Assembly: GCA_947631505.1 (NCBI GenBank)
Contig: CANRLR010000005.1
Span: forward strand, 62,001-126,000
Length of the DNA stretch: 64,000 nucleotides
Direction: 5' to 3'
DNA from: an uncultured Lachnospiraceae bacterium
Lineage (GTDB): Bacteria; Bacillota; Clostridia; Lachnospirales; Lachnospiraceae
Shown here piece after piece: positions 1 through 64,000 of this stretch (positions are counted from its first letter, which is position 1; each line of letters begins with the position of its first letter). The translations under genes were made by a program, and so were the position numbers. The notes under the pieces are model-generated. The model was given only the letters and a program-made list of their open reading frames with translations. It made no database searches and was not told the DNA's origin.

Positions 1-3000
1 ATGATATTCATTCGTCATAGCATTGTGAATTACCTTTTTATCGGCATTACCTTGAATCGTAATTTGCGGTGCGAACGAAATTTGAATGGATTGTTGTTGT
101 CCGGCACCGGACAAACCACCTGATTGAGATTGATTTACGCTGAAATTGCTCATTTTTTTTCTTAACTCGGTGAATGTTGGAACCGATGAAATCTGAACTC
201 CTAACAACTTACCGGTTTGTTCCCATAAATCCATTGAATGCTGCGTACGTTCGATGGGAATAACGGATTCCGGTATACCAGCTTCCGCAACAAGGATAGT
301 TGGTTCTGTCGCAATTCCTCCCTTGGCATATGGTTTTGCCTTTCCAAAAATATTATTATTGTTTCCTTTGGAACTGCCTTTTGGAACTCCGTCAAGGCCT
401 TTTGTTTCCATCGTGTAATTTCCAAAAAGCTTAATTGGCAGATTTGCCGTAACTCCCGATTCCATATTAGTTTTAATATTTTGTTTGATCTCTTTTGTGG
501 CTTTGCTACTTGCCTCCTTTGCCGGTATTGTTATGGAATTTTCAAAATTTAATGGGGTTTTATCCAAGAGATTTTGAGTTGCCCTTTGCATATCTTCTAT
601 TTCCGTTACATTTTCCCCTGTGCTTTGTTTATTATACTCATTTGCCATTTTTTTAACTTTTTGATTAGCATTATAAAATGTACCGGATTTATTATTCGCT
701 AAGTCTCCTAATAAATACCAACCTCTAGTATCAATCCAACCATCTGCTCCAACTCTTTTATACATAATATCCCATTGGTCAGTCATTTCTTTTATTTTGC
801 CTTCTGGGTTCATTTCTTTAATTATGCCCATCATATCATTAATGGCATTAATGTCACCGGATTCATACCCGCCGTTGGCCAACTTATCCCCATAAGTATC
901 CATCATGGTGTTATACATAAATGTGACGCCACGGTCCTTTGCATTAGCTTTCGTTTGTTTATAAGCGTCCTCATATTCTTTTTTCTTTTTTTCGTATTCT
1001 TCATCCGTAATATATCCTAACTTTTTTTGTCCCAAAAGATTAGTTACGGATTCTTTATACGCAGAATCTGCCCCGGAATTTAATTCATCTACATTTTCCT
1101 GTACTTCCTTAGCAAGATTTTTAAAGGAATCGGCATCCAAGTCTTTTCCACTCCACTCAGATTCCATCATCTCCCAAGAAGCTTCATTTTCAGCTTCCGT
1201 CATGGCATTCGTTATCTCTCCTATCTGTCCAAGAAGGGAATTGATTTCCTTCTGTAAATCCGGAGTAAAACCATCTTTTACCGCCTTCTCCAGTTTCTTA
1301 TTAACCTTTTTAGAAAGTTTACTTGTTTCTGTATCAAGGTTTTTATAAAAAACATTATTCTCGTCAATTAACTTGTTTGCTTTGGACGAATCATTAAATA
1401 AAAGGTTTGTTGCTACATTAATTTCATAACCTTTTTTCTCAACCAGTTCTTGGGCAGATTCTATATATTCATGGACACTACTTTCGTAATCCGTTTTGTC
1501 AGATTCTGACATTTTCATGCCAACAGACACTTTCCAATCGAGAGCCGAAATCTCTTTATTGGCAGATTTCATCTCATCTGCTACCTTTTCAATATCTTCC
1601 ATGGAGGAAAAAAGTTCTCCGACAGCTTTTAACTTCTTACTGCCAACAATATTTTCTGCTGCCGTCTCTATATCTTCCATAGAAAGAGCAATATCTCCAA
1701 AATGCTTATCCAGCGAAGCTGTTTTCGCTTCCTTTCTTATTGTTTCTACAGCTGCACAAGCACCGCCGATTACTCCAACTGCCGCCGTAACACCAAGAGC
1801 AGCAATTCCACCCGTTCCAAGTCCTTTTAGGGAACTTGCCAGCTTCGATACACCGCTTGCCACCTTATGGCCGGCAACTGCTGTACCAATTCCACCAATC
1901 GTACCGGCAATAACTTCCGGGTTATCCATACACCATTCACCGACATTTAATAATGGCTCTGCAAAGTCACCGATTGCTTCACCTGCCTCCTGTATTTCCC
2001 TCTTGATCGTGGGAAATTCCGTTTTAAAGCTTTCCGAAAAATCACCGATCCACTCGGTTGCCCCTTGTACAAGGTCACGGAGCGGTTCCTTTAACTCATC
2101 GTAAATTTCAATGCCGGCACCTTCCATCGCAGATTTAAAAAGTGTCACGTCTCCGTCTAAATTATCCAGGCGGATCTTAGACATTTTTTCGGCTGCACCT
2201 GCGGATTCTTCAATGGCTTTTTTTAATTTCTTATAATCCTTTTCCGAAGTGTTTACTATACTCATAAGAGCACTCATTCCCGTGGTTCCGGCAAGCATAC
2301 CAGCTAATTTTTTCTGCTCGGTAGTGGAATATTTTTTCATTCCTTTCTTTATGCTCTGCATTAACCTGTCGTAATCATTGCTCTCGATTACCTCTTTGCT
2401 AATTCCTAATTTTTTTATAGCAGTGCCGGATTCTTCCGTTGGCTTTGCAATTCTTTTTATTAAACTTCTTTGAGCAGTTCCAGACATACTACTTTTAATT
2501 CCGGCATTGGCCATTAATCCAGTGTATAAAGCTACATCTTTATAATCATAATCGGATGCTATGGGTGCAACATATTTAAACGTTTCTCCCATTTTGGTTA
2601 TGTCCGTATTGGAGTTTGCAGAAGTGGCAGCCAATACATCGGCCATTTTCTCCGCTTCTTTTGCTGTTTTCTTAAAGGCTGTTAAGTTATCGGTTATAAT
2701 ATCCGACACCGTAGCAAGTTCTCCACCGTCCGCAGAGGTAGCATTCATAATACCTTTTGTTCCTGCTAACATATCCTTAGTACGCCATCCGGCACGTGCT
2801 TCGTACTCCATTGCCTGTCCGACCTCTGTTGCAGTAAATACAGAATTGGCTCCCAGATACTTGGCTTCCTGTCGTAAAGCCTCCGTATTCTTCTTATTTG
2901 CTCCGGATATAGACTTTACCGTAGAAATCTGCTTATCAAATTCTGCACCGGTTTTTACCGAAAATGCACCAACGGCAGCTGCCGTTGTACCTGCCGCTGT

Positions 3001-3204
3001 CGCAACCGCTTTAAAAGCTTTTACGCCCATTTTCTCAATTTTATTGAACATCTTACTGGTTTTGTCTAAACCATCACTAAAATTCCGGCCCATTGACTTA
3101 GAAGTTATTTTAGATTCTTTGGCAATCGCCCTTAATTCTGCTTTGGATAACTTAACAGCATTAGGAAAAGACTTCGATATTTCTCCTGCAATGCGTATCG
3201 CCAT
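1..3204 (-). CDS. Phage tail tape measure protein (3' end outside window)
   Basis: The frame stays open from about 3204 to the window edge, giving at least 1068 residues. The N-terminal third is basic and alpha-helical, then comes a TP901-type core (GAEFDKQISTVKSISGA, then ATEVGQAMEYEARAGW), typical of tape measure proteins that set tail length and guide DNA ejection. A glycine/alanine-rich hydrophobic stretch (VIAGTIGGIGTAVAG, then GLGTGGIAALGV) sits near residue 430, followed by long coiled-coil-like helices. The position right after the tail chaperone pair is the usual one in myoviruses. The start is uncertain: ATG 3204 has no good ribosome site, while a GGAGG at 3238-3242 fits an in-frame ATC at 3229-3231 (see findings). 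Confidence 0.93.
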   Translation of the reverse strand, partial: MAIRIAGEISKSFPNAVKLSKAELRAIAKESKITSKSMGRNFSDGLDKTSKMFNKIEKMGVKAFKAVATAAGTTAAAVGAFSVKTGAEFDKQISTVKSISGANKKNTEALRQEAKYLGANSVFTATEVGQAMEYEARAGWRTKDMLAGTKGIMNATSADGGELATVSDIITDNLTAFKKTAKEAEKMADVLAATSANSNTDITKMGETFKYVAPIASDYDYKDVALYTGLMANAGIKSSMSGTAQRSLIKRIAKPTEESGTAIKKLGISKEVIESNDYDRLMQSIKKGMKKYSTTEQKKLAGMLAGTTGMSALMSIVNTSEKDYKKLKKAIEESAGAAEKMSKIRLDNLDGDVTLFKSAMEGAGIEIYDELKEPLRDLVQGATEWIGDFSESFKTEFPTIKREIQEAGEAIGDFAEPLLNVGEWCMDNPEVIAGTIGGIGTAVAGHKVASGVSKLASSLKGLGTGGIAALGVTAAVGVIGGACAAVETIRKEAKTASLDKHFGDIALSMEDIETAAENIVGSKKLKAVGELFSSMEDIEKVADEMKSANKEISALDWKVSVGMKMSESDKTDYESSVHEYIESAQELVEKKGYEINVATNLLFNDSSKANKLIDENNVFYKNLDTETSKLSKKVNKKLEKAVKDGFTPDLQKEINSLLGQIGEITNAMTEAENEASWEMMESEWSGKDLDADSFKNLAKEVQENVDELNSGADSAYKESVTNLLGQKKLGYITDEEYEKKKKEYEDAYKQTKANAKDRGVTFMYNTMMDTYGDKLANGGYESGDINAINDMMGIIKEMNPEGKIKEMTDQWDIMYKRVGADGWIDTRGWYLLGDLANNKSGTFYNANQKVKKMANEYNKQSTGENVTEIEDMQRATQNLLDKTPLNFENSITIPAKEASSKATKEIKQNIKTNMESGVTANLPIKLFGNYTMETKGLDGVPKGSSKGNNNNIFGKAKPYAKGGIATEPTILVAEAGIPESVIPIERTQHSMDLWEQTGKLLGVQISSVPTFTELRKKMSNFSVNQSQSGGLSGAGQQQSIQISFAPQITIQGNADKKVIHNAMTNEYH

Positions 3205-3220
3205 TTCATATTCTTGTCTT

Positions 3221-3390
3221 CTACCCGTGATTCATCACCTCCACATAATCATCTATGACTTCCCGCAGCTCAAAAAGGGGCAGATTCAGGAAATATCCTA
3301 TATCTGTCCCTTTCGTTCCGATGCTGAGCTGCATACAGATTTTCTTTAAATCTCTTATTCCGTCAAATGTTATGCCGTTTAGTATAAAAA
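3221..3390 (-). CDS. Tail assembly chaperone -1 frameshift extension
   Basis: After a -1 slip at T_TTT_TTA (3385-3391) the ribosome would leave the upstream 116-aa chaperone frame and read about 54 further residues, ending NHG at a TAG (3221-3223). The extension has no start codon of its own near its 5' end and no ribosome site, so it makes sense only as a frameshift product. This is the G/GT arrangement of lambda and the gp41/gp42 arrangement of Mu-like phages, always just before the tape measure gene. The heptamer and its phase are seen directly; that it slips is inferred. Confidence 0.75.
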
Positions 3391-3729
3391 ATCAAGGACC
3401 ATATTTCGCAAAGTCATGGCATCCACCATTTTGAGCGATTTAATTAACTCAATTGGCTTGCCCGCCACAATAGAAGCTACATACATTGCAAATTCAGGGG
3501 ACCGCTCTAAAAATGGATCATTGACAGCACCCCTTGCAATCATCATTCTTCTAGCGTTGGCAAGATTTTCTGCTGTAGCCTCTTTTAATCCGGATAAATC
3601 AATTTCTTTAATTTCATTATTTTCAAACGTAATTGGCCGTTCCAGAACAAGAATATTTTTCTTTGCTTCTTCCTTTTTCTCTTCTGCTTTCAGATTTTCA
3701 TTTTTGTTCTCCATGTTTAAATCCTCCAT
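3379..3729 (-). CDS. Tail assembly chaperone (Mu gp41 / P2 gpE class)
   Basis: A 116-aa acidic protein with a charged N-terminus (KNENLKAEEKKEEAKK) followed by LERPITFENNEIKEIDLSGL, which matches the conserved start of phage tail assembly chaperones of the P2 gpE / Mu gp41 group. These bind the tape measure protein during tail assembly. It lies between the tail tube gene and the tape measure gene. Its last codons (GAT TTT TTA TAC TAA) carry a canonical -1 slippery heptamer, so a longer fusion protein is expected as a minor product. Confidence 0.85.
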   Translation of the reverse strand: MEDLNMENKNENLKAEEKKEEAKKNILVLERPITFENNEIKEIDLSGLKEATAENLANARRMMIARGAVNDPFLERSPEFAMYVASIVAGKPIELIKSLKMVDAMTLRNMVLDFLY

Positions 3730-3738
3730 TTCATTTTT

Positions 3739-4272
3739 TTAACATAATTTATTAATTTCTGCGGTTATATCTTCGTTATCCAGCACAAAACGTCCATTGA
3801 TCTTATCCAGTTCAAGCAGGACATCATTGTCAACGGAAATTTTAATATAATTCACCGATAACGTCACACTGGAACCCATTTGTCCACCAATCTTTACCGT
3901 TCCCAGCTTATATGCTTTCACGGTACCGCCGACAACGACCTTTAAGCCCGTATAACATTTTTCTCCGGAGCCCTTAATGGTAGATTGTTCGGACATTCTC
4001 ATCGTCAGCATGTTCATTTTGCTCGGGTGCAGCTGGAGCATATCGTCGCACAGGGCAACAAACGGTATTTCCATATTAATGGCAGAATAATGTCCGGGGT
4101 TTGTTACCTCAACTTCCCCTAAAATTCCCGAGCCGGTAATAGTTTCTGTCATTCCTTCTAGGTCCGGCATAGTAATTTCCCCTGTAACTCCCAAAAATTT
4201 TTCTCCTCCATTATCAACTCCTTTGTACAAATTAAAATTGTTAATAATCTCCGGAATAATACCTTTCTTCAT
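3739..4272 (-). CDS. Phage major tail tube protein (gpFII-like)
   Basis: A 177-aa protein of the P2 gpFII / Mu gpM tail tube family. It begins MKKGIIPEIINNFNLYKG and continues with GVTGEITMPDLEGMTETITG and a beta-rich body. It forms the inner tube through which DNA passes, inside the contractile sheath. The start overlaps the end of the sheath gene by 4 nt (4269-4272), so the two are translationally coupled. Confidence 0.9.
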   Translation of the reverse strand: MKKGIIPEIINNFNLYKGVDNGGEKFLGVTGEITMPDLEGMTETITGSGILGEVEVTNPGHYSAINMEIPFVALCDDMLQLHPSKMNMLTMRMSEQSTIKGSGEKCYTGLKVVVGGTVKAYKLGTVKIGGQMGSSVTLSVNYIKISVDNDVLLELDKINGRFVLDNEDITAEINKLC

Positions 4273-5720
4273 CCTTCATTCCCTCCTAACGTTAAAGTTG
4301 CCCGGACCGATTCAATGTCGATTGACATTGTGTTCTTTATTATCTGTGCCGGATTAAATGGTGCATAAATCTGGCTGAACATAAACTCACCATTTGTTAA
4401 GGTTTCCACCGTATTATCTTCCGCAAGAAACTCAATTGCCGCTTTGGCACATACCCCTTTTGCTACCAGAGCATTGCACTGAATATTCTCTTCATCGCAG
4501 ATGGATTCCAAAAGTTTGGTATTTCCTGTTAAATCTATTTTGGCAAGATGATTTGTAATAAAATAATTAGCACGCCAAGAAAAAAAGCGTCGGATGCACC
4601 AGAACTTAGCCTTTTGCTTTTTATCTGCCGGGAATGCCATCGTAGCATTTCCCCATAATTTCCAGCCATTCATATTTAAAAATGTTCCAATACCAATATC
4701 ATTGATAGAGTCTGCTTGTACAAAATCAAGTAGAACTTCTGTTCCGTCCTTTCGTACCGCCGCATCTATTTTAGCATCCTTATTGGATGGGGAAAGATTT
4801 GCCATATTTTCATTTTGGGCATCCGTATATTGTGTCAGGGCTGCCACAACAGCAGAGCCATAAATAAGCAGGTTATCCTTTTTTGCCATTGGCCAGACTC
4901 CGTAAGCATGCCGGGACAAGCACCCAAGCTCTTCTTTCGCTTTTCCCACATCCGAATACTTTTTATACTTCTCCGTGTCCAGATCCAATATGCATTCCGC
5001 AGTAAAGCAGCCGTTAATTGCTTCACATTTTGCTTCCAGAACAGCAGCCACTTCTGGAATATGGCTAAATCCGGGAGCAAGCAGTAAGGAGGGAACAATG
5101 CCGAGCATTGGATAGACCATGCGTACAAGTTCAAGTCCTGTTTCTTCCCCAGTATCCGCATTATATCCACCAATTACATCCAAAGGTACCACTAGATCAG
5201 CATCTACTTTTTTACCACTTACATTCAGCTCCTGAATGGACTCTGCATCTTCCCTTAACAGAGTAATGTAAACCGATTCACCGTCCCTCATTGTTATGTA
5301 ATCAACATCTTTCTCCAGTTCCTGCCCGTCTGGCAAAGATACTTTCAGGCTATTTATCAGGCATCCCTCTACAGAAATACAACCTCTTTTATTCGATACC
5401 GAAACATTTACATTGCTAAATTCTGCCGAATGCTTTTTTACATCTAGAACATTCACAAAAATAACAGGTGCGACCTTAAAGACATCCAGTGACATCTTCA
5501 TGCTCTGGCAAAGAGTATACTTTTCAAAATCTTCATTGTAACCGAGTTTTTCCTTGGCGTCTTTCATATTGTGTACAATAACTGGCTTATTTGATACTTC
5601 TTCCGGATTTTCCACCATGTGGATTGGTGCCGTACCAAATACAACTGGAATTCCACTGGTCGTATTCTGTTGGCTCTGTGTCACTTCATCCTGTTCTGTT
5701 ACTAAAATTCCATGATTCAT
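4269..5720 (-). CDS. Phage tail sheath protein (gpFI / Mu gpL-like)
   Basis: A 483-aa tail sheath subunit. The N-terminal strand and linker (VVFGTAPIHMV, then PVIVHNMKDAKEKLGY) and the C-terminal part (WKLWGNATMAFPADKKQKAKFWCIRRFFSW) are typical of contractile tail sheaths. Hundreds of copies contract to drive the tube into the host. This gene shows that the prophage is a myovirus. It overlaps the preceding small gene by 4 nt and the following tube gene by 4 nt. Confidence 0.93.
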   Translation of the reverse strand: MNHGILVTEQDEVTQSQQNTTSGIPVVFGTAPIHMVENPEEVSNKPVIVHNMKDAKEKLGYNEDFEKYTLCQSMKMSLDVFKVAPVIFVNVLDVKKHSAEFSNVNVSVSNKRGCISVEGCLINSLKVSLPDGQELEKDVDYITMRDGESVYITLLREDAESIQELNVSGKKVDADLVVPLDVIGGYNADTGEETGLELVRMVYPMLGIVPSLLLAPGFSHIPEVAAVLEAKCEAINGCFTAECILDLDTEKYKKYSDVGKAKEELGCLSRHAYGVWPMAKKDNLLIYGSAVVAALTQYTDAQNENMANLSPSNKDAKIDAAVRKDGTEVLLDFVQADSINDIGIGTFLNMNGWKLWGNATMAFPADKKQKAKFWCIRRFFSWRANYFITNHLAKIDLTGNTKLLESICDEENIQCNALVAKGVCAKAAIEFLAEDNTVETLTNGEFMFSQIYAPFNPAQIIKNTMSIDIESVRATLTLGGNEG

Positions 5721-6061
5721 GTTTCATCCGCCTCCCTTTTCTCTTTTAATAAAGAAACTAACTTCTTATAGCAGGTTCCAATCGCAGTCGTTTCATCCTG
5801 CATCTCTCTCCTTGCCCTTGCTAATTCCTTTACTGGTACAATAAGTGATTGAATAACCGGCATTTCCTCCGCCTTTTTCTTTAAAACTTCCGGCAGACCG
5901 TTATTAAAAATCGTATTACTGCTCACTACACCCCTTATCTGTGGTCCAATGTACATGACCGTTGTAGGTGTGCTGGTTTTGGTGCTTTTATTTCCCGCAC
6001 TCTTTGCTTTAGAACCAGTCTTTGACACTGACTGTTCTGTTTCTTTTTTTACTTCACTCAT
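5717..6061 (-). CDS. Small phage protein before tail sheath (Mu gp38 position)
   Basis: A 114-aa protein with a lysine/serine/threonine-rich N-terminus (SKTGSKAKSAGNKSTKTSTPTT), then VMYIGPQIRGVVSSNTIFNNGLP and a charged helix. It occupies the place of the small Mu gp38-type protein between the tail completion gene and the sheath. Proteins of this form are common in myoviruses of Clostridia, but I know no established function. It overlaps both neighbours by 4 nt. Confidence 0.7.
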   Translation of the reverse strand: MSEVKKETEQSVSKTGSKAKSAGNKSTKTSTPTTVMYIGPQIRGVVSSNTIFNNGLPEVLKKKAEEMPVIQSLIVPVKELARARREMQDETTAIGTCYKKLVSLLKEKREADET

Positions 6062-6525
6062 GTAAACATATCCTCTCTTTCATAATTTGGTAGGTCAAAA
6101 GTTAATTTCATTCCGCCATAGTAATACGGGTAGGAAACATCATCTTCATCGTCCAGAACAGATAAAATGGTATCATTACAGCTGGACGCTCCAAGCAGTG
6201 GATTCGTTTTAAATCTGCGTTTTATTTTTTCAAATATAGTAAGCATCGTATGCTGATACTGACAATCCGGGTTCCAGTAGCAGATTCCAAAGTAAAGAGT
6301 AACCCCTTGCTTTTGCGGCTTTCGTTCCGGTGGAAGCTCATTCGTAGTGAGAGCCACAATACAATATGGATAAGGAGGCAAGTCTTCCTCATCTTTTTGA
6401 TAGGGGAGGTTCTGCGGAAATACATTGATCTTACTTTTCTGTTTTTGACTGTCCTCCAGTATTACATCTTTCAAAAGGATTTGAATTTCTTTACACAAAT
6501 CCTTTTGTAACTTTTCCGGTGTCAT
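6058..6525 (-). CDS. Tail completion/terminator-type protein
   Basis: A 155-aa acidic protein located where Mu-like and P2-like phages encode the tail terminator or completion protein, just before the sheath. The ILLKDVILEDS start and the SYPYYYGGMKLTFDLPNYER end resemble that group weakly. The job is assigned mainly by position. It is separated by 1 nt from the upstream GPZ-like gene. Confidence 0.55.
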   Translation of the reverse strand: MTPEKLQKDLCKEIQILLKDVILEDSQKQKSKINVFPQNLPYQKDEEDLPPYPYCIVALTTNELPPERKPQKQGVTLYFGICYWNPDCQYQHTMLTIFEKIKRRFKTNPLLGASSCNDTILSVLDDEDDVSYPYYYGGMKLTFDLPNYEREDMFT

Positions 6526-6526
6526 T

Positions 6527-7162
6527 TTATTTTCCTAACCTTTCCATTAATTTGTTAATATGCTTCTTAATATTCTTTTGCAGCTGGTTATTAATATCTG
6601 TCTCCGACAGAACATATCCTTTCGCCATCATATGTGTTTCCGATGGGGAATACATAACATCAATTTTGGTCGTGTCAAGTTTTTTTGCTCGACGTTTTGC
6701 TAGATTTTTACCACTATAAGTCTTCCCCGGCATCCGCCTTACAACCTGTGCTCCGCCGTTCGTAAATTTTATTATGAACGCTTTTACACCATTTTCATAT
6801 AAAGGTTTAATAGCAGATTGCCGTAAGACTTTTCCTTTATACACACTCGGTCTTCCGGGCAGATTTGCCGGCTTGCCCGGTGTAACCATAAAATGTATCA
6901 TTTTGTTCATAGATGATTTTATAGATAGGATTGTCCTTGGATTGGCATAGGTGGCTCTCTTTCTTTTTATGGCATTTTTTAAATGGATTGTATTATCGAA
7001 TACGTACCGCTTTGTGGCTGTATCAACAATCTTTTTTTCTGCATACTTTCCAGTTTCATTTGCTGCGTCTTTTAATACAGTAGGTGCTTTATAAGAAATG
7101 CCGTCAAGTGCCTTTGTAATTCTATTAAGTGCCGCCTCATCTGGCCGGGCTACTACTCTCAT
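6527..7162 (-). CDS. Minor tail protein, GPZ-like
   Basis: A 211-aa basic protein resembling prophage minor tail protein Z (GPZ family): the N-terminal helix RITKALDGISYKAPTVLKDAANETGKYA is followed by GRPSVYKGKVLRQSAIKP and a second half rich in Lys/Arg. GPZ-type proteins help complete the tail or join it to the head. It lies directly downstream of the Gifsy-2-like joining protein, the usual order in these phages. Confidence 0.75.
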   Translation of the reverse strand: MRVVARPDEAALNRITKALDGISYKAPTVLKDAANETGKYAEKKIVDTATKRYVFDNTIHLKNAIKRKRATYANPRTILSIKSSMNKMIHFMVTPGKPANLPGRPSVYKGKVLRQSAIKPLYENGVKAFIIKFTNGGAQVVRRMPGKTYSGKNLAKRRAKKLDTTKIDVMYSPSETHMMAKGYVLSETDINNQLQKNIKKHINKLMERLGK

Positions 7163-7164
7163 AA

Positions 7165-7485
7165 TTAAGCTACCTCCAATGTCAATATAAACATTCCGTT
7201 ATCATTTACCGCATCCTGAACCAAATAGTTCCTGCCATCTAATACAAGAATCCTGTTTGCAGCCGGAAGTCTTCCAAAGTCCTTTCCGGCAACATACAGA
7301 ATAATACTCTTTTTCTTCTTTTTTAGGTTTCCCCACTCTTGGTCATTATTATTATGTCTTTGCGTCTTTACTTCATCTATATTGGCAAGCATTTCTTTTC
7401 CATCAATCATATGCTTTTCAGCAAACTCGTCTTCCACAAGAAAAACACTATGTATATCCTCTGCAATATCATCTTTAAACGACAT
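7165..7485 (-). CDS. Head-tail joining protein (Gifsy-2 prophage family)
   Basis: A 106-aa protein with the N-terminus MSFKDDIAEDIHSVFLVEDEFAE and the C-terminal motif LDGRNYLVQDAVNDNGMFILTLEVA, characteristic of the small head-tail joining proteins sometimes mis-annotated as ATP-binding sugar transporter-like prophage proteins. It acts at the connector between capsid portal and tail. It sits right after the major capsid gene. Confidence 0.75.
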   Translation of the reverse strand: MSFKDDIAEDIHSVFLVEDEFAEKHMIDGKEMLANIDEVKTQRHNNNDQEWGNLKKKKKSIILYVAGKDFGRLPAANRILVLDGRNYLVQDAVNDNGMFILTLEVA

Positions 7486-7487
7486 AA

Positions 7488-8795
7488 TTATACACCTGCA
7501 CCGTCCTTGACGGCCTCTTGATAATCAAGGACAGCGTTCCTGATTTCATCTACCAGCATACTATTCGATAATCCATCAACGCCGATAGATTTACCGTATT
7601 CTAAAAGCTGTGCCTTAGTCATGACATTGATTTCTTCCGTACTCTTAAAATCCTGCTTATCATCTTCACCTGTGAATACATCCTCTGCCTGTCCGGCCGA
7701 AATTGACGCAATGTCAGATTCTGACATAGTGTCATAAATGTTCGCAACGAGCCAGCCTTCCCAATCATTTGGATATGGTACAGGACGAGAAAACATTTGA
7801 ACCTCTGCCATATTATTTTTCGTATCGTAAACAAGCCGTGGGACAAGCGGGGCTGCATAAGAGCTGAACCCGTCCTCTTCCGATACTAACGTAACCTGTG
7901 AGTATACCGTAGTTCCCATTGCTGGTTTTAACATGGCAATCGTTCCTTTTGGAAGGAAATCCTTTTCCGTTCCGTCTAAATCCTTAAAACTGTTGTCGTA
8001 TATAAAAATGGTAAGTGCAATTCCGCTTACATTGTATACTCCAATGCTCATCACTCCGTCCGGAAATTCTTCCGGTTTAATTGTCCCAAGGTCTACCCGG
8101 CGAACATTAAAATATTCTAGGACATCTTTGTCTAAAAAGAAATCCGGTCCTACATCCTTTGTCAGGATAAGATCCGTTGCCTTTACTCCTCGTCCGTTCA
8201 ACTCCATTGCCATATTATAAATAAGCTCCATCTTATCTCTTCCGGACATGGAGGAAAATTCCTTTTGTAATGGAAATTTGTTTTGGAATCCGCTTTCCTC
8301 GTCGTAGAACTGTAATATCATCTCCTTTGCATTTACATCCTTTGCGGCATCATTTGCTGTGGCATAGTGTTTCATCAGCATTCGGCCGGTAGTTAAAATG
8401 TCAATGCACATTTTTTCTTTTCTTCGTTCAACTGCCCCCCGCAATTCATCCATACATTCTGCCTGTACTTCATCTTCCCGGTCTTCCGGGGTACGTCCGG
8501 ATTCCGGTGATTCACCAAATGCCTTTTTCTCAAGGTCATCCGCCGTAATCGGCATTGTAGGAGCAATATACGGTGCCTTTACTTCGAATGCCCGGTGTCC
8601 TTGTTTTTTCATTGGGATACCGCCCGATACCGGGATAACAAAAGGTGCTATATCCTTACCACCTTTTTTGGTTTCTATAAGTGCTTTTTCCGAATAAAAT
8701 ACCTTTCCATCCGGAAAATACCGGTTCTTAAAAAACATATGTACCGGATACATTTTTTTAACAGCATCAATTAGTGTTGTTGTTTCCATGACCAT
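7488..8795 (-). CDS. Major capsid protein (lambda gpE family)
   Basis: A 435-aa capsid subunit of the lambda gpE type: VKKMYPVHMFFKNRYFPDGKVFYSEKALIE near the N-terminus, then IAPFVIPVSGGIPMKKQGH and GTIAMLKPAMGTTVYSQVT. It is longer than lambda gpE (341 aa) because of a C-terminal extension with a predicted SAP/Rho-N-like helix pair (TKAQLLEYGKSIGVDGLSN). It follows the decoration gene, as in lambda. The codons for MSESD at 7712-7726 lie on one of the four repeated palindromes discussed in the findings. Confidence 0.92.
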   Translation of the reverse strand: MVMETTTLIDAVKKMYPVHMFFKNRYFPDGKVFYSEKALIETKKGGKDIAPFVIPVSGGIPMKKQGHRAFEVKAPYIAPTMPITADDLEKKAFGESPESGRTPEDREDEVQAECMDELRGAVERRKEKMCIDILTTGRMLMKHYATANDAAKDVNAKEMILQFYDEESGFQNKFPLQKEFSSMSGRDKMELIYNMAMELNGRGVKATDLILTKDVGPDFFLDKDVLEYFNVRRVDLGTIKPEEFPDGVMSIGVYNVSGIALTIFIYDNSFKDLDGTEKDFLPKGTIAMLKPAMGTTVYSQVTLVSEEDGFSSYAAPLVPRLVYDTKNNMAEVQMFSRPVPYPNDWEGWLVANIYDTMSESDIASISAGQAEDVFTGEDDKQDFKSTEEINVMTKAQLLEYGKSIGVDGLSNSMLVDEIRNAVLDYQEAVKDGAGV

Positions 8796-8815
8796 TTTTT
8801 AATTCCTCCTTTTCC

Positions 8816-9169
8816 TTACTTTAAAATAATTCCACTGCTGCGAAGACTTTCGATGTCTTGTGATTCCACTGCTGCATCCGAGATACAAGCATCCATACTG
8901 AAATCTCCGCTGATGTAAACGGACACAGCTGCCTCTGTTTCTTCCTCCGAATAAGATACGTCGGTGGCAACAATACAATTGGCCGTTCCACCTGCCTTAT
9001 GTACTTGGTATTTGTTCTCGTCAAAGTCAATAATCTGCCCCCGTTTCAATGTTCCGCTTCCCTGTGGCAACTGAACCATTACATTTTTCGCATCAATTAA
9101 TCGGAGATAATCATAAATCAGATTGTCTTTATTTACCTCGTATGCTTCTTTCATTAAGTTTTCAGGCAT
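8816..9169 (-). CDS. Head decoration protein (lambda gpD-like)
   Basis: A 117-aa protein, in length and position a lambda gpD counterpart, between protease/scaffold and major capsid genes. It starts MPENLMKEAYEVNKDNLIYD and contains GSGTLKRGQIIDFDENKYQVHKAGGTANCIVATDVSY, typical of gpD-like trimeric proteins that stabilise the expanded capsid. Confidence 0.85.
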   Translation of the reverse strand: MPENLMKEAYEVNKDNLIYDYLRLIDAKNVMVQLPQGSGTLKRGQIIDFDENKYQVHKAGGTANCIVATDVSYSEEETEAAVSVYISGDFSMDACISDAAVESQDIESLRSSGIILK

Positions 9170-9170
9170 A

Positions 9171-9551
9171 TTATTTCACCCCTTTCCTATGATTAACGTG
9201 TGAAGCTAATTTAGATGACTTTTCATCCTCTTTGTTCTCCTCACTTTCCAGTTGAAAACCAACTTCATTTACTTTGGAATCTTTACTGTCGGACAGAGCA
9301 GTCTGCATATAAGCTGCTGCCTTTTTGGAATCATCCACCATAGCTTCATAGGCAAGGGTCTTAGCATCTTTTGGGTGCTCGCCGTACTTTGCCTCTTCCA
9401 AGACATCCGATGTAACACTTTTTGCAAGTTTATCTAAGTCTTTCAGCCGTGTCCTTTCTTCCTTTGTTCCCTCTGCTTTTGCCTCATCCAGCATTTGGTC
9501 TACTTTTGCATTTTCTTCCGGATTTTCTTTCAAAAATTCTTCCAGTGTCAT
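9171..9551 (-). CDS. Nested capsid scaffold protein (in-frame internal start)
   Basis: An in-frame ATG at 9551 inside the protease gene is preceded by AAGGA with 8-nt spacing. Translation from here gives 126 residues, MTLEEFLKENPEENAKVDQM onward, highly charged and helical, as expected for a scaffold. In lambda the scaffold Nu3 is made the same way from inside the protease gene C. The internal start and ribosome site are seen; use of the start is inferred from the family. Confidence 0.6.
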   Translation of the reverse strand: MTLEEFLKENPEENAKVDQMLDEAKAEGTKEERTRLKDLDKLAKSVTSDVLEEAKYGEHPKDAKTLAYEAMVDDSKKAAAYMQTALSDSKDSKVNEVGFQLESEENKEDEKSSKLASHVNHRKGVK

Positions 9552-10271
9552 TTTCTGTTTTCCTTCCTTTCTTTCATTTTTTGTTTTATCAGAATCAGCA
9601 TTATTGCTGTTATCCTGTACATTCATATTGTCCGATGGTGTTACTCCGGCAATCTCATTTCTTTTTAATGCCATGGCAAATTTTTTTACCATTTCATTTG
9701 TAAATATTGGTACAGAAGAATTTACAACCACCAATTCATCCGGGTTGCCAAACATATAATCATCAATAAATCCTTTTTCTATCGCTGTTTTTACAGACAT
9801 ATAGGTATTTTTGTCCATTAACTCCTGCAGCTCTTCTCGGTTCATTTTCGTCTTTCTTACATACGCATTTATAACAGATTCATTAAATTCTTGTAATGCG
9901 TCTGCCTCCATCTGCATATCCCGATAATCCCCTTCTGCATAACTCTGTGTATTATGGATCATAAAAATGCTGGTATCTGACGCTAATACATTATCTGCTG
10001 CACACGCTATAATAGACGCTGCGGACATCGCCGCCCCCACTATATGGGCGGTAACCTTTCCCTCATATTCCATCAGCATGGTATAAATTTCAAAGCCGGC
10101 AGTTGCTACACCACCATTGGAATTAATTTCCAATATCACCTCATCACCGTTTGCTTCTGTCAATGTCTGTTCAACGTCCCCCGGTGAACAGGCCGGCATT
10201 CCGAGCCAATCATACATCCACTTGCTCCCGGATGTAACAATAGGTCCTTTTACATTTACTTTTACTGCCAT
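9171..10271 (-). CDS. Head maturation protease, ClpP-like (S14), with C-terminal scaffold domain
   Basis: A 366-aa protein. Residues 1-190 form a ClpP-like fold: oxyanion region EINSNGGVATAGFEIY, catalytic serine in GAAMSAASIIACAADN, histidine in FMIHNTQSYAEGD and a later acidic residue. It cleaves scaffold and capsid proteins during head maturation. Residues 240-366 are charged helix, the scaffold part. It lies 2 nt from the portal gene, which ends at 10274. Confidence 0.9.
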   Translation of the reverse strand: MAVKVNVKGPIVTSGSKWMYDWLGMPACSPGDVEQTLTEANGDEVILEINSNGGVATAGFEIYTMLMEYEGKVTAHIVGAAMSAASIIACAADNVLASDTSIFMIHNTQSYAEGDYRDMQMEADALQEFNESVINAYVRKTKMNREELQELMDKNTYMSVKTAIEKGFIDDYMFGNPDELVVVNSSVPIFTNEMVKKFAMALKRNEIAGVTPSDNMNVQDNSNNADSDKTKNERKEGKQKMTLEEFLKENPEENAKVDQMLDEAKAEGTKEERTRLKDLDKLAKSVTSDVLEEAKYGEHPKDAKTLAYEAMVDDSKKAAAYMQTALSDSKDSKVNEVGFQLESEENKEDEKSSKLASHVNHRKGVK

Positions 10272-10273
10272 AT

Positions 10274-11896
10274 TTAATCCTCACTTTCCAGCACGCCCTG
10301 TGCCTGTTTTAGTAATTTATTTTCATTTTCAAGGGTTCGTATATTATCTTCAAAGTCACTTCCGTTCAGTGCCGCACACTCATCTTCTCTTGTAGAGAAC
10401 CCTTCCTTTACTCTCTGTGCTGCTGCCGCAACCTCTTTTCCCGGTTCCAACTGTCCCTGTGTCGGACCATTCCATGTACAATTTGTATAAGCTTTCCGAA
10501 TCAGAATGTTATTAAAAAAGCCGGGAGCATTAATTCTTCCTTTGCTCACAGCTTCTGCAAACCATATGTTATATACTTCTTGGCAAAAATCGTTAATAAA
10601 CCAAGTTCTTCGCATTCGGAAAGCCTTCCAGCTTTCATTCATCGCTCCTTTGGAAGCGGAAAAACTTTTATTAAAAGATTTTAAGAGCACTTCCGGTGCA
10701 CAGTCTAAGGCAGCTCCAACTTGTTTTAGAAGAGAATTTATAAATACATCAAAGCCCGAAGCCGGATGATTGGCGGTAACCGTTTCAACCCCCTCTCCTG
10801 TCTTTAAATAATGTACCGTACCACTGCCGATTGTTATTTCCTGTTCGCCAAGTTCCTCGGATTCTACTTCATCTTCGTGCTCCTCTCCCTTAAATCCTTC
10901 CGGACTTTCACCATCCTCTGTTGTTACAAACACAGCAAAAAAAGCGTTTACTACTGCCGCCATAATTTCTGCTTCTGTGTAACGGCCCATCTGCTTAATT
11001 GTCTCTATGACTGGAGCAAGAAACGGTACACCACGATATTGTTCGGCTCGGTCTGCATTAAAAATATGTAAAATATTAGGATTTCCTGTATTATTCCCAC
11101 GTTTTACAATCCGCACCCACTCTTTTTTCTTAGAAGAATCTTCCCCTGGAAAAATAGAACTGATGTGATATGCCTCTACCTTTCCATCCTTGGATATTTC
11201 TATCCCGTTCATAATGGTATTTCCGTTTTTTTGCTTCTGGTCATATCCATAATATTCTGCATTCAGGCTTCCGGGAGTACATACCCGGTCCGCTTCTATC
11301 AATTTTAATCGTAACTGGTATGGCATATAGTCAAGTTCTTCGGAATATTTTAAAAGAATAAACTCTTCACCGTTTCTTAGCCAATCCATAAATACGATCT
11401 GTTGGAGTTCATAAAAATTGTTCTGGTCATTGTTATCGCACAGTGTGGATTCTGCCCAAATAGCAAATTCTTTACGGATTGTCTTCTCCAGTTCTTTTTT
11501 CTCTTCTTTTGTTATTCCTAAAAATTCATAGTCAATTTTGGGCTTTGGAATCAATCCGCTTCCAATGCAATTTGTCCGATTTGTTGTCAACGCTGCGGAA
11601 CCAATGGGGTTATTCATTGCTAGATCCCTGCTTCTTTCACGGAGAGTGGTTCGATTTTTCTCTATATCACTTTTGGCGGATTTACTTTTCGCTTTATATT
11701 TTTTCGCCCAGCTCTTCCTCTTGGAAGCTCCCCCATTGGAATACCCGGAGTTCATGATACGTTCCGGCATTATTAGGTTGTTTGCTGCTTTTACAGTCGA
11801 TTCTAGCATATTTATTTTTGCCCTTGTCTCTGCTCTACGACGATAAGTTTCTGGAGACACATAATTAATTAATTTATCCAATTTATTCATAGTCAT
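10274..11896 (-). CDS. Portal protein (lambda gpB family)
   Basis: A 540-aa lambda-type portal. N-terminal INYVSPETYRRRAETRAKI, then RERSRDLAMNNPIGSAALTTNRTNCIGSGL and LIEADRVCTPG are hallmark segments. Twelve copies form the vertex ring for DNA packaging and tail attachment. The C-terminus has the usual acidic helix (TLENENKLLKQAQGV). It follows the small connector gene by 5 nt. Confidence 0.93.
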   Translation of the reverse strand: MTMNKLDKLINYVSPETYRRRAETRAKINMLESTVKAANNLIMPERIMNSGYSNGGASKRKSWAKKYKAKSKSAKSDIEKNRTTLRERSRDLAMNNPIGSAALTTNRTNCIGSGLIPKPKIDYEFLGITKEEKKELEKTIRKEFAIWAESTLCDNNDQNNFYELQQIVFMDWLRNGEEFILLKYSEELDYMPYQLRLKLIEADRVCTPGSLNAEYYGYDQKQKNGNTIMNGIEISKDGKVEAYHISSIFPGEDSSKKKEWVRIVKRGNNTGNPNILHIFNADRAEQYRGVPFLAPVIETIKQMGRYTEAEIMAAVVNAFFAVFVTTEDGESPEGFKGEEHEDEVESEELGEQEITIGSGTVHYLKTGEGVETVTANHPASGFDVFINSLLKQVGAALDCAPEVLLKSFNKSFSASKGAMNESWKAFRMRRTWFINDFCQEVYNIWFAEAVSKGRINAPGFFNNILIRKAYTNCTWNGPTQGQLEPGKEVAAAAQRVKEGFSTREDECAALNGSDFEDNIRTLENENKLLKQAQGVLESED

Positions 11897-11901
11897 GCTC
11901 C

Positions 11902-12144
11902 TTAGTCCATTGGTATTACACGTCGAACTCTCCGCTTTTTATTTCCATACGTTTCCAGCGAAGCAATTTCATTTTCCAATTTTTCAATCATCTTTTGTAC
12001 TTCTTTCAAATCAGCTCTTGTAAGTGTTTTAGAACCAAGCGTATAAGACTGGCTGTTCAATATTTTGCTTTCCGCTTTATAATATTCATGGAGTCTTTCT
12101 TTTTTTAACTGAATACGACTCTGCAATTTATAATTCATTCCCAT
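11902..12144 (-). CDS. gpW-like / DUF6148-type head protein
   Basis: An 80-aa mostly helical protein, LQSRIQLKKERLHEYYKAE then YTLGSKTLTRADLKEVQKMIEKLENEIASLE. Length, the S-x-T-L-T-R-A-D-L motif and the place between large terminase and portal all match gpW/DUF6148 proteins, which in lambda seal the packaged head. It overlaps the terminase end by 10 nt. Confidence 0.8.
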   Translation of the reverse strand: MGMNYKLQSRIQLKKERLHEYYKAESKILNSQSYTLGSKTLTRADLKEVQKMIEKLENEIASLETYGNKKRRVRRVIPMD

Positions 12145-14030
12145 GATTCTCCTTTCGTCTGCCGCCTGACATTATTAACCGCCCTTTTCTTTCCTCTTTT
12201 CATGTAATTAATTCCATTATCCAGTTTTTCTTCTAAAACATTCCATACCGGACGTCGAATTTTACAAGCAGCATATCCATAATTAAATAAATCAAGAGGC
12301 TCATTTCTTACACCATTTTTCTTTACCCATGTGTATTTATAAATGCCCCTTACTTTTTTAAAGACTTTTTTTTCCGACAAGAGTCCCTCGTAATATTCAT
12401 CTGTATATCCCCGGCCTGCATTCGCCGGGAAGTGGCTATATCCCTCTCCCGGTATATCAATTTCCAACCGGTTCACAATGTCCTCTTTCCCGGAATTTAC
12501 TCCAAGAATATATATCGTTGTTTCATCTACTACGACCTCTTTTCCGTTTTTCAGCTTTTCTTTGATCTGGCCTTTCGATTTTTTATGTATCAACGGGATT
12601 CCGTCGGCACTTCCGGTATATCCTTTTACTCCGTAAACAGCTTTTCCCTTTTGTTGCATTTTCTTTAGCCATTTGTATACCGCATTCGTATGGTCACCCC
12701 CGGTATCAATGACCGTTGCTGCAATATTTAATCTTGTGCCATCTGCAAACGAAAATTCCTGTTCGAGATATTCTTCTAATTCCCTCCATACTTCATTTTT
12801 CTCAATGTTTCCATAAATTTCTGTCTTGTAAATCCCCCATGACTGATATTCTCTCGCCCAGCCCCGTATCTCTATTTCAAATCGGTCTGTCTGTACATCC
12901 ACTGCTGCCGTAAGCATAAGTACACCATCCGGAATGTCTGCTTTATAAACCTCTGCCCGGCTTTTCAACACTTCTACTGTCACAGAACTCTCATCCACAT
13001 CGGTATTATCCCATGTTTTTCCAAGAGCAGTATTTACAAAAGAAATCATGTCATTGGGGTCATGGTATTTTTTCATTCGTTCATATGCTTCTTTGTACTT
13101 CTTAATCATTTTTTCCCAACTGGAAAACGGACTGGCTAATTCATTTAAGTGAAAAGAACGATGGCTTTTTCGCTCCGGATGAGCTGCAATCCACCTATGA
13201 TTAGATTCTTTCCAATCCTTTTCACTGATTTTTTCACCACATTCCACACATTCCATTGTAATTGTCTTAAATTCGACCCGGTCAAAGTCATATGGCTGCC
13301 ATTTTCCACAACACGGGCATTCGACGCACCATTCTTCCATTGTTCCGGATTCAAATTCTTTTTCTATCTTACTCTCACCGGAACGGGTCGGTGTGGACAT
13401 TTTTATATGCTTTTCGTTCCAATACGAGGTGGAACGTTTCTCTGCTAGATTGACCGGATTTCCCTCCTCTCCAGCTGAATCCGGGAAACGGTCGATTTCA
13501 TCCATCCATATAATCCTAAGGGGCATGGAGGAAAGAGAAGAAGGGGAATTCGCTCCGGCAAGGACAATGTGACCACCCGGATAGCTTTTATACAAAAGGG
13601 TATTATCGGTATCCCTTGCCTTTACCGGTATTTTTTCACTTAGAACTTTTACATCTTTAAGCATAGTATCCAGTCTTGTCTTAGAAAATACTTTTGCAAG
13701 ATTTAATATTGGTAATACTAAAAGCTGTGTGGATGGTTCATAATCTATATAATAGCCGATTCCACAAAGTAATATTGTCGTTTTCCCTACCTGTGCAGAA
13801 CTCATAACAGACACATCTATTATTCTTGGGTCTGCAATGGCATCTAATATTTCCTTTTGGAACGGCATATTTCCAACACGGAACTTGCCCGGCTCGTTAG
13901 AGCCTGCTGGCAATATCATGTTCTCCTCCGCCCATTCGGATATACTCATTTTCTTTCTAGGCTTTAATACATTTGCTAGATTACATATAAAAATCAGCGT
14001 GTGATATGAAACTTTCTCATTCTTCTTCAA
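12135..14030 (-). CDS. Terminase large subunit (gpA family)
   Basis: A 631-aa packaging motor of the lambda gpA type. The ATPase Walker A is in SSAQVGKTTILLCGIGYY, Walker B in RIIWMDEIDRFPDSAGEEG, and the nuclease part has aspartates in LMLTAAVDVQTDRFEIEIRGW and ATVIDTGGDHTNAVYKW. A zinc-binding CPCCGKWQPYDF...CVECGEK lies between. I place the start at TTG 14030, 9 nt after a GGAG, overlapping the small subunit by 14 nt; an in-frame ATG at 14126 has no such support. Confidence 0.92.
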   Translation of the reverse strand: MKKNEKVSYHTLIFICNLANVLKPRKKMSISEWAEENMILPAGSNEPGKFRVGNMPFQKEILDAIADPRIIDVSVMSSAQVGKTTILLCGIGYYIDYEPSTQLLVLPILNLAKVFSKTRLDTMLKDVKVLSEKIPVKARDTDNTLLYKSYPGGHIVLAGANSPSSLSSMPLRIIWMDEIDRFPDSAGEEGNPVNLAEKRSTSYWNEKHIKMSTPTRSGESKIEKEFESGTMEEWCVECPCCGKWQPYDFDRVEFKTITMECVECGEKISEKDWKESNHRWIAAHPERKSHRSFHLNELASPFSSWEKMIKKYKEAYERMKKYHDPNDMISFVNTALGKTWDNTDVDESSVTVEVLKSRAEVYKADIPDGVLMLTAAVDVQTDRFEIEIRGWAREYQSWGIYKTEIYGNIEKNEVWRELEEYLEQEFSFADGTRLNIAATVIDTGGDHTNAVYKWLKKMQQKGKAVYGVKGYTGSADGIPLIHKKSKGQIKEKLKNGKEVVVDETTIYILGVNSGKEDIVNRLEIDIPGEGYSHFPANAGRGYTDEYYEGLLSEKKVFKKVRGIYKYTWVKKNGVRNEPLDLFNYGYAACKIRRPVWNVLEEKLDNGINYMKRGKKRAVNNVRRQTKGESWE

Positions 14031-14592
14031 ACGTATCACTCTCCAAGAATATATTTTCATTAATTTCGATATGCTCATCGGAGTAGTAATCCGCCGGATT
14101 ATACTCCGAAAGTTCCTCCAGAGCATTATCCAGCTCCTCTTTTAACAGCACCTGAATTTCTAATTTTGTTTTTCCCTCAGCTTTTGTAGCAAGTTTTGCC
14201 GGAAGGGCCAAAATCTTTTCTTTAAATGTAATCAGCATATCTGTAATAACTCTTCCAACATCTTTGGAACGATGAACCTGTCCTTGTATTAACTGTAGTT
14301 TTATTTGGTTTATACAAGACTTCCAATGTTCATTAGCTGCCTTCTCCTTATTTAGGTCTAAATAATCTCCATCATCAAGATCAATTTTCTCCCCGGCTTT
14401 TGAAGCTTTAAGTGCTAATACATAGTTTTTAACACTATGTAACAATAAATACTTTCCATGGGAATCCCTTTTTAACAACCCCTCATCTGCTAGATGCCGG
14501 ACCATCCGGTCACCAATGCTTAAACATTCCCCTATTACTTTTGCAGATACTGTTATATCCGAAATATCATCTATTTTTCTTTTATCCGCCAC
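14017..14592 (-). CDS. Terminase small subunit (Nu1-like)
   Basis: A 191-aa DNA-recognition subunit. The N-terminal winged helix (DITVSAKVIGECLSIGDRMVRHLADEGLLKRDSHGKYLL) is typical of Nu1; a helical oligomerisation region and an acidic C-terminus follow. The start is GTG 14592 with GGAGG 7 nt upstream; the open frame before it has no ribosome site. It binds the packaging site next to or upstream of itself and recruits TerL. Confidence 0.85.
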   Translation of the reverse strand: MADKRKIDDISDITVSAKVIGECLSIGDRMVRHLADEGLLKRDSHGKYLLLHSVKNYVLALKASKAGEKIDLDDGDYLDLNKEKAANEHWKSCINQIKLQLIQGQVHRSKDVGRVITDMLITFKEKILALPAKLATKAEGKTKLEIQVLLKEELDNALEELSEYNPADYYSDEHIEINENIFLESDTFEEE

Positions 14593-14932
14593 ATTATCAC
14601 CTCCAAACGGAAACGGCAACCCGATATTTTTTGTGCAGAAAACTAGCCTTACTTTGGGCCTTAAGCACCCGCGAGATTTTATTTCTCCGGCACAGTACCT
14701 ACTCAAATTTGGCTATTTATTGTTGCCATTTTACACGTATATTGTGTTTATTTTTATTGTCATATCTATTATTGTGTAAACTCTTTTAAATTCGAGTTCT
14801 TTCTTATTATTGTTTCTTATATTTTAATTTCTTTATTTTACAATTTCTTATTATGTAAACTTTTAAAATAAACGAAAACAGATTGCCATTTCTTAATATA
14901 AAAACCAAAATAAAAAAGACCTGCCTAAGCAT
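14593..14932. other. Non-coding region upstream of terminase; possible packaging (cos) region
   Basis: About 340 nt without a supported gene. The half nearest TerS is relatively GC-rich and unlike the surrounding AT-rich DNA. The other half holds two imperfect direct repeats of TATTGTGTAAAC (14770-14781) and TATTATGTAAAC (about 14850). Lambda-type terminases (Nu1/gpA) use a cos site directly upstream of the small subunit, so this is the natural place for it; the site itself is not identified. Confidence 0.35.
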
Positions 14933-15487
14933 TTACTCAAGTAAGTCTATATTTTTATATACCTGTGATATAGTATCCTGTGTTATACCAATGTACCTTA
15001 AAGTTATAGATTCGTGGCTGTGATTAAATAGTTCCATAAGCGTAGCCACATCTTTTGTTTTCTTATAATAGTGATATCCAAATGTTTTTCGCATGGTGTG
15101 TGTGCCTATTCCGTCCTGTAATCCAAACTTCCTACCAGCGTCCGATATAATTTTATATGCCTGCTGCCGACTAATCGGCTCATTCGCATTTTTTCTAGGA
15201 GAACGAAACAGACATTCATAATCTTTTTTATCCTTAATATAATCATCCAGCAACTTACGGATAAATCTGTTTATTGGTATCCGCTTTTCTTTACCTGTCT
15301 TTTTTTCCCGGAAATAGAAATACTGTTTCTTTGCATCTCTAACTCTAAGAGGTAGTATGTCGGATATCCGTAGTCCCATATAAATTCCAATAGCATACAT
15401 AATTCCATTCCGCTTTTTCTTTTCATATAGATAATCAAAGATATCTTTTACTGTCTGCTTATCTCTTATTGGCTGGACCCGATTCAC
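14933..15487 (-). CDS. Tyrosine recombinase, catalytic domain only
   Basis: A 184-aa phage-integrase-family protein with a complete catalytic set: Arg in YMGLRISDILPLR, His-x-x-Arg in GTHTMRKTFGYHYY, His in FNHSHESITLRYIGI, and Tyr in ITLRYIG or QVYKN. The N-terminal core-binding (SAM-like) domain is absent, so it is about half normal length. GTG start with GGAG 8 nt upstream. Since a serine recombinase sits at the prophage edge, this enzyme may act elsewhere, for example near the packaging site or in dimer resolution. Short recombinases of this type upstream of terS are common in Clostridia phages. Confidence 0.88.
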   Translation of the reverse strand: MNRVQPIRDKQTVKDIFDYLYEKKKRNGIMYAIGIYMGLRISDILPLRVRDAKKQYFYFREKKTGKEKRIPINRFIRKLLDDYIKDKKDYECLFRSPRKNANEPISRQQAYKIISDAGRKFGLQDGIGTHTMRKTFGYHYYKKTKDVATLMELFNHSHESITLRYIGITQDTISQVYKNIDLLE

Positions 15488-15513
15488 TTTATCATCTCCT
15501 TTTCCACGTACGT

Positions 15514-15546
15514 AAAAAGGAGAGGGAACATTGTCCTCTCTCCTTC
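15514..15546 (-). terminator. Rho-independent terminator between late regulator and recombinase
   Basis: On the minus strand a stem GGAGAGAGG / CCCTCTCC with one bulge is followed directly by five Ts. It lies about 25 nt before the recombinase start, so transcripts from the ArpU-like gene would stop or be attenuated here. Confidence 0.65.
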
Positions 15547-15715
15547 TATATCCATGATATCATTATAACACACCTTAACACGACATTTCCACGACATCTT
15601 TTATTTTTTTTTAGATCAGTAAAATCAACGAAAACACGGCAAAAAACACCACTTTTTTATGATTTTTTTTTAAATTTTTTATAAAAAAATTATGTAATAA
15701 ATAATTATTTCCATG
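15547..15715. other. AT-rich intergenic region
   Basis: Long A/T tracts and no gene. It separates the late regulator from the recombinase and terminase block. One copy of the repeated palindrome TGTCAGAATCTGACA begins at 15714. Confidence 0.6.
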
Positions 15716-16183
15716 TCAGAATCTGACACCATATTTTTCCTTCATCTTTTTCTCTATCCGTTGAACTTGCCGGACGGAATAGCCGACTTTTATTGCTGTT
15801 ATAGTCTGGCTATACTCTAAGATCTCTCTATAATAGAAGACCTTAGCTTCTATATCATTGGTCTCTTTATATATTTTTTGTAGTTTTTTTCTCTTTCCTT
15901 TTAGTTCCGCTAGTTCTTTATTAATTTTATTTAAATTAGCACGCAGACCATCTATCTTATTTACAATGGAAACAAAATCCTGCTGCCCGGCACCTCCCTT
16001 TACTTTGTCCGTGGAATAGTTTATTCCCTTTATCGTTCTATTATTATGGCAACAGGAATTTAAGTATTTTTGGATTTCTTTCTCGATCTCCTTTTTAATA
16101 TATACTTTTTCCTGTATACGTTGTTCTATAGATTTTATAAATTCCCCATAACCAGTTTTAAGCGGCCTTCCTTTTCTGCCCAT
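15716..16183 (-). CDS. Phage late-gene transcriptional regulator (ArpU/RinA-like)
   Basis: A 155-aa protein with a coiled coil (residues 75-115) and a sigma-region-4-like helix-turn-helix at the C-terminus (EYSQTITAIKVGYSVRQVQRIEKKMKEKYG). This is the build of ArpU/RinA-type activators that switch on late genes in Gram-positive phages, and the gene stands just before the late operon. Its stop codon lies inside a copy of the palindrome TGTCAGAnTCTGACA. Confidence 0.75.
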   Translation of the reverse strand: MGRKGRPLKTGYGEFIKSIEQRIQEKVYIKKEIEKEIQKYLNSCCHNNRTIKGINYSTDKVKGGAGQQDFVSIVNKIDGLRANLNKINKELAELKGKRKKLQKIYKETNDIEAKVFYYREILEYSQTITAIKVGYSVRQVQRIEKKMKEKYGVRF

Positions 16184-16212
16184 ATTGTTTCCAGCTCCTT
16201 TACGGCAATTGT

Positions 16213-16584
16213 TTATTTTTGTTCATCTAGTTTTTTGAGTGCAATATTAGCTGCTGTTTGTTCTGTAAAGAAATACTTTCCAAAACTGCTGTTCTTTATC
16301 ATATGCGTTTTCCCCATAAAATCGGGGTTGGTAATATCACGGACTACAATTCTTGCATCATTGTTCCCTAAAAATTCAATTTTATCAACGCAGCATATAT
16401 GTAGTTCATTGTAATATTTTAATTGGCTGCCGATTAAATATACAATATCTCCTTTTTTTACGTTACTAAACAAAAGTAAGCCCAGTTCCGCATATTTTTT
16501 ACACCTCATCATCAGCTCCATATTATCTTTGTAGTATTCAATAAGATTTTTCATGCGTCTATATTCTTTAAACGGATTTTTCAC
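16213..16584 (-). CDS. Phage protein of unknown function
   Basis: A 123-aa protein not recognised. The N-terminal half is helical (KEYRRMKNLIEYYKDNMELMMRCKKYAELG); the C-terminal half is a small beta domain (GDIVYLIGSQLKYYNELHICCVDKIEFLGNNDARIVVRDI). GTG 16584 is preferred because GGAG lies 8 nt upstream. Overlaps the replication gene by 17 nt, so it is co-transcribed with it. Confidence 0.6.
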   Translation of the reverse strand: MKNPFKEYRRMKNLIEYYKDNMELMMRCKKYAELGLLLFSNVKKGDIVYLIGSQLKYYNELHICCVDKIEFLGNNDARIVVRDITNPDFMGKTHMIKNSSFGKYFFTEQTAANIALKKLDEQK

Positions 16585-17662
16585 AATATTCACTCCTTGC
16601 ACATAATAATTTTTTTTCTAAAGAATCCATTTGCATTTTACTTATTTCTCTTTGCGGGAAAGAATTAAATATATTTGTTTTTACTTTCTGTTTCGAATTA
16701 GCAATCCGGTTATTCGCTGTTTTAATTTCTAATCCATAAACTGCATTTACCATGCAGGTAAGTAAATAACTACGAATCTTTTTTACTTCTGTTTTGTTTT
16801 TTAGAAATTCTGCTATAACGAATCTCATGTGAGATAAATTAAGGCTCAATAATTTTTGCTGTACAATACCAATCGGTTGCCATTGACTGTTTACTAATAT
16901 TTTCCGCTTTTTGGAATTTAAAACGCAAACTGCTATTTCTACGCACTGTTCTAACACAGCACTGGCTGCACTGTCGTCTTTATAATCCGCTTTTATAACA
17001 TCATATCCAATCTGTTCCAAAAAGCATTGTTTATAATTATCTTCATGGACAGAAAAGATAGGATTTAAAGTATTATTAGTAATCTCCTTAGTATTCTCTG
17101 TATTTGTCTCACATTTTTTTGTGGGAGGCTCTTCCATTTTTTGGTGACACCCTGTCACATTTTTTTGTGGGAGGGGGGTATTATCAATGATCTTCGCATT
17201 TTCGACATCCTTCATATTTTTCGGCTCTACTCTCTGCGGATAAGTTAATTCCTGTAATTTGTCCGGATATAGCTGGATAAAAAGAACATTATTATATACC
17301 TTTCCAGCTTTTGTAATTTCTCTAAATACTCTTTTAATTACTCCTATTTTTTCCAAAGCTACAATAGCAGCCGTTACCTGTCGCTTACTAACATGATAGT
17401 ATTCAGCCAGACTTTGGTAACTTTTTTGAAGTAAATCCTTTTTAAATTTTGTTCGATAGCCTACAAATTCCCCCGTTTCCTCGTCCCTAATTTCAATTGG
17501 ACGATACCAGTAAACAATTTCCGACAAAATTATAATTGCCAAAAGGTAAGGTTTTCCTTTTTCTTTTGTAACCGTCTTGAACCAAGTAGGGGGAATTACA
17601 TTACCAGAAAAATTCATTGCAGAAAGGCGGTCTGCAATCTCATTTCCACTTGTGTATTCCAC
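16568..17662 (-). CDS. Replication initiator / DnaD-like helix-turn-helix protein
   Basis: A 364-aa protein. Residues 1-130 hold a winged helix (SYQSLAEYYHVSKRQVTAAIVALEKIGVIKRVFR) preceded by a conserved block IPPTWFKTVTKEKGKPYLLAIIILSEIVYWYRP, found in replication initiators of Firmicutes plasmids and phages. The middle is low complexity and the C-terminus is a helical domain (YDVIKADYKDDSAASAVLEQCVEIAVCVL). GTG start, GGAGG 10 nt upstream. Probably opens the phage origin and loads the host helicase. Confidence 0.7.
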   Translation of the reverse strand: MEYTSGNEIADRLSAMNFSGNVIPPTWFKTVTKEKGKPYLLAIIILSEIVYWYRPIEIRDEETGEFVGYRTKFKKDLLQKSYQSLAEYYHVSKRQVTAAIVALEKIGVIKRVFREITKAGKVYNNVLFIQLYPDKLQELTYPQRVEPKNMKDVENAKIIDNTPLPQKNVTGCHQKMEEPPTKKCETNTENTKEITNNTLNPIFSVHEDNYKQCFLEQIGYDVIKADYKDDSAASAVLEQCVEIAVCVLNSKKRKILVNSQWQPIGIVQQKLLSLNLSHMRFVIAEFLKNKTEVKKIRSYLLTCMVNAVYGLEIKTANNRIANSKQKVKTNIFNSFPQREISKMQMDSLEKKLLCARSEYCEKSV

Positions 17663-17681
17663 AGTTTTATGTCCTCCTTTC

Positions 17682-17712
17682 CGCTCCCAGCTTACGTATC
17701 AGGCCGGGAGCG
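17682..17712 (-). promoter_or_regulatory. GCTCCC hairpin abutting the ribosome binding site
   Basis: Inverted repeat CGCTCCC / GGGAGCG with a 17-nt loop, followed on the minus strand directly by GAAAGGAGG, the ribosome site of the replication gene. A second copy of this layout occurs at 24201-24229. Possible translational control; no factor known. Confidence 0.5.
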
Positions 17713-17734
17713 ACTTTCCATGTTGTACTGTCAT

Positions 17735-18388
17735 TCAAATTGGCTTCTTACAGCGTAAAAACTCTATTACCCATACCCAAGGGTTAGCGTCCCATCCGTA
17801 ATGAGTAAGGTCTTTTTCCTTTATAGTGGGGTTCCAAATGCTTTTAAACCCAAGAACATAATATCCCTTACCGTCCGAAGCTATATATATTACGGGTTGG
17901 TTTTCGGATGGGCTTAACTCTTCGTAACATTGTACTGCTCCCTCTGCTTTTGCCTGTTCCTCGGTTATATCCTGCAACCGCTCTACCCTAACATCCGTAA
18001 CCTTTAACCATATACGTGCAGCTTCCTTTGGCATATGTATGGCTGGATGCCATCTACAACAAAATTTGTTGTTATCCGCTCTGTAATAATATTGTTCTTT
18101 GTTGTAGTCTAAACTTCCTTTACTCCACGTTTCCCGGACATACAGAATATCTCCTGGCTGGTATGGCGGCTTATATATGGTGCCGATTAGTTCATTATCG
18201 GGCATATTGCAGAAAGGTGTGAACATTGATTCTCTTATTCTCAAAAACTCTTCCGGCAGATTGTTTGGACACGACATACACCCTACTCCACTTAACTGTT
18301 TCGGTTTTACCATTCGTCTGGTCACCGTCTTCCTTCCGTCCAGTATCGCCCGGACCATTTCTGTATTAAATAAAATAGGTCTTATCAC
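17735..18388 (-). CDS. ASCH-like phage protein
   Basis: A 217-aa protein of a widespread phage family: MIRPILFNTEMVRAILDGRKTVTRRMVKP is the typical first block (an ASCH-type beta barrel), then YQPGDILYVRETW, and the C-terminal NPWVWVIEF. ASCH domains are thought to bind RNA or nucleotides. The exact role in phage is unknown. Confidence 0.75.
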   Translation of the reverse strand: MIRPILFNTEMVRAILDGRKTVTRRMVKPKQLSGVGCMSCPNNLPEEFLRIRESMFTPFCNMPDNELIGTIYKPPYQPGDILYVRETWSKGSLDYNKEQYYYRADNNKFCCRWHPAIHMPKEAARIWLKVTDVRVERLQDITEEQAKAEGAVQCYEELSPSENQPVIYIASDGKGYYVLGFKSIWNPTIKEKDLTHYGWDANPWVWVIEFLRCKKPI

Positions 18389-18406
18389 TCTACATTCCTC
18401 CCATCT

Positions 18407-18961
18407 TTAATGCCCGCTTCTTAACATACAAAACAAAAGTTCCGTCATTGGTTTTTTTCTCGGTCCTAGGACACATTTCTGTATAACAGCCAGCTTCCAC
18501 CGACCATTCTCGCAATCAATTTCCGTTGGATTTTCAAATTCATCCGTCATTTCTGACATAAAAGGTATTGCAACCATTATTCCAAAGTGATTCGACGAGT
18601 CTGGTGCCACTTCGTGTAAATGTCTCGCGAATGTGCCATCTCGAAAATCCTGCAACAAGTCCTTATAACATTCCATCGTTGTCACTATGTAATTCTTCTC
18701 TCCAAGGAAATTTAATCCATTTCCGCTATAAACATCTTGTTTGCAACTCTTGATTTCATAGCAGACAAATATACCCTTTTCTATATCTGACACAGAGCAC
18801 TGTCCAGCTGGAACAAATTGCATATAGTCAACCCTCTTAGGTTTTCCTTTGGTTGCCCAGGGATCAATGCTGACTTCTTTTGCCCAATATTTACCTATTC
18901 CTCCAAACCTATTTGAAACAAGTAGGTTTCCGAGAAACTCCGTTGTCTTTTTCCTATCCAT
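18407..18961 (-). CDS. Putative nuclease-fold phage protein
   Basis: A 184-aa protein beginning MDRKKTTEFLGNLLVSNRFGGIGKYWAKEVSIDPW. The stretch RVDYMQF...GIFVCYEIKSCKQDVYSG has the D...E-x-K spacing of PD-(D/E)xK endonucleases and of MmcB-like repair proteins, but I cannot confirm the fold. The ATG overlaps the stop of the upstream gene (TGATG). Confidence 0.5.
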   Translation of the reverse strand: MDRKKTTEFLGNLLVSNRFGGIGKYWAKEVSIDPWATKGKPKRVDYMQFVPAGQCSVSDIEKGIFVCYEIKSCKQDVYSGNGLNFLGEKNYIVTTMECYKDLLQDFRDGTFARHLHEVAPDSSNHFGIMVAIPFMSEMTDEFENPTEIDCENGRWKLAVIQKCVLGPRKKPMTELLFCMLRSGH

Positions 18962-19266
18962 CACAATCCCCTTTCCTTCAATTTCCGGCTGATAATAGGT
19001 ATCAGCATCTTTGCCGACATTTTCATATGAATCGCCGTCGGAGCTTCCACAATTTTAATCAGCATATCCACATATACCTGCTCAGCAGATAAACCTTCCG
19101 CATAATCTTCCGCCTGCTTTTTTGTTTCCTGCACAATAGGAATACCATTACACAATTCAGCAATCTCATGGATTAGCTGTGTGCCTCTGCTCGTAAATGC
19201 AACGCTATTATCTTCTTGTGCCATGGGCTCATCTAAAAGCTCACTGATCAAATCATCAATTTTCAT
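18961..19266 (-). CDS. Small phage protein, unknown
   Basis: A 101-aa acidic helical protein (MKIDDLISELLDEPMAQED). No family recognised. Overlaps the preceding ASCH pseudogene by 11 nt and the next gene by 3 nt, so it belongs to the same early operon. Confidence 0.6.
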   Translation of the reverse strand: MKIDDLISELLDEPMAQEDNSVAFTSRGTQLIHEIAELCNGIPIVQETKKQAEDYAEGLSAEQVYVDMLIKIVEAPTAIHMKMSAKMLIPIISRKLKERGL

Positions 19267-19581
19267 GCTGCACCTCCTTAATATGTAACCGATAGTAAAT
19301 TTTACCGGGTTCTGCTCCCCATTCTTCCTTGCCTATGCCAACTGATAATGTGCATTTCGCTATGAATGAGGGAGAGGTTTTACTGTAACCGTTGCGGAAC
19401 ATTATGCTTGCAACAAAACTTTTAGTTTCAAGACATTTTGGATACACAACTCCGTATGCACATTCTCCAAACACTTTTGAAAACCTAGACATCCAATAAG
19501 ATGTTGTTTCCCGATATTTCTCTTTTTCTCGCCTGACAAAATGATGTCAAACCATTTCTTTTTAATTGGTAGTACTAACAT
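19256..19581 (-). pseudogene. ASCH-domain protein broken by a -1 frameshift
   Basis: The N-terminus MLVLPIKKKWFDIILSGEK reads in one frame; the rest, EKYRETTSYWMSRFSKVFGECAYGV...IYYRLHIKEV, reads in the -1 frame. Joined, they make an ordinary small ASCH protein (SGEKK-EKYRE is the family signature). The break lies in a run of five Ts on the plus strand at 19523-19527 (A5 on the mRNA); one lost A explains it. Start ATG 19581 with GGAGG 9 nt upstream. Could be a real mutation, a sequencing error, or a G_AAA_AAG slip site. Confidence 0.75.
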
Positions 19582-19594
19582 TTTCATTGCCCTC

Positions 19595-19906
19595 CTATTC
19601 CTCTGGCATTTCATAAACCAAATTCTGTGCGAATATGTATGGTCTCTGCACCATTGCCGCCTGGTCGTAGGCATAATCTGAAAATCTCTCATTTTCGTAT
19701 GCCTGACATATTTCTTTTAGAATTTCAAGACAGCGTTCTTTTGATTTGTACTTCCCGACCTCTTCAAGGCATCCATCTGAAATAAAAATTTTATGTTGGA
19801 TTTCTTCTTTCCTGCCATTCTTTACAGTATCCTCTCCGTATTCCAAACCATTGAAAGATATTCCGAATATCATCAATTTTTCTTTATTCTGACTAACTAT
19901 CAACAT
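19595..19906 (-). CDS. Small phage protein, unknown
   Basis: A 103-aa protein, beta-rich then helical (KSKERCLEILKEICQAYENE). Similar proteins are common in Clostridia phages but no function is known to me. ATG 19906 is chosen for its GGAGG at 9 nt. Confidence 0.6.
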   Translation of the reverse strand: MLIVSQNKEKLMIFGISFNGLEYGEDTVKNGRKEEIQHKIFISDGCLEEVGKYKSKERCLEILKEICQAYENERFSDYAYDQAAMVQRPYIFAQNLVYEMPEE

Positions 19907-20234
19907 TCTTATCATCCTCCTTTTTTACATAAACCTGCCGTCCAGCATATGTAACACCTTTTATTGGTTCAAAATGCGCAAGTTCCTCACATTTTTCTTG
20001 ATACAGTTTATCTATTTCCATCATCTGCTGCGGAGTAAGACCTGTCTTTTCATACTCTGCCAGTCGCTTGAAACATTCATTGATTACGCAATCTGTGCAA
20101 ACCCCACCTTTAGTCATGCAATGGTCAGGGCAAGTATCGCAATCGTCTACCTTTCCATCACGTCCTACGCTACATAACGCCTTTGGCATATAACCACCTT
20201 CAAAATATCCATCCTCAATCATCAATTTTTCCAT
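19893..20234 (-). CDS. Cysteine-rich phage protein
   Basis: A 113-aa protein with a cysteine cluster, DDCDTCPDHCMTKGGVCTDCVINECF, that probably binds zinc, then a helix with LAEYEKTGLTPQQMMEIDKLYQEKCEEL, a motif very common in small early phage proteins. The start ATG 20234 has AAGG 8 nt upstream. A longer open frame runs through it from the broken DUF551 gene, but that is a by-product of the frameshift. Confidence 0.65.
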   Translation of the reverse strand: MEKLMIEDGYFEGGYMPKALCSVGRDGKVDDCDTCPDHCMTKGGVCTDCVINECFKRLAEYEKTGLTPQQMMEIDKLYQEKCEELAHFEPIKGVTYAGRQVYVKKEDDKNVDS

Positions 20235-20244
20235 ACTATTTACC

Positions 20245-20633
20245 TTATCCTTCCTGTTTATATGATTCTGGCAGAGGCTGCCAAGCAATAAATTCGAGTG
20301 GCACTCGGTCACATCGCCCATCCAGATGCCTTTATGATGACATGATACCCCATAAGTCTGAAACATCTTATTATATTCTCCATATCGAAAATATTCGTAC
20401 CAAACAAGTACATCCTTTCCGTCTTCCGGCAGTCGTTCACTACATGGAATCCACTCATTGAGTTTAGGCTGTTTTTTAATTTTTCCAATTACATTATGCA
20501 ACATTGCTAATTGATTTCTTAGTGCGAATTCAAACATTGCCTCATTTGGGTTCTTTTCCGCTGTGTAAAGCTGTTTTTGCGTCTTCTTACCTAATTCACA
20601 TAAATCTTCAAGTAACTTTTTTTCATCAATCAT
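20245..20633 (-). pseudogene. DUF551 protein broken by a -1 frameshift
   Basis: ATG 20633 (GGAG 9 nt upstream) opens a frame with the DUF551 signature NEWIPCSERLPEDGKDVLVWYEY. The domain's ending, EFIAWQPLPESYKQEG and a TAA at 20245, is in the -1 frame. The break is at 20307-20312; one lost G in GTG(G)ACC would explain it. The intact protein would be about 130 aa. DUF551 proteins are frequent in phages; function unknown. Confidence 0.75.
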
Positions 20634-20634
20634 C

Positions 20635-21048
20635 TTATTTTTCTCCTTTTCTCTTTCTGCCATATTTCATTGTAAGAGCTAGACCATCTTCGCCTATATC
20701 ACTGCTCTTTTCCTCCTGCCCTAATTTCTTTTTGCATTTTTCCAATGCCGCATCATAGTCATATCCAATCTGCTCCGAAAGCCTGTCTGCCATTTTTATG
20801 AATTTCTCTCGATAATAGACCTTCCATTGAATATCACTTCTTAACTCATCCAGCATTTTCACATAATCGTGCAGCATACAAATAATCAGAACAATATCAC
20901 CATAGGAACAACTGACAACATAATCACACATCAGCTTCAAATTGATGGCTTTTTCAATCATTACTTGTTTTTTCTCTTCCTTAGACATCTCTTTTTCTAT
21001 CTCCTGAAGAAATTGAAAAAAAAACCATAATTGTTCTTGCTTATCCAT
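20635..21048 (-). CDS. Small phage protein, unknown
   Basis: A 137-aa, almost wholly helical, charged protein. No family recognised. Its end runs into the ribosome site of the next gene. Confidence 0.55.
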   Translation of the reverse strand: MDKQEQLWFFFQFLQEIEKEMSKEEKKQVMIEKAINLKLMCDYVVSCSYGDIVLIICMLHDYVKMLDELRSDIQWKVYYREKFIKMADRLSEQIGYDYDAALEKCKKKLGQEEKSSDIGEDGLALTMKYGRKRKGEK

Positions 21049-21391
21049 CCTTTTTACCTCCGATCACTTTGAATTTCTTCCGCCTTTGTTTTGCATGATA
21101 ATCATCAATTTCATATCTGACACATTGCTCCCTTTCTATATTTCTTTTCACAGTATTACCATCAAATTTTCGACAATCATCACAGAAAAAACATGCCTCC
21201 CAGTCATCAGGGAATTTATTATCCCCCAGATGAACCGTTATGCTTTCTGCATTGTTTATACAGGAATTGCACAGACAGTAATAGCATGGGTCCACCATCG
21301 GAGTTCTCCGCTCAACACATTTATTGGTGTTTTGTTGCAGTTTTTCTTCCGATATATTCATGAATTCATCAAATCGCAACTGCCCTTTCAT
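21041..21391 (-). CDS. Zinc-binding-like phage protein
   Basis: A 116-aa protein with two Cys pairs on each side (PCYYCLCNSC and CFFCDDC), a likely zinc site, and a basic C-terminus (AKQRRKKFKVIGGKKDG). Function unknown; overlaps the next gene by 8 nt. Confidence 0.6.
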   Translation of the reverse strand: MKGQLRFDEFMNISEEKLQQNTNKCVERRTPMVDPCYYCLCNSCINNAESITVHLGDNKFPDDWEACFFCDDCRKFDGNTVKRNIEREQCVRYEIDDYHAKQRRKKFKVIGGKKDG

Positions 21392-21403
21392 TTTGGTGTT
21401 CCC

Positions 21404-22114
21404 TCACTGTATCCATGCCTCCTGTGGCATATTTTCTAAAATTCTGTCCAACTCCTCTATTTCTTTGCCGAAGTTATAACGAAATCCAAGCGATTCTTTT
21501 TCGGCTTTTTCATATACCTCTTCTATCTGCTTAACCATCTGCAGATATCCGGTGTTCTGATCATGAAGAATGTCAAGAGCAGCCTTCAGGCAGTCATATC
21601 TATGGCTTAACGCTATGTATCCCTGGTAGACCTTGAAGCATTGCCTGGTCGCTACTATCAAATCATCCTTTGTCATGCGCTTCAGTGCCTTTTTCGCATC
21701 ATCCTCTGCAAAAGAATCCATGCAGTCAATCCCATAATAATCCTGTTCGTATGAATCAAATCCTAGGAGGCCGCCAAAACTGTCCCCGGCGCCAGCAGCC
21801 ACAAAAAACTTATCAAAACAATCCGGCACCCATTCCTCCCTTAAGTCATTGGACATCTGCTCACATTCCGCACATAAGTCTGCAAACATCATCTTAAATT
21901 CATATGCCTCATCCTCATTTCCGTCCAAAGCATTGACAAGCGTTTCCTCGTCTGTGTCAGTATACCAATGAACATCCTCGCATTTCTCCTGAATCTCCCA
22001 CAGCTTATCTGTAATGGTTTCCAGATTCAGTTCTTTAACGATTGGCTTTTTATACCGTAGCTGCCTTGCCTTTTCCCGTTTTGTTTCTTCAGCATCTACT
22101 GCCTTGTCCGTCAT
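21404..22114 (-). CDS. Phage protein, unknown, acidic
   Basis: A 236-aa acidic protein; ATG 22114 with GGAGG upstream and an ATGA overlap with the gene before. It has a central Gly-rich segment (AAGAGDSFGGLLGFDSYEQDYYGID) found in other Clostridia phage proteins of unknown role, and a helical C-terminus. Confidence 0.6.
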   Translation of the reverse strand: MTDKAVDAEETKREKARQLRYKKPIVKELNLETITDKLWEIQEKCEDVHWYTDTDEETLVNALDGNEDEAYEFKMMFADLCAECEQMSNDLREEWVPDCFDKFFVAAGAGDSFGGLLGFDSYEQDYYGIDCMDSFAEDDAKKALKRMTKDDLIVATRQCFKVYQGYIALSHRYDCLKAALDILHDQNTGYLQMVKQIEEVYEKAEKESLGFRYNFGKEIEELDRILENMPQEAWIQ

Positions 22115-22689
22115 ACGCTTCCCTCCTTTAATTGTTTCTGAGCCAGCTCGAACGCCAGCATATACAGATCGAGTATATTTGTATTCTCTTTCCCTATATC
22201 TCCGACATGCTCCCACGCATTGTCAATTGTTTCAGACAGGATGTCATATCCTTTGGAACCGATTCCTCGGTCATAATCAAAATCCTCTAAAATAGCTTGG
22301 ATAGCTTCGTCATTGCTATCGAAATTCGGTTGCCAGCACCAATCTTCTACGCCAAATTCTTCAAATAGGTCAATCAGGTCTCCCTTAGCCTTTTCCTCGT
22401 CATACACATAAATGTTTCTTGAAAGGCAGTTTATCTTTTCCTCGAAATACCCTGTATTGCAGACAAAGTCACCAAATTTTTCATAGGTCATATTATTGTA
22501 ATTTGTTGCAATTAGCTCTCCCAAATCACCAGATATATGCAACCGATAATAATCCTCTTCAAACAGGAATCTGATTCTGTAATCTGATGAATCAGGCCTT
22601 TTGAAATCCAGAATCTTAATGTTTCCGTAATCATTAAAAGAGGCCTTATGGTTTCTAAAATTCTCTTTCTGTCTTTCTAAATCAATCAT
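22111..22689 (-). CDS. Phage protein, unknown
   Basis: A 192-aa protein starting MIDLERQKENFRNHKASFNDYGNI (ATG 22689, AGGAGG 7 nt upstream). Mixed alpha/beta N-terminal domain (YRIRFLFEEDYYRLHISGDLGELIATNYNN) and helical C-terminus (LYMLAFELAQKQL). This start block is widespread in phages; no function known. Confidence 0.6.
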   Translation of the reverse strand: MIDLERQKENFRNHKASFNDYGNIKILDFKRPDSSDYRIRFLFEEDYYRLHISGDLGELIATNYNNMTYEKFGDFVCNTGYFEEKINCLSRNIYVYDEEKAKGDLIDLFEEFGVEDWCWQPNFDSNDEAIQAILEDFDYDRGIGSKGYDILSETIDNAWEHVGDIGKENTNILDLYMLAFELAQKQLKEGSV

Positions 22690-22796
22690 TCCGTACCTCC
22701 TAATTGTGTGTGGCATTAAAATTTTCCATTGCCCACTTATTCCCTGTCGCTGCTACCGCAATTCTTGTACGCTCCTGCCGCATTTTGGACAAATCA

Positions 22797-23009
22797 TCAC
22801 TCACTCTCCGTTTCCTCTGTTATATCCGCCAATATCGCTTCCGTATCCAAAAGTTCTTCTATTTCTTTGTCGCAACATGGAGGCTCAATTGTCGGTCCAC
22901 CGTAACACCGCACCTCATGGGCACAATCGCTGTCATATATGCAGTACCGGCAATAATCGTCTCCGTCATGTGTTTCTATCCACTTAGCAAGTTTTTCATC
23001 ATCACTCAT
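22797..23009 (-). CDS. Small cysteine-rich phage protein
   Basis: A 70-aa acidic protein with seven cysteines in DYCRYCIYDSDCAHEVRC and PPCC, likely metal-binding. Its start overlaps the end of the methylase fragment by 8 nt. Confidence 0.55.
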   Translation of the reverse strand: MSDDEKLAKWIETHDGDDYCRYCIYDSDCAHEVRCYGGPTIEPPCCDKEIEELLDTEAILADITEETESE

Positions 23010-23223
23010 TATTCTTCATCCCTCCTATATCATTAAATGTCAGCTGCCTACATGGTGGCTCATAATTCATCCAAAGGATTTCTCTCTTTTTAGAACACGC
23101 CTGAGAATACGCTGTCATTTCATATTTGCTCCATTCTGCCAGCATTATATTGTAAAGTTCTGTTTCGTAACCGCTGATAATTACATATCCCTTATGCCTT
23201 AAAAGCACATCCAAAAGTGCCAT
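23002..23223 (-). pseudogene. C-terminal fragment of a D12-class DNA adenine methylase
   Basis: Only the last 73 residues remain: LLDVLLRHKGYVIISGYETELY and KKREILWMNYEPP are the C-terminal blocks of phage Dam-like N6-adenine methylases. The AdoMet-binding FxGxG and the DPPY motif are missing. The 5' end is fused, out of frame, to the truncated PAPS-reductase-like gene, a sign of a deletion joining the two. Confidence 0.8.
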
Positions 23224-24176
23224 TCTTTATAATTTTGTTCTCTAAGACGGTCAAACCGGTTCGGCCTTGTTTCTAGATGTATTCCGAATCCACACATGGA
23301 ACACCCGGTTCTCTGTGCTTTTGTAGTATAAAGCGTCCCGTCTTGTTTCCTTTTTATTTCTCCATAGATTTCCGGCACTGGCACATCTAAATCCAATGCA
23401 AGTTGTAAGATATCCTGTCTAAAAAATGGAGCAAACGGAGCGGAACGCATAACAGTTTTTCCGTAATAATTACATCCATGCTCTACAAGTGCCTCTTCCC
23501 TTTGCCCACCCTCCGAAGCCATCATGCCGAGAAATGGCCAGCTGTTATGTTTTTTCGCCTAATCGTCGCACGGCTTTTCTTTTAGAAAATAGCAGCACTT
23601 GTTGGAAACTTTAAAAGGTGCTTCTTTGTAATGCGTTCCATATTGTTCATTTGCCATGCCAGCGAACAAATTAAGCCATTTCTGTGGAAGCTTCATTCTG
23701 CTATTTGTAGCAAAATGACCCTGTTCTCCGCATTCTCCTGTTATAATAGCGTGTCGGACTGTTTGGTTCTTTTCGGATGGATGCTGGAGTAAGTCAATTT
23801 TTCCTGCAATTCTCTTGCTAATTACCGGGAATCCAATTTCATTTAGCACTTCTACTTTAGTTTTATAAGATTTTAACCGTTTTACTCCAAGACTTTTGTG
23901 AATCTCTTGTATACTTTTATCTTCAACGCCGGATACAGATATAGCTGGTATATCTATTCCCAGCTTCCGAATTAGTAACAGAAGAGTTATACTATCCAGT
24001 CCGCCCACACTTACATGTGTGTTGCAGCCCCGCTTGTCCATTTCTTCTATAAATTCAAGTATTCTTTGTTCTGCTCTGCGAACCTTTACAAAATATGGCA
24101 GATTCTGCATAGCAGTAAACTTCTGTTTTGCCTCTTTCTTTTTCTGTCTCCATTGTTCATATTCTTTATCTTTCAT
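23199..24176 (-). pseudogene. PAPS-reductase/DndC-like phage protein with in-frame amber stop
   Basis: The PP-loop family N-terminus (RAEQRILEFIEEMDKRGCNTHVSVGGLDSITLLLLIRKL) runs to KEKPCDD and a TAG at 23559-23561; the same frame resumes with AKKHNSWPFLGMMASEGGQREEALVEHGCNYYG, the expected continuation (family residue there is usually Trp, TGG). The end is also lost: after NYKEWHFW the frame runs out at the junction with the methylase fragment. The P-loop here reads SVGGLDS rather than SFSGGKDS-like, so activity was already doubtful. Probably inactive. Confidence 0.8.
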
Positions 24177-24200
24177 TTTTGGAAATAGAATCTCCTTTCC

Positions 24201-24229
24201 GCTCCCGGTATTACACCGTTACCGGGAGC
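24201..24229 (-). promoter_or_regulatory. GCTCCCGGTA hairpin abutting a ribosome binding site
   Basis: Perfect 10-bp stem GCTCCCGGTA / TACCGGGAGC with a 9-nt loop. On the minus strand it is followed at once by GGAAAGGAG, as in the copy at 17682-17712. Not a terminator, since no T run follows. Confidence 0.5.
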
Positions 24230-24263
24230 TGCTGCCTGTTTACGGTTACGTCCGTGATGTATG

Positions 24264-24899
24264 TTAATTTGGTGCAATCCTATTCCGTCTTAGAAAATGT
24301 AATTCCATTAAATCAGCTGCTGTGAGATATTCTTTGGCGAATTTACTATTTCTATGGGTTTCCTTTACCTTTTCCCGGAACTGTTCTAATGTGCCAAAGA
24401 AACAACCACATTTTACGCCTATACTTCCATCCTTTTGTCGAAAAAATGTTGTTGTCCGGTGCATGGATCCAAATCCATGTATTGTTGTATAATCTGCGTT
24501 ACCGTACACCACTGCGTCACCGTACACCATTGCGTTACCGGACACCCATGCGTTACCGGACACCCATGCGTCACCGGACACCACTGCGTCACCGGACACC
24601 CATGCGTCACCGGACACTCTTGCGTCACCGGACACTCTTGCGTTACCGTACACTCTTGCGTTACCGGACACTCTTGCGTTACCGTACACCCTTGCGTCAC
24701 CGTACACCACTGCGTTACCGTACACCACTGCGTTATCGTACACCCATGCGTTACTATGTTGGCTTATATTTTCTTCCTTTTCGATGTATCCACCAAGGTC
24801 TCCCCCTTTTACATTTTTAAAAGAGATTAAAGCCTTAATTCTAAATAATTTCTTTCCACAATACATTTTTGTATCCGATGTTAATTCAAATTTCAACAC
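24264..24899 (-). CDS. Hexapeptide-repeat (left-handed beta-helix) phage protein
   Basis: A 211-aa protein. Residues 45-135 are about fifteen six-residue repeats of the type G-[ND]-A-x-V-[YS], the pattern of a left-handed parallel beta helix. Flanking domains are KNVKGGDLGGYIEKEENIS before and a C-terminal DGSIGVKCGCFFGTLEQFREKVKETH. Similar repeat proteins occur in many Firmicutes phages without a known role. GTG start with GGAGG 7 nt upstream. Confidence 0.8.
   Translation of the reverse strand: MLKFELTSDTKMYCGKKLFRIKALISFKNVKGGDLGGYIEKEENISQHSNAWVYDNAVVYGNAVVYGDARVYGNARVSGNARVYGNARVSGDARVSGDAWVSGDAVVSGDAWVSGNAWVSGNAMVYGDAVVYGNADYTTIHGFGSMHRTTTFFRQKDGSIGVKCGCFFGTLEQFREKVKETHRNSKFAKEYLTAADLMELHFLRRNRIAPN
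24495..24755. repeat. 18-bp tandem coding repeat array
   Basis: About fifteen copies of an 18-bp unit (for example GCGTCACCGGACACCCAT read on the plus strand), with variants in two codon positions. Each unit encodes one turn of the beta helix. Repeat number can change by recombination or slippage without losing frame. Confidence 0.9.
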
Positions 24900-24931
24900 G
24901 ACAATTCCTCCTTTACCAGTTTAATAATTGT

Positions 24932-25081
24932 TTAATTGCTGTTTTTATGTCCTTCCATAGTTCCCTCATTTTTTGGTTTTTCCCATTTTTTTAAATCATC
25001 CAGCAGACCATAATCTACTGCCAGATCAAAGATTTGTTTTTCTTCCGGAGACATTTTATTGTATTCCGCTTCCCAGTCCAT
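24932..25081 (-). CDS. Very small phage protein
   Basis: A 49-aa acidic protein, MDWEAEYNKMSPEEKQIFD, from ATG 25081, which overlaps the upstream gene end. No function known. Confidence 0.5.
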   Translation of the reverse strand: MDWEAEYNKMSPEEKQIFDLAVDYGLLDDLKKWEKPKNEGTMEGHKNSN

Positions 25082-25083
25082 TT

Positions 25084-25356
25084 CTATAACCCTTTCCGCA
25101 CTGCTGCCAGCGTCGAAAGTTCGTTGTAGGAATAACATTCATTTCGCCTTCCGTTTACTTTACAGAGTGCGTGGTGCTTATACAATTTCCGGATCTGTAC
25201 GAAGCCTTTCTTCTTGTTTCCCTCTTCGTCGGTAAAAAGGACACTTATGTTCTGCCCTTTGTACAGATTTAACCGTACTGGAGTCATGTCCTCAGCTGTC
25301 AGCCTTATGTCGGTTTTTGGCTCTTTTGTTACTCCGACTATTAATTTTTCCTTCAT
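25084..25356 (-). CDS. Small phage protein, beta-rich
   Basis: A 90-aa protein (MKEKLIVGVTKEPKTDIRL) with a likely small beta-barrel (RLNLYKGQNISVLFTDEEGNKKKGFVQIRKLYKHHALCKVN). The start ATG 25356 has GGGAG upstream. Not recognised further. Confidence 0.55.
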   Translation of the reverse strand: MKEKLIVGVTKEPKTDIRLTAEDMTPVRLNLYKGQNISVLFTDEEGNKKKGFVQIRKLYKHHALCKVNGRRNECYSYNELSTLAAVRKGL

Positions 25357-25384
25357 TTTTTTCTCCCTTTCAATTGGTGCCAAA

Positions 25385-26926
25385 TTATTGTTGTTTTTTC
25401 TCGTACTTTAGCAGCTCGATTACTTCTGTTTCACTACTTCCACTATGTCGAAACTCCTCGTGTATATCAAATTTAGTTTCTGTCCTTTCGGGCTTTTTCC
25501 CCAAAATATGGTATATAACCTGTGTGTATAAGTGCTCTGACCAATATTGTTTATAAGCCGGCATTTCTTCCACGATAAGCTGTATTCCATCCGGAAAGAT
25601 AAAGCGGTAGTATGTAATGCCAAGAGTCGGGTTTTTATGCCATACTCCCCATTTTTCATAATTTTTTATCCATTCTTTCCGTTCGTCATTGTTTTTTAGA
25701 ATAGGGAAACGATATACCGGTTCAGTCTCCTGTTCCTCTCTCTTTTCCGGTCCGGGAATCATTTCCGGCTGCGATATTGCAACCTCATCATCTTCTTTTT
25801 CCGTCTCCATTTTATTAAAAGTAACATGAGGAATAGGGGGAGCGTCAATGTCTTCTGTATCCTCTAAAAAAGTAACGTTTACATTTTTTGCAATATGTCC
25901 TTCCTGTTCCTTAGATTGCCAGCTGGTAATAACTATATTTAATAAATTGTCATAGGACTGCCGGGACATAAAACTATTTGTTTTATTAACCGCATCATAG
26001 TGATTTGTAAAAAAAATGAAATGTATATTATCATCTGTTGGAAGCTTTATTTTCCCTTTATCTTTTAATAGCCCAATAAGCTTTTCAGTCTTATCCTTTG
26101 TTTCCGTAATATCATAATTTTCATTCAGCCAATTGCCATACGCTAATTCTTCTAGAATTACACGTGCCAATTCCTCATCCATGGCTTGGAGCATTTTGTC
26201 TTTATCACCGTTTACTTGCTTCTCCTTTTGTGTTTTATAGGCCTGTGCCAATTCTTTTACATCCTTAGACAATAACCGGCTGCTCTGTATTACTTCTTTC
26301 TGCTCATCTTCCGGCAGACGAGAAGTTTCATAAGACTTAGAAAAATTAACTTCCCCATTATTAAATGCTTGCATTCCCTCTTTACAAAGGGAAGAATTTA
26401 TCTTATCGACCTGTGCCATTTTAGTAGACGATACTCCAAGAGCCTTTGCTACATAATCTCGCAATGTCCCCTCTATGGTCACATCTCCATTCTTTACCGC
26501 ACGTGCGAGCCATTCTTTATAATCTTTCGCCTGTTGTACCAACGTAACATCATCCAAAATCCGATTAAACGCATTGCCGGATATAAGAGTAAGCATAAAC
26601 ATAGGCTCGGACATTTCTTTAACAAGACAGCGTACTTTCTTAAATTTCCCATATCCCCTATTAATGTTATATTGTATGGCACTAAATCTCCGATGGCCGG
26701 ATATTATATTATCTTTACCTTCTACTCTTCCAATCAATAAAGGTTCCAAATGTCCAACTAAGAGCATGTTATCCGCCAATTCTTCTATATTTTCGACGGG
26801 ATAATTATTCTTTTTGCTTGGGGATATTCCAGCGGCATCAAGGAACATTTCCACATATTCTTCTGTGTTAATATTCATTAATTTGGAGGAATTATTTAGT
26901 TTTTCCGACATTTTTATTCTTGGCAT
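25385..26926 (-). CDS. ParB-like partition protein
   Basis: A 513-aa ParB family protein. The N-terminal ParB/Srx domain has PVENIEELADNMLLVGHLEPLLIGR and the nucleotide-binding GHRRFSAIQ; a KorB-like helix-turn-helix region follows (LRDYVAKALGVSSTKMAQVDKINSSL). A long acidic C-terminal half is unusual for ParB. It lies next to ParA with 35-nt overlap, so the two form one operon. ParAB pairs keep low-copy plasmids; here they suggest a plasmid-like lifestyle of the phage at some stage. Confidence 0.88.
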   Translation of the reverse strand: MPRIKMSEKLNNSSKLMNINTEEYVEMFLDAAGISPSKKNNYPVENIEELADNMLLVGHLEPLLIGRVEGKDNIISGHRRFSAIQYNINRGYGKFKKVRCLVKEMSEPMFMLTLISGNAFNRILDDVTLVQQAKDYKEWLARAVKNGDVTIEGTLRDYVAKALGVSSTKMAQVDKINSSLCKEGMQAFNNGEVNFSKSYETSRLPEDEQKEVIQSSRLLSKDVKELAQAYKTQKEKQVNGDKDKMLQAMDEELARVILEELAYGNWLNENYDITETKDKTEKLIGLLKDKGKIKLPTDDNIHFIFFTNHYDAVNKTNSFMSRQSYDNLLNIVITSWQSKEQEGHIAKNVNVTFLEDTEDIDAPPIPHVTFNKMETEKEDDEVAISQPEMIPGPEKREEQETEPVYRFPILKNNDERKEWIKNYEKWGVWHKNPTLGITYYRFIFPDGIQLIVEEMPAYKQYWSEHLYTQVIYHILGKKPERTETKFDIHEEFRHSGSSETEVIELLKYEKKQQ

Positions 26927-27713
26927 AAGAAAACTCCTTTCGTATAGATGCTGGCAGCGATTCAATATATTCTTTCACAAAGATTTTGTAATCAACACAG
27001 GCAGCGGAACGTGGACTAAAGGTAAGCAGTCCGCCCCCCTGCGAAAAGGTAGACATATCTACTTTTTCGCTGTATCGAATCCTCGTATTAAAGACATCAT
27101 ATTGGCTGTTACGAAGTACCGTATCTGCAGCATACATATTTTTCTTATACATTGTTATTAAACACTTCATAGTGTCTAAATTGGGATTATAAGATATTAA
27201 GTCCTCTACAATTTCATATAGATCTTGCATTCCATCCAAAGAATTCTTGTCCAGTTTAATTGGAACAATAATATCGTGTGAACAAACAAGAGCATTCAGG
27301 ATGTTTATTCCTACTCCCGGAGGATTGTCAATAAGGCAGAAGTCATATTCATTTTCTACTTTCTTTAAAGCATTTTTTAACGGAGTAATCTGCTCCCGGT
27401 ACGAATCCTTTAGCAAATTTGTCAGTGCATCATCCAGATTCATATTTGCCGGGATTAAATCAAGCTTGGCATTTTCAGGGTAACAAGGTTTAATAATACG
27501 ATTAATATCTGTATTTTCTTGTCTGTATATATCCTCAACGGATGGACAATCGTAATTATGTAATTCAAAATGCTTTGTAACATTCGCTTGAACATCATTG
27601 TCGACGATTAAGACTCTTTTTCCATAGATTTTAGATAAAATAACTGCCATGTTAATTGTTGTGGTTGTCTTTGCGACACCACCCTTTAGATTAATTAACG
27701 ATATAATTCTCAT
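26892..27713 (-). CDS. ParA partition ATPase
   Basis: A 273-aa ParA/Soj-like ATPase: deviant Walker A LKGGVAKTTTTINMA (residues 9-23), Walker A' VLIVDNDVQANVTKHF and Walker B FCLIDNPPGVGINI. No N-terminal DNA-binding extension (type Ib/Soj length). Works with the adjacent ParB on the nucleoid to segregate the replicon. Confidence 0.92.
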   Translation of the reverse strand: MRIISLINLKGGVAKTTTTINMAVILSKIYGKRVLIVDNDVQANVTKHFELHNYDCPSVEDIYRQENTDINRIIKPCYPENAKLDLIPANMNLDDALTNLLKDSYREQITPLKNALKKVENEYDFCLIDNPPGVGINILNALVCSHDIIVPIKLDKNSLDGMQDLYEIVEDLISYNPNLDTMKCLITMYKKNMYAADTVLRNSQYDVFNTRIRYSEKVDMSTFSQGGGLLTFSPRSAACVDYKIFVKEYIESLPASIRKEFSYAKNKNVGKTK

Positions 27714-27740
27714 GTTGATTCCCTTTCTTTATTTAAGCAT

Positions 27741-27923
27741 TTAATGACTCTTACCTTGATTTGCCGGGTGCTGCTCTATATAATCCGATTTACAAAATGT
27801 ACAAGTTTTAATAGGTATAATAACCCAATACTTTTTCTTGCACTTTAAACATTTAACAGTGTAAAATGGAGCTGTAATTTTTACATTGGAATTTGGATAA
27901 TATTGTGGCAAATCATTTTTCAC
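27741..27923 (-). CDS. Small zinc-ribbon phage protein
   Basis: A 60-aa protein with two CxxC pairs (VKCLKCKKKYW and KTCTFCKS), a classic zinc ribbon. Directly upstream of parA. Function unknown. Confidence 0.65.
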   Translation of the reverse strand: MKNDLPQYYPNSNVKITAPFYTVKCLKCKKKYWVIIPIKTCTFCKSDYIEQHPANQGKSH

Positions 27924-27944
27924 TTTGCTTGTTTCACTCCCTTA

Positions 27945-27988
27945 TAAAAATGGGGCAACAAAATGCGGACTTTTCATACTGCTGCCCC
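27945..27988 (-). terminator. Terminator after the small RNA-rich segment
   Basis: On the minus strand GGGGCA ... TGCCCC with a 26-nt loop, then ATTTTTAT. It would end transcripts that carry the tRNA-like element at 28113-28160. Confidence 0.55.
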
Positions 27989-28019
27989 AAAAAAATGCAC
28001 CGGAGGTATATTTCGATGC

Positions 28020-28046
28020 CCTGCCAAACTTTCTCCCGCTGGCAGG
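28020..28046. ncRNA. 7-bp hairpin within the structured RNA segment
   Basis: Perfect stem CCTGCCA / TGGCAGG with a 13-nt loop, in an otherwise non-coding stretch (27924-28163) between terminator and tRNA-like element. Confidence 0.4.
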
Positions 28047-28081
28047 CACGGGAAGAATAAAGATATGGAGGTGAATCCATA

Positions 28082-28112
28082 TTTTCCACTAGGCAGCTTG
28101 TCCAGTGGAAAA
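28082..28112. ncRNA. 9-bp hairpin directly attached to a tRNA-like element
   Basis: Perfect stem TTTTCCACT / AGTGGAAAA with a 13-nt loop; it ends one base before the tRNA-like element at 28113. Confidence 0.45.
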
Positions 28113-28160
28113 TACCTGTGCCGGAATCGAACCGGCTTGTTCACTTAAACCATTCAGGTA
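28113..28160 (-). ncRNA. Miniature tRNA-like element 1 (acceptor and T arm, no anticodon arm)
   Basis: Read on the minus strand, a 6-bp acceptor-like stem TACCTG / CAGGTA encloses an exact T arm (GCCGG TTCGATT CCGGC). The 17 nt between acceptor and T arm can form only a 3-bp stem (GTT/AAC), so D and anticodon arms are missing. It may be a deletion relic of a phage tRNA or a functional mimic. Confidence 0.6.
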
Positions 28161-28163
28161 GAT

Positions 28164-28310
28164 CTAGCTTTTATTCTCGCTTTTGGTCCGTTTCTTTTGC
28201 TCAGTCACTGGTTGGTATCCCAATGCCTGTACAAATGTGCTATAAAGCTTTTTTCTTTCCTCATTGGTCGGAAATCTTTCTTCGCCATTAATTCTAAATA
28301 TATATTTCAT
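28164..28310 (-). CDS. Very small phage protein
   Basis: A 48-aa protein, MKYIFRINGEERFPTNEERK, from ATG 28310 with GGGGG 8 nt upstream. Basic, C-terminus EQKKRTKSENKS. Codons and ribosome site look genuine; function unknown. Confidence 0.6.
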   Translation of the reverse strand: MKYIFRINGEERFPTNEERKKLYSTFVQALGYQPVTEQKKRTKSENKS

Positions 28311-28339
28311 AATAATTTTCCCCCATACTTCTTACTTCT

Positions 28340-28501
28340 TTAATTTACATTATGGTTTCCCCTTAACAATACAATTTTTCGGGCAAGCTCCTTTGCTTTT
28401 TCCAATTCATTTCTTTGCTGTTCTTCCGACTTCTGTGAATAACAATCATCCAGCACCATAATTCTGCAATCGCCATGCATATAATTTTTTACTATGGACA
28501 T
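28340..28501 (-). CDS. Very small phage protein
   Basis: A 53-aa protein starting MSIVKNYMHGDCRIMVLDDC, then a charged helix (EEQQRNELEKAKELARKIVLL). ATG 28501 with GAGGTGAG upstream. Related small proteins are common in Clostridia phages; function unknown. Confidence 0.65.
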   Translation of the reverse strand: MSIVKNYMHGDCRIMVLDDCYSQKSEEQQRNELEKAKELARKIVLLRGNHNVN

Positions 28502-28542
28502 ATTCTCACCTCATACTTCTTTAAAAATATATTCAAGCTGCC

Positions 28543-28571
28543 TTGTACAATTTCCAGCCTTTTGCTATAAT
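28543..28571 (+). promoter_or_regulatory. Promoter of the small RNA
   Basis: TTGTAC (28543-28548), 17-nt spacer, TATAAT (28566-28571) with an extended TGC just before it. Start of transcription expected near 28578. Confidence 0.7.
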
Positions 28572-28577
28572 AAAAAG

Positions 28578-28693
28578 GCGTAGAAAAATACTATGGTTGG
28601 TATATGTTACGCAACGGTGTCAGAATCTGACACCGCCGGAGAACTGTTGCCGCAGTTTTCCTTATTGGGTTCGGTTGCCGCCGAACCCTTTTT
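28578..28693 (+). ncRNA. Prophage small RNA with three hairpins
   Basis: About 115 nt from the predicted start to a T5 tract. It contains a 5' imperfect stem (GCGTA/TACGC); a perfect 10-bp-arm palindrome with a single central base (28615-28635); a 9-bp hairpin GGAGAACTG / CAGTTTTCC (28638-28661); and the terminator hairpin GGGTTCGG / CCGAACCC (28667-28688). The last two have the identical hexaloop TTGCCG. No open frame with a ribosome site fits. Equal loops suggest a regulatory RNA acting by loop pairing or a protein ligand. Confidence 0.65.
28667..28693 (+). terminator. Terminator of the small RNA
   Basis: Stem GGGTTCGG / CCGAACCC, loop TTGCCG, followed by TTTTTC. Confidence 0.8.
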
Positions 28694-28770
28694 CTTTCCC
28701 AGCCGGATTTCGTGCAAAAATGACAACAGCCAATTTAATAGTAAGGAGTTCTATATGAACCGGCTGGGTA

Positions 28771-28844
28771 TGGATTATCCGGGAATCGAACCCGGGACCG
28801 TCCGGTTATGAGCCGGATGCTCTGACCAGCTGAGCTAATAATCC
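28771..28844 (-). tRNA. tRNA with CAU anticodon (Met or lysidine-type Ile)
   Basis: Full cloverleaf on the minus strand: acceptor GGATTAT / ATAATCC, D arm GCTC AGCTGGTCA GAGC, anticodon arm TCCGG CTCATAA CCGGA, T arm CCGGG TTCGATT CCCGG, discriminator A, no encoded CCA. CAU can be elongator Met or Ile2 (AUA) after lysidine modification; this cannot be told apart by eye. It lies inside the prophage, so it is phage-borne. Confidence 0.93.
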
Positions 28845-28964
28845 TTAGTGCCGGAATTCATGGCATGAGCAGTTTCCGACACTCTATCCGTTCATTTTTT
28901 GTGCCCTCCAGCGGATAGAAAGGGACGGAGGAAGTCATATTTGCCCCTTTGGGGATGGGGCAAG

Positions 28965-29003
28965 GCGACGTTCCCGGAATCGAACCGGGAAAACCCTCGT
29001 CGC
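28965..29003 (-). ncRNA. Miniature tRNA-like element 2 (acceptor and T arm only)
   Basis: On the minus strand GCGACG / CGTCGC forms an acceptor-like stem around a T arm TCCCGG TTCGATT CCGGGA, joined by a 7-nt linker. Only 39 nt: D and anticodon arms are absent. It is followed directly by a 7-bp hairpin TTGCCCC / GGGGCAA (28941-28963), as element 1 is followed by its own hairpin. Confidence 0.6.
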
Positions 29004-29024
29004 AAATTATTTTCTAGGCCTGCT

Positions 29025-29174
29025 TTATGCAGTCTGTTTTGGATTTGCCGATTTTTTACAAGTAACATATCCCTGAATAAACATACAAATGTCATGCTGT
29101 TCTCGTTCGGAAAGTTTTTGGGTATCTTTTGCCAATTTTTCAAATTTTTCTAAATGCTCTTTTTCTTTCTTCAT
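29025..29174 (-). CDS. Very small phage protein, charged helix
   Basis: A 49-aa protein, MKKEKEHLEKFEKLAKDTQK, then LSEREQHDICMFIQGYVTCK. ATG 29174 with GGGGTG 7 nt upstream. Likely the first gene of the leftward early operon, given the promoters at 29.2-30.3 kb. Confidence 0.65.
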   Translation of the reverse strand: MKKEKEHLEKFEKLAKDTQKLSEREQHDICMFIQGYVTCKKSANPKQTA

Positions 29175-29193
29175 GTTATCACCCCTTTCTTAC

Positions 29194-29222
29194 TTGATTT
29201 TATATCTTATCTGAAATATAAT
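29194..29222 (+). promoter_or_regulatory. Promoter for the frameshift membrane protein
   Basis: TTGATT (29194-29199), 17 nt, TATAAT (29217-29222), about 60 nt upstream of the ATG at 29280. Confidence 0.6.
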
Positions 29223-29279
29223 ATCCTCAAATGAAAGCTTTCTAAAATATCCCATTTATGAATCAAAGGAGTACCCACA

Positions 29280-29713
29280 ATGTCAAGAGATTTAGCCACA
29301 TTGCAAACGTATCGTTCCATCGAATTAAATCAAAAAGAAATTAAATACCTAAAACAAGCAGCTCGTAGTTTCAAAGATCCTTTTTCCAAAAAAACCATCT
29401 TGGATAAAATTTCTTATAATTTCCCTTTAAAAAACTTATTCGTTATTTTTTACCAATTGATATTTTGGAATTTAAAGGTGTTTGTCCAGCAGAAGTACGG
29501 TTGCTTTACCACTTTGGTCTAATTAACCTCATGAACAAAGATAATGAAACTATAAATTTATGCAAAGATGATGACATCATTAAATCTTTTGCTATAACCG
29601 ATATTGGCAAAATGTATCTGCTTTATCACAAAAGATGGTATTGTGCACATTACATTCCTATTATCATTTCTGTGTTCGCCTTGATTGCCAGTGCTTTTTC
29701 TATACTATTTTAA
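29280..29713 (+). CDS. Membrane-anchored phage protein needing a -1 frameshift
   Basis: Frame 0 from ATG 29280 (AAAGGAG upstream) gives 80 residues ending at 29522. At A_AAA_AAC (29429-29435), in the correct phase, a -1 slip continues KKLIRYFLPIDILEFKGVCPAEVRLLYHFG to a C-terminal membrane segment IIISVFALIASAFSILF, stop 29713, about 144 aa. The continuous family-like sequence after the slip argues that this is the true product, or that one A was lost by mutation. No family recognised; the location suggests superinfection or host-surface functions. Confidence 0.6.
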
Positions 29714-29726
29714 ACAGGTCTTAAAT

Positions 29727-29957
29727 TCATTTAATGACTCCCATTAACCATAAAACAATAATTGATTCACTCAAATTGTATAGAAACAACCTAATAAGCA
29801 TAGTAAAAGAAAATCTCTTCCATTTATTATAGGAATAACTTAAACTATCATGAATTTCAATACGCCTATTATAATATTCACTCCATTTTCTGTAGAACAA
29901 ACCTTTTATTTGGTAACTCAAATTTGTACTCGAATTTTCCACCTTATCATCCTCCAA
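29727..29957 (-). CDS. Small membrane protein
   Basis: A 76-aa protein with a hydrophilic Tyr-rich N-terminus (KGLFYRKWSEYYNRRIEIHDS) and one C-terminal membrane segment (SESIIVLWLMGVIK). Overlaps its partner upstream by 11 nt. Tandem small membrane proteins next to a phage repressor often mediate superinfection exclusion; this is inference. Confidence 0.55.
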   Translation of the reverse strand: MEDDKVENSSTNLSYQIKGLFYRKWSEYYNRRIEIHDSLSYSYNKWKRFSFTMLIRLFLYNLSESIIVLWLMGVIK

Positions 29958-30180
29958 ATAATTTCAAAATAATAAAAGTAATTAATGCATTCAAAATCAA
30001 ACTTACAGGTAGCACCGAATGATATAAATTAATTGTTTTTTCCTTTAATTCTTTTTCATATTTGAATACCTCATCTCTTGTAATTTCCATTAGTTCATCA
30101 CTTTTATTAACAATCTTTTTAATATGGTCACTACATTCATCCGCACAATAATTTTGGTTTTCACTATTGTTATTCATGCT
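29947..30180 (-). CDS. Small membrane protein, first gene of leftward repressor-controlled unit
   Basis: A 77-aa protein, MNNNSENQNYCADECSDHIK, with a helix and one C-terminal membrane segment (VLPVSLILNALITFIILKLF). ATG 30180 has GGAGG upstream. It is transcribed from a strong promoter overlapped by a CI-type operator. Confidence 0.6.
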   Translation of the reverse strand, partial: SMNNNSENQNYCADECSDHIKKIVNKSDELMEITRDEVFKYEKELKEKTINLYHSVLPVSLILNALITFIILKLFGG

Positions 30181-30209
30181 GTCCCTCCTCTCCGGTATTA
30201 CTATTCTTT

Positions 30210-30310
30210 CTTGTCTTTGACAAGATAATATCATTCTTTGAATAATTTGTCAATGCTTTTTTTGTCTTTGACAAATTCTTGTTGCAAAACATAAATTATT
30301 ATGGTATTTT
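30210..30310. promoter_or_regulatory. Lysogeny switch region: two operators and divergent promoters
   Basis: Two 15-bp palindromes, CTTGTCTTTGACAAG (30210-30224) and TTTGTCTTTGACAAA (30261-30275), share TTGTCTTTGACAA; a half site TTTGTC is at 30246-30251. The leftward promoter is TTGACA (minus strand of 30248-30253), 17 nt, TATTAT (30225-30230), with operator 1 just downstream of its -10. The rightward promoter is TTGCAA (30282-30287), 17 nt, TATTTT (30305-30310). The CI-like gene at 30334 is the evident repressor. Confidence 0.75.
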
Positions 30311-30333
30311 AGTTGTAATAAGGGGGAATTCTA

Positions 30334-30708
30334 ATGAATGAACGTATTAGGTATTTAAGAAAAAGTCAATTTTCTATGACTCTAGAAGAATTTGGAAAAC
30401 GTATTGGTATATCAAGTGGTGCTTTATCTAATATAGAATTGGGCAAACGAAAAGTAACCCAACAACTAATTAAATCTTTGTGCCGGGAATTTAATGTTCG
30501 GGAAGACTGGCTTCGCAACGGAACTGGTGATATGTTTGAATCCATGAGTAAAGAAGAGCAGGTCGGCTCTATACTTGGAAAAGTTTTTACGGATACCGAA
30601 AGTGATTTATACGATTTTAAAATGTCCGTTTTTTCTGAACTCGGAAAATTATCTGATTCTGATTGGGAAGTAATACAGCGATTAGTGGACGGTATAAAAA
30701 AGAAATAG
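30334..30708 (+). CDS. CI-like repressor (Xre family)
   Basis: A 124-aa protein with an N-terminal HTH (MTLEEFGKRIGISSGALSNIELGKRKVTQQLIKSLCREFNVREDWLRNGTG) and a short C-terminal oligomerisation helix. It lacks a LexA-like self-cleaving domain, so it is not RecA-cleaved directly, as in TP901-1-type CI repressors. It stands beside two TTGTCTTTGACAA operators and divergent promoters, the lysogenic switch. Confidence 0.85.
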   Translation: MNERIRYLRKSQFSMTLEEFGKRIGISSGALSNIELGKRKVTQQLIKSLCREFNVREDWLRNGTGDMFESMSKEEQVGSILGKVFTDTESDLYDFKMSVFSELGKLSDSDWEVIQRLVDGIKKK

Positions 30709-30783
30709 GATTTTTCTACTTCTTTTTTAATTTGACATAATATTCCAAATATTTTATAATTTAAGAAAAAAGGAGATAGTATT

Positions 30784-31632
30784 ATGAAAAAATTTTTTTA
30801 TGTATTTTTTTTAATTGGCATTACTATTTTATTTAGTTCATGTGATATGGACAAAAATGCTAACGAAAGTAATATTTCTTCACCAACTCACTCACCGCAA
30901 ATACAAGATTTAAACATACCAAACAAAGAAAACCTTATTGAAATTTATACATCTGAACTAAAAAAAATAACCAATTCTACAATTGAATCTTCATCCTTTG
31001 AAAATTATGAAGACAGCGATACTGACATTTCACTGGATGTTATTACACAAATGAGTGATTCTAAAAAACTTCGTATATCATTAATGTATATAAAAGAACT
31101 GACGGATTCATCATGGAGTTTGATATCAATAAAGAATTTTGAAAATGAACATGTTTATTATGTTCCAGAAGATATGAAGGCATATTCAGATATGTATGAT
31201 TATAACTCTGATATCTTAATTGCAAAAGAAGATTTTCAGGATACATATACGCTCAATAAAGTTAATTTTGTTGTTTCATCTAATTTAGAAAAAGATTCAA
31301 ATTCATATAAATTTTTCACTCATGATAGAAATAGAATGATTTCAATTTTTACGTCTGAAACAGCTGGTAAATCATTAGATGAGATTTGGGAAATGACATA
31401 TCCTGATTTTAGCAATTACTCTCTAGATAATGAAACTACTTTAAAAATAGGTGAAAAGACCGGTAAACAATGGAAGTTTTCTTTTGACAATGGAAATTCT
31501 ACACCATATCAAGCAGTTATGACAATGGTCCCAATTGGGAAAAAAGTGTATTGCTTTTATGTCTGCGAGAAATTTATACTTGATTCTTTTGTATATGAAC
31601 AAATTTTAAAAAGCATTACTTGGAACAAATAA
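30784..31632 (+). CDS. Prophage lipoprotein, unknown function
   Basis: A 282-aa protein with a lipoprotein signal (MKKFFYVFFLIGITILFSSC, lipobox LFSSC, Cys20). A Ser/Asn-rich linker follows, then a mixed alpha/beta domain ending in FYVCEKFILDSFVYEQILKSI. It is exported and lipid-anchored. Expressed in the lysogenic direction, it is a typical lysogenic-conversion gene. No family recognised. Confidence 0.7.
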   Translation: MKKFFYVFFLIGITILFSSCDMDKNANESNISSPTHSPQIQDLNIPNKENLIEIYTSELKKITNSTIESSSFENYEDSDTDISLDVITQMSDSKKLRISLMYIKELTDSSWSLISIKNFENEHVYYVPEDMKAYSDMYDYNSDILIAKEDFQDTYTLNKVNFVVSSNLEKDSNSYKFFTHDRNRMISIFTSETAGKSLDEIWEMTYPDFSNYSLDNETTLKIGEKTGKQWKFSFDNGNSTPYQAVMTMVPIGKKVYCFYVCEKFILDSFVYEQILKSITWNK

Positions 31633-31662
31633 GAATAAAAAATATTAGAAAAGGAGATCATT

Positions 31663-32082
31663 ATGAATAATTATTGTATAATGTGCGGAAAGGAACACAC
31701 AGGAGATTACTACGTATGCAACGCTTGTATTACAGAATATAATCTAACAGAAGAACAAATTATGGAAATGGGAGGCAAGCGTGATAAATTTGAAATAAAT
31801 AATTCTGTATCTCCCATAGAAACAGATCAGTCCGTAAAAAAAATGTCGGAACCCAAGCCAATTGTAAAGGAGAATGAGAATGTTCATACTCAACAGGAAT
31901 CTCAAGTACAGCAAAAAAATATGACTACACAAACACAAAACAATTCAGACCCCTATTTAATTCTGCTTCGCCGTATTGACTCTAATTTGTATACTATCAA
32001 AACAATTATTGTAATCCTGTTTACACTATTTCTAATTGGGGTATTTATCGGACTTATCGGTATGGCTTCACTATTAGATTAA
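31663..32082 (+). CDS. Zinc-ribbon membrane protein
   Basis: A 139-aa protein with an N-terminal zinc ribbon (CIMCGKEHTGDYYVCNAC), a polar low-complexity linker and a C-terminal membrane segment (IIVILFTLFLIGVFIGLIGM). GGAG upstream of the ATG. Function unknown; likely co-transcribed with the lipoprotein (30-nt gap). Confidence 0.65.
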   Translation: MNNYCIMCGKEHTGDYYVCNACITEYNLTEEQIMEMGGKRDKFEINNSVSPIETDQSVKKMSEPKPIVKENENVHTQQESQVQQKNMTTQTQNNSDPYLILLRRIDSNLYTIKTIIVILFTLFLIGVFIGLIGMASLLD

Positions 32083-32102
32083 TTCAAGCATCGTACCAAA
32101 TA

Positions 32103-32134
32103 GAAAGGGCAATACTCACCAGTACTGCCCTTTT
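32103..32134. terminator. Bidirectional terminator
   Basis: Stem AAGGGCA / TGCCCTT extended by a short inner stem, followed by TTTTCTTTTTT on the plus strand and preceded by A-rich DNA. It separates the convergent zinc-ribbon and hicB genes. Confidence 0.7.
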
Positions 32135-32139
32135 CTTTT

Positions 32140-32574
32140 TTACAATTTCACATTTAACTTTTCACTTAGTGCCTCCTGCAATACCTTGGAAAAATTAATT
32201 CCTGCTTGTTCTGCCTGTTCGCAGAGCCAATATGGAATAGTACAATTTTTCTTTACAGCACGATTTCTTATTTTCTTTCTGTACTCATCTACATCTACAT
32301 CTACCAAGGTCAAAATACCTTTAGAATAGTCGAAAACATCTGCGTCCCTTGCTGCTAAATCAATCGCAGTAGAATAACTGGATGGTTCTGGTAATTCTTT
32401 TCCATCATCTTCATAATCCATTGCTTTCAATCCAATGGCATCCCTTGCCATCTCAATAGCATTTGCAATTGTCTTGCCTTCAGTGTAAATTTCCATATCC
32501 GGAATATACACTAAGTAGATAGAATCATTTTGGGCAATAAATGTTGGATATGCTCGTAATTTTTCCTTTCCCAT
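32140..32574 (-). CDS. hicB: HicB antitoxin
   Basis: A 144-aa HicB family antitoxin: partial RNase-H-like fold (YPTFIAQNDSIYLVYIPDMEIYTEGKTIANAIEMARDAIGLKAMDYED) and a C-terminal DNA-binding domain (CEQAEQAGINFSKVLQEALSEKL). ATG 32574 has GGAGG 8 nt upstream. Neutralises HicA and represses the operon through the repeats upstream of hicA. Confidence 0.9.
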   Translation of the reverse strand: MGKEKLRAYPTFIAQNDSIYLVYIPDMEIYTEGKTIANAIEMARDAIGLKAMDYEDDGKELPEPSSYSTAIDLAARDADVFDYSKGILTLVDVDVDEYRKKIRNRAVKKNCTIPYWLCEQAEQAGINFSKVLQEALSEKLNVKL

Positions 32575-32625
32575 TCTCTTCACCTCCTCCAAATATATTG
32601 TCACGCTTTTTTGGATACTTGGGGG

Positions 32626-32799
32626 CTATTTGAGCCCCCACTTCTTTAGTATCATTTTTGCGGTTATCTCATTAATTTCTTTGTGCCGGGGTATCTGTTC
32701 TGTGTCAGAACCTCTTTTATATGTATCGTGATTTCCACCATGCTCCTTGAAACGAAATCCGGCACTTTCCAACTTCTTAATTAAATCTCTTCGTTTCAA
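32626..32799 (-). CDS. hicA: HicA toxin
   Basis: A 57-aa double-stranded-RNA-binding-fold mRNA interferase. TTG start at 32799 with GGAGG 7 nt upstream. Signature LIKKLESAGFRFKEHGGNHD contains the catalytic His (GGNH), then IPRHKEINEITAKMILKKWG. First gene of the hicAB operon. Confidence 0.9.
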   Translation of the reverse strand: MKRRDLIKKLESAGFRFKEHGGNHDTYKRGSDTEQIPRHKEINEITAKMILKKWGLK

Positions 32800-32829
32800 T
32801 TGTGTACCTCCTTTCTTGATTATATCTAC

Positions 32830-32886
32830 ATTATACGCCTTTTATACGTATTTGTCAATGGTTTTATGCGTATTTTATGCGTATTT
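32830..32886 (-). promoter_or_regulatory. hicAB promoter with three 14-bp direct repeats
   Basis: A perfect consensus promoter on the minus strand: TTGACA (32853-32858), 17 nt, TATAAT (32830-32835). Repeats of TTTTATRCGTATTT lie at 32840-32853 (in the spacer), 32862-32875 and 32873-32886. They are the likely HicB operators. Confidence 0.75.
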
Positions 32887-32911
32887 TTATATAAAGTTCT
32901 GCATTTATAAA

Positions 32912-32930
32912 ATTGGAATATTTTTCCAAT
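32912..32930. repeat. Inverted repeat upstream of the LytTR regulator
   Basis: ATTGGAA / TTCCAAT, arms of 7 bp separated by 5 nt, 60 nt before the LytTR gene. Possible operator; binding protein unknown. Confidence 0.4.
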
Positions 32931-32989
32931 ACACTTTTTGTAAAAATCGCGGTAATATAAGAATAGCAAAAGACAAAGAGGTGTAAAAT

Positions 32990-33706
32990 ATGAAAATAGC
33001 AATTTGTGATGATTACGAAATAGCCTGCCTATCTTTAAAAAAATATCTGTTGGAATATGATAATTCGCTTGATGTATATATCTACCAGACAGGCGAGGAT
33101 ATAATAAAAGCAGAAATAGCAGAATCCTTTGATGTCGTAATAATGGATATACAATTAGTACCAAATTGTCCACCAGATGACGAAAATGTACTGACCGGCA
33201 TTGATATAGCATATCAATTGAAGCAGATTGACCGAAATATTATATTGATCTATTTCTCCGGATTATATAATAAAAAAATGATAAAGACCGAACCCTTTGA
33301 TTTTTTACAAAAACCCATTAGCCAAACTTCTGTTAATGCCGTAATGGAGCGGATTACAAAATGGAAAAATCATCAATCTCCGGCTAAATTCACATTTTCT
33401 TTTCGAGGCATTAAATATGTATTAGATTTACCGGATATACTATACTTCTATTCTGTACATAGACTTATTATTATTCATACGAAAGAAGAAGATTTTAAAT
33501 TTTATGATAAATTAGATCATGTGCAGCGGACAGTAGATGGCATAACCGGAACATTTGTGCGAATTAGTAAAAGTTATTATGTAAATATGCTCTGGATGGA
33601 AGAAAGCTCTAAGGGAAAAGTTGTTATAGCCGGGGAAGAACTGACAGTTTCTAATCGTTATAAAAAACAATATGAGGAAGGCCTGGAACGACACTATTCA
33701 ATTTAG
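32990..33706 (+). CDS. LytTR-family response regulator (AgrA-like), orphan
   Basis: A 238-aa regulator. Receiver domain (MKIAICDDYEIA, phospho-acceptor Asp in DVVIMDIQLV, Lys in DFLQKPI) and C-terminal LytTR DNA-binding domain (FSFRGIKYVLDLPDILYFYSVHRLIIIHT, RISKSYYVNM). No histidine kinase or peptide gene is next to it, so it may take its signal from a host kinase. A 21-bp-spaced repeat pair lies between it and the next small gene. Confidence 0.88.
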   Translation: MKIAICDDYEIACLSLKKYLLEYDNSLDVYIYQTGEDIIKAEIAESFDVVIMDIQLVPNCPPDDENVLTGIDIAYQLKQIDRNIILIYFSGLYNKKMIKTEPFDFLQKPISQTSVNAVMERITKWKNHQSPAKFTFSFRGIKYVLDLPDILYFYSVHRLIIIHTKEEDFKFYDKLDHVQRTVDGITGTFVRISKSYYVNMLWMEESSKGKVVIAGEELTVSNRYKKQYEEGLERHYSI

Positions 33707-33714
33707 AAATTATT

Positions 33715-33782
33715 TTGTACATAAAATTTGTTCATTTGTACAACTCCCTTTATTTTTACTAAAATTTGAATTAAACTATAAA
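33715..33782 (+). promoter_or_regulatory. Probable LytTR target promoter
   Basis: Direct repeats TTGTACA at 33715 and 33736 are exactly 21 bp apart (two helical turns, the LytTR spacing), with TTGTTCA between. They end 12 nt before TTTACT (33755-33760), 16 nt, TATAAA (33777-33782). The weak -35 suits an activator. Confidence 0.55.
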
Positions 33783-33801
33783 TGCAAAAGGGGGTACACA
33801 A

Positions 33802-33927
33802 ATGACAATAAATGCTCTAAGGGAAAAAATACTGGAATGTATAAATCGAATTAACAGTCGAAAGCATTTGCAGCTAATTTATGGACTGGTAAAAACATTC
33901 AGTGAAACGGAAAAAACAGAGGATTAA
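33802..33927 (+). CDS. 41-aa helical protein, probable LytTR target
   Basis: MTINALREKILECINRINSR continues as a helix to HLQLIYGLVKTFSETEKTED. Ribosome site AAAAGGGGG upstream. Small proteins with this NRINSRKHLQLIYGLVKTF pattern are frequent in mobile elements of Clostridia; function unknown. Its end forms the terminator stem that follows. Confidence 0.65.
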   Translation: MTINALREKILECINRINSRKHLQLIYGLVKTFSETEKTED

Positions 33928-33941
33928 TCCTCTGTTTTTTT
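33917..33941 (+). terminator. Terminator overlapping the 41-aa gene end
   Basis: CAGAGGATTAATCCTCTG, a perfect 9-bp stem with no spare loop or a 4-nt loop, followed by seven Ts. Confidence 0.8.
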
Positions 33942-33953
33942 ATTACCGACATT

Positions 33954-34205
33954 TTATACCATCCATACGTCTGTAATAATTTCTTCATCATCTTCATTTT
34001 TTTCTGTAGTAAACAGGAATTGAGTTGAATTTCTTGAATTAATATATGCTATTTTGTCATATCCATTGTTGTGAGATTTCCCAACATAAACTTCTGTTTC
34101 ACCATCTTCTTCTAAATCCTCAAATGCATAAATAATTTCATCCTCGTCAAATTCTTATCCGATAAGTTCTTTTAAATTTTTTAAAACATCATTTACTGTA
34201 ATCAT
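33954..34205 (-). pseudogene. Small acidic protein gene with in-frame ochre stop
   Basis: ATG 34205 with AAAGGTGG upstream opens MITVNDVLKNLKELIG, then a TAA (34155-34157); the frame continues EFDEDEIIYAFEDLEEDGET with a sensible 66-residue remainder to a second TAA at 33954. No start codon follows the first stop, so the gene looks inactivated by a point mutation. It has its own regulated promoter at 34276-34304. Confidence 0.6.
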
Positions 34206-34275
34206 AATTTCCACCTTTGCAGCTCCTACTGCCCTTTCGTTTTTTTATTTGGAGTATTGCCCTTTGCTTGATTAT

Positions 34276-34304
34276 ATATTATCACTATTTTTAGTGATTG
34301 TCAA
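34276..34304 (-). promoter_or_regulatory. Operator-promoter A (leftward)
   Basis: Minus strand TTGACA (34299-34304), 17-nt spacer, TAATAT (34276-34281). The spacer is filled by the palindrome TCACTATTTTTAGTGA (34282-34297). Mirror of operator-promoter B. Confidence 0.75.
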
Positions 34305-34322
34305 CACTTATTTTTAAAAAAT

Positions 34323-34550
34323 CTAAAAATATTTTATTTTTTCCTCGTCTGTCGGTATTACCGATATGACGTCGGACGGTTCCAGCCGCAGGACAAGACA
34401 TATTTTATTTAGTGTGTCCGTATTTATATTGCCGCCCTTTTTAATATTTGTAATGGTAGCCTGCGATAATAGACCAGTCGATTTAATACGTTTGCTGTCA
34501 TATCCTCGTTTTTTTAACTCTGCTAAAATATCTATATTATATTTTATCAT
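34323..34550 (-). CDS. Xre-family repressor
   Basis: A 75-aa Cro/CI-type HTH protein: MIKYNIDILAELKKRGYDSK, then GLLSQATITNIKKGGNINTDTLNKICLVLRLEPSDVI. ATG 34550 with AGGAGG upstream; the open frame before it is intergenic. It sits between two promoters that carry the same TCACTAnnnnTAGTGA operator and is the obvious candidate to bind both. Confidence 0.85.
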   Translation of the reverse strand: MIKYNIDILAELKKRGYDSKRIKSTGLLSQATITNIKKGGNINTDTLNKICLVLRLEPSDVISVIPTDEEKIKYF

Positions 34551-34644
34551 CTCGTTTTTACCTCCTGCATTTGATACATTTACTATATTATATAGATGCA
34601 AAAAAGTCAACAAAAATATTTTCAAAAAAATATTAAAATAGTTA

Positions 34645-34673
34645 TTGACAATCACTATTATTAGTGATATTAT
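34645..34673 (+). promoter_or_regulatory. Operator-promoter B (rightward)
   Basis: TTGACA (34645-34650), 17-nt spacer, TATTAT (34668-34673). The spacer contains TCACTATTATTAGTGA (34652-34667). It drives the 34720-35920 genes. Confidence 0.75.
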
Positions 34674-34719
34674 AATTACAGAAACAAACAACACCCCAAA
34701 CACGAAGGCGGTAATAATT

Positions 34720-34914
34720 ATGGAAATCAAAAGTAACGAAAATATTTTAAGTGGAGAACTGATAGACATGGTTCAACTTAATAAAATTGCAAGGAAAAAT
34801 GAAAAAAGTTTAAATTACCTTATGAATGTTATGGACGACGAAACGACAAATGTTTATATGTGGTTCAAAAACATTGACACGGATAAAAATTATTTTATAG
34901 ACATAACAAAATAA
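34720..34914 (+). CDS. Small protein downstream of operator B
   Basis: A 64-aa acidic protein, MEIKSNENILSGELIDMVQL. ATG 34720 with AAGGCGG upstream. No family recognised. Confidence 0.55.
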   Translation: MEIKSNENILSGELIDMVQLNKIARKNEKSLNYLMNVMDDETTNVYMWFKNIDTDKNYFIDITK

Positions 34915-34922
34915 GCCGAAAC

Positions 34923-34975
34923 GCTCTACGGAGCATCCGCAGGAACTGCCCCACCTGCGCCGATGATGGCAGAGC
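34923..34975 (+). ncRNA. Structured leader A
   Basis: Outer stem GCTCT / AGAGC enclosing a hairpin CGCAGG / CCTGCG (34938-34959) and the unpaired motif CCGATGATGG. It lies just before the shared ribosome-site block GAAAGAAAGGTTAA of the next gene, like leader B. Confidence 0.4.
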
Positions 34976-35009
34976 AACAAATTGAAAGAAAGGTTAAAAG
35001 GTGAAAAAT

Positions 35010-35582
35010 ATGAATATGAAAATTAAATTAAAAGATGGAAAAGCAAATGTTTACACGCCTTACAATCCAGATTTTGTTAAGAAAATTAAAGGTATTGGCA
35101 ATGCGAAATGGAACAGTTCCGAAAAGTGTTGGGTTGTTCCAGAAACAGCCATAGAAGCCGTTAGGGAGATCATGGATGAAGTTTATGGATATTCGGACAT
35201 TAAAGAAAACGAAACTGTAACACTAAAAGTTAAATTTAGGGAAGAAGTTAGCGAATACCGCTCCGATGTTGTATTATTCGGAAAAGTTCTCGCTCATGCC
35301 TATGGAAGAGACAGTGGTGCTAGAATCGGGGATGATGTTGCTTATGTTTCGGGCGGTGCAACAAGTGGCGGCAGCGTAAAAAATTGGTACAGTATTGTAA
35401 AAGAGGGCAGTGTAGTTATTTTATCAAACGTGAACAAATTGGTTTATGAAAAATCCGAAACAGAATATAATATTACAGTCGAACTCCTTAAAACAAAGGT
35501 AAATAAGCAAGGGCTTTTAGAAGAAAAAGAAAGATTATTAAAAAGGATTGCAGAAATCGAAAATATTCTACAAGGGGATTAA
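35010..35582 (+). CDS. HARP-domain-like protein
   Basis: A 190-aa protein. Residues 1-55 (VYTPYNPDFVKKIKGIGNAKWNSSEKCWVVP) match the HARP/SMARCAL1 N-terminal pattern found in mobile-element proteins; the middle (GKVLAHAYGRDSGARIGDDVAYVSGGATSGG) is beta-rich and unassigned; the end is a coiled coil. HARP domains bind DNA forks in eukaryotes; the bacterial role is unknown. ATG 35010 fits AAGGTG better than GTG 35001. Confidence 0.6.
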   Translation: MNMKIKLKDGKANVYTPYNPDFVKKIKGIGNAKWNSSEKCWVVPETAIEAVREIMDEVYGYSDIKENETVTLKVKFREEVSEYRSDVVLFGKVLAHAYGRDSGARIGDDVAYVSGGATSGGSVKNWYSIVKEGSVVILSNVNKLVYEKSETEYNITVELLKTKVNKQGLLEEKERLLKRIAEIENILQGD

Positions 35583-35605
35583 TAGTGCTTAGAACTTTAA
35601 CGGGC

Positions 35606-35651
35606 GTCTTGGACAGGGTGGCAACCTTCCAACTGATGAGAAAAGCTAGAC
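35606..35651 (+). ncRNA. Structured leader B
   Basis: Outer stem GTCT / AGAC, inner hairpin TTGGA-c-AGG / CCT-TCCAA (35609-35632), then CTGATGAG. Followed by GAAAGAAAGGTTAATAGGTG and the next start, nearly the same block as after leader A. Confidence 0.4.
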
Positions 35652-35680
35652 AATGAAAGAAAGGTTAATAGGTGAAAAGT

Positions 35681-35920
35681 ATGACAAAAGCAGAGTTTAG
35701 AGAATCAAAGGAATACAGGGAAATGATTGAAAAAATTAAAAATTATCCCACTGGTTTCAAGTTTAAATTACATTATGCATCAATTCCAAAGAAAAAAGGT
35801 AATGCTTTAAAGGTTATTACAAAAGATTGTATTGATGCCGGAATTTTGGAAAGTGTAAGTATTGGTATAGATATTTGCGGAAATTTTGTCGAAGAAGAAT
35901 ATCAAAGAATTGAAAAATAA
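35681..35920 (+). CDS. Small phage protein, unknown
   Basis: A 79-aa protein, MTKAEFRESKEYREMIEKIK. ATG 35681 chosen by analogy with the preceding gene, which has the same ribosome block. Function unknown. Confidence 0.55.
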   Translation: MTKAEFRESKEYREMIEKIKNYPTGFKFKLHYASIPKKKGNALKVITKDCIDAGILESVSIGIDICGNFVEEEYQRIEK

Positions 35921-35925
35921 TAACA

Positions 35926-35972
35926 GCCACCGCAGAGGATGCAAGCCGGTTCATTACCGGTGGCGGTTTTCA
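35926..35972 (+). terminator. Possible attenuator/terminator before the recombinase
   Basis: GCCACCG / CGGTGGC followed by GGTTTTC, with an alternative inner stem CCGGT / ACCGG that cannot form at the same time. Weak T run. Confidence 0.35.
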
Positions 35973-36056
35973 CTGAAAGGTAAATATTTTGACATTATAT
36001 AATTTCCATGATAAAATTTACCCTATTAACTAAGTCTTATGAGAGGAGCTGTTACT

Positions 36057-37508
36057 ATGCAATTTGGAGCAGCCTACATTCGAGTATCCACAGAAAATCA
36101 AGATGAGTACAGCCCAGAGGCACAAAAGCGTTTAATTTTGGACTATGCCAAAAAACATGATATTGTTATTAATAAAGAACATATTTTTGAAGATATTGGG
36201 ATATCCGGTACAAAAGCAGAAAAAAGAGCAGCTTTTCAAAAAATGATTGCGTTGGCAAAGAGTAAAGAACACCCTTTCGACCTTATTCTTGTATGGAAGT
36301 TCAGCCGATTTGCAAGAAATCAAGAGGAAAGTATTCTCTATAAATCCCTTTTAAATCGAAGCAATGTATCTGTAGTAAGTGTATCCGAGCCGATTATAGA
36401 CGGTCCCTTTGGCTCGCTAATTGAACGAATCCTTGAATGGATGGATGAATACTACTCTATCCGCTTATCCGGAGAAGTGAAACGAGGAATGATGCAAAAA
36501 GCATTAAACGGTGGCTATAATGGCAAAATTCCCTTTGGCTATGTTATGGGATCACAAAAAATTCCTATTCCTGAACCGACACAAGCAGAGATTGTAAAAC
36601 AAATTTTTGATTTATATGTAAACCAAAAAGAAAGTATATCCAATATTGCACTTATATTAAATAATACCGGATATCGAACTGCTTCCGGTAACCAATTTGA
36701 ACGTCGTATTATTCATTATATATTGGAAAATCCGTTTTATATTGGTAAAATACGTTGGAACTATGCCCCACGTGCAAGGGGAAAACAAAAGGATGGAGAA
36801 GTAGTAATTAGAGAAGGAAAACATGAACCAATCATTTCACTTTCTTCATTTGACCAAGCACAAAAACGCATAAAGCACTCTTATGAAACATTCCATGGTT
36901 CGGTTCGACGTGTTCCTAGTGCTACAGCTAAGCACTGGTTAAGTGGAATATTAAAATGCGTACACTGTGGTGCTTCACTGGCATTTTGCAATGGTAGCAA
37001 TAATAAATATTTCCAATGCTGGCGGTTTAATAAAGGAACTTGCGGAAAAAGCAGCTATATTAATGCAAAAAAAGCAGAACTATATGTTTTGGATGGTTTA
37101 AAGCAACTTTTACTTTCCGATTCCATTATGTACAAAAAAATTCCTGCAAAAAATTATACAGCAGATGAATCTTTGCTCACGGAGCGTTTAAAAGATATAG
37201 AAAAAAAGGAAGAGCGTATAAAATTAGCATATATGGACGGCATTGATAGTCTAGAAGAATATAAAGAAAACAAAACACTATTAGAAAAACAAAAAGCCAA
37301 ACTAAAGAAACAGCTTTCTCCTCCTAAACCAGTCCCAACAAAGAATAGCGATTCTGCAATTTTAGATAATATTAGAAATGTTATTAAGATATTAGAAAGC
37401 AATTCTGATACAACAAAAAAAGCAGAAGCTATCCGTTCTATTTGTAGTCAAATAACGTTTGATAAAACTAACGACCTAATGATATTTGATTTATTTATTA
37501 TAGAATAG
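36057..37508 (+). CDS. Large serine recombinase (prophage integrase)
   Basis: A 483-aa site-specific recombinase. Resolvase-type catalytic domain with nucleophile Ser in AAYIRVSTENQDEYSPEAQKR and Arg in KFSRFARNQEES; recombinase domain GKIPFGYVMG...AEIVKQIFDLYVN; zinc ribbon LKCVHCGASLAFC...CWRFNKGTCGKSSYI; C-terminal coiled coil. ATG 36057 (GAGGAGC upstream). It ends 30-50 nt from the junction with host DNA, as expected for the enzyme that inserted this prophage. Confidence 0.93.
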   Translation: MQFGAAYIRVSTENQDEYSPEAQKRLILDYAKKHDIVINKEHIFEDIGISGTKAEKRAAFQKMIALAKSKEHPFDLILVWKFSRFARNQEESILYKSLLNRSNVSVVSVSEPIIDGPFGSLIERILEWMDEYYSIRLSGEVKRGMMQKALNGGYNGKIPFGYVMGSQKIPIPEPTQAEIVKQIFDLYVNQKESISNIALILNNTGYRTASGNQFERRIIHYILENPFYIGKIRWNYAPRARGKQKDGEVVIREGKHEPIISLSSFDQAQKRIKHSYETFHGSVRRVPSATAKHWLSGILKCVHCGASLAFCNGSNNKYFQCWRFNKGTCGKSSYINAKKAELYVLDGLKQLLLSDSIMYKKIPAKNYTADESLLTERLKDIEKKEERIKLAYMDGIDSLEEYKENKTLLEKQKAKLKKQLSPPKPVPTKNSDSAILDNIRNVIKILESNSDTTKKAEAIRSICSQITFDKTNDLMIFDLFIIE

Positions 37509-37560
37509 CGAAAAATTGTTGTTTATAAGCAATTATACCCTACAGATTACAGTTGAGCCA
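37509..37560. other. Prophage right attachment site region (attR/attL)
   Basis: The switch from phage to host coding sequence lies here: an in-frame stop at 37526, then TTG AGC CAG TGG GGT, which continues a host reading frame with no start or ribosome site of its own. The exact core cannot be fixed without the other end, outside the window. Confidence 0.6.
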
Positions 37561-37939
37561 GTGGGGTTCAAAGGCTTTAGGAGACCAAGGTTATACTGCC
37601 ATTGAAATTCTCCGGAACTATTACGGAGATTCCATCTATATCAACGAGGCCGACGAAATCTCAGGTATCCCATCCTCCTACCCCGGTACTGCATTAAGAA
37701 ACGGATCTTCCGGTGATAAGGTGAGGCAGATGCAGCGTCAGCTGAATGTTATTTCCAATGCCTACCCCCTCATACCAAAAATTGCAGAGGATGGAATCTT
37801 CGGTCCGGCAACAGAAAATGCCGTCCGGGTATTCCAAAAAGTCTTTGGGCTTACTCAGGACGGCATTGTCGGTTTTAAAACTTGGTATAAAATATCAGAA
37901 ATTTATGTTGGCGTCAGCCGAATTGCGGAACTGGTCTAA
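37553..37939 (+). pseudogene. 3' part of a host SpoIID-like / peptidoglycan-binding protein, split by the prophage
   Basis: The frame begins in mid-domain: SQWGSKALGDQGYTAIEILRNYYG is the C-terminal motif of SpoIID/LytB-type domains (usually preceded by GHGVGM), then a peptidoglycan-binding domain 1 (SSGDKVRQMQRQLN, then FGPATENAVRVFQKVFGLTQDGIVGFKTW). The N-terminal half is presumably on the other side of the prophage. The end (RIAELV, stop 37939) overlaps rfbC by 45 nt tail to tail and may also be shortened. Confidence 0.8.
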
Positions 37940-38524
37940 TGTTCCCCAATTTTGATCCCGTTCATTGATATTCAGTGGTGTACCATCTATCATAGAATAA
38001 CCTTTTATAGAGCCACTTCCCGGATATTCTCCCTGAATCTGCGGCCACTGGATACCAATCTCCGGGTCATTCCAATCAATTCCGCCATCATCTCCCGGAT
38101 GATAAAAATCGGAACATTTATAGCAAAATTCTGCCCACTCGCTCAGGACAAAATAACCATGGGCAAACCCTTTTGGTACATAAAATTGTTTATGATTCTC
38201 AGCAGAAAGCTCAACTCCATACCATTGTCCAAAGGTTTTTGAACCGGCTCTTATATCCACCGCAACATCAAAAACGGTTCCATTAATGACACGAACCAGC
38301 TTTCCCTGTGGATATTTCTTTTGAAAATGAAGTCCGCGCAGCACTCCTTTGGAAGAACTGGACTGGTTATCCTGAACAAAAACCATATCGAGACCTTGCT
38401 CCTCCATATCCTTTTGATTATAAGTTTCAATAAAATAACCTCTCTCATCTCCATGAACAGCAGGTTCAATCACACATAAACCTTCTATTCCCCCCACATT
38501 TTTCTCTACTCTGATCTGTCCCAT
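37895..38524 (-). CDS. rfbC: dTDP-4-dehydrorhamnose 3,5-epimerase
   Basis: A 209-aa cupin-fold epimerase, third enzyme of dTDP-L-rhamnose synthesis. GLCVIEPAVHGDERGYFIETYNQ, VFVQDNQSSSSKGVLRGLHFQ and YVPKGFAHGYFVLSE carry the family motifs, including catalytic His in RGLHFQ. The last 14 residues (DQFRNSADANINF) are read from the antisense of the host cell-wall gene, which looks like a fused new end. ATG 38524 with GGAGG 5 nt upstream; a TTG at 38536 is less likely. Confidence 0.92.
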   Translation of the reverse strand: MGQIRVEKNVGGIEGLCVIEPAVHGDERGYFIETYNQKDMEEQGLDMVFVQDNQSSSSKGVLRGLHFQKKYPQGKLVRVINGTVFDVAVDIRAGSKTFGQWYGVELSAENHKQFYVPKGFAHGYFVLSEWAEFCYKCSDFYHPGDDGGIDWNDPEIGIQWPQIQGEYPGSGSIKGYSMIDGTPLNINERDQNWGTLDQFRNSADANINF

Positions 38525-38537
38525 TTTTTCCTCCAAT

Positions 38538-39479
38538 TTAATTCATAATCAATTCCAGATACCTCTTTAAAGCATCCTGCCATGCCGGCAATGGATAAAA
38601 TCCATTTTCTATTAATTTACTTTTATCCAAACGGGAATTAAAAGGTCGTTTTGCCTTAGATATTCCATATTCCTCTGTTGTCACCGGACGGACCGTAAGA
38701 TGGTCTGTATCATAAGCTTCCTGCCCCATCGCTGCTGCCTGCCGGAAGATTTCCACTGCAAAATCGTACCAGCTGATATACCCGCCTTCATTCGTGACAT
38801 GATAATAACCATATTTCTCCGTTTCTGCCATATCAAGTAACAGTCTTGCTAAATCATACGTATAAGTAGGCGTTCCGATCTGGTCACTTACTACTGTGAG
38901 TTCATCATGGTTCTCTCCGATTTTCAACATCGTTTTGATAAAATTATTTCCGTTTTCACCAAAGACCCATGCAATACGGACAATAAAAAATTTTTCCAGT
39001 AATCCTGACACCGCCTGCTCGCCCAAAAGCTTACTTTTTCCATATACATTCAGTGGAGCATAAGCTTTGCAGTCCGGCTGCCACGGAGCATCTCCTTGTC
39101 CGTCAAAAACATAATCGGTAGAAAGATATATCATTTTAGAACCGGTCCTTTTACAGGCACGTGCTATGTTCTCTGTGCCAGCTACATTCACAGAATAAAC
39201 GCTTTCTCTGTTCTCTTCCTCCTCTGCTGCGTCTACAGCCGTCCATGCCGCACAATGAATCACTACATCCGGCTGTACGTCACTCACAATCTGTTCTACA
39301 GAAGCAGCATCTGTTATATCAAGGGAAACGTAGGGCATTTGGGCCACAGGGGATTCTTTCATCACACCATTGTATTCCGGTGCAAGATCTGAGCCGATTC
39401 CCTCATATCCACGCTTTGCCAGTTCATTCATCACGTCATGGCCGAGCTGGCCGCCAACACCTGTTACAAATACTCTCAT
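38538..39479 (-). CDS. rfbD: dTDP-4-dehydrorhamnose reductase
   Basis: A 313-aa short-chain reductase, last step of dTDP-L-rhamnose synthesis. NAD(P)-binding GVGGQLGHDV, catalytic YLSTDYVFDG...Y-x-x-x-K in NVYGKSKLLGEQ, and PFNSRLDKSKL near the C-terminus. ATG 39479 follows a GGAG. Between rfbB and rfbC, with gaps of about 14 nt. Confidence 0.94.
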   Translation of the reverse strand: MRVFVTGVGGQLGHDVMNELAKRGYEGIGSDLAPEYNGVMKESPVAQMPYVSLDITDAASVEQIVSDVQPDVVIHCAAWTAVDAAEEEENRESVYSVNVAGTENIARACKRTGSKMIYLSTDYVFDGQGDAPWQPDCKAYAPLNVYGKSKLLGEQAVSGLLEKFFIVRIAWVFGENGNNFIKTMLKIGENHDELTVVSDQIGTPTYTYDLARLLLDMAETEKYGYYHVTNEGGYISWYDFAVEIFRQAAAMGQEAYDTDHLTVRPVTTEEYGISKAKRPFNSRLDKSKLIENGFYPLPAWQDALKRYLELIMN

Positions 39480-39493
39480 CGTGCTATTCACTC

Positions 39494-40519
39494 CTATCGG
39501 TTGCCGTACATTTTTTCATAATAATTCTGGTACTCTCCTGAAATAATAGTTTCCCACCATTCCTTATTATCCAGATACCACTGAATTGTTTTCTGAATCC
39601 CATCTTCAAATTTGGTCTCTGGCAGCCATCCCAGTTCCTCATGAATCTTTGTCGGATCAATCGCATAACGCATATCGTGCCCTTTTCGGTCCGTTACATA
39701 CGTAATAAGACTCTCCGGTTTGTCCAATGCCTTACAGATAATTTTAACAATATCAATATTCTTCATTTCATTATGTCCGCCAACATTATAGACCTCTCCC
39801 ACTCTTCCTTTATGGATAATGAGGTCAATCGCCTTGCAATGGTCCTCAACATAGAGCCAATCGCGGACATTTTCACCCTTTCCGTATACCGGTAATGGCT
39901 TATCATTTAATGCATTGGCAATCATGAGCGGAATCAGTTTCTCTGGAAAATGATAAGGTCCATAGTTATTCGAACAGCGGCTGATGGATACAGGAAGTCC
40001 ATAGGTCCTGTGATATGCCAGCACAAGCAGATCTGCTGCTGCCTTACTGGAGGAATATGGACTGGAAGTATGAATCGGTGTATCCTCTGTAAAGAATAAA
40101 TCCGGACGGTCTAATGGCAGATCCCCGTATACCTCATCGGTCGAAACCTGATGATATCGCTCGATTCCATATTTTCGGCAGGCATCCATAAGAATAGCCG
40201 TTCCCATAATATTAGTATCCAAAAATACCTGTGGATTCTCAATGGAACGGTCAACATGGCTTTCCGCAGCAAAATTTACCACAACATCCGGTTTTTCCTC
40301 TTCAAATAATTTGTATACCGCTTCCCGGTCTGTAATGCTTTCCTTTACAAAACGGAAATTCGGATTGTCCATAACCGGTTCCAGCGTAGACAGATTTCCC
40401 GCATAAGTGAGACAATCTAAACATACAATACGATAATCCTCATATTTATTTAACATATGAAATACAAAGTTACTTCCGATAAATCCGGCTCCGCCGGTTA
40501 CAATAATTGTTTTCTTCAT
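39494..40519 (-). CDS. rfbB: dTDP-glucose 4,6-dehydratase
   Basis: A 341-aa SDR enzyme, second step of dTDP-L-rhamnose synthesis. GGAGFIGSNFVFHML (NAD binding), STDEVYGDL with catalytic Thr-Asp-Glu, and YSSSKAAADLLV (Tyr-x-x-x-Lys). Full length for the family. Confidence 0.96.
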   Translation of the reverse strand: MKKTIIVTGGAGFIGSNFVFHMLNKYEDYRIVCLDCLTYAGNLSTLEPVMDNPNFRFVKESITDREAVYKLFEEEKPDVVVNFAAESHVDRSIENPQVFLDTNIMGTAILMDACRKYGIERYHQVSTDEVYGDLPLDRPDLFFTEDTPIHTSSPYSSSKAAADLLVLAYHRTYGLPVSISRCSNNYGPYHFPEKLIPLMIANALNDKPLPVYGKGENVRDWLYVEDHCKAIDLIIHKGRVGEVYNVGGHNEMKNIDIVKIICKALDKPESLITYVTDRKGHDMRYAIDPTKIHEELGWLPETKFEDGIQKTIQWYLDNKEWWETIISGEYQNYYEKMYGNR

Positions 40520-40536
40520 GATGTTTCCTCCTTCAA

Positions 40537-41433
40537 CTAATATAGTGCTTCCACATATTTTCCATTCAATACATCCATCAAATACTGCCCGTACTGGTTT
40601 TTCTTCACTTCCTCATACACCTTTAATACATCCTCTTTGGAAATCCATCCATTTAAGTACGCAATTTCTTCAAGACAAGCAATTTTACGATGCTGATGGG
40701 TTTCTACCGTTTTGACAAAATTGGTAGCATCTACAAGACTTTCATGCGTTCCCGTATCTAACCAGGTGAATCCCTGTCCCAGTAATTCCACATTCAAATG
40801 ATCATTTTCCAAATAAATCCGGTTCAAGTCTGTAATCTCTAACTCACCGCGCGGAGATGGTTTCAGATTTTGGGCATATTCTACCACCTTATTATCATAG
40901 AAGTAAAGTCCGGTAACACAATAATTGCTTTTTGGGTTCTCCGGTTTCTCTTCAATGGAAATAGCCTTTCCCTTATTGTCAAACTCTACAATACCAAAAC
41001 GCTCCGGATCGTCTACATAATATCCAAATACCGTAGCACCCTTCCCATTTTCTGCATTTTGCACTGCGGCTTTCAGACGCTTTTTCAAGCCATGTCCGGC
41101 AAATATATTATCCCCCAGTACCATAGCTACCGAATCATCCCCAATAAACTCTTTTCCAATAATAAATGCCTGCGCCAGACCATCGGGACTTGGCTGGACC
41201 GCATAACTTAAATGAACCCCGAACGGATGTCCGTCTCCCAATAACTCCTCAAAGCGCGGTGTATCCATTGGTGTAGAAATAATCAGAATATCACGGATTC
41301 CCGCATTCATCAATACAGACATCGGATAATAAATCATTGGCTTATCATAAATCGGTAAAAGCTGTTTACTTGTTACTTTTGTCAGCGGATACAATCTTGT
41401 ACCAGAGCCGCCTGCTAAAATTATTCCTTTCAT
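40537..41433 (-). CDS. rfbA: Glucose-1-phosphate thymidylyltransferase
   Basis: A 298-aa nucleotidyltransferase, first step of the pathway. [37 protein letters not shown] is diagnostic; VMVLGDN-like [12 protein letters not shown] and [10 protein letters not shown] follow. ATG 41433 with GGAGG 5 nt upstream. First gene of the operon, behind a MerR-type promoter. Confidence 0.96.
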
Positions 41434-41474
41434 TTGAACCTCCATTCTCCATTCTCTTTTCCGGTTATAATGCT

Positions 41475-41505
41475 ATTATAAAAGGTGACGCAACGTCACC
41501 TTCAA
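41475..41505 (-). promoter_or_regulatory. MerR-type promoter of the rhamnose operon
   Basis: On the minus strand -35 TTGAAG (41500-41505), a 19-bp spacer, -10 TATAAT (41475-41480). The spacer carries a palindrome with 9-bp arms AAGGTGACG / CGTCACCTT around CAA (41482-41502). A 19-bp spacer holding an inverted repeat is the mark of promoters twisted open by MerR-family activators. Confidence 0.85.
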
Positions 41506-41550
41506 GTATTTTTTTGAAATTATTTTTATACAAACGGAACGCTTAAAAAA

Positions 41551-42738
41551 TTACCGTGCCGTGGCAATAAAGATTCCTGCCTCCTTTGTAATCCGAAGCG
41601 GCTTTCGCATTTTACCCGAAACAAAGCTGCGAAACTTGTTATAACGCTCTAAAATATACTGGTTCTGATTGCCGTGGCAGGACAGAATATATTCCATGAC
41701 CGGCTCCGGCTTTTCTACAACTAAACTGTCCTCATACAATCTCCATTCCACATTCTCAAAGCAGGATTCCAGCCACGCTGCCCCATTCTCTCTGCCAAAA
41801 CGCTCATAAAGGTTCTCTGCTGCCAACGTAATACGGGAATCAAATTGTTGTACTAAATCTGTAATCTCATGCATATGTTTTTCTCCATAGGTGCTGGCAA
41901 TCAATGTTCCCTCCGGCTTTAGCACACGGTTGATTTCCCTGATTACCTGATTTATATCTTCACAGTAAAAGAGCATATGATTGGCAATGACCAAATCAAA
42001 ACTGTCCTCTTCATACGGAATTTCCTGACAATCAAAAGAAGCAAAAGAAAATCTCTTGTCCTCGTGGAATAAAGAATCTCTCCGAATCTCCCGCACAATT
42101 CCCTCCGAAATATCCGAGAGTACAATGTCGACATTTTCCGGAAGCCTTGCGATATTCTCATTCCACAGTCTTGCGTTTCCGCAGCCGATCTCTAGTATCT
42201 TCATGCCGCTTTTGATTTCGCACTGCTCATAAATCCATGGAAACCATCCCTGTTCATTTTGGGAATAGAGACTGTGAAGCTGTATTCTTGCCGAAATATT
42301 CGTGGAATTCTGATACTGGGTCTTCAACGTATTTTCCATACCGGTCATATGAATCAGCTCAAGCATCTGGCTCCAATCCACATCTCTGTTTTCCCGGATT
42401 TCTTTTGTCGTATCCCCGATTGCCTTCTCCACCATTTGAAGCTGTTCAATTTTATCCTGAATCAGTTTTCTCTGTAACTCCAGCGAATTCGCCATAAACT
42501 GATAATCGGTCTCTCCTACGGTCAGCTCCCGGATATCATCCAGCGAAAACCCCAAATACTTGAGAAGCATGATCTGCTGAAGCCGCACAAAATCAGTATC
42601 CGTATAAAATCTTGCCCCTGACTCCGTCACGTATGAAGGTTTCAAAATATTCACTTTATCATAGTATCGCACAGTACGGACAGAAATATGTGCCATTTTC
42701 GCAAACTGCCCCGAAGAATAATAACCTTCTTTTGTCAT
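41551..42738 (-). CDS. MerR-family regulator fused to a SAM-dependent methyltransferase
   Basis: A 395-aa two-part protein. Residues 1-120: MerR HTH and dimerisation helix (GYYSSGQFAKMAHISVRTVRYYDKVNILKPSYV, YTDTDFVRLQQIMLLKYLGFSLDDI). Residues 170-300: class I methyltransferase (MKILEIGCGNARLW, VLSDISEGIV, FDLVIANHMLFYC, EINRVLKPEGTL). It likely senses a small molecule or methylates one. Its operator appears to be in the rfb promoter directly downstream. Confidence 0.9.
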   Translation of the reverse strand: MTKEGYYSSGQFAKMAHISVRTVRYYDKVNILKPSYVTESGARFYTDTDFVRLQQIMLLKYLGFSLDDIRELTVGETDYQFMANSLELQRKLIQDKIEQLQMVEKAIGDTTKEIRENRDVDWSQMLELIHMTGMENTLKTQYQNSTNISARIQLHSLYSQNEQGWFPWIYEQCEIKSGMKILEIGCGNARLWNENIARLPENVDIVLSDISEGIVREIRRDSLFHEDKRFSFASFDCQEIPYEEDSFDLVIANHMLFYCEDINQVIREINRVLKPEGTLIASTYGEKHMHEITDLVQQFDSRITLAAENLYERFGRENGAAWLESCFENVEWRLYEDSLVVEKPEPVMEYILSCHGNQNQYILERYNKFRSFVSGKMRKPLRITKEAGIFIATAR

Positions 42739-42819
42739 AATGATGTTCCTTCCCTCATCGTTTATAACCTTATTCTACCATAACTCTTCCCGACAACAAA
42801 GCACAACCCAAAAAAGTTT

Positions 42820-42865
42820 TTTCTTGACAGGCAAACGCAATGAATGTAACATTTAACCATAAGCA
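42820..42865 (+). promoter_or_regulatory. Promoter of the MBL-fold hydrolase gene
   Basis: TTGACA (about 42825), 17-nt spacer, TAACAT (about 42848). It places the transcript start downstream of the ATG at 42840 and so supports the start at 42903. Confidence 0.6.
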
Positions 42866-42902
42866 TACATTTAACAGATTACTAAAATCGGAGAAAAGAA
42901 AC

Positions 42903-43601
42903 ATGAATCATTACATAAAAGACTCAAACAGAATCTATGTCTATGCCATGCCGGTTTTGGATTCACGCATGTATATTGTCATAAACGACCAAAATCCAAA
43001 AGAGGCTCTTATTATTGATCCCTTATATGATAAAAATGCCGTGCCCGTAATCCGGGAGCTGGCCCACGCTTCTGTTCTTCTTACCCATTCCCACTATGAC
43101 CATATTTCGGGAGTGAACTGGCTGCGGGACCAAGTAGACTGCACCGTTTTCTGTTCCGAAACCTGTGCGGAAAAAATATGTGATTCCAATAAGAACTTTG
43201 CTGCTTTTGCCACCGCTCTCATCATGGGTAAGACCGAAGAAGAGCGGGAAAGATGCATGGAATTTTTTGAATTGGATTATACCTGTCAGGCAGACAAGAC
43301 CTTTCATAAAGAAACCGAATTTGATTTTGGCAGCTATCACGCTGCTATCCACTATACACCCGGACACTCCGACTGCAGCCAGTGTATTCAACTGACAACG
43401 CAAAAAAAAGGACTGGCACCTGACATTGTCTTTACTGGTGACAGCCTTGTCAATGGACATAAGGTAATTACCCGGCTTCCGGGAGGGAACCGGAACGATT
43501 ATAACAGAATTACCAAACCATATTTGGATTCTCTGACTGAGGATACTCTGATTATGCCGGGACATGGGAACTGGAATCTGAAAAAAGGAATCATACAATA
43601 A
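42903..43601 (+). CDS. Metallo-beta-lactamase-fold hydrolase
   Basis: A 232-aa MBL protein: zinc motif LLTHSHYDHISG (HxHxDH), then HYTPGHSDCS and FTGDSL, and a late PGHG. ATG 42903 has GGAG upstream; it resembles glyoxalase II-like hydrolases. Substrate unknown. It is on the opposite strand to the large cluster and convergent with it. Confidence 0.85.
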   Translation: MNHYIKDSNRIYVYAMPVLDSRMYIVINDQNPKEALIIDPLYDKNAVPVIRELAHASVLLTHSHYDHISGVNWLRDQVDCTVFCSETCAEKICDSNKNFAAFATALIMGKTEEERERCMEFFELDYTCQADKTFHKETEFDFGSYHAAIHYTPGHSDCSQCIQLTTQKKGLAPDIVFTGDSLVNGHKVITRLPGGNRNDYNRITKPYLDSLTEDTLIMPGHGNWNLKKGIIQ

Positions 43602-43608
43602 CGTACCA

Positions 43609-45324
43609 TTATTCCTTTTTAGAAAATTCCAGATCCACACGGATCACCACATCCGAATCCTTCCACATCTTATCCGAACCTTCTGTCGTATCTCCGACAA
43701 ACCGTATTTTACAAGTCTCATCTTGTATCCCCTTTTTCAAAGAATAGGAATACACCCCCTTATTTTCTCCCTTTTTCAGTATAATTTTTTCTCCCGTATC
43801 CGGGGCCAGCATATAGAGATTACAGTCTTTACGAATTCCTGTATCGGACACCTCATCCTGAACCGATACCTCCACTTTTTTAACCGTGACCTGTACATCA
43901 AAATTGCTCTCATTCTTCAGCGTAATATCATCTGAATAAATCTGTTCCCTTCCCGTCAAACGCTGCGGATCAATATGTATTGCAAATTTTTCCGGCATAA
44001 GTACCGATATGAGTTCCGGCTTTGATACCTTTACTGCCCTTTTCTCGGTAGCAGTATTACCGGCATTATCCGTCACAGTCACAACAACCGAATAATCCCC
44101 TTCTTTTTTAAATGGAATCGAAAATTCACATTTCGTCGGCACCTCCAGCCCTTCATCTAACAACGTGCTTTCTACGGTCGACAAATTTGTAATTGGATAG
44201 GATTGCCCATTTACCTGACATTCCACATCGCGAATACCGGAAACAATATGGCCTGCTTCCTCAATATCCACCCAGAAAGTATAAGGTGCTGTACAAAATG
44301 TATCCTGTGAAAGCTGAATCTGCGGAGCCTGATTTTCTATCAGAAAATAATTTGACCAGATGTCCGACACATTACCGGCAGCATCCATATAATTTGCAGC
44401 GATTTGTCCATAAAAATTTTCCGGAACTTCAATTCCTGTATTCGCAGATAGATCAATACAGTACGTAAGTTTTTCACCATACACATAGCGTATTTTTTCT
44501 GCTCCGGTCCTTACTGTTTCTCCGCTATGAGCCACATCCACTGGTATCTTATTGTCATTGGCACAATAAATAGTTTTATCCTTTCCCTGAATTTTAAAAT
44601 ACTTTTCCTCATCAAGAACAAACACCGGAACTTCCGTATCTTTCGTTTCTTCCTGTGATACAGCAGAGACCGCTGCCCCGGATTCCACTGCCTGCGATAT
44701 AGCAGCAGGAGAAGCCTCTTTTATTTCTTTACCGCCAATCGGATAAACCTCTCTCTTTATGTAATCAGCTTCTGACTGCACGCCATCATAATTCTGCTCA
44801 TCATCATAACCAAGCTCAACCGGATACTGGTAACACCTCTCCATTGTTTCACTTTGTTTATTTCCGCCATTGTTCTCAAGCAGTGCCTGAACCGGAGAGA
44901 GTATTTCCTGTTGTTGTTTTTCCCTGTCCGACTGTTCCTCTGATGTGCTTGAAGAACGATTCGCAGCCACAACATTCCTGTTCTGTCCTGTTTTTCTATC
45001 CTCTTTCTCACTGGCCTTTGTATAGACCCGGGAACCATTCATCTCAATGCTTGCTCCTGTCTGCCCTCCGATAACACGGTTATGATTTTCAGGCAAGGTC
45101 TCTGCCACTGTCACTTCCTGTTCTATTATTTTCGGTTCCCGCTGCCCCACCAGGGAAAAAACAATTACGACAGAGAATACCAGACTGCAAAAAGAAACCG
45201 CAAATTGTTTTTTTATCCTCACCGGGAGCTTTCGATTCAGAACCAGAAAAAAAACATAAATATACGCAATAAAACGAATGCATTTTTTTCGGATTCTGCC
45301 CTGATTCTGCTCTCTTTTTTTCAT
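43609..45324 (-). CDS. Membrane-anchored Ig-like protein, last gene of the giant-protein cluster
   Basis: A 571-aa protein with a basic cytoplasmic N-terminus, one membrane segment (FAVSFCSLVFSVVIVFSLVG, residues 40-60), and a long extracytoplasmic part. After a low-complexity Gln/Glu/Ser linker there are at least two Ig-like beta modules (SANTGIEVPENFYGQIAANYMDAAGN; PFKKEGDYSVVVTVTDNAGNTATEKRAVKV). It is the only member of the cluster with a clear outside domain apart from the permease. Seems to be co-transcribed with it (16-nt gap). Confidence 0.75.
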   Translation of the reverse strand: MKKREQNQGRIRKKCIRFIAYIYVFFLVLNRKLPVRIKKQFAVSFCSLVFSVVIVFSLVGQREPKIIEQEVTVAETLPENHNRVIGGQTGASIEMNGSRVYTKASEKEDRKTGQNRNVVAANRSSSTSEEQSDREKQQQEILSPVQALLENNGGNKQSETMERCYQYPVELGYDDEQNYDGVQSEADYIKREVYPIGGKEIKEASPAAISQAVESGAAVSAVSQEETKDTEVPVFVLDEEKYFKIQGKDKTIYCANDNKIPVDVAHSGETVRTGAEKIRYVYGEKLTYCIDLSANTGIEVPENFYGQIAANYMDAAGNVSDIWSNYFLIENQAPQIQLSQDTFCTAPYTFWVDIEEAGHIVSGIRDVECQVNGQSYPITNLSTVESTLLDEGLEVPTKCEFSIPFKKEGDYSVVVTVTDNAGNTATEKRAVKVSKPELISVLMPEKFAIHIDPQRLTGREQIYSDDITLKNESNFDVQVTVKKVEVSVQDEVSDTGIRKDCNLYMLAPDTGEKIILKKGENKGVYSYSLKKGIQDETCKIRFVGDTTEGSDKMWKDSDVVIRVDLEFSKKE

Positions 45325-45340
45325 GATTCAGCCCCCTTTC

Positions 45341-46192
45341 CTACCTCATCTTCTTATGTGTATAAATGGAAAATGCCGCCCCCAGCATGACCACAAACAA
45401 AATGATTGCACAAACGATATAGCTTTTCTGTATTTTCAATGCCGGCCAGCTCCATGTAAGCGGTGATAAAAGAGTCAGGATATCCAGCCGTTCTCCCAGC
45501 CTTCCCAACCGCTCTGCAATTTCACCATCCCGCCCTGTGATTACAAGCAGTTCCGAAAAAAAACGCAGAAGAGCCGGAATCCTCGAAAACAGCCACGGCA
45601 GTATAAGAACTGCTATGACAGAATCTGCCGTAACTCCTTTTTTCGGCTTACAAGCGGCCATGAACAAGGCAACGGAAAGATACAGCATACCAACCAAAAA
45701 TAGTATACTATAACAAACGAAAGCATTTCTCACGCCCTGATTCTGTCCCAGCAGCAGTGCAAATAATACATTCAGCAATAACAATGTAGAACAGCAGCCC
45801 AGTAGTTCTCCTCCCCACACAAGAAGCTTTGTCGCAAAAATCGTCTTTCGGTTCACCCCTGCATTGTGCAGATAGACCACCGTCTCTAACCGCTCCTCCT
45901 CTGACAATGCCTCTGACAGCTCTGTCATCATAACATAAAGCAGATAAAAAGGATATACTAATACAAAAAACTGCCAGACATTAAGCCACAGATCCCCGGA
46001 CCAGGGTTTCAGACAGAGGAGATCCTGTAACAGAGCCGGCCACTTCATATACATTCGGTTCAGTGCCGGAAAAAAGAAATCAACCACCACACATATTCCA
46101 AACAGCAGGATTGAGAAAATTATGGGAAGAACAATATATTTTATTAAATGTTCTTTTTTTCTCCTTAGCTCAAAATACAAAACTGTCCTCAT
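45341..46192 (-). CDS. ABC-2-like membrane protein
   Basis: A 283-aa protein with six predicted membrane segments (for example IVLPIIFSILLFGICVVVDFF; LLGCCSTLLLLNVLFALLL; SYIVCAIILFVVMLGAAFSI) in the ABC-2 permease order, starting MRTVLYFELRRKKEHLIKY. ATG 46192 overlaps the stop of the ATPase-like gene (ATGA), so the two are translated together and likely form a complex. Confidence 0.75.
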   Translation of the reverse strand: MRTVLYFELRRKKEHLIKYIVLPIIFSILLFGICVVVDFFFPALNRMYMKWPALLQDLLCLKPWSGDLWLNVWQFFVLVYPFYLLYVMMTELSEALSEEERLETVVYLHNAGVNRKTIFATKLLVWGGELLGCCSTLLLLNVLFALLLGQNQGVRNAFVCYSILFLVGMLYLSVALFMAACKPKKGVTADSVIAVLILPWLFSRIPALLRFFSELLVITGRDGEIAERLGRLGERLDILTLLSPLTWSWPALKIQKSYIVCAIILFVVMLGAAFSIYTHKKMR

Positions 46193-47067
46193 GGCAGCCA
46201 CCTTTCATAATTGTGAAAAATTTCCTCTTCCATCGTAAGCTCTTCTATATTAAAATTATCACAACCTGTCTTGCTTAACCGGATTGCCAGCTCCCTCATG
46301 CTCTGTTCCCGATAGAGAAAACGAAAATAATTCCGTCTCTTAACGAGAACCTCCATCTTCTCCGGTAGCAGGGAAGAAATGTCGCCTCCCCACATCGTAA
46401 CAACTTTGGAAGGTCTGGGAAGCTGGTCCCGATTATAACAAGCCTTTATTTTCCCGCTTTCTAAAAATAAATACTTATGGCACGGCATAATCAGATTATC
46501 ATAACTCTGAGCTGCCATTACAAGTGCTGTTCCATCAAAAAACTGCCCGATTAATTCTCTTATTAAAAGCCGGTAAGTATTCTCCCTCAGCATGTCATAA
46601 GGACGGTTCAATAATAACAATAACGGCTTTGCCATCATTGCCTGTATCATGGACACCAGGCGGTTCTGCTCAAAAGTCATTTCAAGCAGTGGTTCCTTTT
46701 CATCAATTCCAAAAATGTCCACCAGCCTTTTTGCAGCCTCTTCCAGCTCCTCATTCCCATTCGCCATTCCATGCAGGAACTCTTTTACGTTCAGTCCGTC
46801 ATAACATACAATATCATCCGGTACATACTGAAACCTTTTATGGACAAAAGTCCCCTTCTGCTCCGGCATACAGGGATAATCAACGTTACCGCGATCCGGT
46901 ACATACAGACCTGCGATAAGCTTTAATACCTCTCCTGCACTCTCATCCTCTGAAATCAGTGCCGTAATCTGCTTTTTTCTAAGGACCAGAGATATGTCCT
47001 CTATCCGGTTTCCCTCTTCCCCTTTTACTGCAGCATGACTGCAGCTCCATAAAATATCTTCTGCCAT
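46189..47067 (-). CDS. ABC-type ATPase-like protein with all catalytic motifs lost
   Basis: A 292-aa protein with the overall ABC ATPase order, but: the Walker A place reads ALISEDESAGEVLKLIAGL (no GxxGxGK[ST]); the signature place reads MTFEQNRLVSMIQAMM (no LSGGQ); Walker B reads LLLLNRPYDML (Asp to Asn, Glu to Arg). Surrounding family residues (LKLIAGLYVPDRGNV, then FLESGKI) are well kept. It can hardly hydrolyse ATP and may be a scaffold or regulator for the neighbouring membrane protein. Confidence 0.8.
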   Translation of the reverse strand: MAEDILWSCSHAAVKGEEGNRIEDISLVLRKKQITALISEDESAGEVLKLIAGLYVPDRGNVDYPCMPEQKGTFVHKRFQYVPDDIVCYDGLNVKEFLHGMANGNEELEEAAKRLVDIFGIDEKEPLLEMTFEQNRLVSMIQAMMAKPLLLLLNRPYDMLRENTYRLLIRELIGQFFDGTALVMAAQSYDNLIMPCHKYLFLESGKIKACYNRDQLPRPSKVVTMWGGDISSLLPEKMEVLVKRRNYFRFLYREQSMRELAIRLSKTGCDNFNIEELTMEEEIFHNYERWLP

Positions 47068-47157
47068 GACAGTCCCTTCTCTATCGTTTGCGTATTCCTA
47101 CCTTTATTGTAATGAATCTGCGGAAAAATAGCAACCGTTTTCTACTATCAGCGAAGG

Positions 47158-50100
47158 TTAATTCATTTTATAAATTTTTCCATCCAGTTCAATCAGCTTG
47201 ATACTGCCGGCATACTGGCGCACAGTAATTTTGACCATACCCTGCTTCTTCTGCTTTATCTCCTTTTCCAGAATATCTAAAAAATGTTTGATGGTATTCT
47301 CCGTCATTGTATGCGGTATCATCTTCTTCACCGGATGCATTGCCGTAAGCCCACCGCGCAGAGGCTGTCCGAAATATGCGGTAAGTTCTGTTCTGAGGGA
47401 CGGCGAAGCATTCTCCTTCGGCATAAAATTTTCCAGCAGTTTTCGGACATTTTCCCTGCTGTAGCTTTCGACATCCGAATCCCTCATCAAAATAAACGGA
47501 TAGACCGGAGCACTGAAACCACATTCCGGTGTTGTATAAACAAATGCAGGATTTGCATCCATTCCAAGAAAACGGGCATTCCGTTTCAGATATAGCTCCG
47601 TCCACATACCCGGATATTCATAGAGCAGGATATTTTCAATCGAAAATATATATTGTTGTGCTGTTCCCGGTGCTATCCTGACCTCATCCGGAATCTGGTA
47701 GCGTGAAGTCTTTTCATCATAAGCAGCCTCTACCTTTGTTCCGTCTTTCCGTAAAAGCATCAGTTTCGGAATATGGCTTTTCAAAAATTCGGGCAGCTGC
47801 TCTACACACAGACCGCTCATGTGACCTTCTTTAAATTCGGGAGTAAGTACCCACTCCGGTCCTGCCCCCATGCGTTCCTGTTTCACCGGCCACGCACTGC
47901 ATACCGAATCTGCCACTGCTGCAAAATGTTTCAGTGCGGCATTGCGCTTCGTCTCGTCCGCCCCGAACATTACCTGTTCATAACCGGCAAGATTATAAAT
48001 AAAATCTGCCAGCCCATCCATCAGATCCGCAGACTCTCCCTGTCTCCTGTTTTCCGCCAGTATCTGACTGTCCCGGATATGGAAAAACAACGTATCCTGT
48101 GCCATAAGTGCTGCCGTCATCGTAAACGAATAATTCCACACCGGATTTTCTCTCATCCTTTGGTCCGAAGAGGCCTGTTGTTCACTTAACACAGGTACAT
48201 CCGGGTACTGTCTTTCCGGAATCGGCAGCTTCACGGAAGTTCTGTCCGTATACTGATTCAAACTGACCTGAACATACGAATCAAATTGACAGAATGAACC
48301 GACGAACCGATACCACTCATTGTCATTCGTATCCTCAATGTTTGTGAACGTGTAAGCTGCCCCCTCCATAGAAATCTCTTTCTGTGCTCCGACCACCGCC
48401 GGAGCCGTAACAAATCCGACCTGATCTGCCTGTGTAATTTTGGCTCCCAGTACCCCCACCGGTGCATCCAACTGTCCGCTCAATGCATATCCGCTCATCT
48501 TTCCTTCCACTTTATAAACGGCTGTTCCTGCTGCAAGGTATCCGGTAGAAAGGTTCTTTCTCAGAACATCTTTCTGTGCCTCTTTCGCCACTTCCAGCGT
48601 CTCTCCCTCCACAAAAAGATTTTCCATGCGTCCTACAATTTTATCACAAAATTCTTCTTTCCTTTCCAAAAGCTCTTTTATCGTTTGGGCAGTTATGCTC
48701 CGGTTCTCCCCCGAGAGAAAAAGATCCAGACTTTCCGGTGCCAGAATCCGTTCATAAAAAGCAAAGAATGCCGAAGCCCATTTTTCCAGATCAATTTCGT
48801 AATAATCCATCTTAACTGTCTTACCGGATAAATCGGTTATGGCAATTCCCTCCCTGCTTTTCAGGCTGGTCGAAAGCGGGCACAGGGAATAAAAGAGCTT
48901 TTTCGGTTCCGATGGCGTAACACGTAATGTACCCTCGGGAAAGAATACCGCATACAGTCCATCCTTTTTCGCAAGCTTTGCATGGGTAAATATTTTCTCG
49001 AACTCCGCAGCAAATTCCGTATCTTCCCCCTTCGGAACAAGTTCCGAACAGACCGCCTGCACATTCGGCAGTTTTGAAGTCTTATCCGTGAACTGTGCAT
49101 CCCTCGCTATCGTAAATTCTGACCTGAGTGCCACAATCGTGATGTTCTCCACACTCTTTGGCACCGTGTTCTTCAGCACCAGTTCCATCGTAAAATCACT
49201 TGGTCTGCTTGTTCCCGAAGCAGACGATAAATAGGCAGAAAGTTCCCTCATAAAGGAAAGCAGTTCTTCCTTTACCGCTGCACTGCATTCCTGTTCCAGC
49301 CGGCAGTATTCCTCCTGCTCCCTTTCGTCTGTCATTACAAAAGCAGCCTTCAGCACGACATCCGCCATTGAAATCTGATCCATCATATTTTGCAGCACAC
49401 TGACATCCTCTGTCTTTCCACTGCTTTTTTCCTGAACCGCAATACAGACAGACAGGCACAGGTCTTCCGCCTGCTTCGCAATGGAATAGGAAAACGAACA
49501 AAATGGAAGCTCTGTCAGCGCATGAAGATTATCATAATAGAAAAGCTCCATTCCATCTGCCGGATACCGCTGTTTCTCCGATGTGCGGTTTCCCGCAATA
49601 TCCGTAAAGGAGAACGACAGCTCTGCCTGATTCGGCGTATAGGTCTCCCCTCGTTTATAGTTCTCAGGAATAATACGTGCATACGGATTCGTATCCTGCT
49701 TGAGCGGCGGCAGCTTCAGAAAACTACTATAATAAAATCCATCCGAACTACTTCCTTCTGCCTCATTCTCCTGCATACTGACAGGTTCGTTTACTTCGCC
49801 GAACAGTTGTGTACACAACAGATGAAACGGGGTGGCGTCTTCCTGTTTTCCTTCTATGGTAAACTCATATCCCAAGTACCCCGGAGCCACACTTTGCAGC
49901 GGCTTTTGACCTAACTCCTCATTGACAACAACAGGGACCAGCCCTTCCTCCGTGCAGACATCCAGACGGATTCGGTTTGCAAGGCGGTTATCCGTCAGCC
50001 AGACGGCAAGAAACAGTGTCGTCTCCCCCTCATCATCAAAAAGAAGAGAATCCGGCTCATCATCTACTTTCAGATAATGCCCTTCCCCTCCGGTCTTCAG

Positions 50101-53100
50101 CACCTTGTCAAGCAGCATAAGAAAACCATACGGGCTGTCGTTCGGACACACCAGCACATCCACCTCGTCATCTGCCGCATTCTGCTGCCTGTTATAAGCC
50201 GTTGTCACCTCAGAAAGATTCTGACGGATCAGATAAACTTTTTCGTTTTCCTCTTCTTTATAATAGAAAGCCCCCTTCTTTTTCTTTTCCTCACTTGATT
50301 CCACCTTCTTGCTCCACAAAAGTTCAAGTCCGTTCACGTCATCCTTCCCGATACGCGCAAGCAGGTTTCTTGTTTCATCAGACGCTCCGGTTACCATATA
50401 AATCTGTGACTCTGCCGATGTTCTCTTCAAGGTGACATCCAGAAGTGCCACCGGTGTATCCATCGGTTCTGCCTCCGCCATCACATTCTGAGTAAGCCTG
50501 CTCTGCTCCCAGAACTGCAGATTGAGCGTTTTCAGATGGGAAATATCCCCCTGCGGCTTCCAAAGATAATACGACTCCGCATCCTCCAGATATACTTTCT
50601 GGCAATCCTGCATGGCAATTACATAATCTGCCATCCGGTAGTAAGCAGGCTGTGCCGGTTTCCTGAGAAACCGGACCGTCAACGGCTCCCGCGGATAGTT
50701 CAATTCCGAATTATGGATACCGATTTCCAAAGTCTCCGTCAAGACCCATGCAGCATCTGCTTTCCGTTCTAATAGAAGCCTGTGTGCTGTAAAATCCGTT
50801 TCTGTTTCCTTTTTCTCCTGACCATTGAACTGCTGGTTCAGCTTCTCATACATCGGAAGTCCGTCAATCCGGTTTCCGCAGAACATCGCCCTCGTCACCA
50901 TCGCACAGATGTTATCCTTCTGCTGTTCACGAAGATACGCAAGAAGCTCCTCTACCGTTTTCGTCCCTTCCTGCTCTTTCATATACTGAACTGCCTTATC
51001 CACACAGAGCTTCGTTACCATCAGGATAAAGTCACAGAACCATTCCTCCGGGGAAACGTTTTCCGCAGTCAGACTCTCCTTCTCCGGTTCCAGAAGCGTT
51101 TCCCATGTCACCGAATATACGGGCGGAATCGGTAATGGCACACGTTCCTGCTCCTCTCCCTCTTTGTTCCATACAATTTCCATTGAGAAATACTGTCCAA
51201 AATAGGAGTTCAGGGATTCCATCGTAAACGAGTCTTTCAGTTCGCCATCCTGAAGTTTTTCCAGCAGTCCTTCCATCTCTGTCAAAGATACGCTCTGCTC
51301 CCCGCTTTTCCCGAGAAATCCAATCGCTCTCTCTGCGAGCATCCCATAAAAAGAAGTAAAATCTTTCTGGGAAAGGGATAAGAAAAAGGCAATTTTTTTT
51401 ACTCCGCCTGTCTCCTCTTCCTGACTGGTTTTCCCTTCATCCCAGTCCACCGATATATTTTCTACTGAAAAATAAGAGACGATCACTCCCACAACGTGCA
51501 GAGGCGTTACCGCAACTTCATTTTTCCCGTCAATCCAAACCGCCTCTTTCTGCCCTTCCAGTTCTTTCTGCTTCCATGGCCTGTCCTCCTTTTCACCAAG
51601 AACAAACTCCGCCTGCCATGTAAAAGAAAATTGGAAAGAAAACGTAATGAACAAAATCTTTACCCTTGCCGACACACTGAACGAAGCTTCAAAGACAGCA
51701 ATTCCCTCTTCGCCATCCTCCAGAGTAAGACAGATCGAGGCTCTTGCACAGACCCGGAAATTCACGCTGATCACATAAAAATTAATACTGCCGCTTATCT
51801 CCCCGGCGATGGCAACGTAACCGGTACACCGGTAATACCAGCAGGTGCTCTCATTTTGTCCCGATATATTATAATGAAACTGGGCAAACACTCCGGTAAA
51901 AATTCCCGTAAGTTCCAATTTTGCACTCAGCTTCAAAATGCCCGCATTTAAACTCTTCCCCACCTGAATGCAGATACCGACCCCCAGTTCAATGACCGGA
52001 CTGAAATATCCATTCGCAGTCTCCGGCACCTGAGATGAGGTATCCCCATTTAAATAACCGAAATAAAAACCTCCCTTTCCGGTAAAAATACCATAAGTCA
52101 ATGCAAAGCAGAGCGAAAAATCACGTTCATACGGAAATCCGAAATTGATTTTAAAATTGCCATTCGTATAAATCCATATTTCCACATCCGGCAGATCAAT
52201 GGATAGTGTCCCAAAATCCATATGTTTAATAAAATCCGGGAGTACGGCATGAACATAAAACACTCCGATTTTCTCACTGACTTTCCTGTAATAGATCGTC
52301 AGGTCAAGCCCTTTTAACGGCAGCGGTTCATTCTCTGTCACCTCTACCTCTAACCCATACAGAAGCGGGTCATAAAAGAGAAGGCTTACCTTAAAGCAGT
52401 CTAAAAGGGTAAACTGTGCTCCGATAAACCAGCCATATTCCGCACTGAATTTTTCGACCGGCACCTCCGAAACAGCCGTAACGCTTTCCTTTGCTTTTTC
52501 CAGGATCCCGGAAAGTTTCCCATCCTCCACCCCGCTCAGATTCAGGTCGATATAACGCCCGATTCCGAAATAAGAGAGACGGAACAATTTCTCTGCCGTC
52601 TGGTCAAGCGGTGCCGGGCTGTCTTCACTCAGTGCATCCCATGGCTGGATCGGGTCCTGAAATGCTTCATCCTGCTCAAAAGCACCATCCTCTTTTTTTG
52701 TTCCGATCAGCCACTCATGGTCGAGATTGACCATAAATTTTGCCTGCTCATCTTCTGAATCCTTTTGATAGGCAAATGTCACACCTTTAATTTTTACGGC
52801 AAGAAGATTAATATTGACCGCAATCGAAACAGAAACATCTTTACTATTCGTATCAAATTTGAGGGTGACTTTAGAAAATCCGACCTGATTTAAAACATCC
52901 CATGGCTTGGACAAATAAAATTTGACATTCGGACGCCAGACCTGAAACAACAGTTTCAGCAAAATGCCGATTGTTAGATTCTGAATCTCGACCTCAATCA
53001 CATCATTCTGATACCTGCCGGTCAGTTTTGCCCCGCCGAACTCCAAAAGCAGTGCCAATGTCTGTGTGCCCTGACTGTCAATCTGTATCTGTGCCCGAAA

Positions 53101-55074
53101 AAGAAAACTCTGGATATCCACCTGCCCGATCAGAAGAATCGTAGGTTTCGTATCTCCCGCCTGTTGGGAAATCTCCCCTTCCACTGATATGCGGAGCTTT
53201 TGATCGAAAATGGCAAACTGCTGGCGGATTCCCAGTGCCAGAAAATAAGATCTGTCTGTGCGGTACACGATCTGCAGACGGTAAATATCCAGAGAAATCC
53301 CTTCTATCTTCCATCCGCTTACCGCTTCAATGATTTCCGTTATCGGTATCTCCCTGCCAAGCAGCATCGCCTGAAAGGTCCAGATCTTATTTTCATAAGA
53401 AGCCCCGAGCTGCAGCTCAAAATCGCTCTTCAGGCCAAGCACAAGAATGCCCGAAATCCCAAACCCTGTGTTATGCGGATTATAATTGAGATAAGCGGAA
53501 ATCTCTTTCACGGTCACATTCAATTTGCCGATGTGATAATTCAGAACCGAAGAAGTATCGACAGCAGCCTCTATGTACAGTGTCTTTTCATTCAGATTTC
53601 CACTCAGCTCCAGACTGGTAAGCTTCAAGGAAGGTTTGCCGGCATTTTCCCCGGCATAAACAGGCTGCTCTATCAAATTATTATACGCATCATCTAAAAG
53701 GTACAACTCGGCACCGGCACCTAAATCGTAGGCATCAAACTCAAATTCTCCACTGCCTGACTCAAGTTCCATAACCGTTTCAAGAGAATCCGAGCAAAAA
53801 TTAAACTGATTCTCTTCTGCCGCCAGATATTTTATATTAATATTCTGTAAAATAAATACTCCCTGTATATCCTCTATCCCGCCAGCATCATGGGGAATAA
53901 ACCCCTGATAGACCGCCAGATAAGCATCCTCGTTATCCATGGGATGAATCACCGCATAAAAGTCCGAATTCAGAAGCCGGAACTGGTTTTCATTTTCCCT
54001 GATAAAAGCATAATGAACGATAAAATCCGAAAAACCATTATAGTAGATCTGAGCCTGTAATGCCCTCTGCAGTTCAGTATGAAATTCCATCTGCTCTACT
54101 TCACTTATAACGAACCAGAAAATCGAATTATGTTCAAATCCAATAAAGTTCTCAATCATCCTCAAATCCGTATTACCAAGCAGCATCGGTGAAAAATCTC
54201 TTGTATCGGAATAGAAATCAGCATACAAATTATCCTTCCAGTCTAAAAAATTCTGCCAGAAATAAAAGACAGCATCCTCATAACAATAGGGATAGATAAT
54301 ATACACATTAAAAAGTGTTTCTTGCTTTTCGCCCAAAATTGTTGATACACTGTAGTTGTTAACAGCACCATTCTCCAGAACCAAAGCCTTTTCATTTGTC
54401 TGCACCTGTGGACGTGAACCGGCAGCAAAGGAATTGCTCTCTTGTATAGACGTTAATGAGTATACCCTGAAAAACACCTCTTCCGGAGTGAAGATCCGCA
54501 AGGCAAACCCCCGAAATAAAGATGTGCCACACCATTCTTTATAATAATTACTGTTTAATTGCAAAACAGCGGACATTTCCAGAACCGATTCCTCCCCGTT
54601 ATACAAAAACTCCATACCATACACATCAATATCCGTCAACTCGGTTTCTCTGCCGGAAAATGTCTGGTCATCATCAAATACAAGTGTTTTCCCCAGGCAA
54701 AAAAGATTTCCCAGTTTTTCTACGTTTATTAACCGCAGGTAGCAATAAGGGGTGCAGAAAGGGGGGGTCATAACATTTTCATATCCCAGCTTAATTTGAA
54801 AAAAATTATCCTGTATCGGAACAGTTCCTTCCAGTACATAAGCCAGATTTCCATGCAGAGATATCTCAGCGTGGTAAGCATCCGTGCCTGTAATGGAAAT
54901 AACAAGAGCATCCGTCACTCCCATCACTGATAAAAGTTTTCCGAATAACTCTTGTGTCCTTTGGTCCTCTGCCTCAATAGTCACTGTCCCCTCTTCCTGA
55001 TTATAACGATTTTGAAAATATATAGCTAACTCTCTTTCCGATATCTGCACCTGCACACCTCTCTTCTCTTCCAA
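47158..55074 (-). CDS. Giant (2638-aa) beta-rich protein, unknown
   Basis: No signal peptide and no membrane segment. Residues about 1-480 form an N-terminal region (VQVQISERELAIYF) partly resembling the start of the 993-aa neighbour in style. About 480-1230 is a long run of regular beta strands (NYNPHNTGFGISGILVLGLKSDFELQLGASYEN; LGIRQQFAIFDQKLRISVEGEISQ; GFPYERDFSLCFALTYGIFTGKGGFYFGYLNG) that looks like a beta-groove or solenoid; this recalls DUF6603-type giants, not verified. The rest (1230-2638) is mixed. A TTG start at 55074 is given; a GTG at about 55050 is an alternative. Confidence 0.7.
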   Translation of the reverse strand: MEEKRGVQVQISERELAIYFQNRYNQEEGTVTIEAEDQRTQELFGKLLSVMGVTDALVISITGTDAYHAEISLHGNLAYVLEGTVPIQDNFFQIKLGYENVMTPPFCTPYCYLRLINVEKLGNLFCLGKTLVFDDDQTFSGRETELTDIDVYGMEFLYNGEESVLEMSAVLQLNSNYYKEWCGTSLFRGFALRIFTPEEVFFRVYSLTSIQESNSFAAGSRPQVQTNEKALVLENGAVNNYSVSTILGEKQETLFNVYIIYPYCYEDAVFYFWQNFLDWKDNLYADFYSDTRDFSPMLLGNTDLRMIENFIGFEHNSIFWFVISEVEQMEFHTELQRALQAQIYYNGFSDFIVHYAFIRENENQFRLLNSDFYAVIHPMDNEDAYLAVYQGFIPHDAGGIEDIQGVFILQNINIKYLAAEENQFNFCSDSLETVMELESGSGEFEFDAYDLGAGAELYLLDDAYNNLIEQPVYAGENAGKPSLKLTSLELSGNLNEKTLYIEAAVDTSSVLNYHIGKLNVTVKEISAYLNYNPHNTGFGISGILVLGLKSDFELQLGASYENKIWTFQAMLLGREIPITEIIEAVSGWKIEGISLDIYRLQIVYRTDRSYFLALGIRQQFAIFDQKLRISVEGEISQQAGDTKPTILLIGQVDIQSFLFRAQIQIDSQGTQTLALLLEFGGAKLTGRYQNDVIEVEIQNLTIGILLKLLFQVWRPNVKFYLSKPWDVLNQVGFSKVTLKFDTNSKDVSVSIAVNINLLAVKIKGVTFAYQKDSEDEQAKFMVNLDHEWLIGTKKEDGAFEQDEAFQDPIQPWDALSEDSPAPLDQTAEKLFRLSYFGIGRYIDLNLSGVEDGKLSGILEKAKESVTAVSEVPVEKFSAEYGWFIGAQFTLLDCFKVSLLFYDPLLYGLEVEVTENEPLPLKGLDLTIYYRKVSEKIGVFYVHAVLPDFIKHMDFGTLSIDLPDVEIWIYTNGNFKINFGFPYERDFSLCFALTYGIFTGKGGFYFGYLNGDTSSQVPETANGYFSPVIELGVGICIQVGKSLNAGILKLSAKLELTGIFTGVFAQFHYNISGQNESTCWYYRCTGYVAIAGEISGSINFYVISVNFRVCARASICLTLEDGEEGIAVFEASFSVSARVKILFITFSFQFSFTWQAEFVLGEKEDRPWKQKELEGQKEAVWIDGKNEVAVTPLHVVGVIVSYFSVENISVDWDEGKTSQEEETGGVKKIAFFLSLSQKDFTSFYGMLAERAIGFLGKSGEQSVSLTEMEGLLEKLQDGELKDSFTMESLNSYFGQYFSMEIVWNKEGEEQERVPLPIPPVYSVTWETLLEPEKESLTAENVSPEEWFCDFILMVTKLCVDKAVQYMKEQEGTKTVEELLAYLREQQKDNICAMVTRAMFCGNRIDGLPMYEKLNQQFNGQEKKETETDFTAHRLLLERKADAAWVLTETLEIGIHNSELNYPREPLTVRFLRKPAQPAYYRMADYVIAMQDCQKVYLEDAESYYLWKPQGDISHLKTLNLQFWEQSRLTQNVMAEAEPMDTPVALLDVTLKRTSAESQIYMVTGASDETRNLLARIGKDDVNGLELLWSKKVESSEEKKKKGAFYYKEEENEKVYLIRQNLSEVTTAYNRQQNAADDEVDVLVCPNDSPYGFLMLLDKVLKTGGEGHYLKVDDEPDSLLFDDEGETTLFLAVWLTDNRLANRIRLDVCTEEGLVPVVVNEELGQKPLQSVAPGYLGYEFTIEGKQEDATPFHLLCTQLFGEVNEPVSMQENEAEGSSSDGFYYSSFLKLPPLKQDTNPYARIIPENYKRGETYTPNQAELSFSFTDIAGNRTSEKQRYPADGMELFYYDNLHALTELPFCSFSYSIAKQAEDLCLSVCIAVQEKSSGKTEDVSVLQNMMDQISMADVVLKAAFVMTDEREQEEYCRLEQECSAAVKEELLSFMRELSAYLSSASGTSRPSDFTMELVLKNTVPKSVENITIVALRSEFTIARDAQFTDKTSKLPNVQAVCSELVPKGEDTEFAAEFEKIFTHAKLAKKDGLYAVFFPEGTLRVTPSEPKKLFYSLCPLSTSLKSREGIAITDLSGKTVKMDYYEIDLEKWASAFFAFYERILAPESLDLFLSGENRSITAQTIKELLERKEEFCDKIVGRMENLFVEGETLEVAKEAQKDVLRKNLSTGYLAAGTAVYKVEGKMSGYALSGQLDAPVGVLGAKITQADQVGFVTAPAVVGAQKEISMEGAAYTFTNIEDTNDNEWYRFVGSFCQFDSYVQVSLNQYTDRTSVKLPIPERQYPDVPVLSEQQASSDQRMRENPVWNYSFTMTAALMAQDTLFFHIRDSQILAENRRQGESADLMDGLADFIYNLAGYEQVMFGADETKRNAALKHFAAVADSVCSAWPVKQERMGAGPEWVLTPEFKEGHMSGLCVEQLPEFLKSHIPKLMLLRKDGTKVEAAYDEKTSRYQIPDEVRIAPGTAQQYIFSIENILLYEYPGMWTELYLKRNARFLGMDANPAFVYTTPECGFSAPVYPFILMRDSDVESYSRENVRKLLENFMPKENASPSLRTELTAYFGQPLRGGLTAMHPVKKMIPHTMTENTIKHFLDILEKEIKQKKQGMVKITVRQYAGSIKLIELDGKIYKMN

Positions 55075-55079
55075 CCGCT

Positions 55080-56279
55080 TTATGCATCCTGCACAGTAAA
55101 TGTCAATATTTTTTCCTCCGAAAGTTCACATACGAAATCATATAGTTTTTCCTCCGGTTTTTTCGTATCAAGATAGGAATAATTAACAGTTCCCCCTCTC
55201 CCGCCCTGTACCGGAATCACTCCTTCAAAGGTATTGGCAAAAGCAAATGATGTGTACTTATTTTGGGTAGTAGAAGTACATTTATATTCGCGAAGATAAC
55301 CTTTTTTGGGATTCCCTTTTTTGTTCAAAAGCATCTGAAATCCCGCACAATTATGTTCGGAATTCTGTCTGGACACTTTTTGTGCATAGATGTCTAAAAT
55401 ATCAAAGCAGGGATGCCAATGATACGTCCGATAATAGGCACTCGCATAAACGCAGCATGCTTTTATTTTATCAGAAAATTCTTTCGCACTCTTCAGCTGC
55501 CCGTCCAGCGTTGTCCCGAAACTGATTATTTCTCTGCTGCACGCTGTCTTAAGAGCAGCATGATGAGGTACAATCAGAACATTATATTTGTTTTTAATCA
55601 ACTTTTCATAAGTTGGGTCTTTTCTTTCAACCGCCTGATCCATTTTTTTATTCATGTAGTCAAATGTCTCCACGGTCGCATCCCCGCCGTAACATATATT
55701 AGCCGTCTCCCCTCTGCTGTTCGTATACTCACAGACCGCCACCACCGAATTGGAATTTATCAATGCGGTTTTTTTCTTAATTTCCATACAGTTTCTGCAA
55801 GCAAGGAGCCGGATAGCAAATTGCTGCCCATATTCCTGCTCATATAGGATTGGGACTGCATAGTCACCTGTTGCCGTAAAAACAATCTTGTCCTCTCCGA
55901 ATTTTTTCAATGCTGCAAACAGTTTTGTTATGTTTGATTGTATTCTCTTGCCGGCACCCTTGATCATGACATCCGTAACTGAGCTGATTCCGGCCGGTGT
56001 TCCACCGACAATTACCTTTTCCACTTCTTCTATTCCCTTTTGCAACAGAGTTTCAATCATGTTAATATGGTCCAGATCGGTATGCGATATAATAATATAA
56101 TCCAGTTTTTTCCCTGTCACTGCAAAAATTTTATCTACAGCAGTAGAAATTGGTAATTTTTCCGCCCTTCCCATTGAGCCGCAATCAATCAGTATATTTT
56201 TCACACCCCCACTGTATGCCAGCTGTATCAGGTTAGCCGTCCCCTGCCCGACATAATATGACCACGATGTCACTTTCAT
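55080..56279 (-). CDS. ComEC-type metallo-beta-lactamase-fold protein
   Basis: A 399-aa MBL protein: MKVTSWSYYVGQGTANLIQL (ComEC-like VGQG start), ILIDCGS, metal motif IISHTDLDHINM (HxDxDH), ICYGGDATVE and VPHHAALK. ATG 56279, preceded by AAGGAAATG, 4 nt after the previous gene. Unlike ComEC it has no membrane part. It belongs to the cluster and may act as hydrolase or nuclease; substrate unknown. Confidence 0.85.
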   Translation of the reverse strand: MKVTSWSYYVGQGTANLIQLAYSGGVKNILIDCGSMGRAEKLPISTAVDKIFAVTGKKLDYIIISHTDLDHINMIETLLQKGIEEVEKVIVGGTPAGISSVTDVMIKGAGKRIQSNITKLFAALKKFGEDKIVFTATGDYAVPILYEQEYGQQFAIRLLACRNCMEIKKKTALINSNSVVAVCEYTNSRGETANICYGGDATVETFDYMNKKMDQAVERKDPTYEKLIKNKYNVLIVPHHAALKTACSREIISFGTTLDGQLKSAKEFSDKIKACCVYASAYYRTYHWHPCFDILDIYAQKVSRQNSEHNCAGFQMLLNKKGNPKKGYLREYKCTSTTQNKYTSFAFANTFEGVIPVQGGRGGTVNYSYLDTKKPEEKLYDFVCELSEEKILTFTVQDA

Positions 56280-56283
56280 CCTA

Positions 56284-59265
56284 TCATTTCCTTTCATATG
56301 CCCCATAAAAAGCAAGTTTATTGTCTTCCGTGTTTCCAAAAACATAAAGCCTGTTACTGCCGTAAGGAAACTGAAGCCCGAAGAACTTGAGCACAAAATC
56401 TTTCAGCAGAAAATAAAATGTTTCTCTCGTCTCATTCTCATCACTGACTATGTTTTTTTTCAGTTCGACCGCTTCCACACCTAAAGACATCATTCCCTGA
56501 ACCGGAAAAGGTGCCGTTGTCCCGGAGCGCTCTCCGATTCTCACTCCCACATAAAGTTTGGGAAGTCCAACATCAATATCTCCCTGATAACTTTTCTCCG
56601 TATTTCCCTCTGACCATGCCAGCATAAAATGCAGTTTTACATCCATCGCCTGTGCAAGTGCCCCCATTCCTCCCAAATGAATGTCCAATTCCAGTCCGGT
56701 CCAATTGTCGCCCAATTGCTGCTGGGTAATACCGTCCGCCGAAATCCCTTCATAACCAAACTGCTCCGGAGGACAATTCCGGTAAAGCCCGAGTTTTTTC
56801 ACTTCCAGCGGGAAACTTGCTCCCAGTGAATTCCGGCGCACGGAGCTTTCCTCCATCAGAAATTTCATATTATCTGAGCTGCCCGCATATTCTTCTCCCT
56901 CCACATCGACCTCCAAATCCAGGAACCGCAATGGGCAGGATTTCTGTTCCTCTGCCTCCTGCTCATCCTGCAGCTCATCTCCAAAGCTGAACAGATCGCT
57001 CTCATAGGTTTCAAAGAAAATCCCACCGGAAAAATAAAAATTAACCCGGTTTCCTTCTTTGGATGACAGCAGTTTTGCCCCGTTTATCTCCATTCTCTCG
57101 ATAGCAGAACCGGAAAAGTAATAATTTCTGTCATCCTTCAGCGCAAACAAAAACCTCGCCGTCTCCTCCGTATCCGTCTCGACATTCCGCCATCCTTTTA
57201 TCGGGATATAATTACCGGTCGATGAATCCACCGCCGAAAGAGGGGAGCCGAACAGATAAAAAAGTGCTACCGACAGCTCGCAATAAAAATCCTTTTGCTC
57301 CGAATTTTCAAAGCTGGCATAAAACAAATTCAGCCGGTAATAAAAATCATACTGCCTGTCCGGTGCACTGAAATCCCTATTTTCATAATGAATGAGACCG
57401 GAAACTTTTGAAGGGGTTATCTCTCCCTCTTCGTCGACAGTACGCCGGTCAAACGCCATATACTGTAAGGAAAGGTGCGGGGGCTTCCCCACATTTGCCA
57501 AAAACCGTATCTCCGCCGGAAGATTCCCGGACGCGACCGGCAGTTCCAAAAGAACAGCGCCGCACCAGTTCCTGTCATAAAAAAGAGCTGCCGATTCTTC
57601 CGATATTTCTTTGAGACGATTTTTTAAAATCTGTGCCGCCTTTGCCCGGTCCTCCGCCTCTGCCGGATAAGACCACTCGGACGTTTCCTCTGCGTATTCC
57701 ACAATTGATTTGTCTGCCGCATATTTGATAATCAGCACGGTTTGATCGGACCACTGGGAAGGAGAAAAATCAAACTGCCATCCCTCAATCTGAAACAGTG
57801 GTTCCTCGCTCAGAAATTCTGCCTCCTGCAAAAAAGCTTTCGTATCTGTCACCACCACAAAAGGCTTGGCACACAAAAGGGCCTTTTTCAGTTTTCCCCG
57901 TACATTGGCAAACCGGAACTTATCCGCCAGTTCCAGACAGGCAAGGCTGTCGCTTCCTCCGGCATAGGAGATAACCGTTCCTCTCTCATTGATTGCCCGC
58001 TTTGCCTCTTCCTGCACCTGAAAATTATCGTCCCCTGCTGCCAGACTGGTGCTGCGGAACGGCTGAAGGCAGTCCGTATCCAACTTTGACAAATATTCCG
58101 GATACTCCTGTTCAAACTCCTCTCCGGTCAGTCCCAAAGGAAGCATCGAAAATGGCAGATCCTGATTTATCTGGCAGAACGGAATTTCTAAAAAAGCATA
58201 ATCCAGACCGTTCTCCCGAGAAAAAAACGCCGCTTCCTGTCCCTGAGCATAATAAGTCCCCCCCACAGAAAGATATGCTGTCTGTCCAGAAGTTTCCGGT
58301 TCTTTCTGCCCTGTGGGAAAATGTGCTCCCTTTCCCGCATAAAAAGAAAGAATACTTCCTTTTGTAAAGCGGATATACTCAAGTCCGCTGCCTCCCGGCA
58401 AAAAATCTCCCGCCTCACTGACAATTGTAAATCTCCCATTAGGAACAAGATGATACCGGTATGATGTATTATTCTTATAATTCCTCTCCACGGAAAAAAG
58501 CAGGACAGCATCCCCTTTCTGTTCCAGTTCCAGCACCAGATTATCACCGGATGATGTAGGGAACGCTGTGTCATAACGCCCTGCCGGCAAGGTAAAAAAA
58601 GTCCTCTCCCTCTGCTCCGGATGCAGAACGTCCAGCGACACCGGTACCGAAAAAGAATCCGACCGTAAGGAAATCGGCTGCACCTTTGCCTTTTTTAGCG
58701 ATTGTCCCTCTTTTGTATAACACAGAAATACGCCCAGTTTCTTCAAGGTGGTAAGCCCATCCAGCGAAAAAGAAAAGCACCCCGCCAGATCCTCCATTTC
58801 CAGCCGGAGCCCCTGCCCGGTATAGAAAAAGCCAATGAGGCGGTAGAAATTATATCTCCCGTCCAGTTCCAGATATTCGTTCCCCTCCTCACCACATACT
58901 TGTATTATGCCGCCCGCACTGATTTCAAGCCCATAATTATGGATGGGAAAATTCACCGTACCATCCAGCCGGAATTTCCCTTCCCCCATCCTCGTAAGCA
59001 TCATACGGTACAGGTTATTGTTGTGTTCAAAGGAGATCCTGCTGCCCGGACGGCGGATGAATTCAGGCAAGAACTCCCTGAGCCGCTCCTCTCCGCCGTC
59101 TTTTTCCAAAAAAATCAGGCAAAAATCCCCCTCACTTACCAGTGTTCTCAGTGTGTACGAATCTGCTGTCTGCTCAACTTCCTTTTCGCGGTACAGAAAA
59201 ATCCGGCTCTCGAACTTTTTATGTACAAATAAATTCTTTGTATTACACGGTTTAAAATTACTCAT
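56284..59265 (-). CDS. 993-aa cluster protein, unknown
   Basis: No signal peptide. N-terminus MSNFKPCNTKNLFVHKKFESR, then beta-rich domains, a helical middle segment (residues 415-570, AEDRAKAAQILKNRLKEISEESAALFYDRNW) and a second beta-rich half ending LQFPYGSNRLYVFGNTEDNKLAFYGAYER. ATG overlaps the end of the first gene by 8 nt. No family recognised. Confidence 0.7.
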   Translation of the reverse strand: MSNFKPCNTKNLFVHKKFESRIFLYREKEVEQTADSYTLRTLVSEGDFCLIFLEKDGGEERLREFLPEFIRRPGSRISFEHNNNLYRMMLTRMGEGKFRLDGTVNFPIHNYGLEISAGGIIQVCGEEGNEYLELDGRYNFYRLIGFFYTGQGLRLEMEDLAGCFSFSLDGLTTLKKLGVFLCYTKEGQSLKKAKVQPISLRSDSFSVPVSLDVLHPEQRERTFFTLPAGRYDTAFPTSSGDNLVLELEQKGDAVLLFSVERNYKNNTSYRYHLVPNGRFTIVSEAGDFLPGGSGLEYIRFTKGSILSFYAGKGAHFPTGQKEPETSGQTAYLSVGGTYYAQGQEAAFFSRENGLDYAFLEIPFCQINQDLPFSMLPLGLTGEEFEQEYPEYLSKLDTDCLQPFRSTSLAAGDDNFQVQEEAKRAINERGTVISYAGGSDSLACLELADKFRFANVRGKLKKALLCAKPFVVVTDTKAFLQEAEFLSEEPLFQIEGWQFDFSPSQWSDQTVLIIKYAADKSIVEYAEETSEWSYPAEAEDRAKAAQILKNRLKEISEESAALFYDRNWCGAVLLELPVASGNLPAEIRFLANVGKPPHLSLQYMAFDRRTVDEEGEITPSKVSGLIHYENRDFSAPDRQYDFYYRLNLFYASFENSEQKDFYCELSVALFYLFGSPLSAVDSSTGNYIPIKGWRNVETDTEETARFLFALKDDRNYYFSGSAIERMEINGAKLLSSKEGNRVNFYFSGGIFFETYESDLFSFGDELQDEQEAEEQKSCPLRFLDLEVDVEGEEYAGSSDNMKFLMEESSVRRNSLGASFPLEVKKLGLYRNCPPEQFGYEGISADGITQQQLGDNWTGLELDIHLGGMGALAQAMDVKLHFMLAWSEGNTEKSYQGDIDVGLPKLYVGVRIGERSGTTAPFPVQGMMSLGVEAVELKKNIVSDENETRETFYFLLKDFVLKFFGLQFPYGSNRLYVFGNTEDNKLAFYGAYERK

Positions 59266-62200
59266 CTGTTCCCCATTTCTCTCCTATGTACAAACAGTCT
59301 CCCATATACAATAACAGATCCTTTATATCGTCATACCCCGCATCCACGGTTCTTCCCTCTCTTTGCAGCCTCAACTGTACAGTATCCATTCCAAACCGTT
59401 CTACCATATCAGCAACCGTCGTAAAAAATGGGACCGTATGAGGGTGCCCATTGACAAAGACCTCCATGCATGGCGTCATATGTACCCTGCCCTTTAAATA
59501 GCTTCCCTTGATATCTGCATCGGCACAATCCGTAGTATTATTTTCAAAGAAATAACGGACGCCGGTATCCAGCTCCCGATAAGTCGGGGCAGCCAAAAGT
59601 GCGACATTTCTCGCCATCATCGGATTGACCAGTGTTCCCACTGACGGAAACTTGGAATGGTAGGCAAGCACCAGATAGGGGCGTTCCATCGTACTGCTCT
59701 GTAAATCAATGACGGCGGCACCGCCTGTCGTATAATATCTCTCATCGACAGGATGTCCCTGCTCTGCCGTCGTTGGCTGTGACATAAGGTCGACATAGGA
59801 ACCATTCCCCAGCTTCCTTACATACGGATCCAGACATAGTCTGCCATCCCGTTCCACGACACAGAACTGCTCTTCTGCCGACGCCACATAATCATTCAGA
59901 TATTCCGAATCATTTTCATCCCCCACACACTCATACATGCTGTGGCTGACTCTCACGGTAACACCCGGAATGAGTTCTAACACCGACTTCGCTTCTTCAA
60001 AATCAGTTCTGAAATGAAGCTTATAAAATGCCTGCTCCTCCGGCGTCATCGGAAGATAATCCCCAATGGTCTTCCGAATTGTGCGTATCTGGGATGCTGT
60101 ATAATTCTTTTCTTCCAGTTGTTTCAAAAAGCTTTCATAATTTTCCTTAACGGTCTCCCGTTTTCCGGAATTCCCGTTTTCACCATCCGAAAAACTCCAG
60201 ACATCTGCCAGCATTTTTAAATAAGTCACGCCGTCCTCTGCCACAAGCTGAAAAAGCAGTTCCTGACCAATTGTCTCGGAACAGCTGATATCCGCCAACC
60301 TTACTTTAATATCCGCTGTCATATCTATCTTCGGTGTATCCGACAGACAGATCACCATTGCACCATCTTTCTCCACTACATAAAACTGCTCTTTTTTCAG
60401 ATCTACAGCATTCGGGAACGGTCCCCGTACCACACCGGACGAATACGCCAGACTCGCTGTTGTCTGTGTTGTTTCTTTCAGTGATACGATTTCCGTCTGA
60501 TTCGGGCCCTTCACCGCAGAAACCGTAGTACCGGATTCCTTGACCGCATAATCATGCAGACAATTATAATCCCCTGACATCTGTAAGGATACATTCCATG
60601 CCGTTCCCTCTTTTACCCGTTGAAACTCCATCTGTTCGATTTCCGGCATCTGCAAAATAAGCCGATAGGCCCGGCCGGCATTTGTAAAAAGCTTACCTTT
60701 CCGGCAGCGGAACCGTACTTCATATTCCGTAAAGCCATCTGCCTGCACCTGCTTCATCGGAATTTCAAGCAGATAAGTGCCGCCGGACTGCGAAGCGGAC
60801 ACGGAATCTGTAACATACAGGGATTCTCCCTCCCGAAATAGTTCCGCCATAAGTTTCGCTTCCGTATAGACGGTCTGATTCATTGACACCTCCAATTTCA
60901 GCTTGTCTTCCCCACCAGATGCTCCACTTACAATCTCTGTATGAATCCATCCGGTCTCCGGTTCTTTCAGAATAACGGTATACGTCTTCGGCAAATAGAA
61001 AGCAATCTCTGCTCCGCAATCCTGATATTCCGCATACGCAGAAAGTGTTAACTGTGAAAAGTTCTCTACCCCATAATCATACAAATCAAAGGTTCGTTCA
61101 AAAGGAGTCAGTGTCACATGCCTTGTAATACCGGCGCCGGAAGAATCCGTCCCTTTCAAACTTACGAGCACATTCTCCGGAATCAGCTTTTCGCACTGGT
61201 AGTCAAACATCATCTTCCTGCTGTCTATAAATCCAACCCGCTCCACCTGAAAGCCCGTTTTCGGCAGTGCAACAATTTCTTTGGAACATGCCGCCTTATT
61301 TCCGGCCGGATAAACATACAGAAAATAGTCATTCACCGCATCCAGGTCATAATAAATGGTTCCCTGCATCTGTCCGGCAGAAACAGAAACCTCAACAGGC
61401 TCTGTAAGGCAGTCACTTTTTAACCCCAACTTAAATTCACCCGAAGAAGTCTGTCTGTCCTTCGTATCAAAGGAAACAATATATTCCATTTTCCCCTTAT
61501 TTTCTCCCTCCTCGGTAACTTCTCTGCACAATACCTGCGTAATGTAAGGAGGAATCTCGGATGTATGATCCGACTCTTCCCATTGAACATCCTCTTTCCA
61601 CAAAATATCCCTCTCCTGATACAGTTTGCAATATTGGCGGGCTGCCTCCACGTCCTGACGCCAGTTCTCGCCAATCGCAAACCTTTCACGTTCCTGACGC
61701 CATTTCTTGTCTGCCGCATATTTTTGCAGGTCATTATCTCCGGTCAACAGACCATTGGCATAAAAAACATGTTCTTCGATTGGCAGCTCCCTGCCATCCG
61801 GGCTCTCCAGAATCAGGCTGTAAACACGGTCATCCTGAAAGACATAGCGGTTAACGTCCTCTACGTGCTCCTCATCCCCATCTTCTGTAACAATATAGAT
61901 ATCCGGATAATCAATCAAATTACAAGCCAAAACAATTCCCTGATTGGTAATCATCGGATGCTGATCCGATACATATACCTTTTTACTCTCTGTCTCAATT
62001 AAGAGAACACCGAGCGGCTCCCTTCCTTCCACAATATCTTTCACTCTCAGACAGCCTTCCTGGCTCTTTACACAATCACCGGCCTGAATTTCCTCGACCC
62101 GCTTTCTGCTTCCGTCTTCCATTGTAATTTTCGTGCCAAGATAAAGACATCCCCAGTATATTCTCATAAATCCTACCTTTTTATAATCCGCAGGGAGCGA

Positions 62201-63205
62201 CTGGTAACTGTTTATCGTCATAACATGGTTTTCGTCTTCCGAATCACTCCGCAATTTATAGACCAGCTTAAATTCAAAATCCATATCATACGATTTGCTT
62301 TGAGCAAAAGGGCTGCTCGTCACCCATGGTATCGTCCCGAAATCCCATGAAAATCCCCGCCGCGTCACCTTGCCGTCACTTGTTTCGGAAACCGCCTGAA
62401 ACGCACGGATAAAATTCTCCGGTGTATTCTGATACGTTACTTCTCCCCCATTTTCACCCTGCATAAATATCCGAAGTTCCGACATTCTCTCCTTGTCGCT
62501 GCCGGAATCCGCTTCTTTTGTCGTATCCGGCGGAATCACCGTATCGAACCAGTCATTGACGTCCTTAAAATACGCTGTTCCCTTTAGCGGAATATAGAAA
62601 TTATCTCCTCCGCCCTCCGGCACGAAATAGTCCTCTGCTTCCTTTGCCTGTACTCTCCTGTTATAGCAGATATAAATATGATCCCTCGGCGGATTCTGCT
62701 TTGAAACCGGGTCCACAATCTCAATTGTATCAAGCATCGGATAATCAATTTCATATACTCCGAGCTCTGTTTCCGAAGTGGTTTCCTGTGCATTCACCAC
62801 CCCATCCGTTTCCTCTGTATAGCGGTCTCCGGTCAGCACAGCAACAAGCTTCTTGCCATGCCCCTCCTCATAAGTAATACTGACATTACCGATTACATTG
62901 CAGACACCGCCAAAAGAAACCGACGTCGTCCCTTGTTTGATTAATCTCCGCCCCGTATCCGTCTCCTCAAAAAGATCGACACGAACCGACAGGGAATGAA
63001 CCGGGTTTACCACCGTATACTCGCCATCCACCTGAATGCTCTCCTCCGTCATCAGGACATCCCTGACAAAAAGGCCATCATGAAGAGGGGGCATAGTATT
63101 ATCCATGCCCCCTCTGTTCCGCATCTGTTTTCTGTTTTTCAACGCCTCCGAAAGCAACGGAAGCTTTTTCATATCCTCGGCCATTACATTTAATTCTTTT
63201 CCCAT
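59258..63205 (-). CDS. 1315-aa protein with an embedded Hint (Hedgehog/intein) domain
   Basis: First gene of the cluster; ATG 63205 (AAGGAG 7 nt upstream). Residues about 353-490 form a Hint domain: nucleophile Cys in WGCLYLGTKITMEDGSRKRVEEIQAGD, block B-like VYVSDQHPM (His), and the end HVFYANGLLTGDN. The typical terminal His-Asn is Ala-Asn-Gly, and no +1 Cys/Ser/Thr follows, so splicing is unlikely while N-terminal cleavage or branching remains possible. Before it are beta modules; after it fibronectin/Ig-like repeats; the C-terminus (TVADMVERFGMDTVQLRLQREGRTVDAGYDDIKDLLLYMGDCLYIG) looks like a beta-grasp. Function unknown. Confidence 0.75.
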   Translation of the reverse strand: MGKELNVMAEDMKKLPLLSEALKNRKQMRNRGGMDNTMPPLHDGLFVRDVLMTEESIQVDGEYTVVNPVHSLSVRVDLFEETDTGRRLIKQGTTSVSFGGVCNVIGNVSITYEEGHGKKLVAVLTGDRYTEETDGVVNAQETTSETELGVYEIDYPMLDTIEIVDPVSKQNPPRDHIYICYNRRVQAKEAEDYFVPEGGGDNFYIPLKGTAYFKDVNDWFDTVIPPDTTKEADSGSDKERMSELRIFMQGENGGEVTYQNTPENFIRAFQAVSETSDGKVTRRGFSWDFGTIPWVTSSPFAQSKSYDMDFEFKLVYKLRSDSEDENHVMTINSYQSLPADYKKVGFMRIYWGCLYLGTKITMEDGSRKRVEEIQAGDCVKSQEGCLRVKDIVEGREPLGVLLIETESKKVYVSDQHPMITNQGIVLACNLIDYPDIYIVTEDGDEEHVEDVNRYVFQDDRVYSLILESPDGRELPIEEHVFYANGLLTGDNDLQKYAADKKWRQERERFAIGENWRQDVEAARQYCKLYQERDILWKEDVQWEESDHTSEIPPYITQVLCREVTEEGENKGKMEYIVSFDTKDRQTSSGEFKLGLKSDCLTEPVEVSVSAGQMQGTIYYDLDAVNDYFLYVYPAGNKAACSKEIVALPKTGFQVERVGFIDSRKMMFDYQCEKLIPENVLVSLKGTDSSGAGITRHVTLTPFERTFDLYDYGVENFSQLTLSAYAEYQDCGAEIAFYLPKTYTVILKEPETGWIHTEIVSGASGGEDKLKLEVSMNQTVYTEAKLMAELFREGESLYVTDSVSASQSGGTYLLEIPMKQVQADGFTEYEVRFRCRKGKLFTNAGRAYRLILQMPEIEQMEFQRVKEGTAWNVSLQMSGDYNCLHDYAVKESGTTVSAVKGPNQTEIVSLKETTQTTASLAYSSGVVRGPFPNAVDLKKEQFYVVEKDGAMVICLSDTPKIDMTADIKVRLADISCSETIGQELLFQLVAEDGVTYLKMLADVWSFSDGENGNSGKRETVKENYESFLKQLEEKNYTASQIRTIRKTIGDYLPMTPEEQAFYKLHFRTDFEEAKSVLELIPGVTVRVSHSMYECVGDENDSEYLNDYVASAEEQFCVVERDGRLCLDPYVRKLGNGSYVDLMSQPTTAEQGHPVDERYYTTGGAAVIDLQSSTMERPYLVLAYHSKFPSVGTLVNPMMARNVALLAAPTYRELDTGVRYFFENNTTDCADADIKGSYLKGRVHMTPCMEVFVNGHPHTVPFFTTVADMVERFGMDTVQLRLQREGRTVDAGYDDIKDLLLYMGDCLYIGEKWGTDE

Positions 63206-63461
63206 ACATTTCTCCTTTTCTTTACTTTTTCCTACAATCATCTGCTAAATGTTATAAAAATCATAACATGATTCGACAGTTCAAAAAAGGAACAATACAC
63301 CGCATTTTTTATAAAGATACATATGCAGCCAAGCTGTCTAATTTTGAACGACTCGGCAAAAAAATTGTTAAATTTTTCCCTTTTTCTTCTAAGGTATTTT
63401 AGTGAAACATCCGATATAATTAAAAGATAGACGTGCATTTCCAAGGAAAGGGGGATAGAAG
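63206..63461. other. Intergenic region between divergent genes
   Basis: About 255 nt. It contains an inverted repeat ATGTTAT / ATAACAT (63248-63268), 45 nt before the 1315-aa gene, a possible operator for the cluster, and TATAAT at 63414-63419 facing right. Confidence 0.5.
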
Positions 63462-63698
63462 ATGTCAAATCAGTCTAGTGAAGAACGGATTTCTCAAAAG
63501 TTATCACGTGATTCCGCAAAGAATTCTAAAAAGAATACTGCCATTGTCGTTATCATCATAGGAATTGTCATCATTGCCATCGTGGCACTTATTTTAGTCT
63601 TTGCCCGTCAAACTGAACCAAAACGGAATGTCGTTGTGACTCCCGATAATGTTGATGAGATTCTTTCTGACATGAAAGGTCAAGTCACAATTTTATAG
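63462..63698 (+). pseudogene. N-terminal remnant of a membrane-anchored protein
   Basis: A good ribosome site (AAGGGGG) and ATG, cytoplasmic polar N-terminus, one membrane segment (AIVVIIIGIVIIAIVALILVF), then only about 25 residues (VVVTPDNVDEILSDMKGQVTIL). The family-like stretch stops at DEILSDM, as if an extracellular domain were cut off. It meets a second truncated gene here. Confidence 0.6.
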
Positions 63699-64000
63699 CA
63701 TCTTTCACATAAGCGCTCCATTCCGGAAACATTGTAAAAATTATTGCCAAATAATTCAACCTTTGAACATACCAATTTAAGTGATTTTCTTTCCGCAAAC
63801 TCATACTTTCTTTCGATTGCCTGTTCGAGTAAAATATCATCTCCTGCCACAATCTGAACATATTTGCCATGCACCTGATTTATAGCAATATTGCAATTTT
63901 TTGTCACTCCATGATTTTTCTTTGCAATAAGAAATCTAGCTTTGGCAAATCGGTTCTGATACTTCCGCAGCCACTTTCCTACGAGCTTCACGGTATTATC
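63680..64000 (-). pseudogene. Glycosyltransferase family 2 fragment, 3'-truncated; 5' end outside window
   Basis: About 107 codons of a GT2-type enzyme: NRFAKARFLIAKKNHGVTKNCNIAINQVHGKYVQIVAGDDIL holds the GDD (DxD-like) motif, and LKLVCSKVELFGNN follows. It then stops at CERCYKIVT where the family normally goes on for at least 100 residues. It overlaps the membrane-protein remnant by 19 nt. Confidence 0.65.

Follow-up and report, generated by a model that had tools for sequence, protein, structure and literature searches.

A giant-protein cassette with an exchangeable enzyme gene, found in 12 bacterial phyla, is a candidate mobile conflict system

Results and discussion

Four of seven clustered genes form a conserved cassette

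The window, i.e. the whole 64,000-nucleotide stretch of DNA that was analysed, carries seven minus-strand genes at 43609–63241, the first four of which (47158–63241) are a conserved cassette. We hold with moderate confidence that this cassette is a mobile modular conflict system combining a conserved chassis with exchangeable, mostly DNA-attacking effectors, and we lean towards a role in offence. The last three genes (43609–47067), for an ATPase, a permease and an Ig protein, look like a local addition. The genes and the regions of interest within them are as follows:

59258–63241, minus strand: P1, 1327 aa from the first ATG (ORF list)
61735–62149, minus strand: Hint domain of P1, spanning residue 365 (the Cys of WGC) to residue 503 (GDN)
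59261–60361, minus strand: family p1c, the C-terminal part of P1 that is conserved in an alignment of 13 sequences, with a beta-grasp-like end
56284–59265, minus strand: P2, 993 aa
55080–56279, minus strand: MBL-fold slot enzyme, 399 aa from the ATG at 56279
47158–55074, minus strand: giant, 2638 aa, TTG start
51505–53637, minus strand: conserved giant core (residues 480–1190), amphipathic beta pattern
46189–47067, minus strand: degenerate ABC ATPase-like protein, 292 aa, outside the conserved cassette
45341–46201, minus strand: hydrophobic permease-like protein, 286 aa, GTG start, outside the conserved cassette
43609–45324, minus strand: Ig-like protein, 571 aa, with a hydrophobic stretch at its N-terminus, outside the conserved cassette

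The ORF list agrees with an earlier note, made from the sequence alone, that had described seven minus-strand genes with small gaps or overlaps and one larger gap of about 90 nt before the ATPase-like gene. P1 and P2 overlap by 8 nt, P2 and the MBL enzyme are separated by 4 nt (399-aa start), and the MBL enzyme and the giant by 5 nt. The giant is followed by the 90-nt gap, the ATPase and permease genes overlap by 13 nt, and 16 nt separate permease and Ig protein. Protein lengths were likewise reproduced for P2, the giant, the ATPase, the Ig protein and, counted from its ATG, the MBL enzyme, whose ORF extends to 56396 and would yield 438 aa if a TTG start were used. P1 has 1327 aa from its first ATG as compared to 1315 before (a start 12 codons later), and the permease 286 as compared to 283. 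We regard the frames as real genes, because homologues occur in 12 phyla and because dN/dS values of 0.07–0.23 reveal purifying selection in four pairs of relatives' cassettes (pairs without the window copy). Promoter-like sites were near chance (12 vs 8.4 and 5 vs 3.5), and terminator-like sites numbered 1 vs 3.1 and 2 vs 0.5, the latter two lying on the plus strand.

The domain labels of the note (Hint, MBL, degenerate ABC ATPase, hydrophobic permease-like, Ig-like) were upheld, several of them by weak Pfam matches. The description of the large proteins as beta-rich stands for P2 and for giant residues 401–1200, in which beta-type exceeds alpha-type amphipathicity, but not for P1.

P2 is the obligate partner of the giant

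The cassette was followed through 81 loci, 80 from 12 bacterial phyla and one from a viral (IMG/VR) contig. P2 is the obligate partner of the giant: in 76 of the 81 loci its gene lies upstream of that of the giant and in the same orientation, and the remaining five start at a contig end. Used as separate queries, P2 and the giant matched the same eight of 72,556 plasmids, and both genomes with P2 among 39 of the window's genus also contain the giant. The earlier view that giants, a Hint protein and an MBL enzyme make up a cluster not described before is supported, and the gene order was found again in other genomes. This applies to the four core genes; in the place of the ATPase, permease and Ig protein, the other loci have different neighbours. 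Literature searches retrieved no paper on this gene set.

Presence of the cassette is very patchy, with one positive genome among the 398 of the phylum sample, and phyla are intermixed, with starred support, in the giant tree. Two giant queries gave no match in 50,697 phage records; the giant is present on one IMG/VR contig. In G053, tail-like genes adjoin the cassette as judged by eye. That the cassette is part of a prophage there was rejected, as neither an integrase (by eye) nor a common 15-mer repeat was seen in the stretches compared. Collagen-like genes adjoin some cassettes. Two weak matches were also noted, one in G522 (E 1.2e-11) that covers part of the giant core only, and one in G102 (E 1.7e-4) with internal stops.

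Across loci, P2 comprises roughly 1000–1300 residues and the giants mostly 2500–4700. No convincing family match was obtained for P2 and the giant core in Pfam, NCBIfam, PHROGs or PDB sequences. The best PDB hits, a tail needle protein for the giant core (E 0.44) and antibody chains for P2 (E 0.31), were taken as chance, and mutual homology of P2 and the giant core is unsupported (probability 0.3%). DUF6603, a name for similar giants, was matched neither by the window giant nor by three relatives in Pfam, and no paper was found; this identity was dropped. LysM is present in 36 of 58 giants scanned, and the PDB match in the C-terminal half of the giant falls at LysM. The motif suggests that many giants may bind peptidoglycan or chitin of another cell. 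The window giant has no LysM match and sits on a very long branch of the giant tree. No Sec signal was seen on 75 P2 N-termini (by eye and by hydrophobicity), and the giants seen are without Sec signals as well.

Unrelated enzymes are exchanged in the slot between P2 and the giant

Classification of the slot by profiles, built in part from the same loci that they then classify, assigned DNase I-like enzymes to 25 of the 81 loci, ComEC-like MBL enzymes to 20, GT-B-like enzymes to nine, HNH nucleases to three and a deaminase to one, leaving 23 with no recognised slot enzyme. On the giant tree (53 rows), these five kinds account for at least nine slot changes. The slot enzyme was less conserved than the chassis in three of three pairs.

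The profile of the DNase I-like (EEP) enzymes matches DNase gamma and DNase I with E values of about 1e-12, and single members show weak or absent Pfam matches. It also matches sphingomyelinase (E 1.5e-4), making a lipid target possible for some slot enzymes. The MBL profile leads to ComEC (E 1.7e-8), while HNH and deaminase enzymes are recognised by Pfam. The GT-B-like label reflects motifs read by eye, and the domain has no PDB match. In four loci the GT-B-like part is fused to the giant N-terminus, being a separate slot gene in the others, an arrangement that points to joint action of the slot enzyme with the giant.

The window's own slot enzyme passes the Pfam cut-off for Lactamase_B (E 3e-7). 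It carries the metal-site motifs HxDxDH, GD and HH (P0003), which are invariant in 13 aligned slot enzymes, and by these ComEC-like motifs it is a predicted nuclease. Signal peptides on slot MBL enzymes are restricted to the five HxHxDH forms. As these are perhaps a different enzyme, their signal peptides do not locate other slot enzymes.

P1 contains a Hint domain without splicing residues

The Hint domain of P1 gave a weak Vint match (E 0.0017) that fails the Pfam cut-off. Its Cys and His are kept in seven of seven aligned sequences, all of which end in GDN, GDF or GDM and lack the terminal His-Asn of splicing domains. This speaks against an intein or splicing Hint domain and, together with the kept Cys, fits cleavage without splicing. 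P1 corresponds to two adjoining Tistrella genes, encoding a Hint protein and an fn3-type protein, joined in one frame; residues 170–539 and 1015–1304 align with this pair in blastp. In other hosts P1 is represented by its C-terminal part alone or by a small repeat protein. The P1 end matched a ferredoxin-type beta-grasp in the PDB at E 0.09 only.

A modular conflict system as the favoured explanation

We propose that P2 and the giant constitute a conserved chassis, which probably assembles as one large complex and is rich in beta structure in P2 and the core of the giant at least. P1 would be an accessory component, whose Hint domain probably makes a single cut, in front of its Cys. The slot gene would provide the exchangeable effector. 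DNases are predicted most often (of DNase I-like, ComEC-like MBL or HNH type), deaminase or GT-B-like enzymes more rarely, and the complex would carry the effector to foreign DNA. Release may occur by lysis or some other route; lysis or non-Sec release is proposed because P2 and the giants seen are devoid of Sec signals.

It is a mark of biological conflict that nuclease-type enzymes of unrelated kinds replace one another on a shared chassis, and co-occurrence of P2 and giant, the unrelated slot folds and their changes, the lower conservation of the slot enzyme, the GT-B-like fusions, the mixed phyla and LysM all favour a conflict system. However, classic bacterial toxins need an immunity gene and secretion genes. 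No conserved immunity gene was seen: flanking genes vary (by eye), and the slot gene or genes take up the interval from P2 to the giant. Secretion genes were not seen at the cassette loci either. These absences count against a conflict system, as do the 23 loci without a recognised enzyme, the GT-B-like assignments made by eye, the weak matches of single EEP members, the sphingomyelinase match of the EEP profile, the solitary deaminase, the partial overlap of profile-building and classified loci, and the long branch and missing LysM of the window giant.

Tc toxin complexes and Rhs proteins also use large, beta-rich carriers for a toxic part that varies. The cassette has a similar logic of carrier plus variable toxin, but in sequence comparison neither the window proteins nor the relatives scanned contain a Tc or Rhs Pfam domain. 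With polymorphic toxin systems (PMC3482391, 2012), the cassette shares very large proteins, Hint domains, exchangeable nucleases and deaminases, and wide transfer; the exchange of unrelated effectors on one carrier is seen in its at least nine slot changes. In those systems, however, the effector is the C-terminal tip of the carrier and an immunity gene adjoins the toxin. In the cassette no C-terminal variable toxin domain on a shared carrier was found, the enzyme usually having a gene of its own that is flanked by those for the chassis, or forming the giant N-terminus in the four fused loci, and no immunity gene was seen adjoining by eye. Moreover, P2 and the giant are unrelated by Pfam to the polymorphic-toxin carriers named there, and trafficking domains (T5SS, T6SS, T7SS, Rhs, signal peptide) gave no Pfam match in the window proteins or relatives scanned. 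Extracellular contractile injection systems (Geller et al. 2021, PMC8213781) resemble the cassette in that their operons have spread laterally among environmental bacteria, Chitinophaga, Streptomyces and Flavobacterium included, with varied toxins and LysM as an associated domain. They differ in that the cassette has two to four core genes and no tail-like operon. PHROGs and gene maps revealed no tail tube, sheath or baseplate gene in it; P1, P2 and giant have no tail-family match in PHROGs, and the MBL enzyme has one, at E 0.16.

Tentatively, we go further and suggest that the cassette may represent a new class of weapon, a huge self-assembling complex spread over at least 12 phyla and without relation to phage tails, T6SS, Rhs/Tc and contact-dependent inhibition, which would bring effectors that are interchangeable and mostly attack DNA into other cells. 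Its two partner families occur together in 12 phyla, show purifying selection in the tested pairs and have no convincing match in the libraries searched. Given the exchange of enzymes on one chassis, the cassette lends itself to direct testing as a possible new weapon between bacteria or a new immune system.

Alternative explanations

An intracellular anti-phage defence appears doubtful. Here P2 and giant would act as cytoplasmic sensors of infection that set free or switch on the slot nuclease, with phage or host DNA as its target. Such a defence would agree with the patchy, mobile distribution, the lack of a visible immunity gene and of a Sec signal on P2, and with the window MBL enzyme, whose nearest PADLOC models are LmuA (E 4e-10), RTasMBL and Avs1a and which matches NCBIfam 6A-MBL at E 7e-10. 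The enzyme thus has a nuclease fold of the same broad kind as Lamassu LmuA, Avs1a, RT-associated MBL and 6A-MBL, but its scores are far short of the NCBIfam cut-offs. PADLOC matches the MBL enzyme alone, with none for P1, P2 or giant, and the partner genes of those systems (SMC-type, STAND ATPase, reverse transcriptase) are lacking. LysM, Hint and a toxin-type deaminase would be odd in a cytoplasmic sensor, some slot enzymes bear signal peptides, and flanking genes inspected by eye, without a control, form no obvious defence island.

We consider it unlikely that the cassette builds a surface or extracellular assembly with a peaceful task, such as environmental DNA breakdown or matrix building, in which the DNases would serve digestion. 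DNase I-like and ComEC-like enzymes, LysM in the giants, adjoining collagen-like genes and the five MBL enzymes with signal peptides would suit such a task, yet the swapping of unrelated enzymes, deaminase and HNH included, is more like conflict, and the very patchy presence also speaks against it.

Finally, the suggestion of the earlier note that all seven genes are one system, with the ABC pair and Ig protein as a membrane half displaying or exporting the giants, is highly improbable despite the common strand and small gaps, since these three are not found with the cassette elsewhere, the permease occurs in no other of 140 relatives and the ATPase lacks Walker residues. With an E threshold of 0.01, blastp matched none of the three to ORFs called in the 81 loci, which reach past the giant by at least 1 kb in 64 and at least 3 kb in 40 cases, making the absence test good, though not complete. 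Matches were likewise absent from the stretches of G033 and G053 and from the proteins of seven plasmid loci. A whole-genome search, made for the permease only, found it in the window's own genome alone among 140 relatives. This protein is hydrophobic and has no family match. The ATPase matches ABC_tran below the Pfam cut-off (E 2.9e-4), with SEDESAGEV in place of GxxGxGK[ST] at Walker A and LLLLLNRP at Walker B, which speaks against a functional ABC exporter. The Ig protein contains Ig-like stretches and matches Big_13 at E 2.3e-5, which also fails the cut-off.

The cluster and its relatives near the window

All seven minus-strand genes that the earlier note had grouped together are present, with sizes that agree apart from start codon choice, and they are separated by gaps of -8 to 16 nt, except for 90 nt ahead of the ATPase-like gene. 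Pfam upheld the domain labels, with a match to the MBL fold in the third gene, a weak one to Hint in the first (P1) and sub-threshold ones for both the ABC ATPase-like and the Ig-like protein; P2, the giant and the permease gave chance-level matches only. In NCBIfam, PADLOC and PHROGs, models related to the MBL enzyme and generic ABC models were matched, all other matches being weak. Residues 401-1200 of the giant show beta-type amphipathicity.

Features in and around the cluster
37895-41445 (-): four genes between the phage-like left part and the cluster, from their sequence presumably for dTDP-rhamnose synthesis (rmlC, D, B, A)
42840-43601 (+): second, unrelated MBL-fold hydrolase, by eye of the glyoxalase II type, oriented towards the cluster
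43609-47067 (-): ABC ATPase-like, permease-like and Ig-like proteins
47158-63241 (-): cassette of P1 (Hint protein), P2, slot enzyme (here MBL) and giant
63680-64000 and contig beyond: KAS III-like, ACP and SDR genes

The giant was matched in 4 of 145 genomes near the window's: the window's own genome, G033 from the same genus, G053 from the same family, and G102, where the match is weak and carries internal stops. P2 and an MBL enzyme precede a 2860-aa giant in G033, and P2 precedes a 3521-aa giant in G053. P2 was found in 2/39 genomes of the genus, both of which also hold the giant. Among genomes at least 90% complete, the class sample yielded 2/393 (the window's own and G522, a partial weak match) and the phylum sample 1/398 (the window's own). 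The cassette is thus rare around this lineage.

Among 72,556 plasmid records, eight carry the giant (two from Azospirillum, and one each from Nostoc, Tistrella, Mycetohabitans, Embleya, Paenibacillus and Lysinibacillus), and the same eight came up in separate searches with P2 and with the giant core; seven of these loci were examined. The Tistrella order is Hint protein, fn3-type protein, P2, MBL enzyme and a giant with LysM annotation. As P1 matches both of the former proteins (residues 170-539 and 1015-1304), it corresponds to two Tistrella genes in one frame. The Embleya plasmid has P1, P2, MBL and giant in the window's order.

P2 and the giant form an obligate pair

When 84,980 genomes were scanned for two short peptide motifs taken from four relatives, 148 places were confirmed, of which the best 80 were retained and joined by one locus from viral contigs (81 loci). 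By record titles and tree groups, the 80 span 12 phyla (Cyanobacteriota, Acidobacteriota, Bacteroidota, Actinomycetota, Pseudomonadota, Bacillota, Verrucomicrobiota, Chloroflexota, Ignavibacteriota, Fibrobacterota, Vulcanimicrobiota, titled Eremiobacterota, and SAR324), many coming from metagenome bins, where foreign contigs can be present. In 75/81 loci by simple gene calling, and in 76/81 with all frames read (L050 added), P2 is encoded upstream of the giant and on its strand; the remaining five (L022, L025, L032, L046, L091) start at a contig end. P2 and the giant are an obligate pair. One Ignavibacteria bin holds two cassettes on separate contigs (L062, L070), as does one Oscillatoria bin (L035, L093); in the latter the slots are EEP and GT-B-like, and the two cassettes sit far apart on the tree.

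An exchangeable slot rich in nuclease folds

A variable gene sits between P2 and the giant.

Slot enzymes among 81 loci
DNase I-like (EEP): 25; 23 between P2 and giant, 2 on truncated contigs
MBL: 20
GT-B-like: 9; 4 as separate gene, 1 on truncated contig, 4 fused to the giant N-terminus
HNH: 3
Deaminase: 1 (L038)
None recognised: 23; small proteins, nothing, or an MBL gene elsewhere (L100, Lachnoclostridium, 1-693, upstream of the Hint gene and not between P2 and giant)

The slot profiles derive partly from the very loci that they classify, and PDB and Pfam matches therefore serve as outside evidence. Best PDB-sequence matches of the EEP profile were DNase gamma and DNase I (E about 1e-12), with sphingomyelinase also matched (E 1.5e-4); of single members, the Nostoc one is weak in Pfam (E 1.2e-4) and those of L041 and L042 had no Pfam match. 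The MBL profile matched ComEC proteins best (E 1.7e-8), and HxDxDH, GD and HH are invariant across 13 aligned enzymes; five Bacteroidota forms (L060, L061, L066, L082, L092) have HxHxDH instead and carry a signal peptide, and are perhaps a different branch. Pfam gave HNH matches for L034 (E 8e-4) and L078 (E 8e-6), L083 being assigned by similarity. The L038 deaminase exceeds the Pfam cut-off. The GT-B-like assignment relies on motifs read by eye, with no match in PDB sequences. The slot is exchangeable and rich in nuclease folds.

On a giant-core tree (69 rows, 645 columns), phyla are mixed with starred support; examples are the pairing of Rhizobium and Peptococcaceae, of Trinickia and an Acidobacteriota bin, and of Flavivirga and Oscillatoria. 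Paralogous copies, or contigs placed in the wrong bin, could add to the mixing. The window's copy sits on a very long terminal branch (1.98) and groups with Lachnospiraceae and G033 (95/97). Across the 53 rows whose slot enzyme was recognised, the other 16 being left out, the slot label changed at least nine times (raw count), the minimum possible for five kinds being four. In relatives, dN/dS was 0.07-0.18 for giant and P2 (four pairs) and 0.11-0.23 for the slot enzyme (three pairs), ratios that are rough because several dS values exceed 1; in these relatives the three genes are under purifying selection. In all three pairs the slot enzyme was less conserved than either P2 or the giant (identities of 67 versus 73-74%, 70 versus 84-86% and 86 versus 89-92% for P2/giant).

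A putative conflict system

Hint Cys and His are kept in 7/7 aligned sequences (WGC in six, WHC in one), and the domain ends in GDN, GDM or GDF, as opposed to the His-Asn of splicing domains. From these features and known Hint chemistry, the domain is predicted to cleave ahead of its Cys but not to splice. LysM was detected by Pfam in 36/58 giants within 800 residues C-terminal to the core, the scan covering 58 of 65 prepared stretches; the window giant gave no LysM match. No Sec signal was apparent in 75 P2 N-termini or among the giant N-termini listed.

We propose that P2 and the giant would form a large complex, which may carry the slot enzyme against foreign DNA. That the cassette is a conflict system, leaning to offence, strikes us as about an even call. 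Offence draws support from the LysM and Hint domains, from the toxin-type deaminase and from nucleases of classes that also serve as toxins. Anti-phage defence, which we hold to be rather doubtful, is favoured by the MBL enzyme being akin to anti-phage proteins and by immunity and delivery genes not being visible. A peaceful extracellular role appears less probable still. The export system of all seven genes that the earlier note had envisaged is very improbable, since the ATPase-like, permease and Ig proteins had no blastp match (E 0.01) among the ORFs of the 81 loci, 64 of which extend 1 kb or further beyond the giant. None of the three was present in the G033 and G053 stretches or among proteins from seven plasmid loci, and the permease occurs in none of the other genomes among 140 relatives. 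These genes may matter in the window strain; they do not define the proposed conflict system. Among the open PMC papers listed by the literature searches, none names the cassette (consulted: PMC3482391, PMC12419801, PMC8213781), and its novelty is provisional because preprints and most subscription journals fall outside that scope.

Accessory and neighbouring genes

The C-terminal part of P1 occurs in at least 34/81 loci, Hint in at least 6 and a small repeat protein, first met in Azospirillum, Mycetohabitans and G053, in at least 8, these being lower bounds because the loci reach no more than about 10 kb beyond the core on its upstream side. A trypsin-like Nal1-type protein (Pfam E 1e-7, above cut-off) is encoded upstream of P2 on the Paenibacillus plasmid, and on the Azospirillum plasmid the giant is followed by a separate gene for an ABC ATPase. 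Next to the cassette, both on the window's contig and in G033 (L007, 12428-19569), lie KAS III-like, ACP and SDR genes, on its upstream side in one genome and on its downstream side in the other, with best pairs at 39-50% identity; the two giants share only 28%. The G053 cassette (L010-L012, joined coordinates 4416-32779) stands back to back with a phage-tail-like block ending in a lysin-like gene, and neither integrase nor flanking repeat was found at this locus. In Nostoc (L013), the giant is followed by a gene (22395-24755) whose product has a laminin-G domain and weakly matches papain-like proteins, and a caspase-domain gene (29039-31183, Pfam E 7e-20) lies close to the cassette on the opposite strand; another such gene, recognised by eye, follows the Lewinella giant (L038), also on the opposite strand. 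Collagen-like G-x-Q/P repeat proteins directly precede P2 or follow the giant in L039, L063, L065, L070, L078, L083 and L085.
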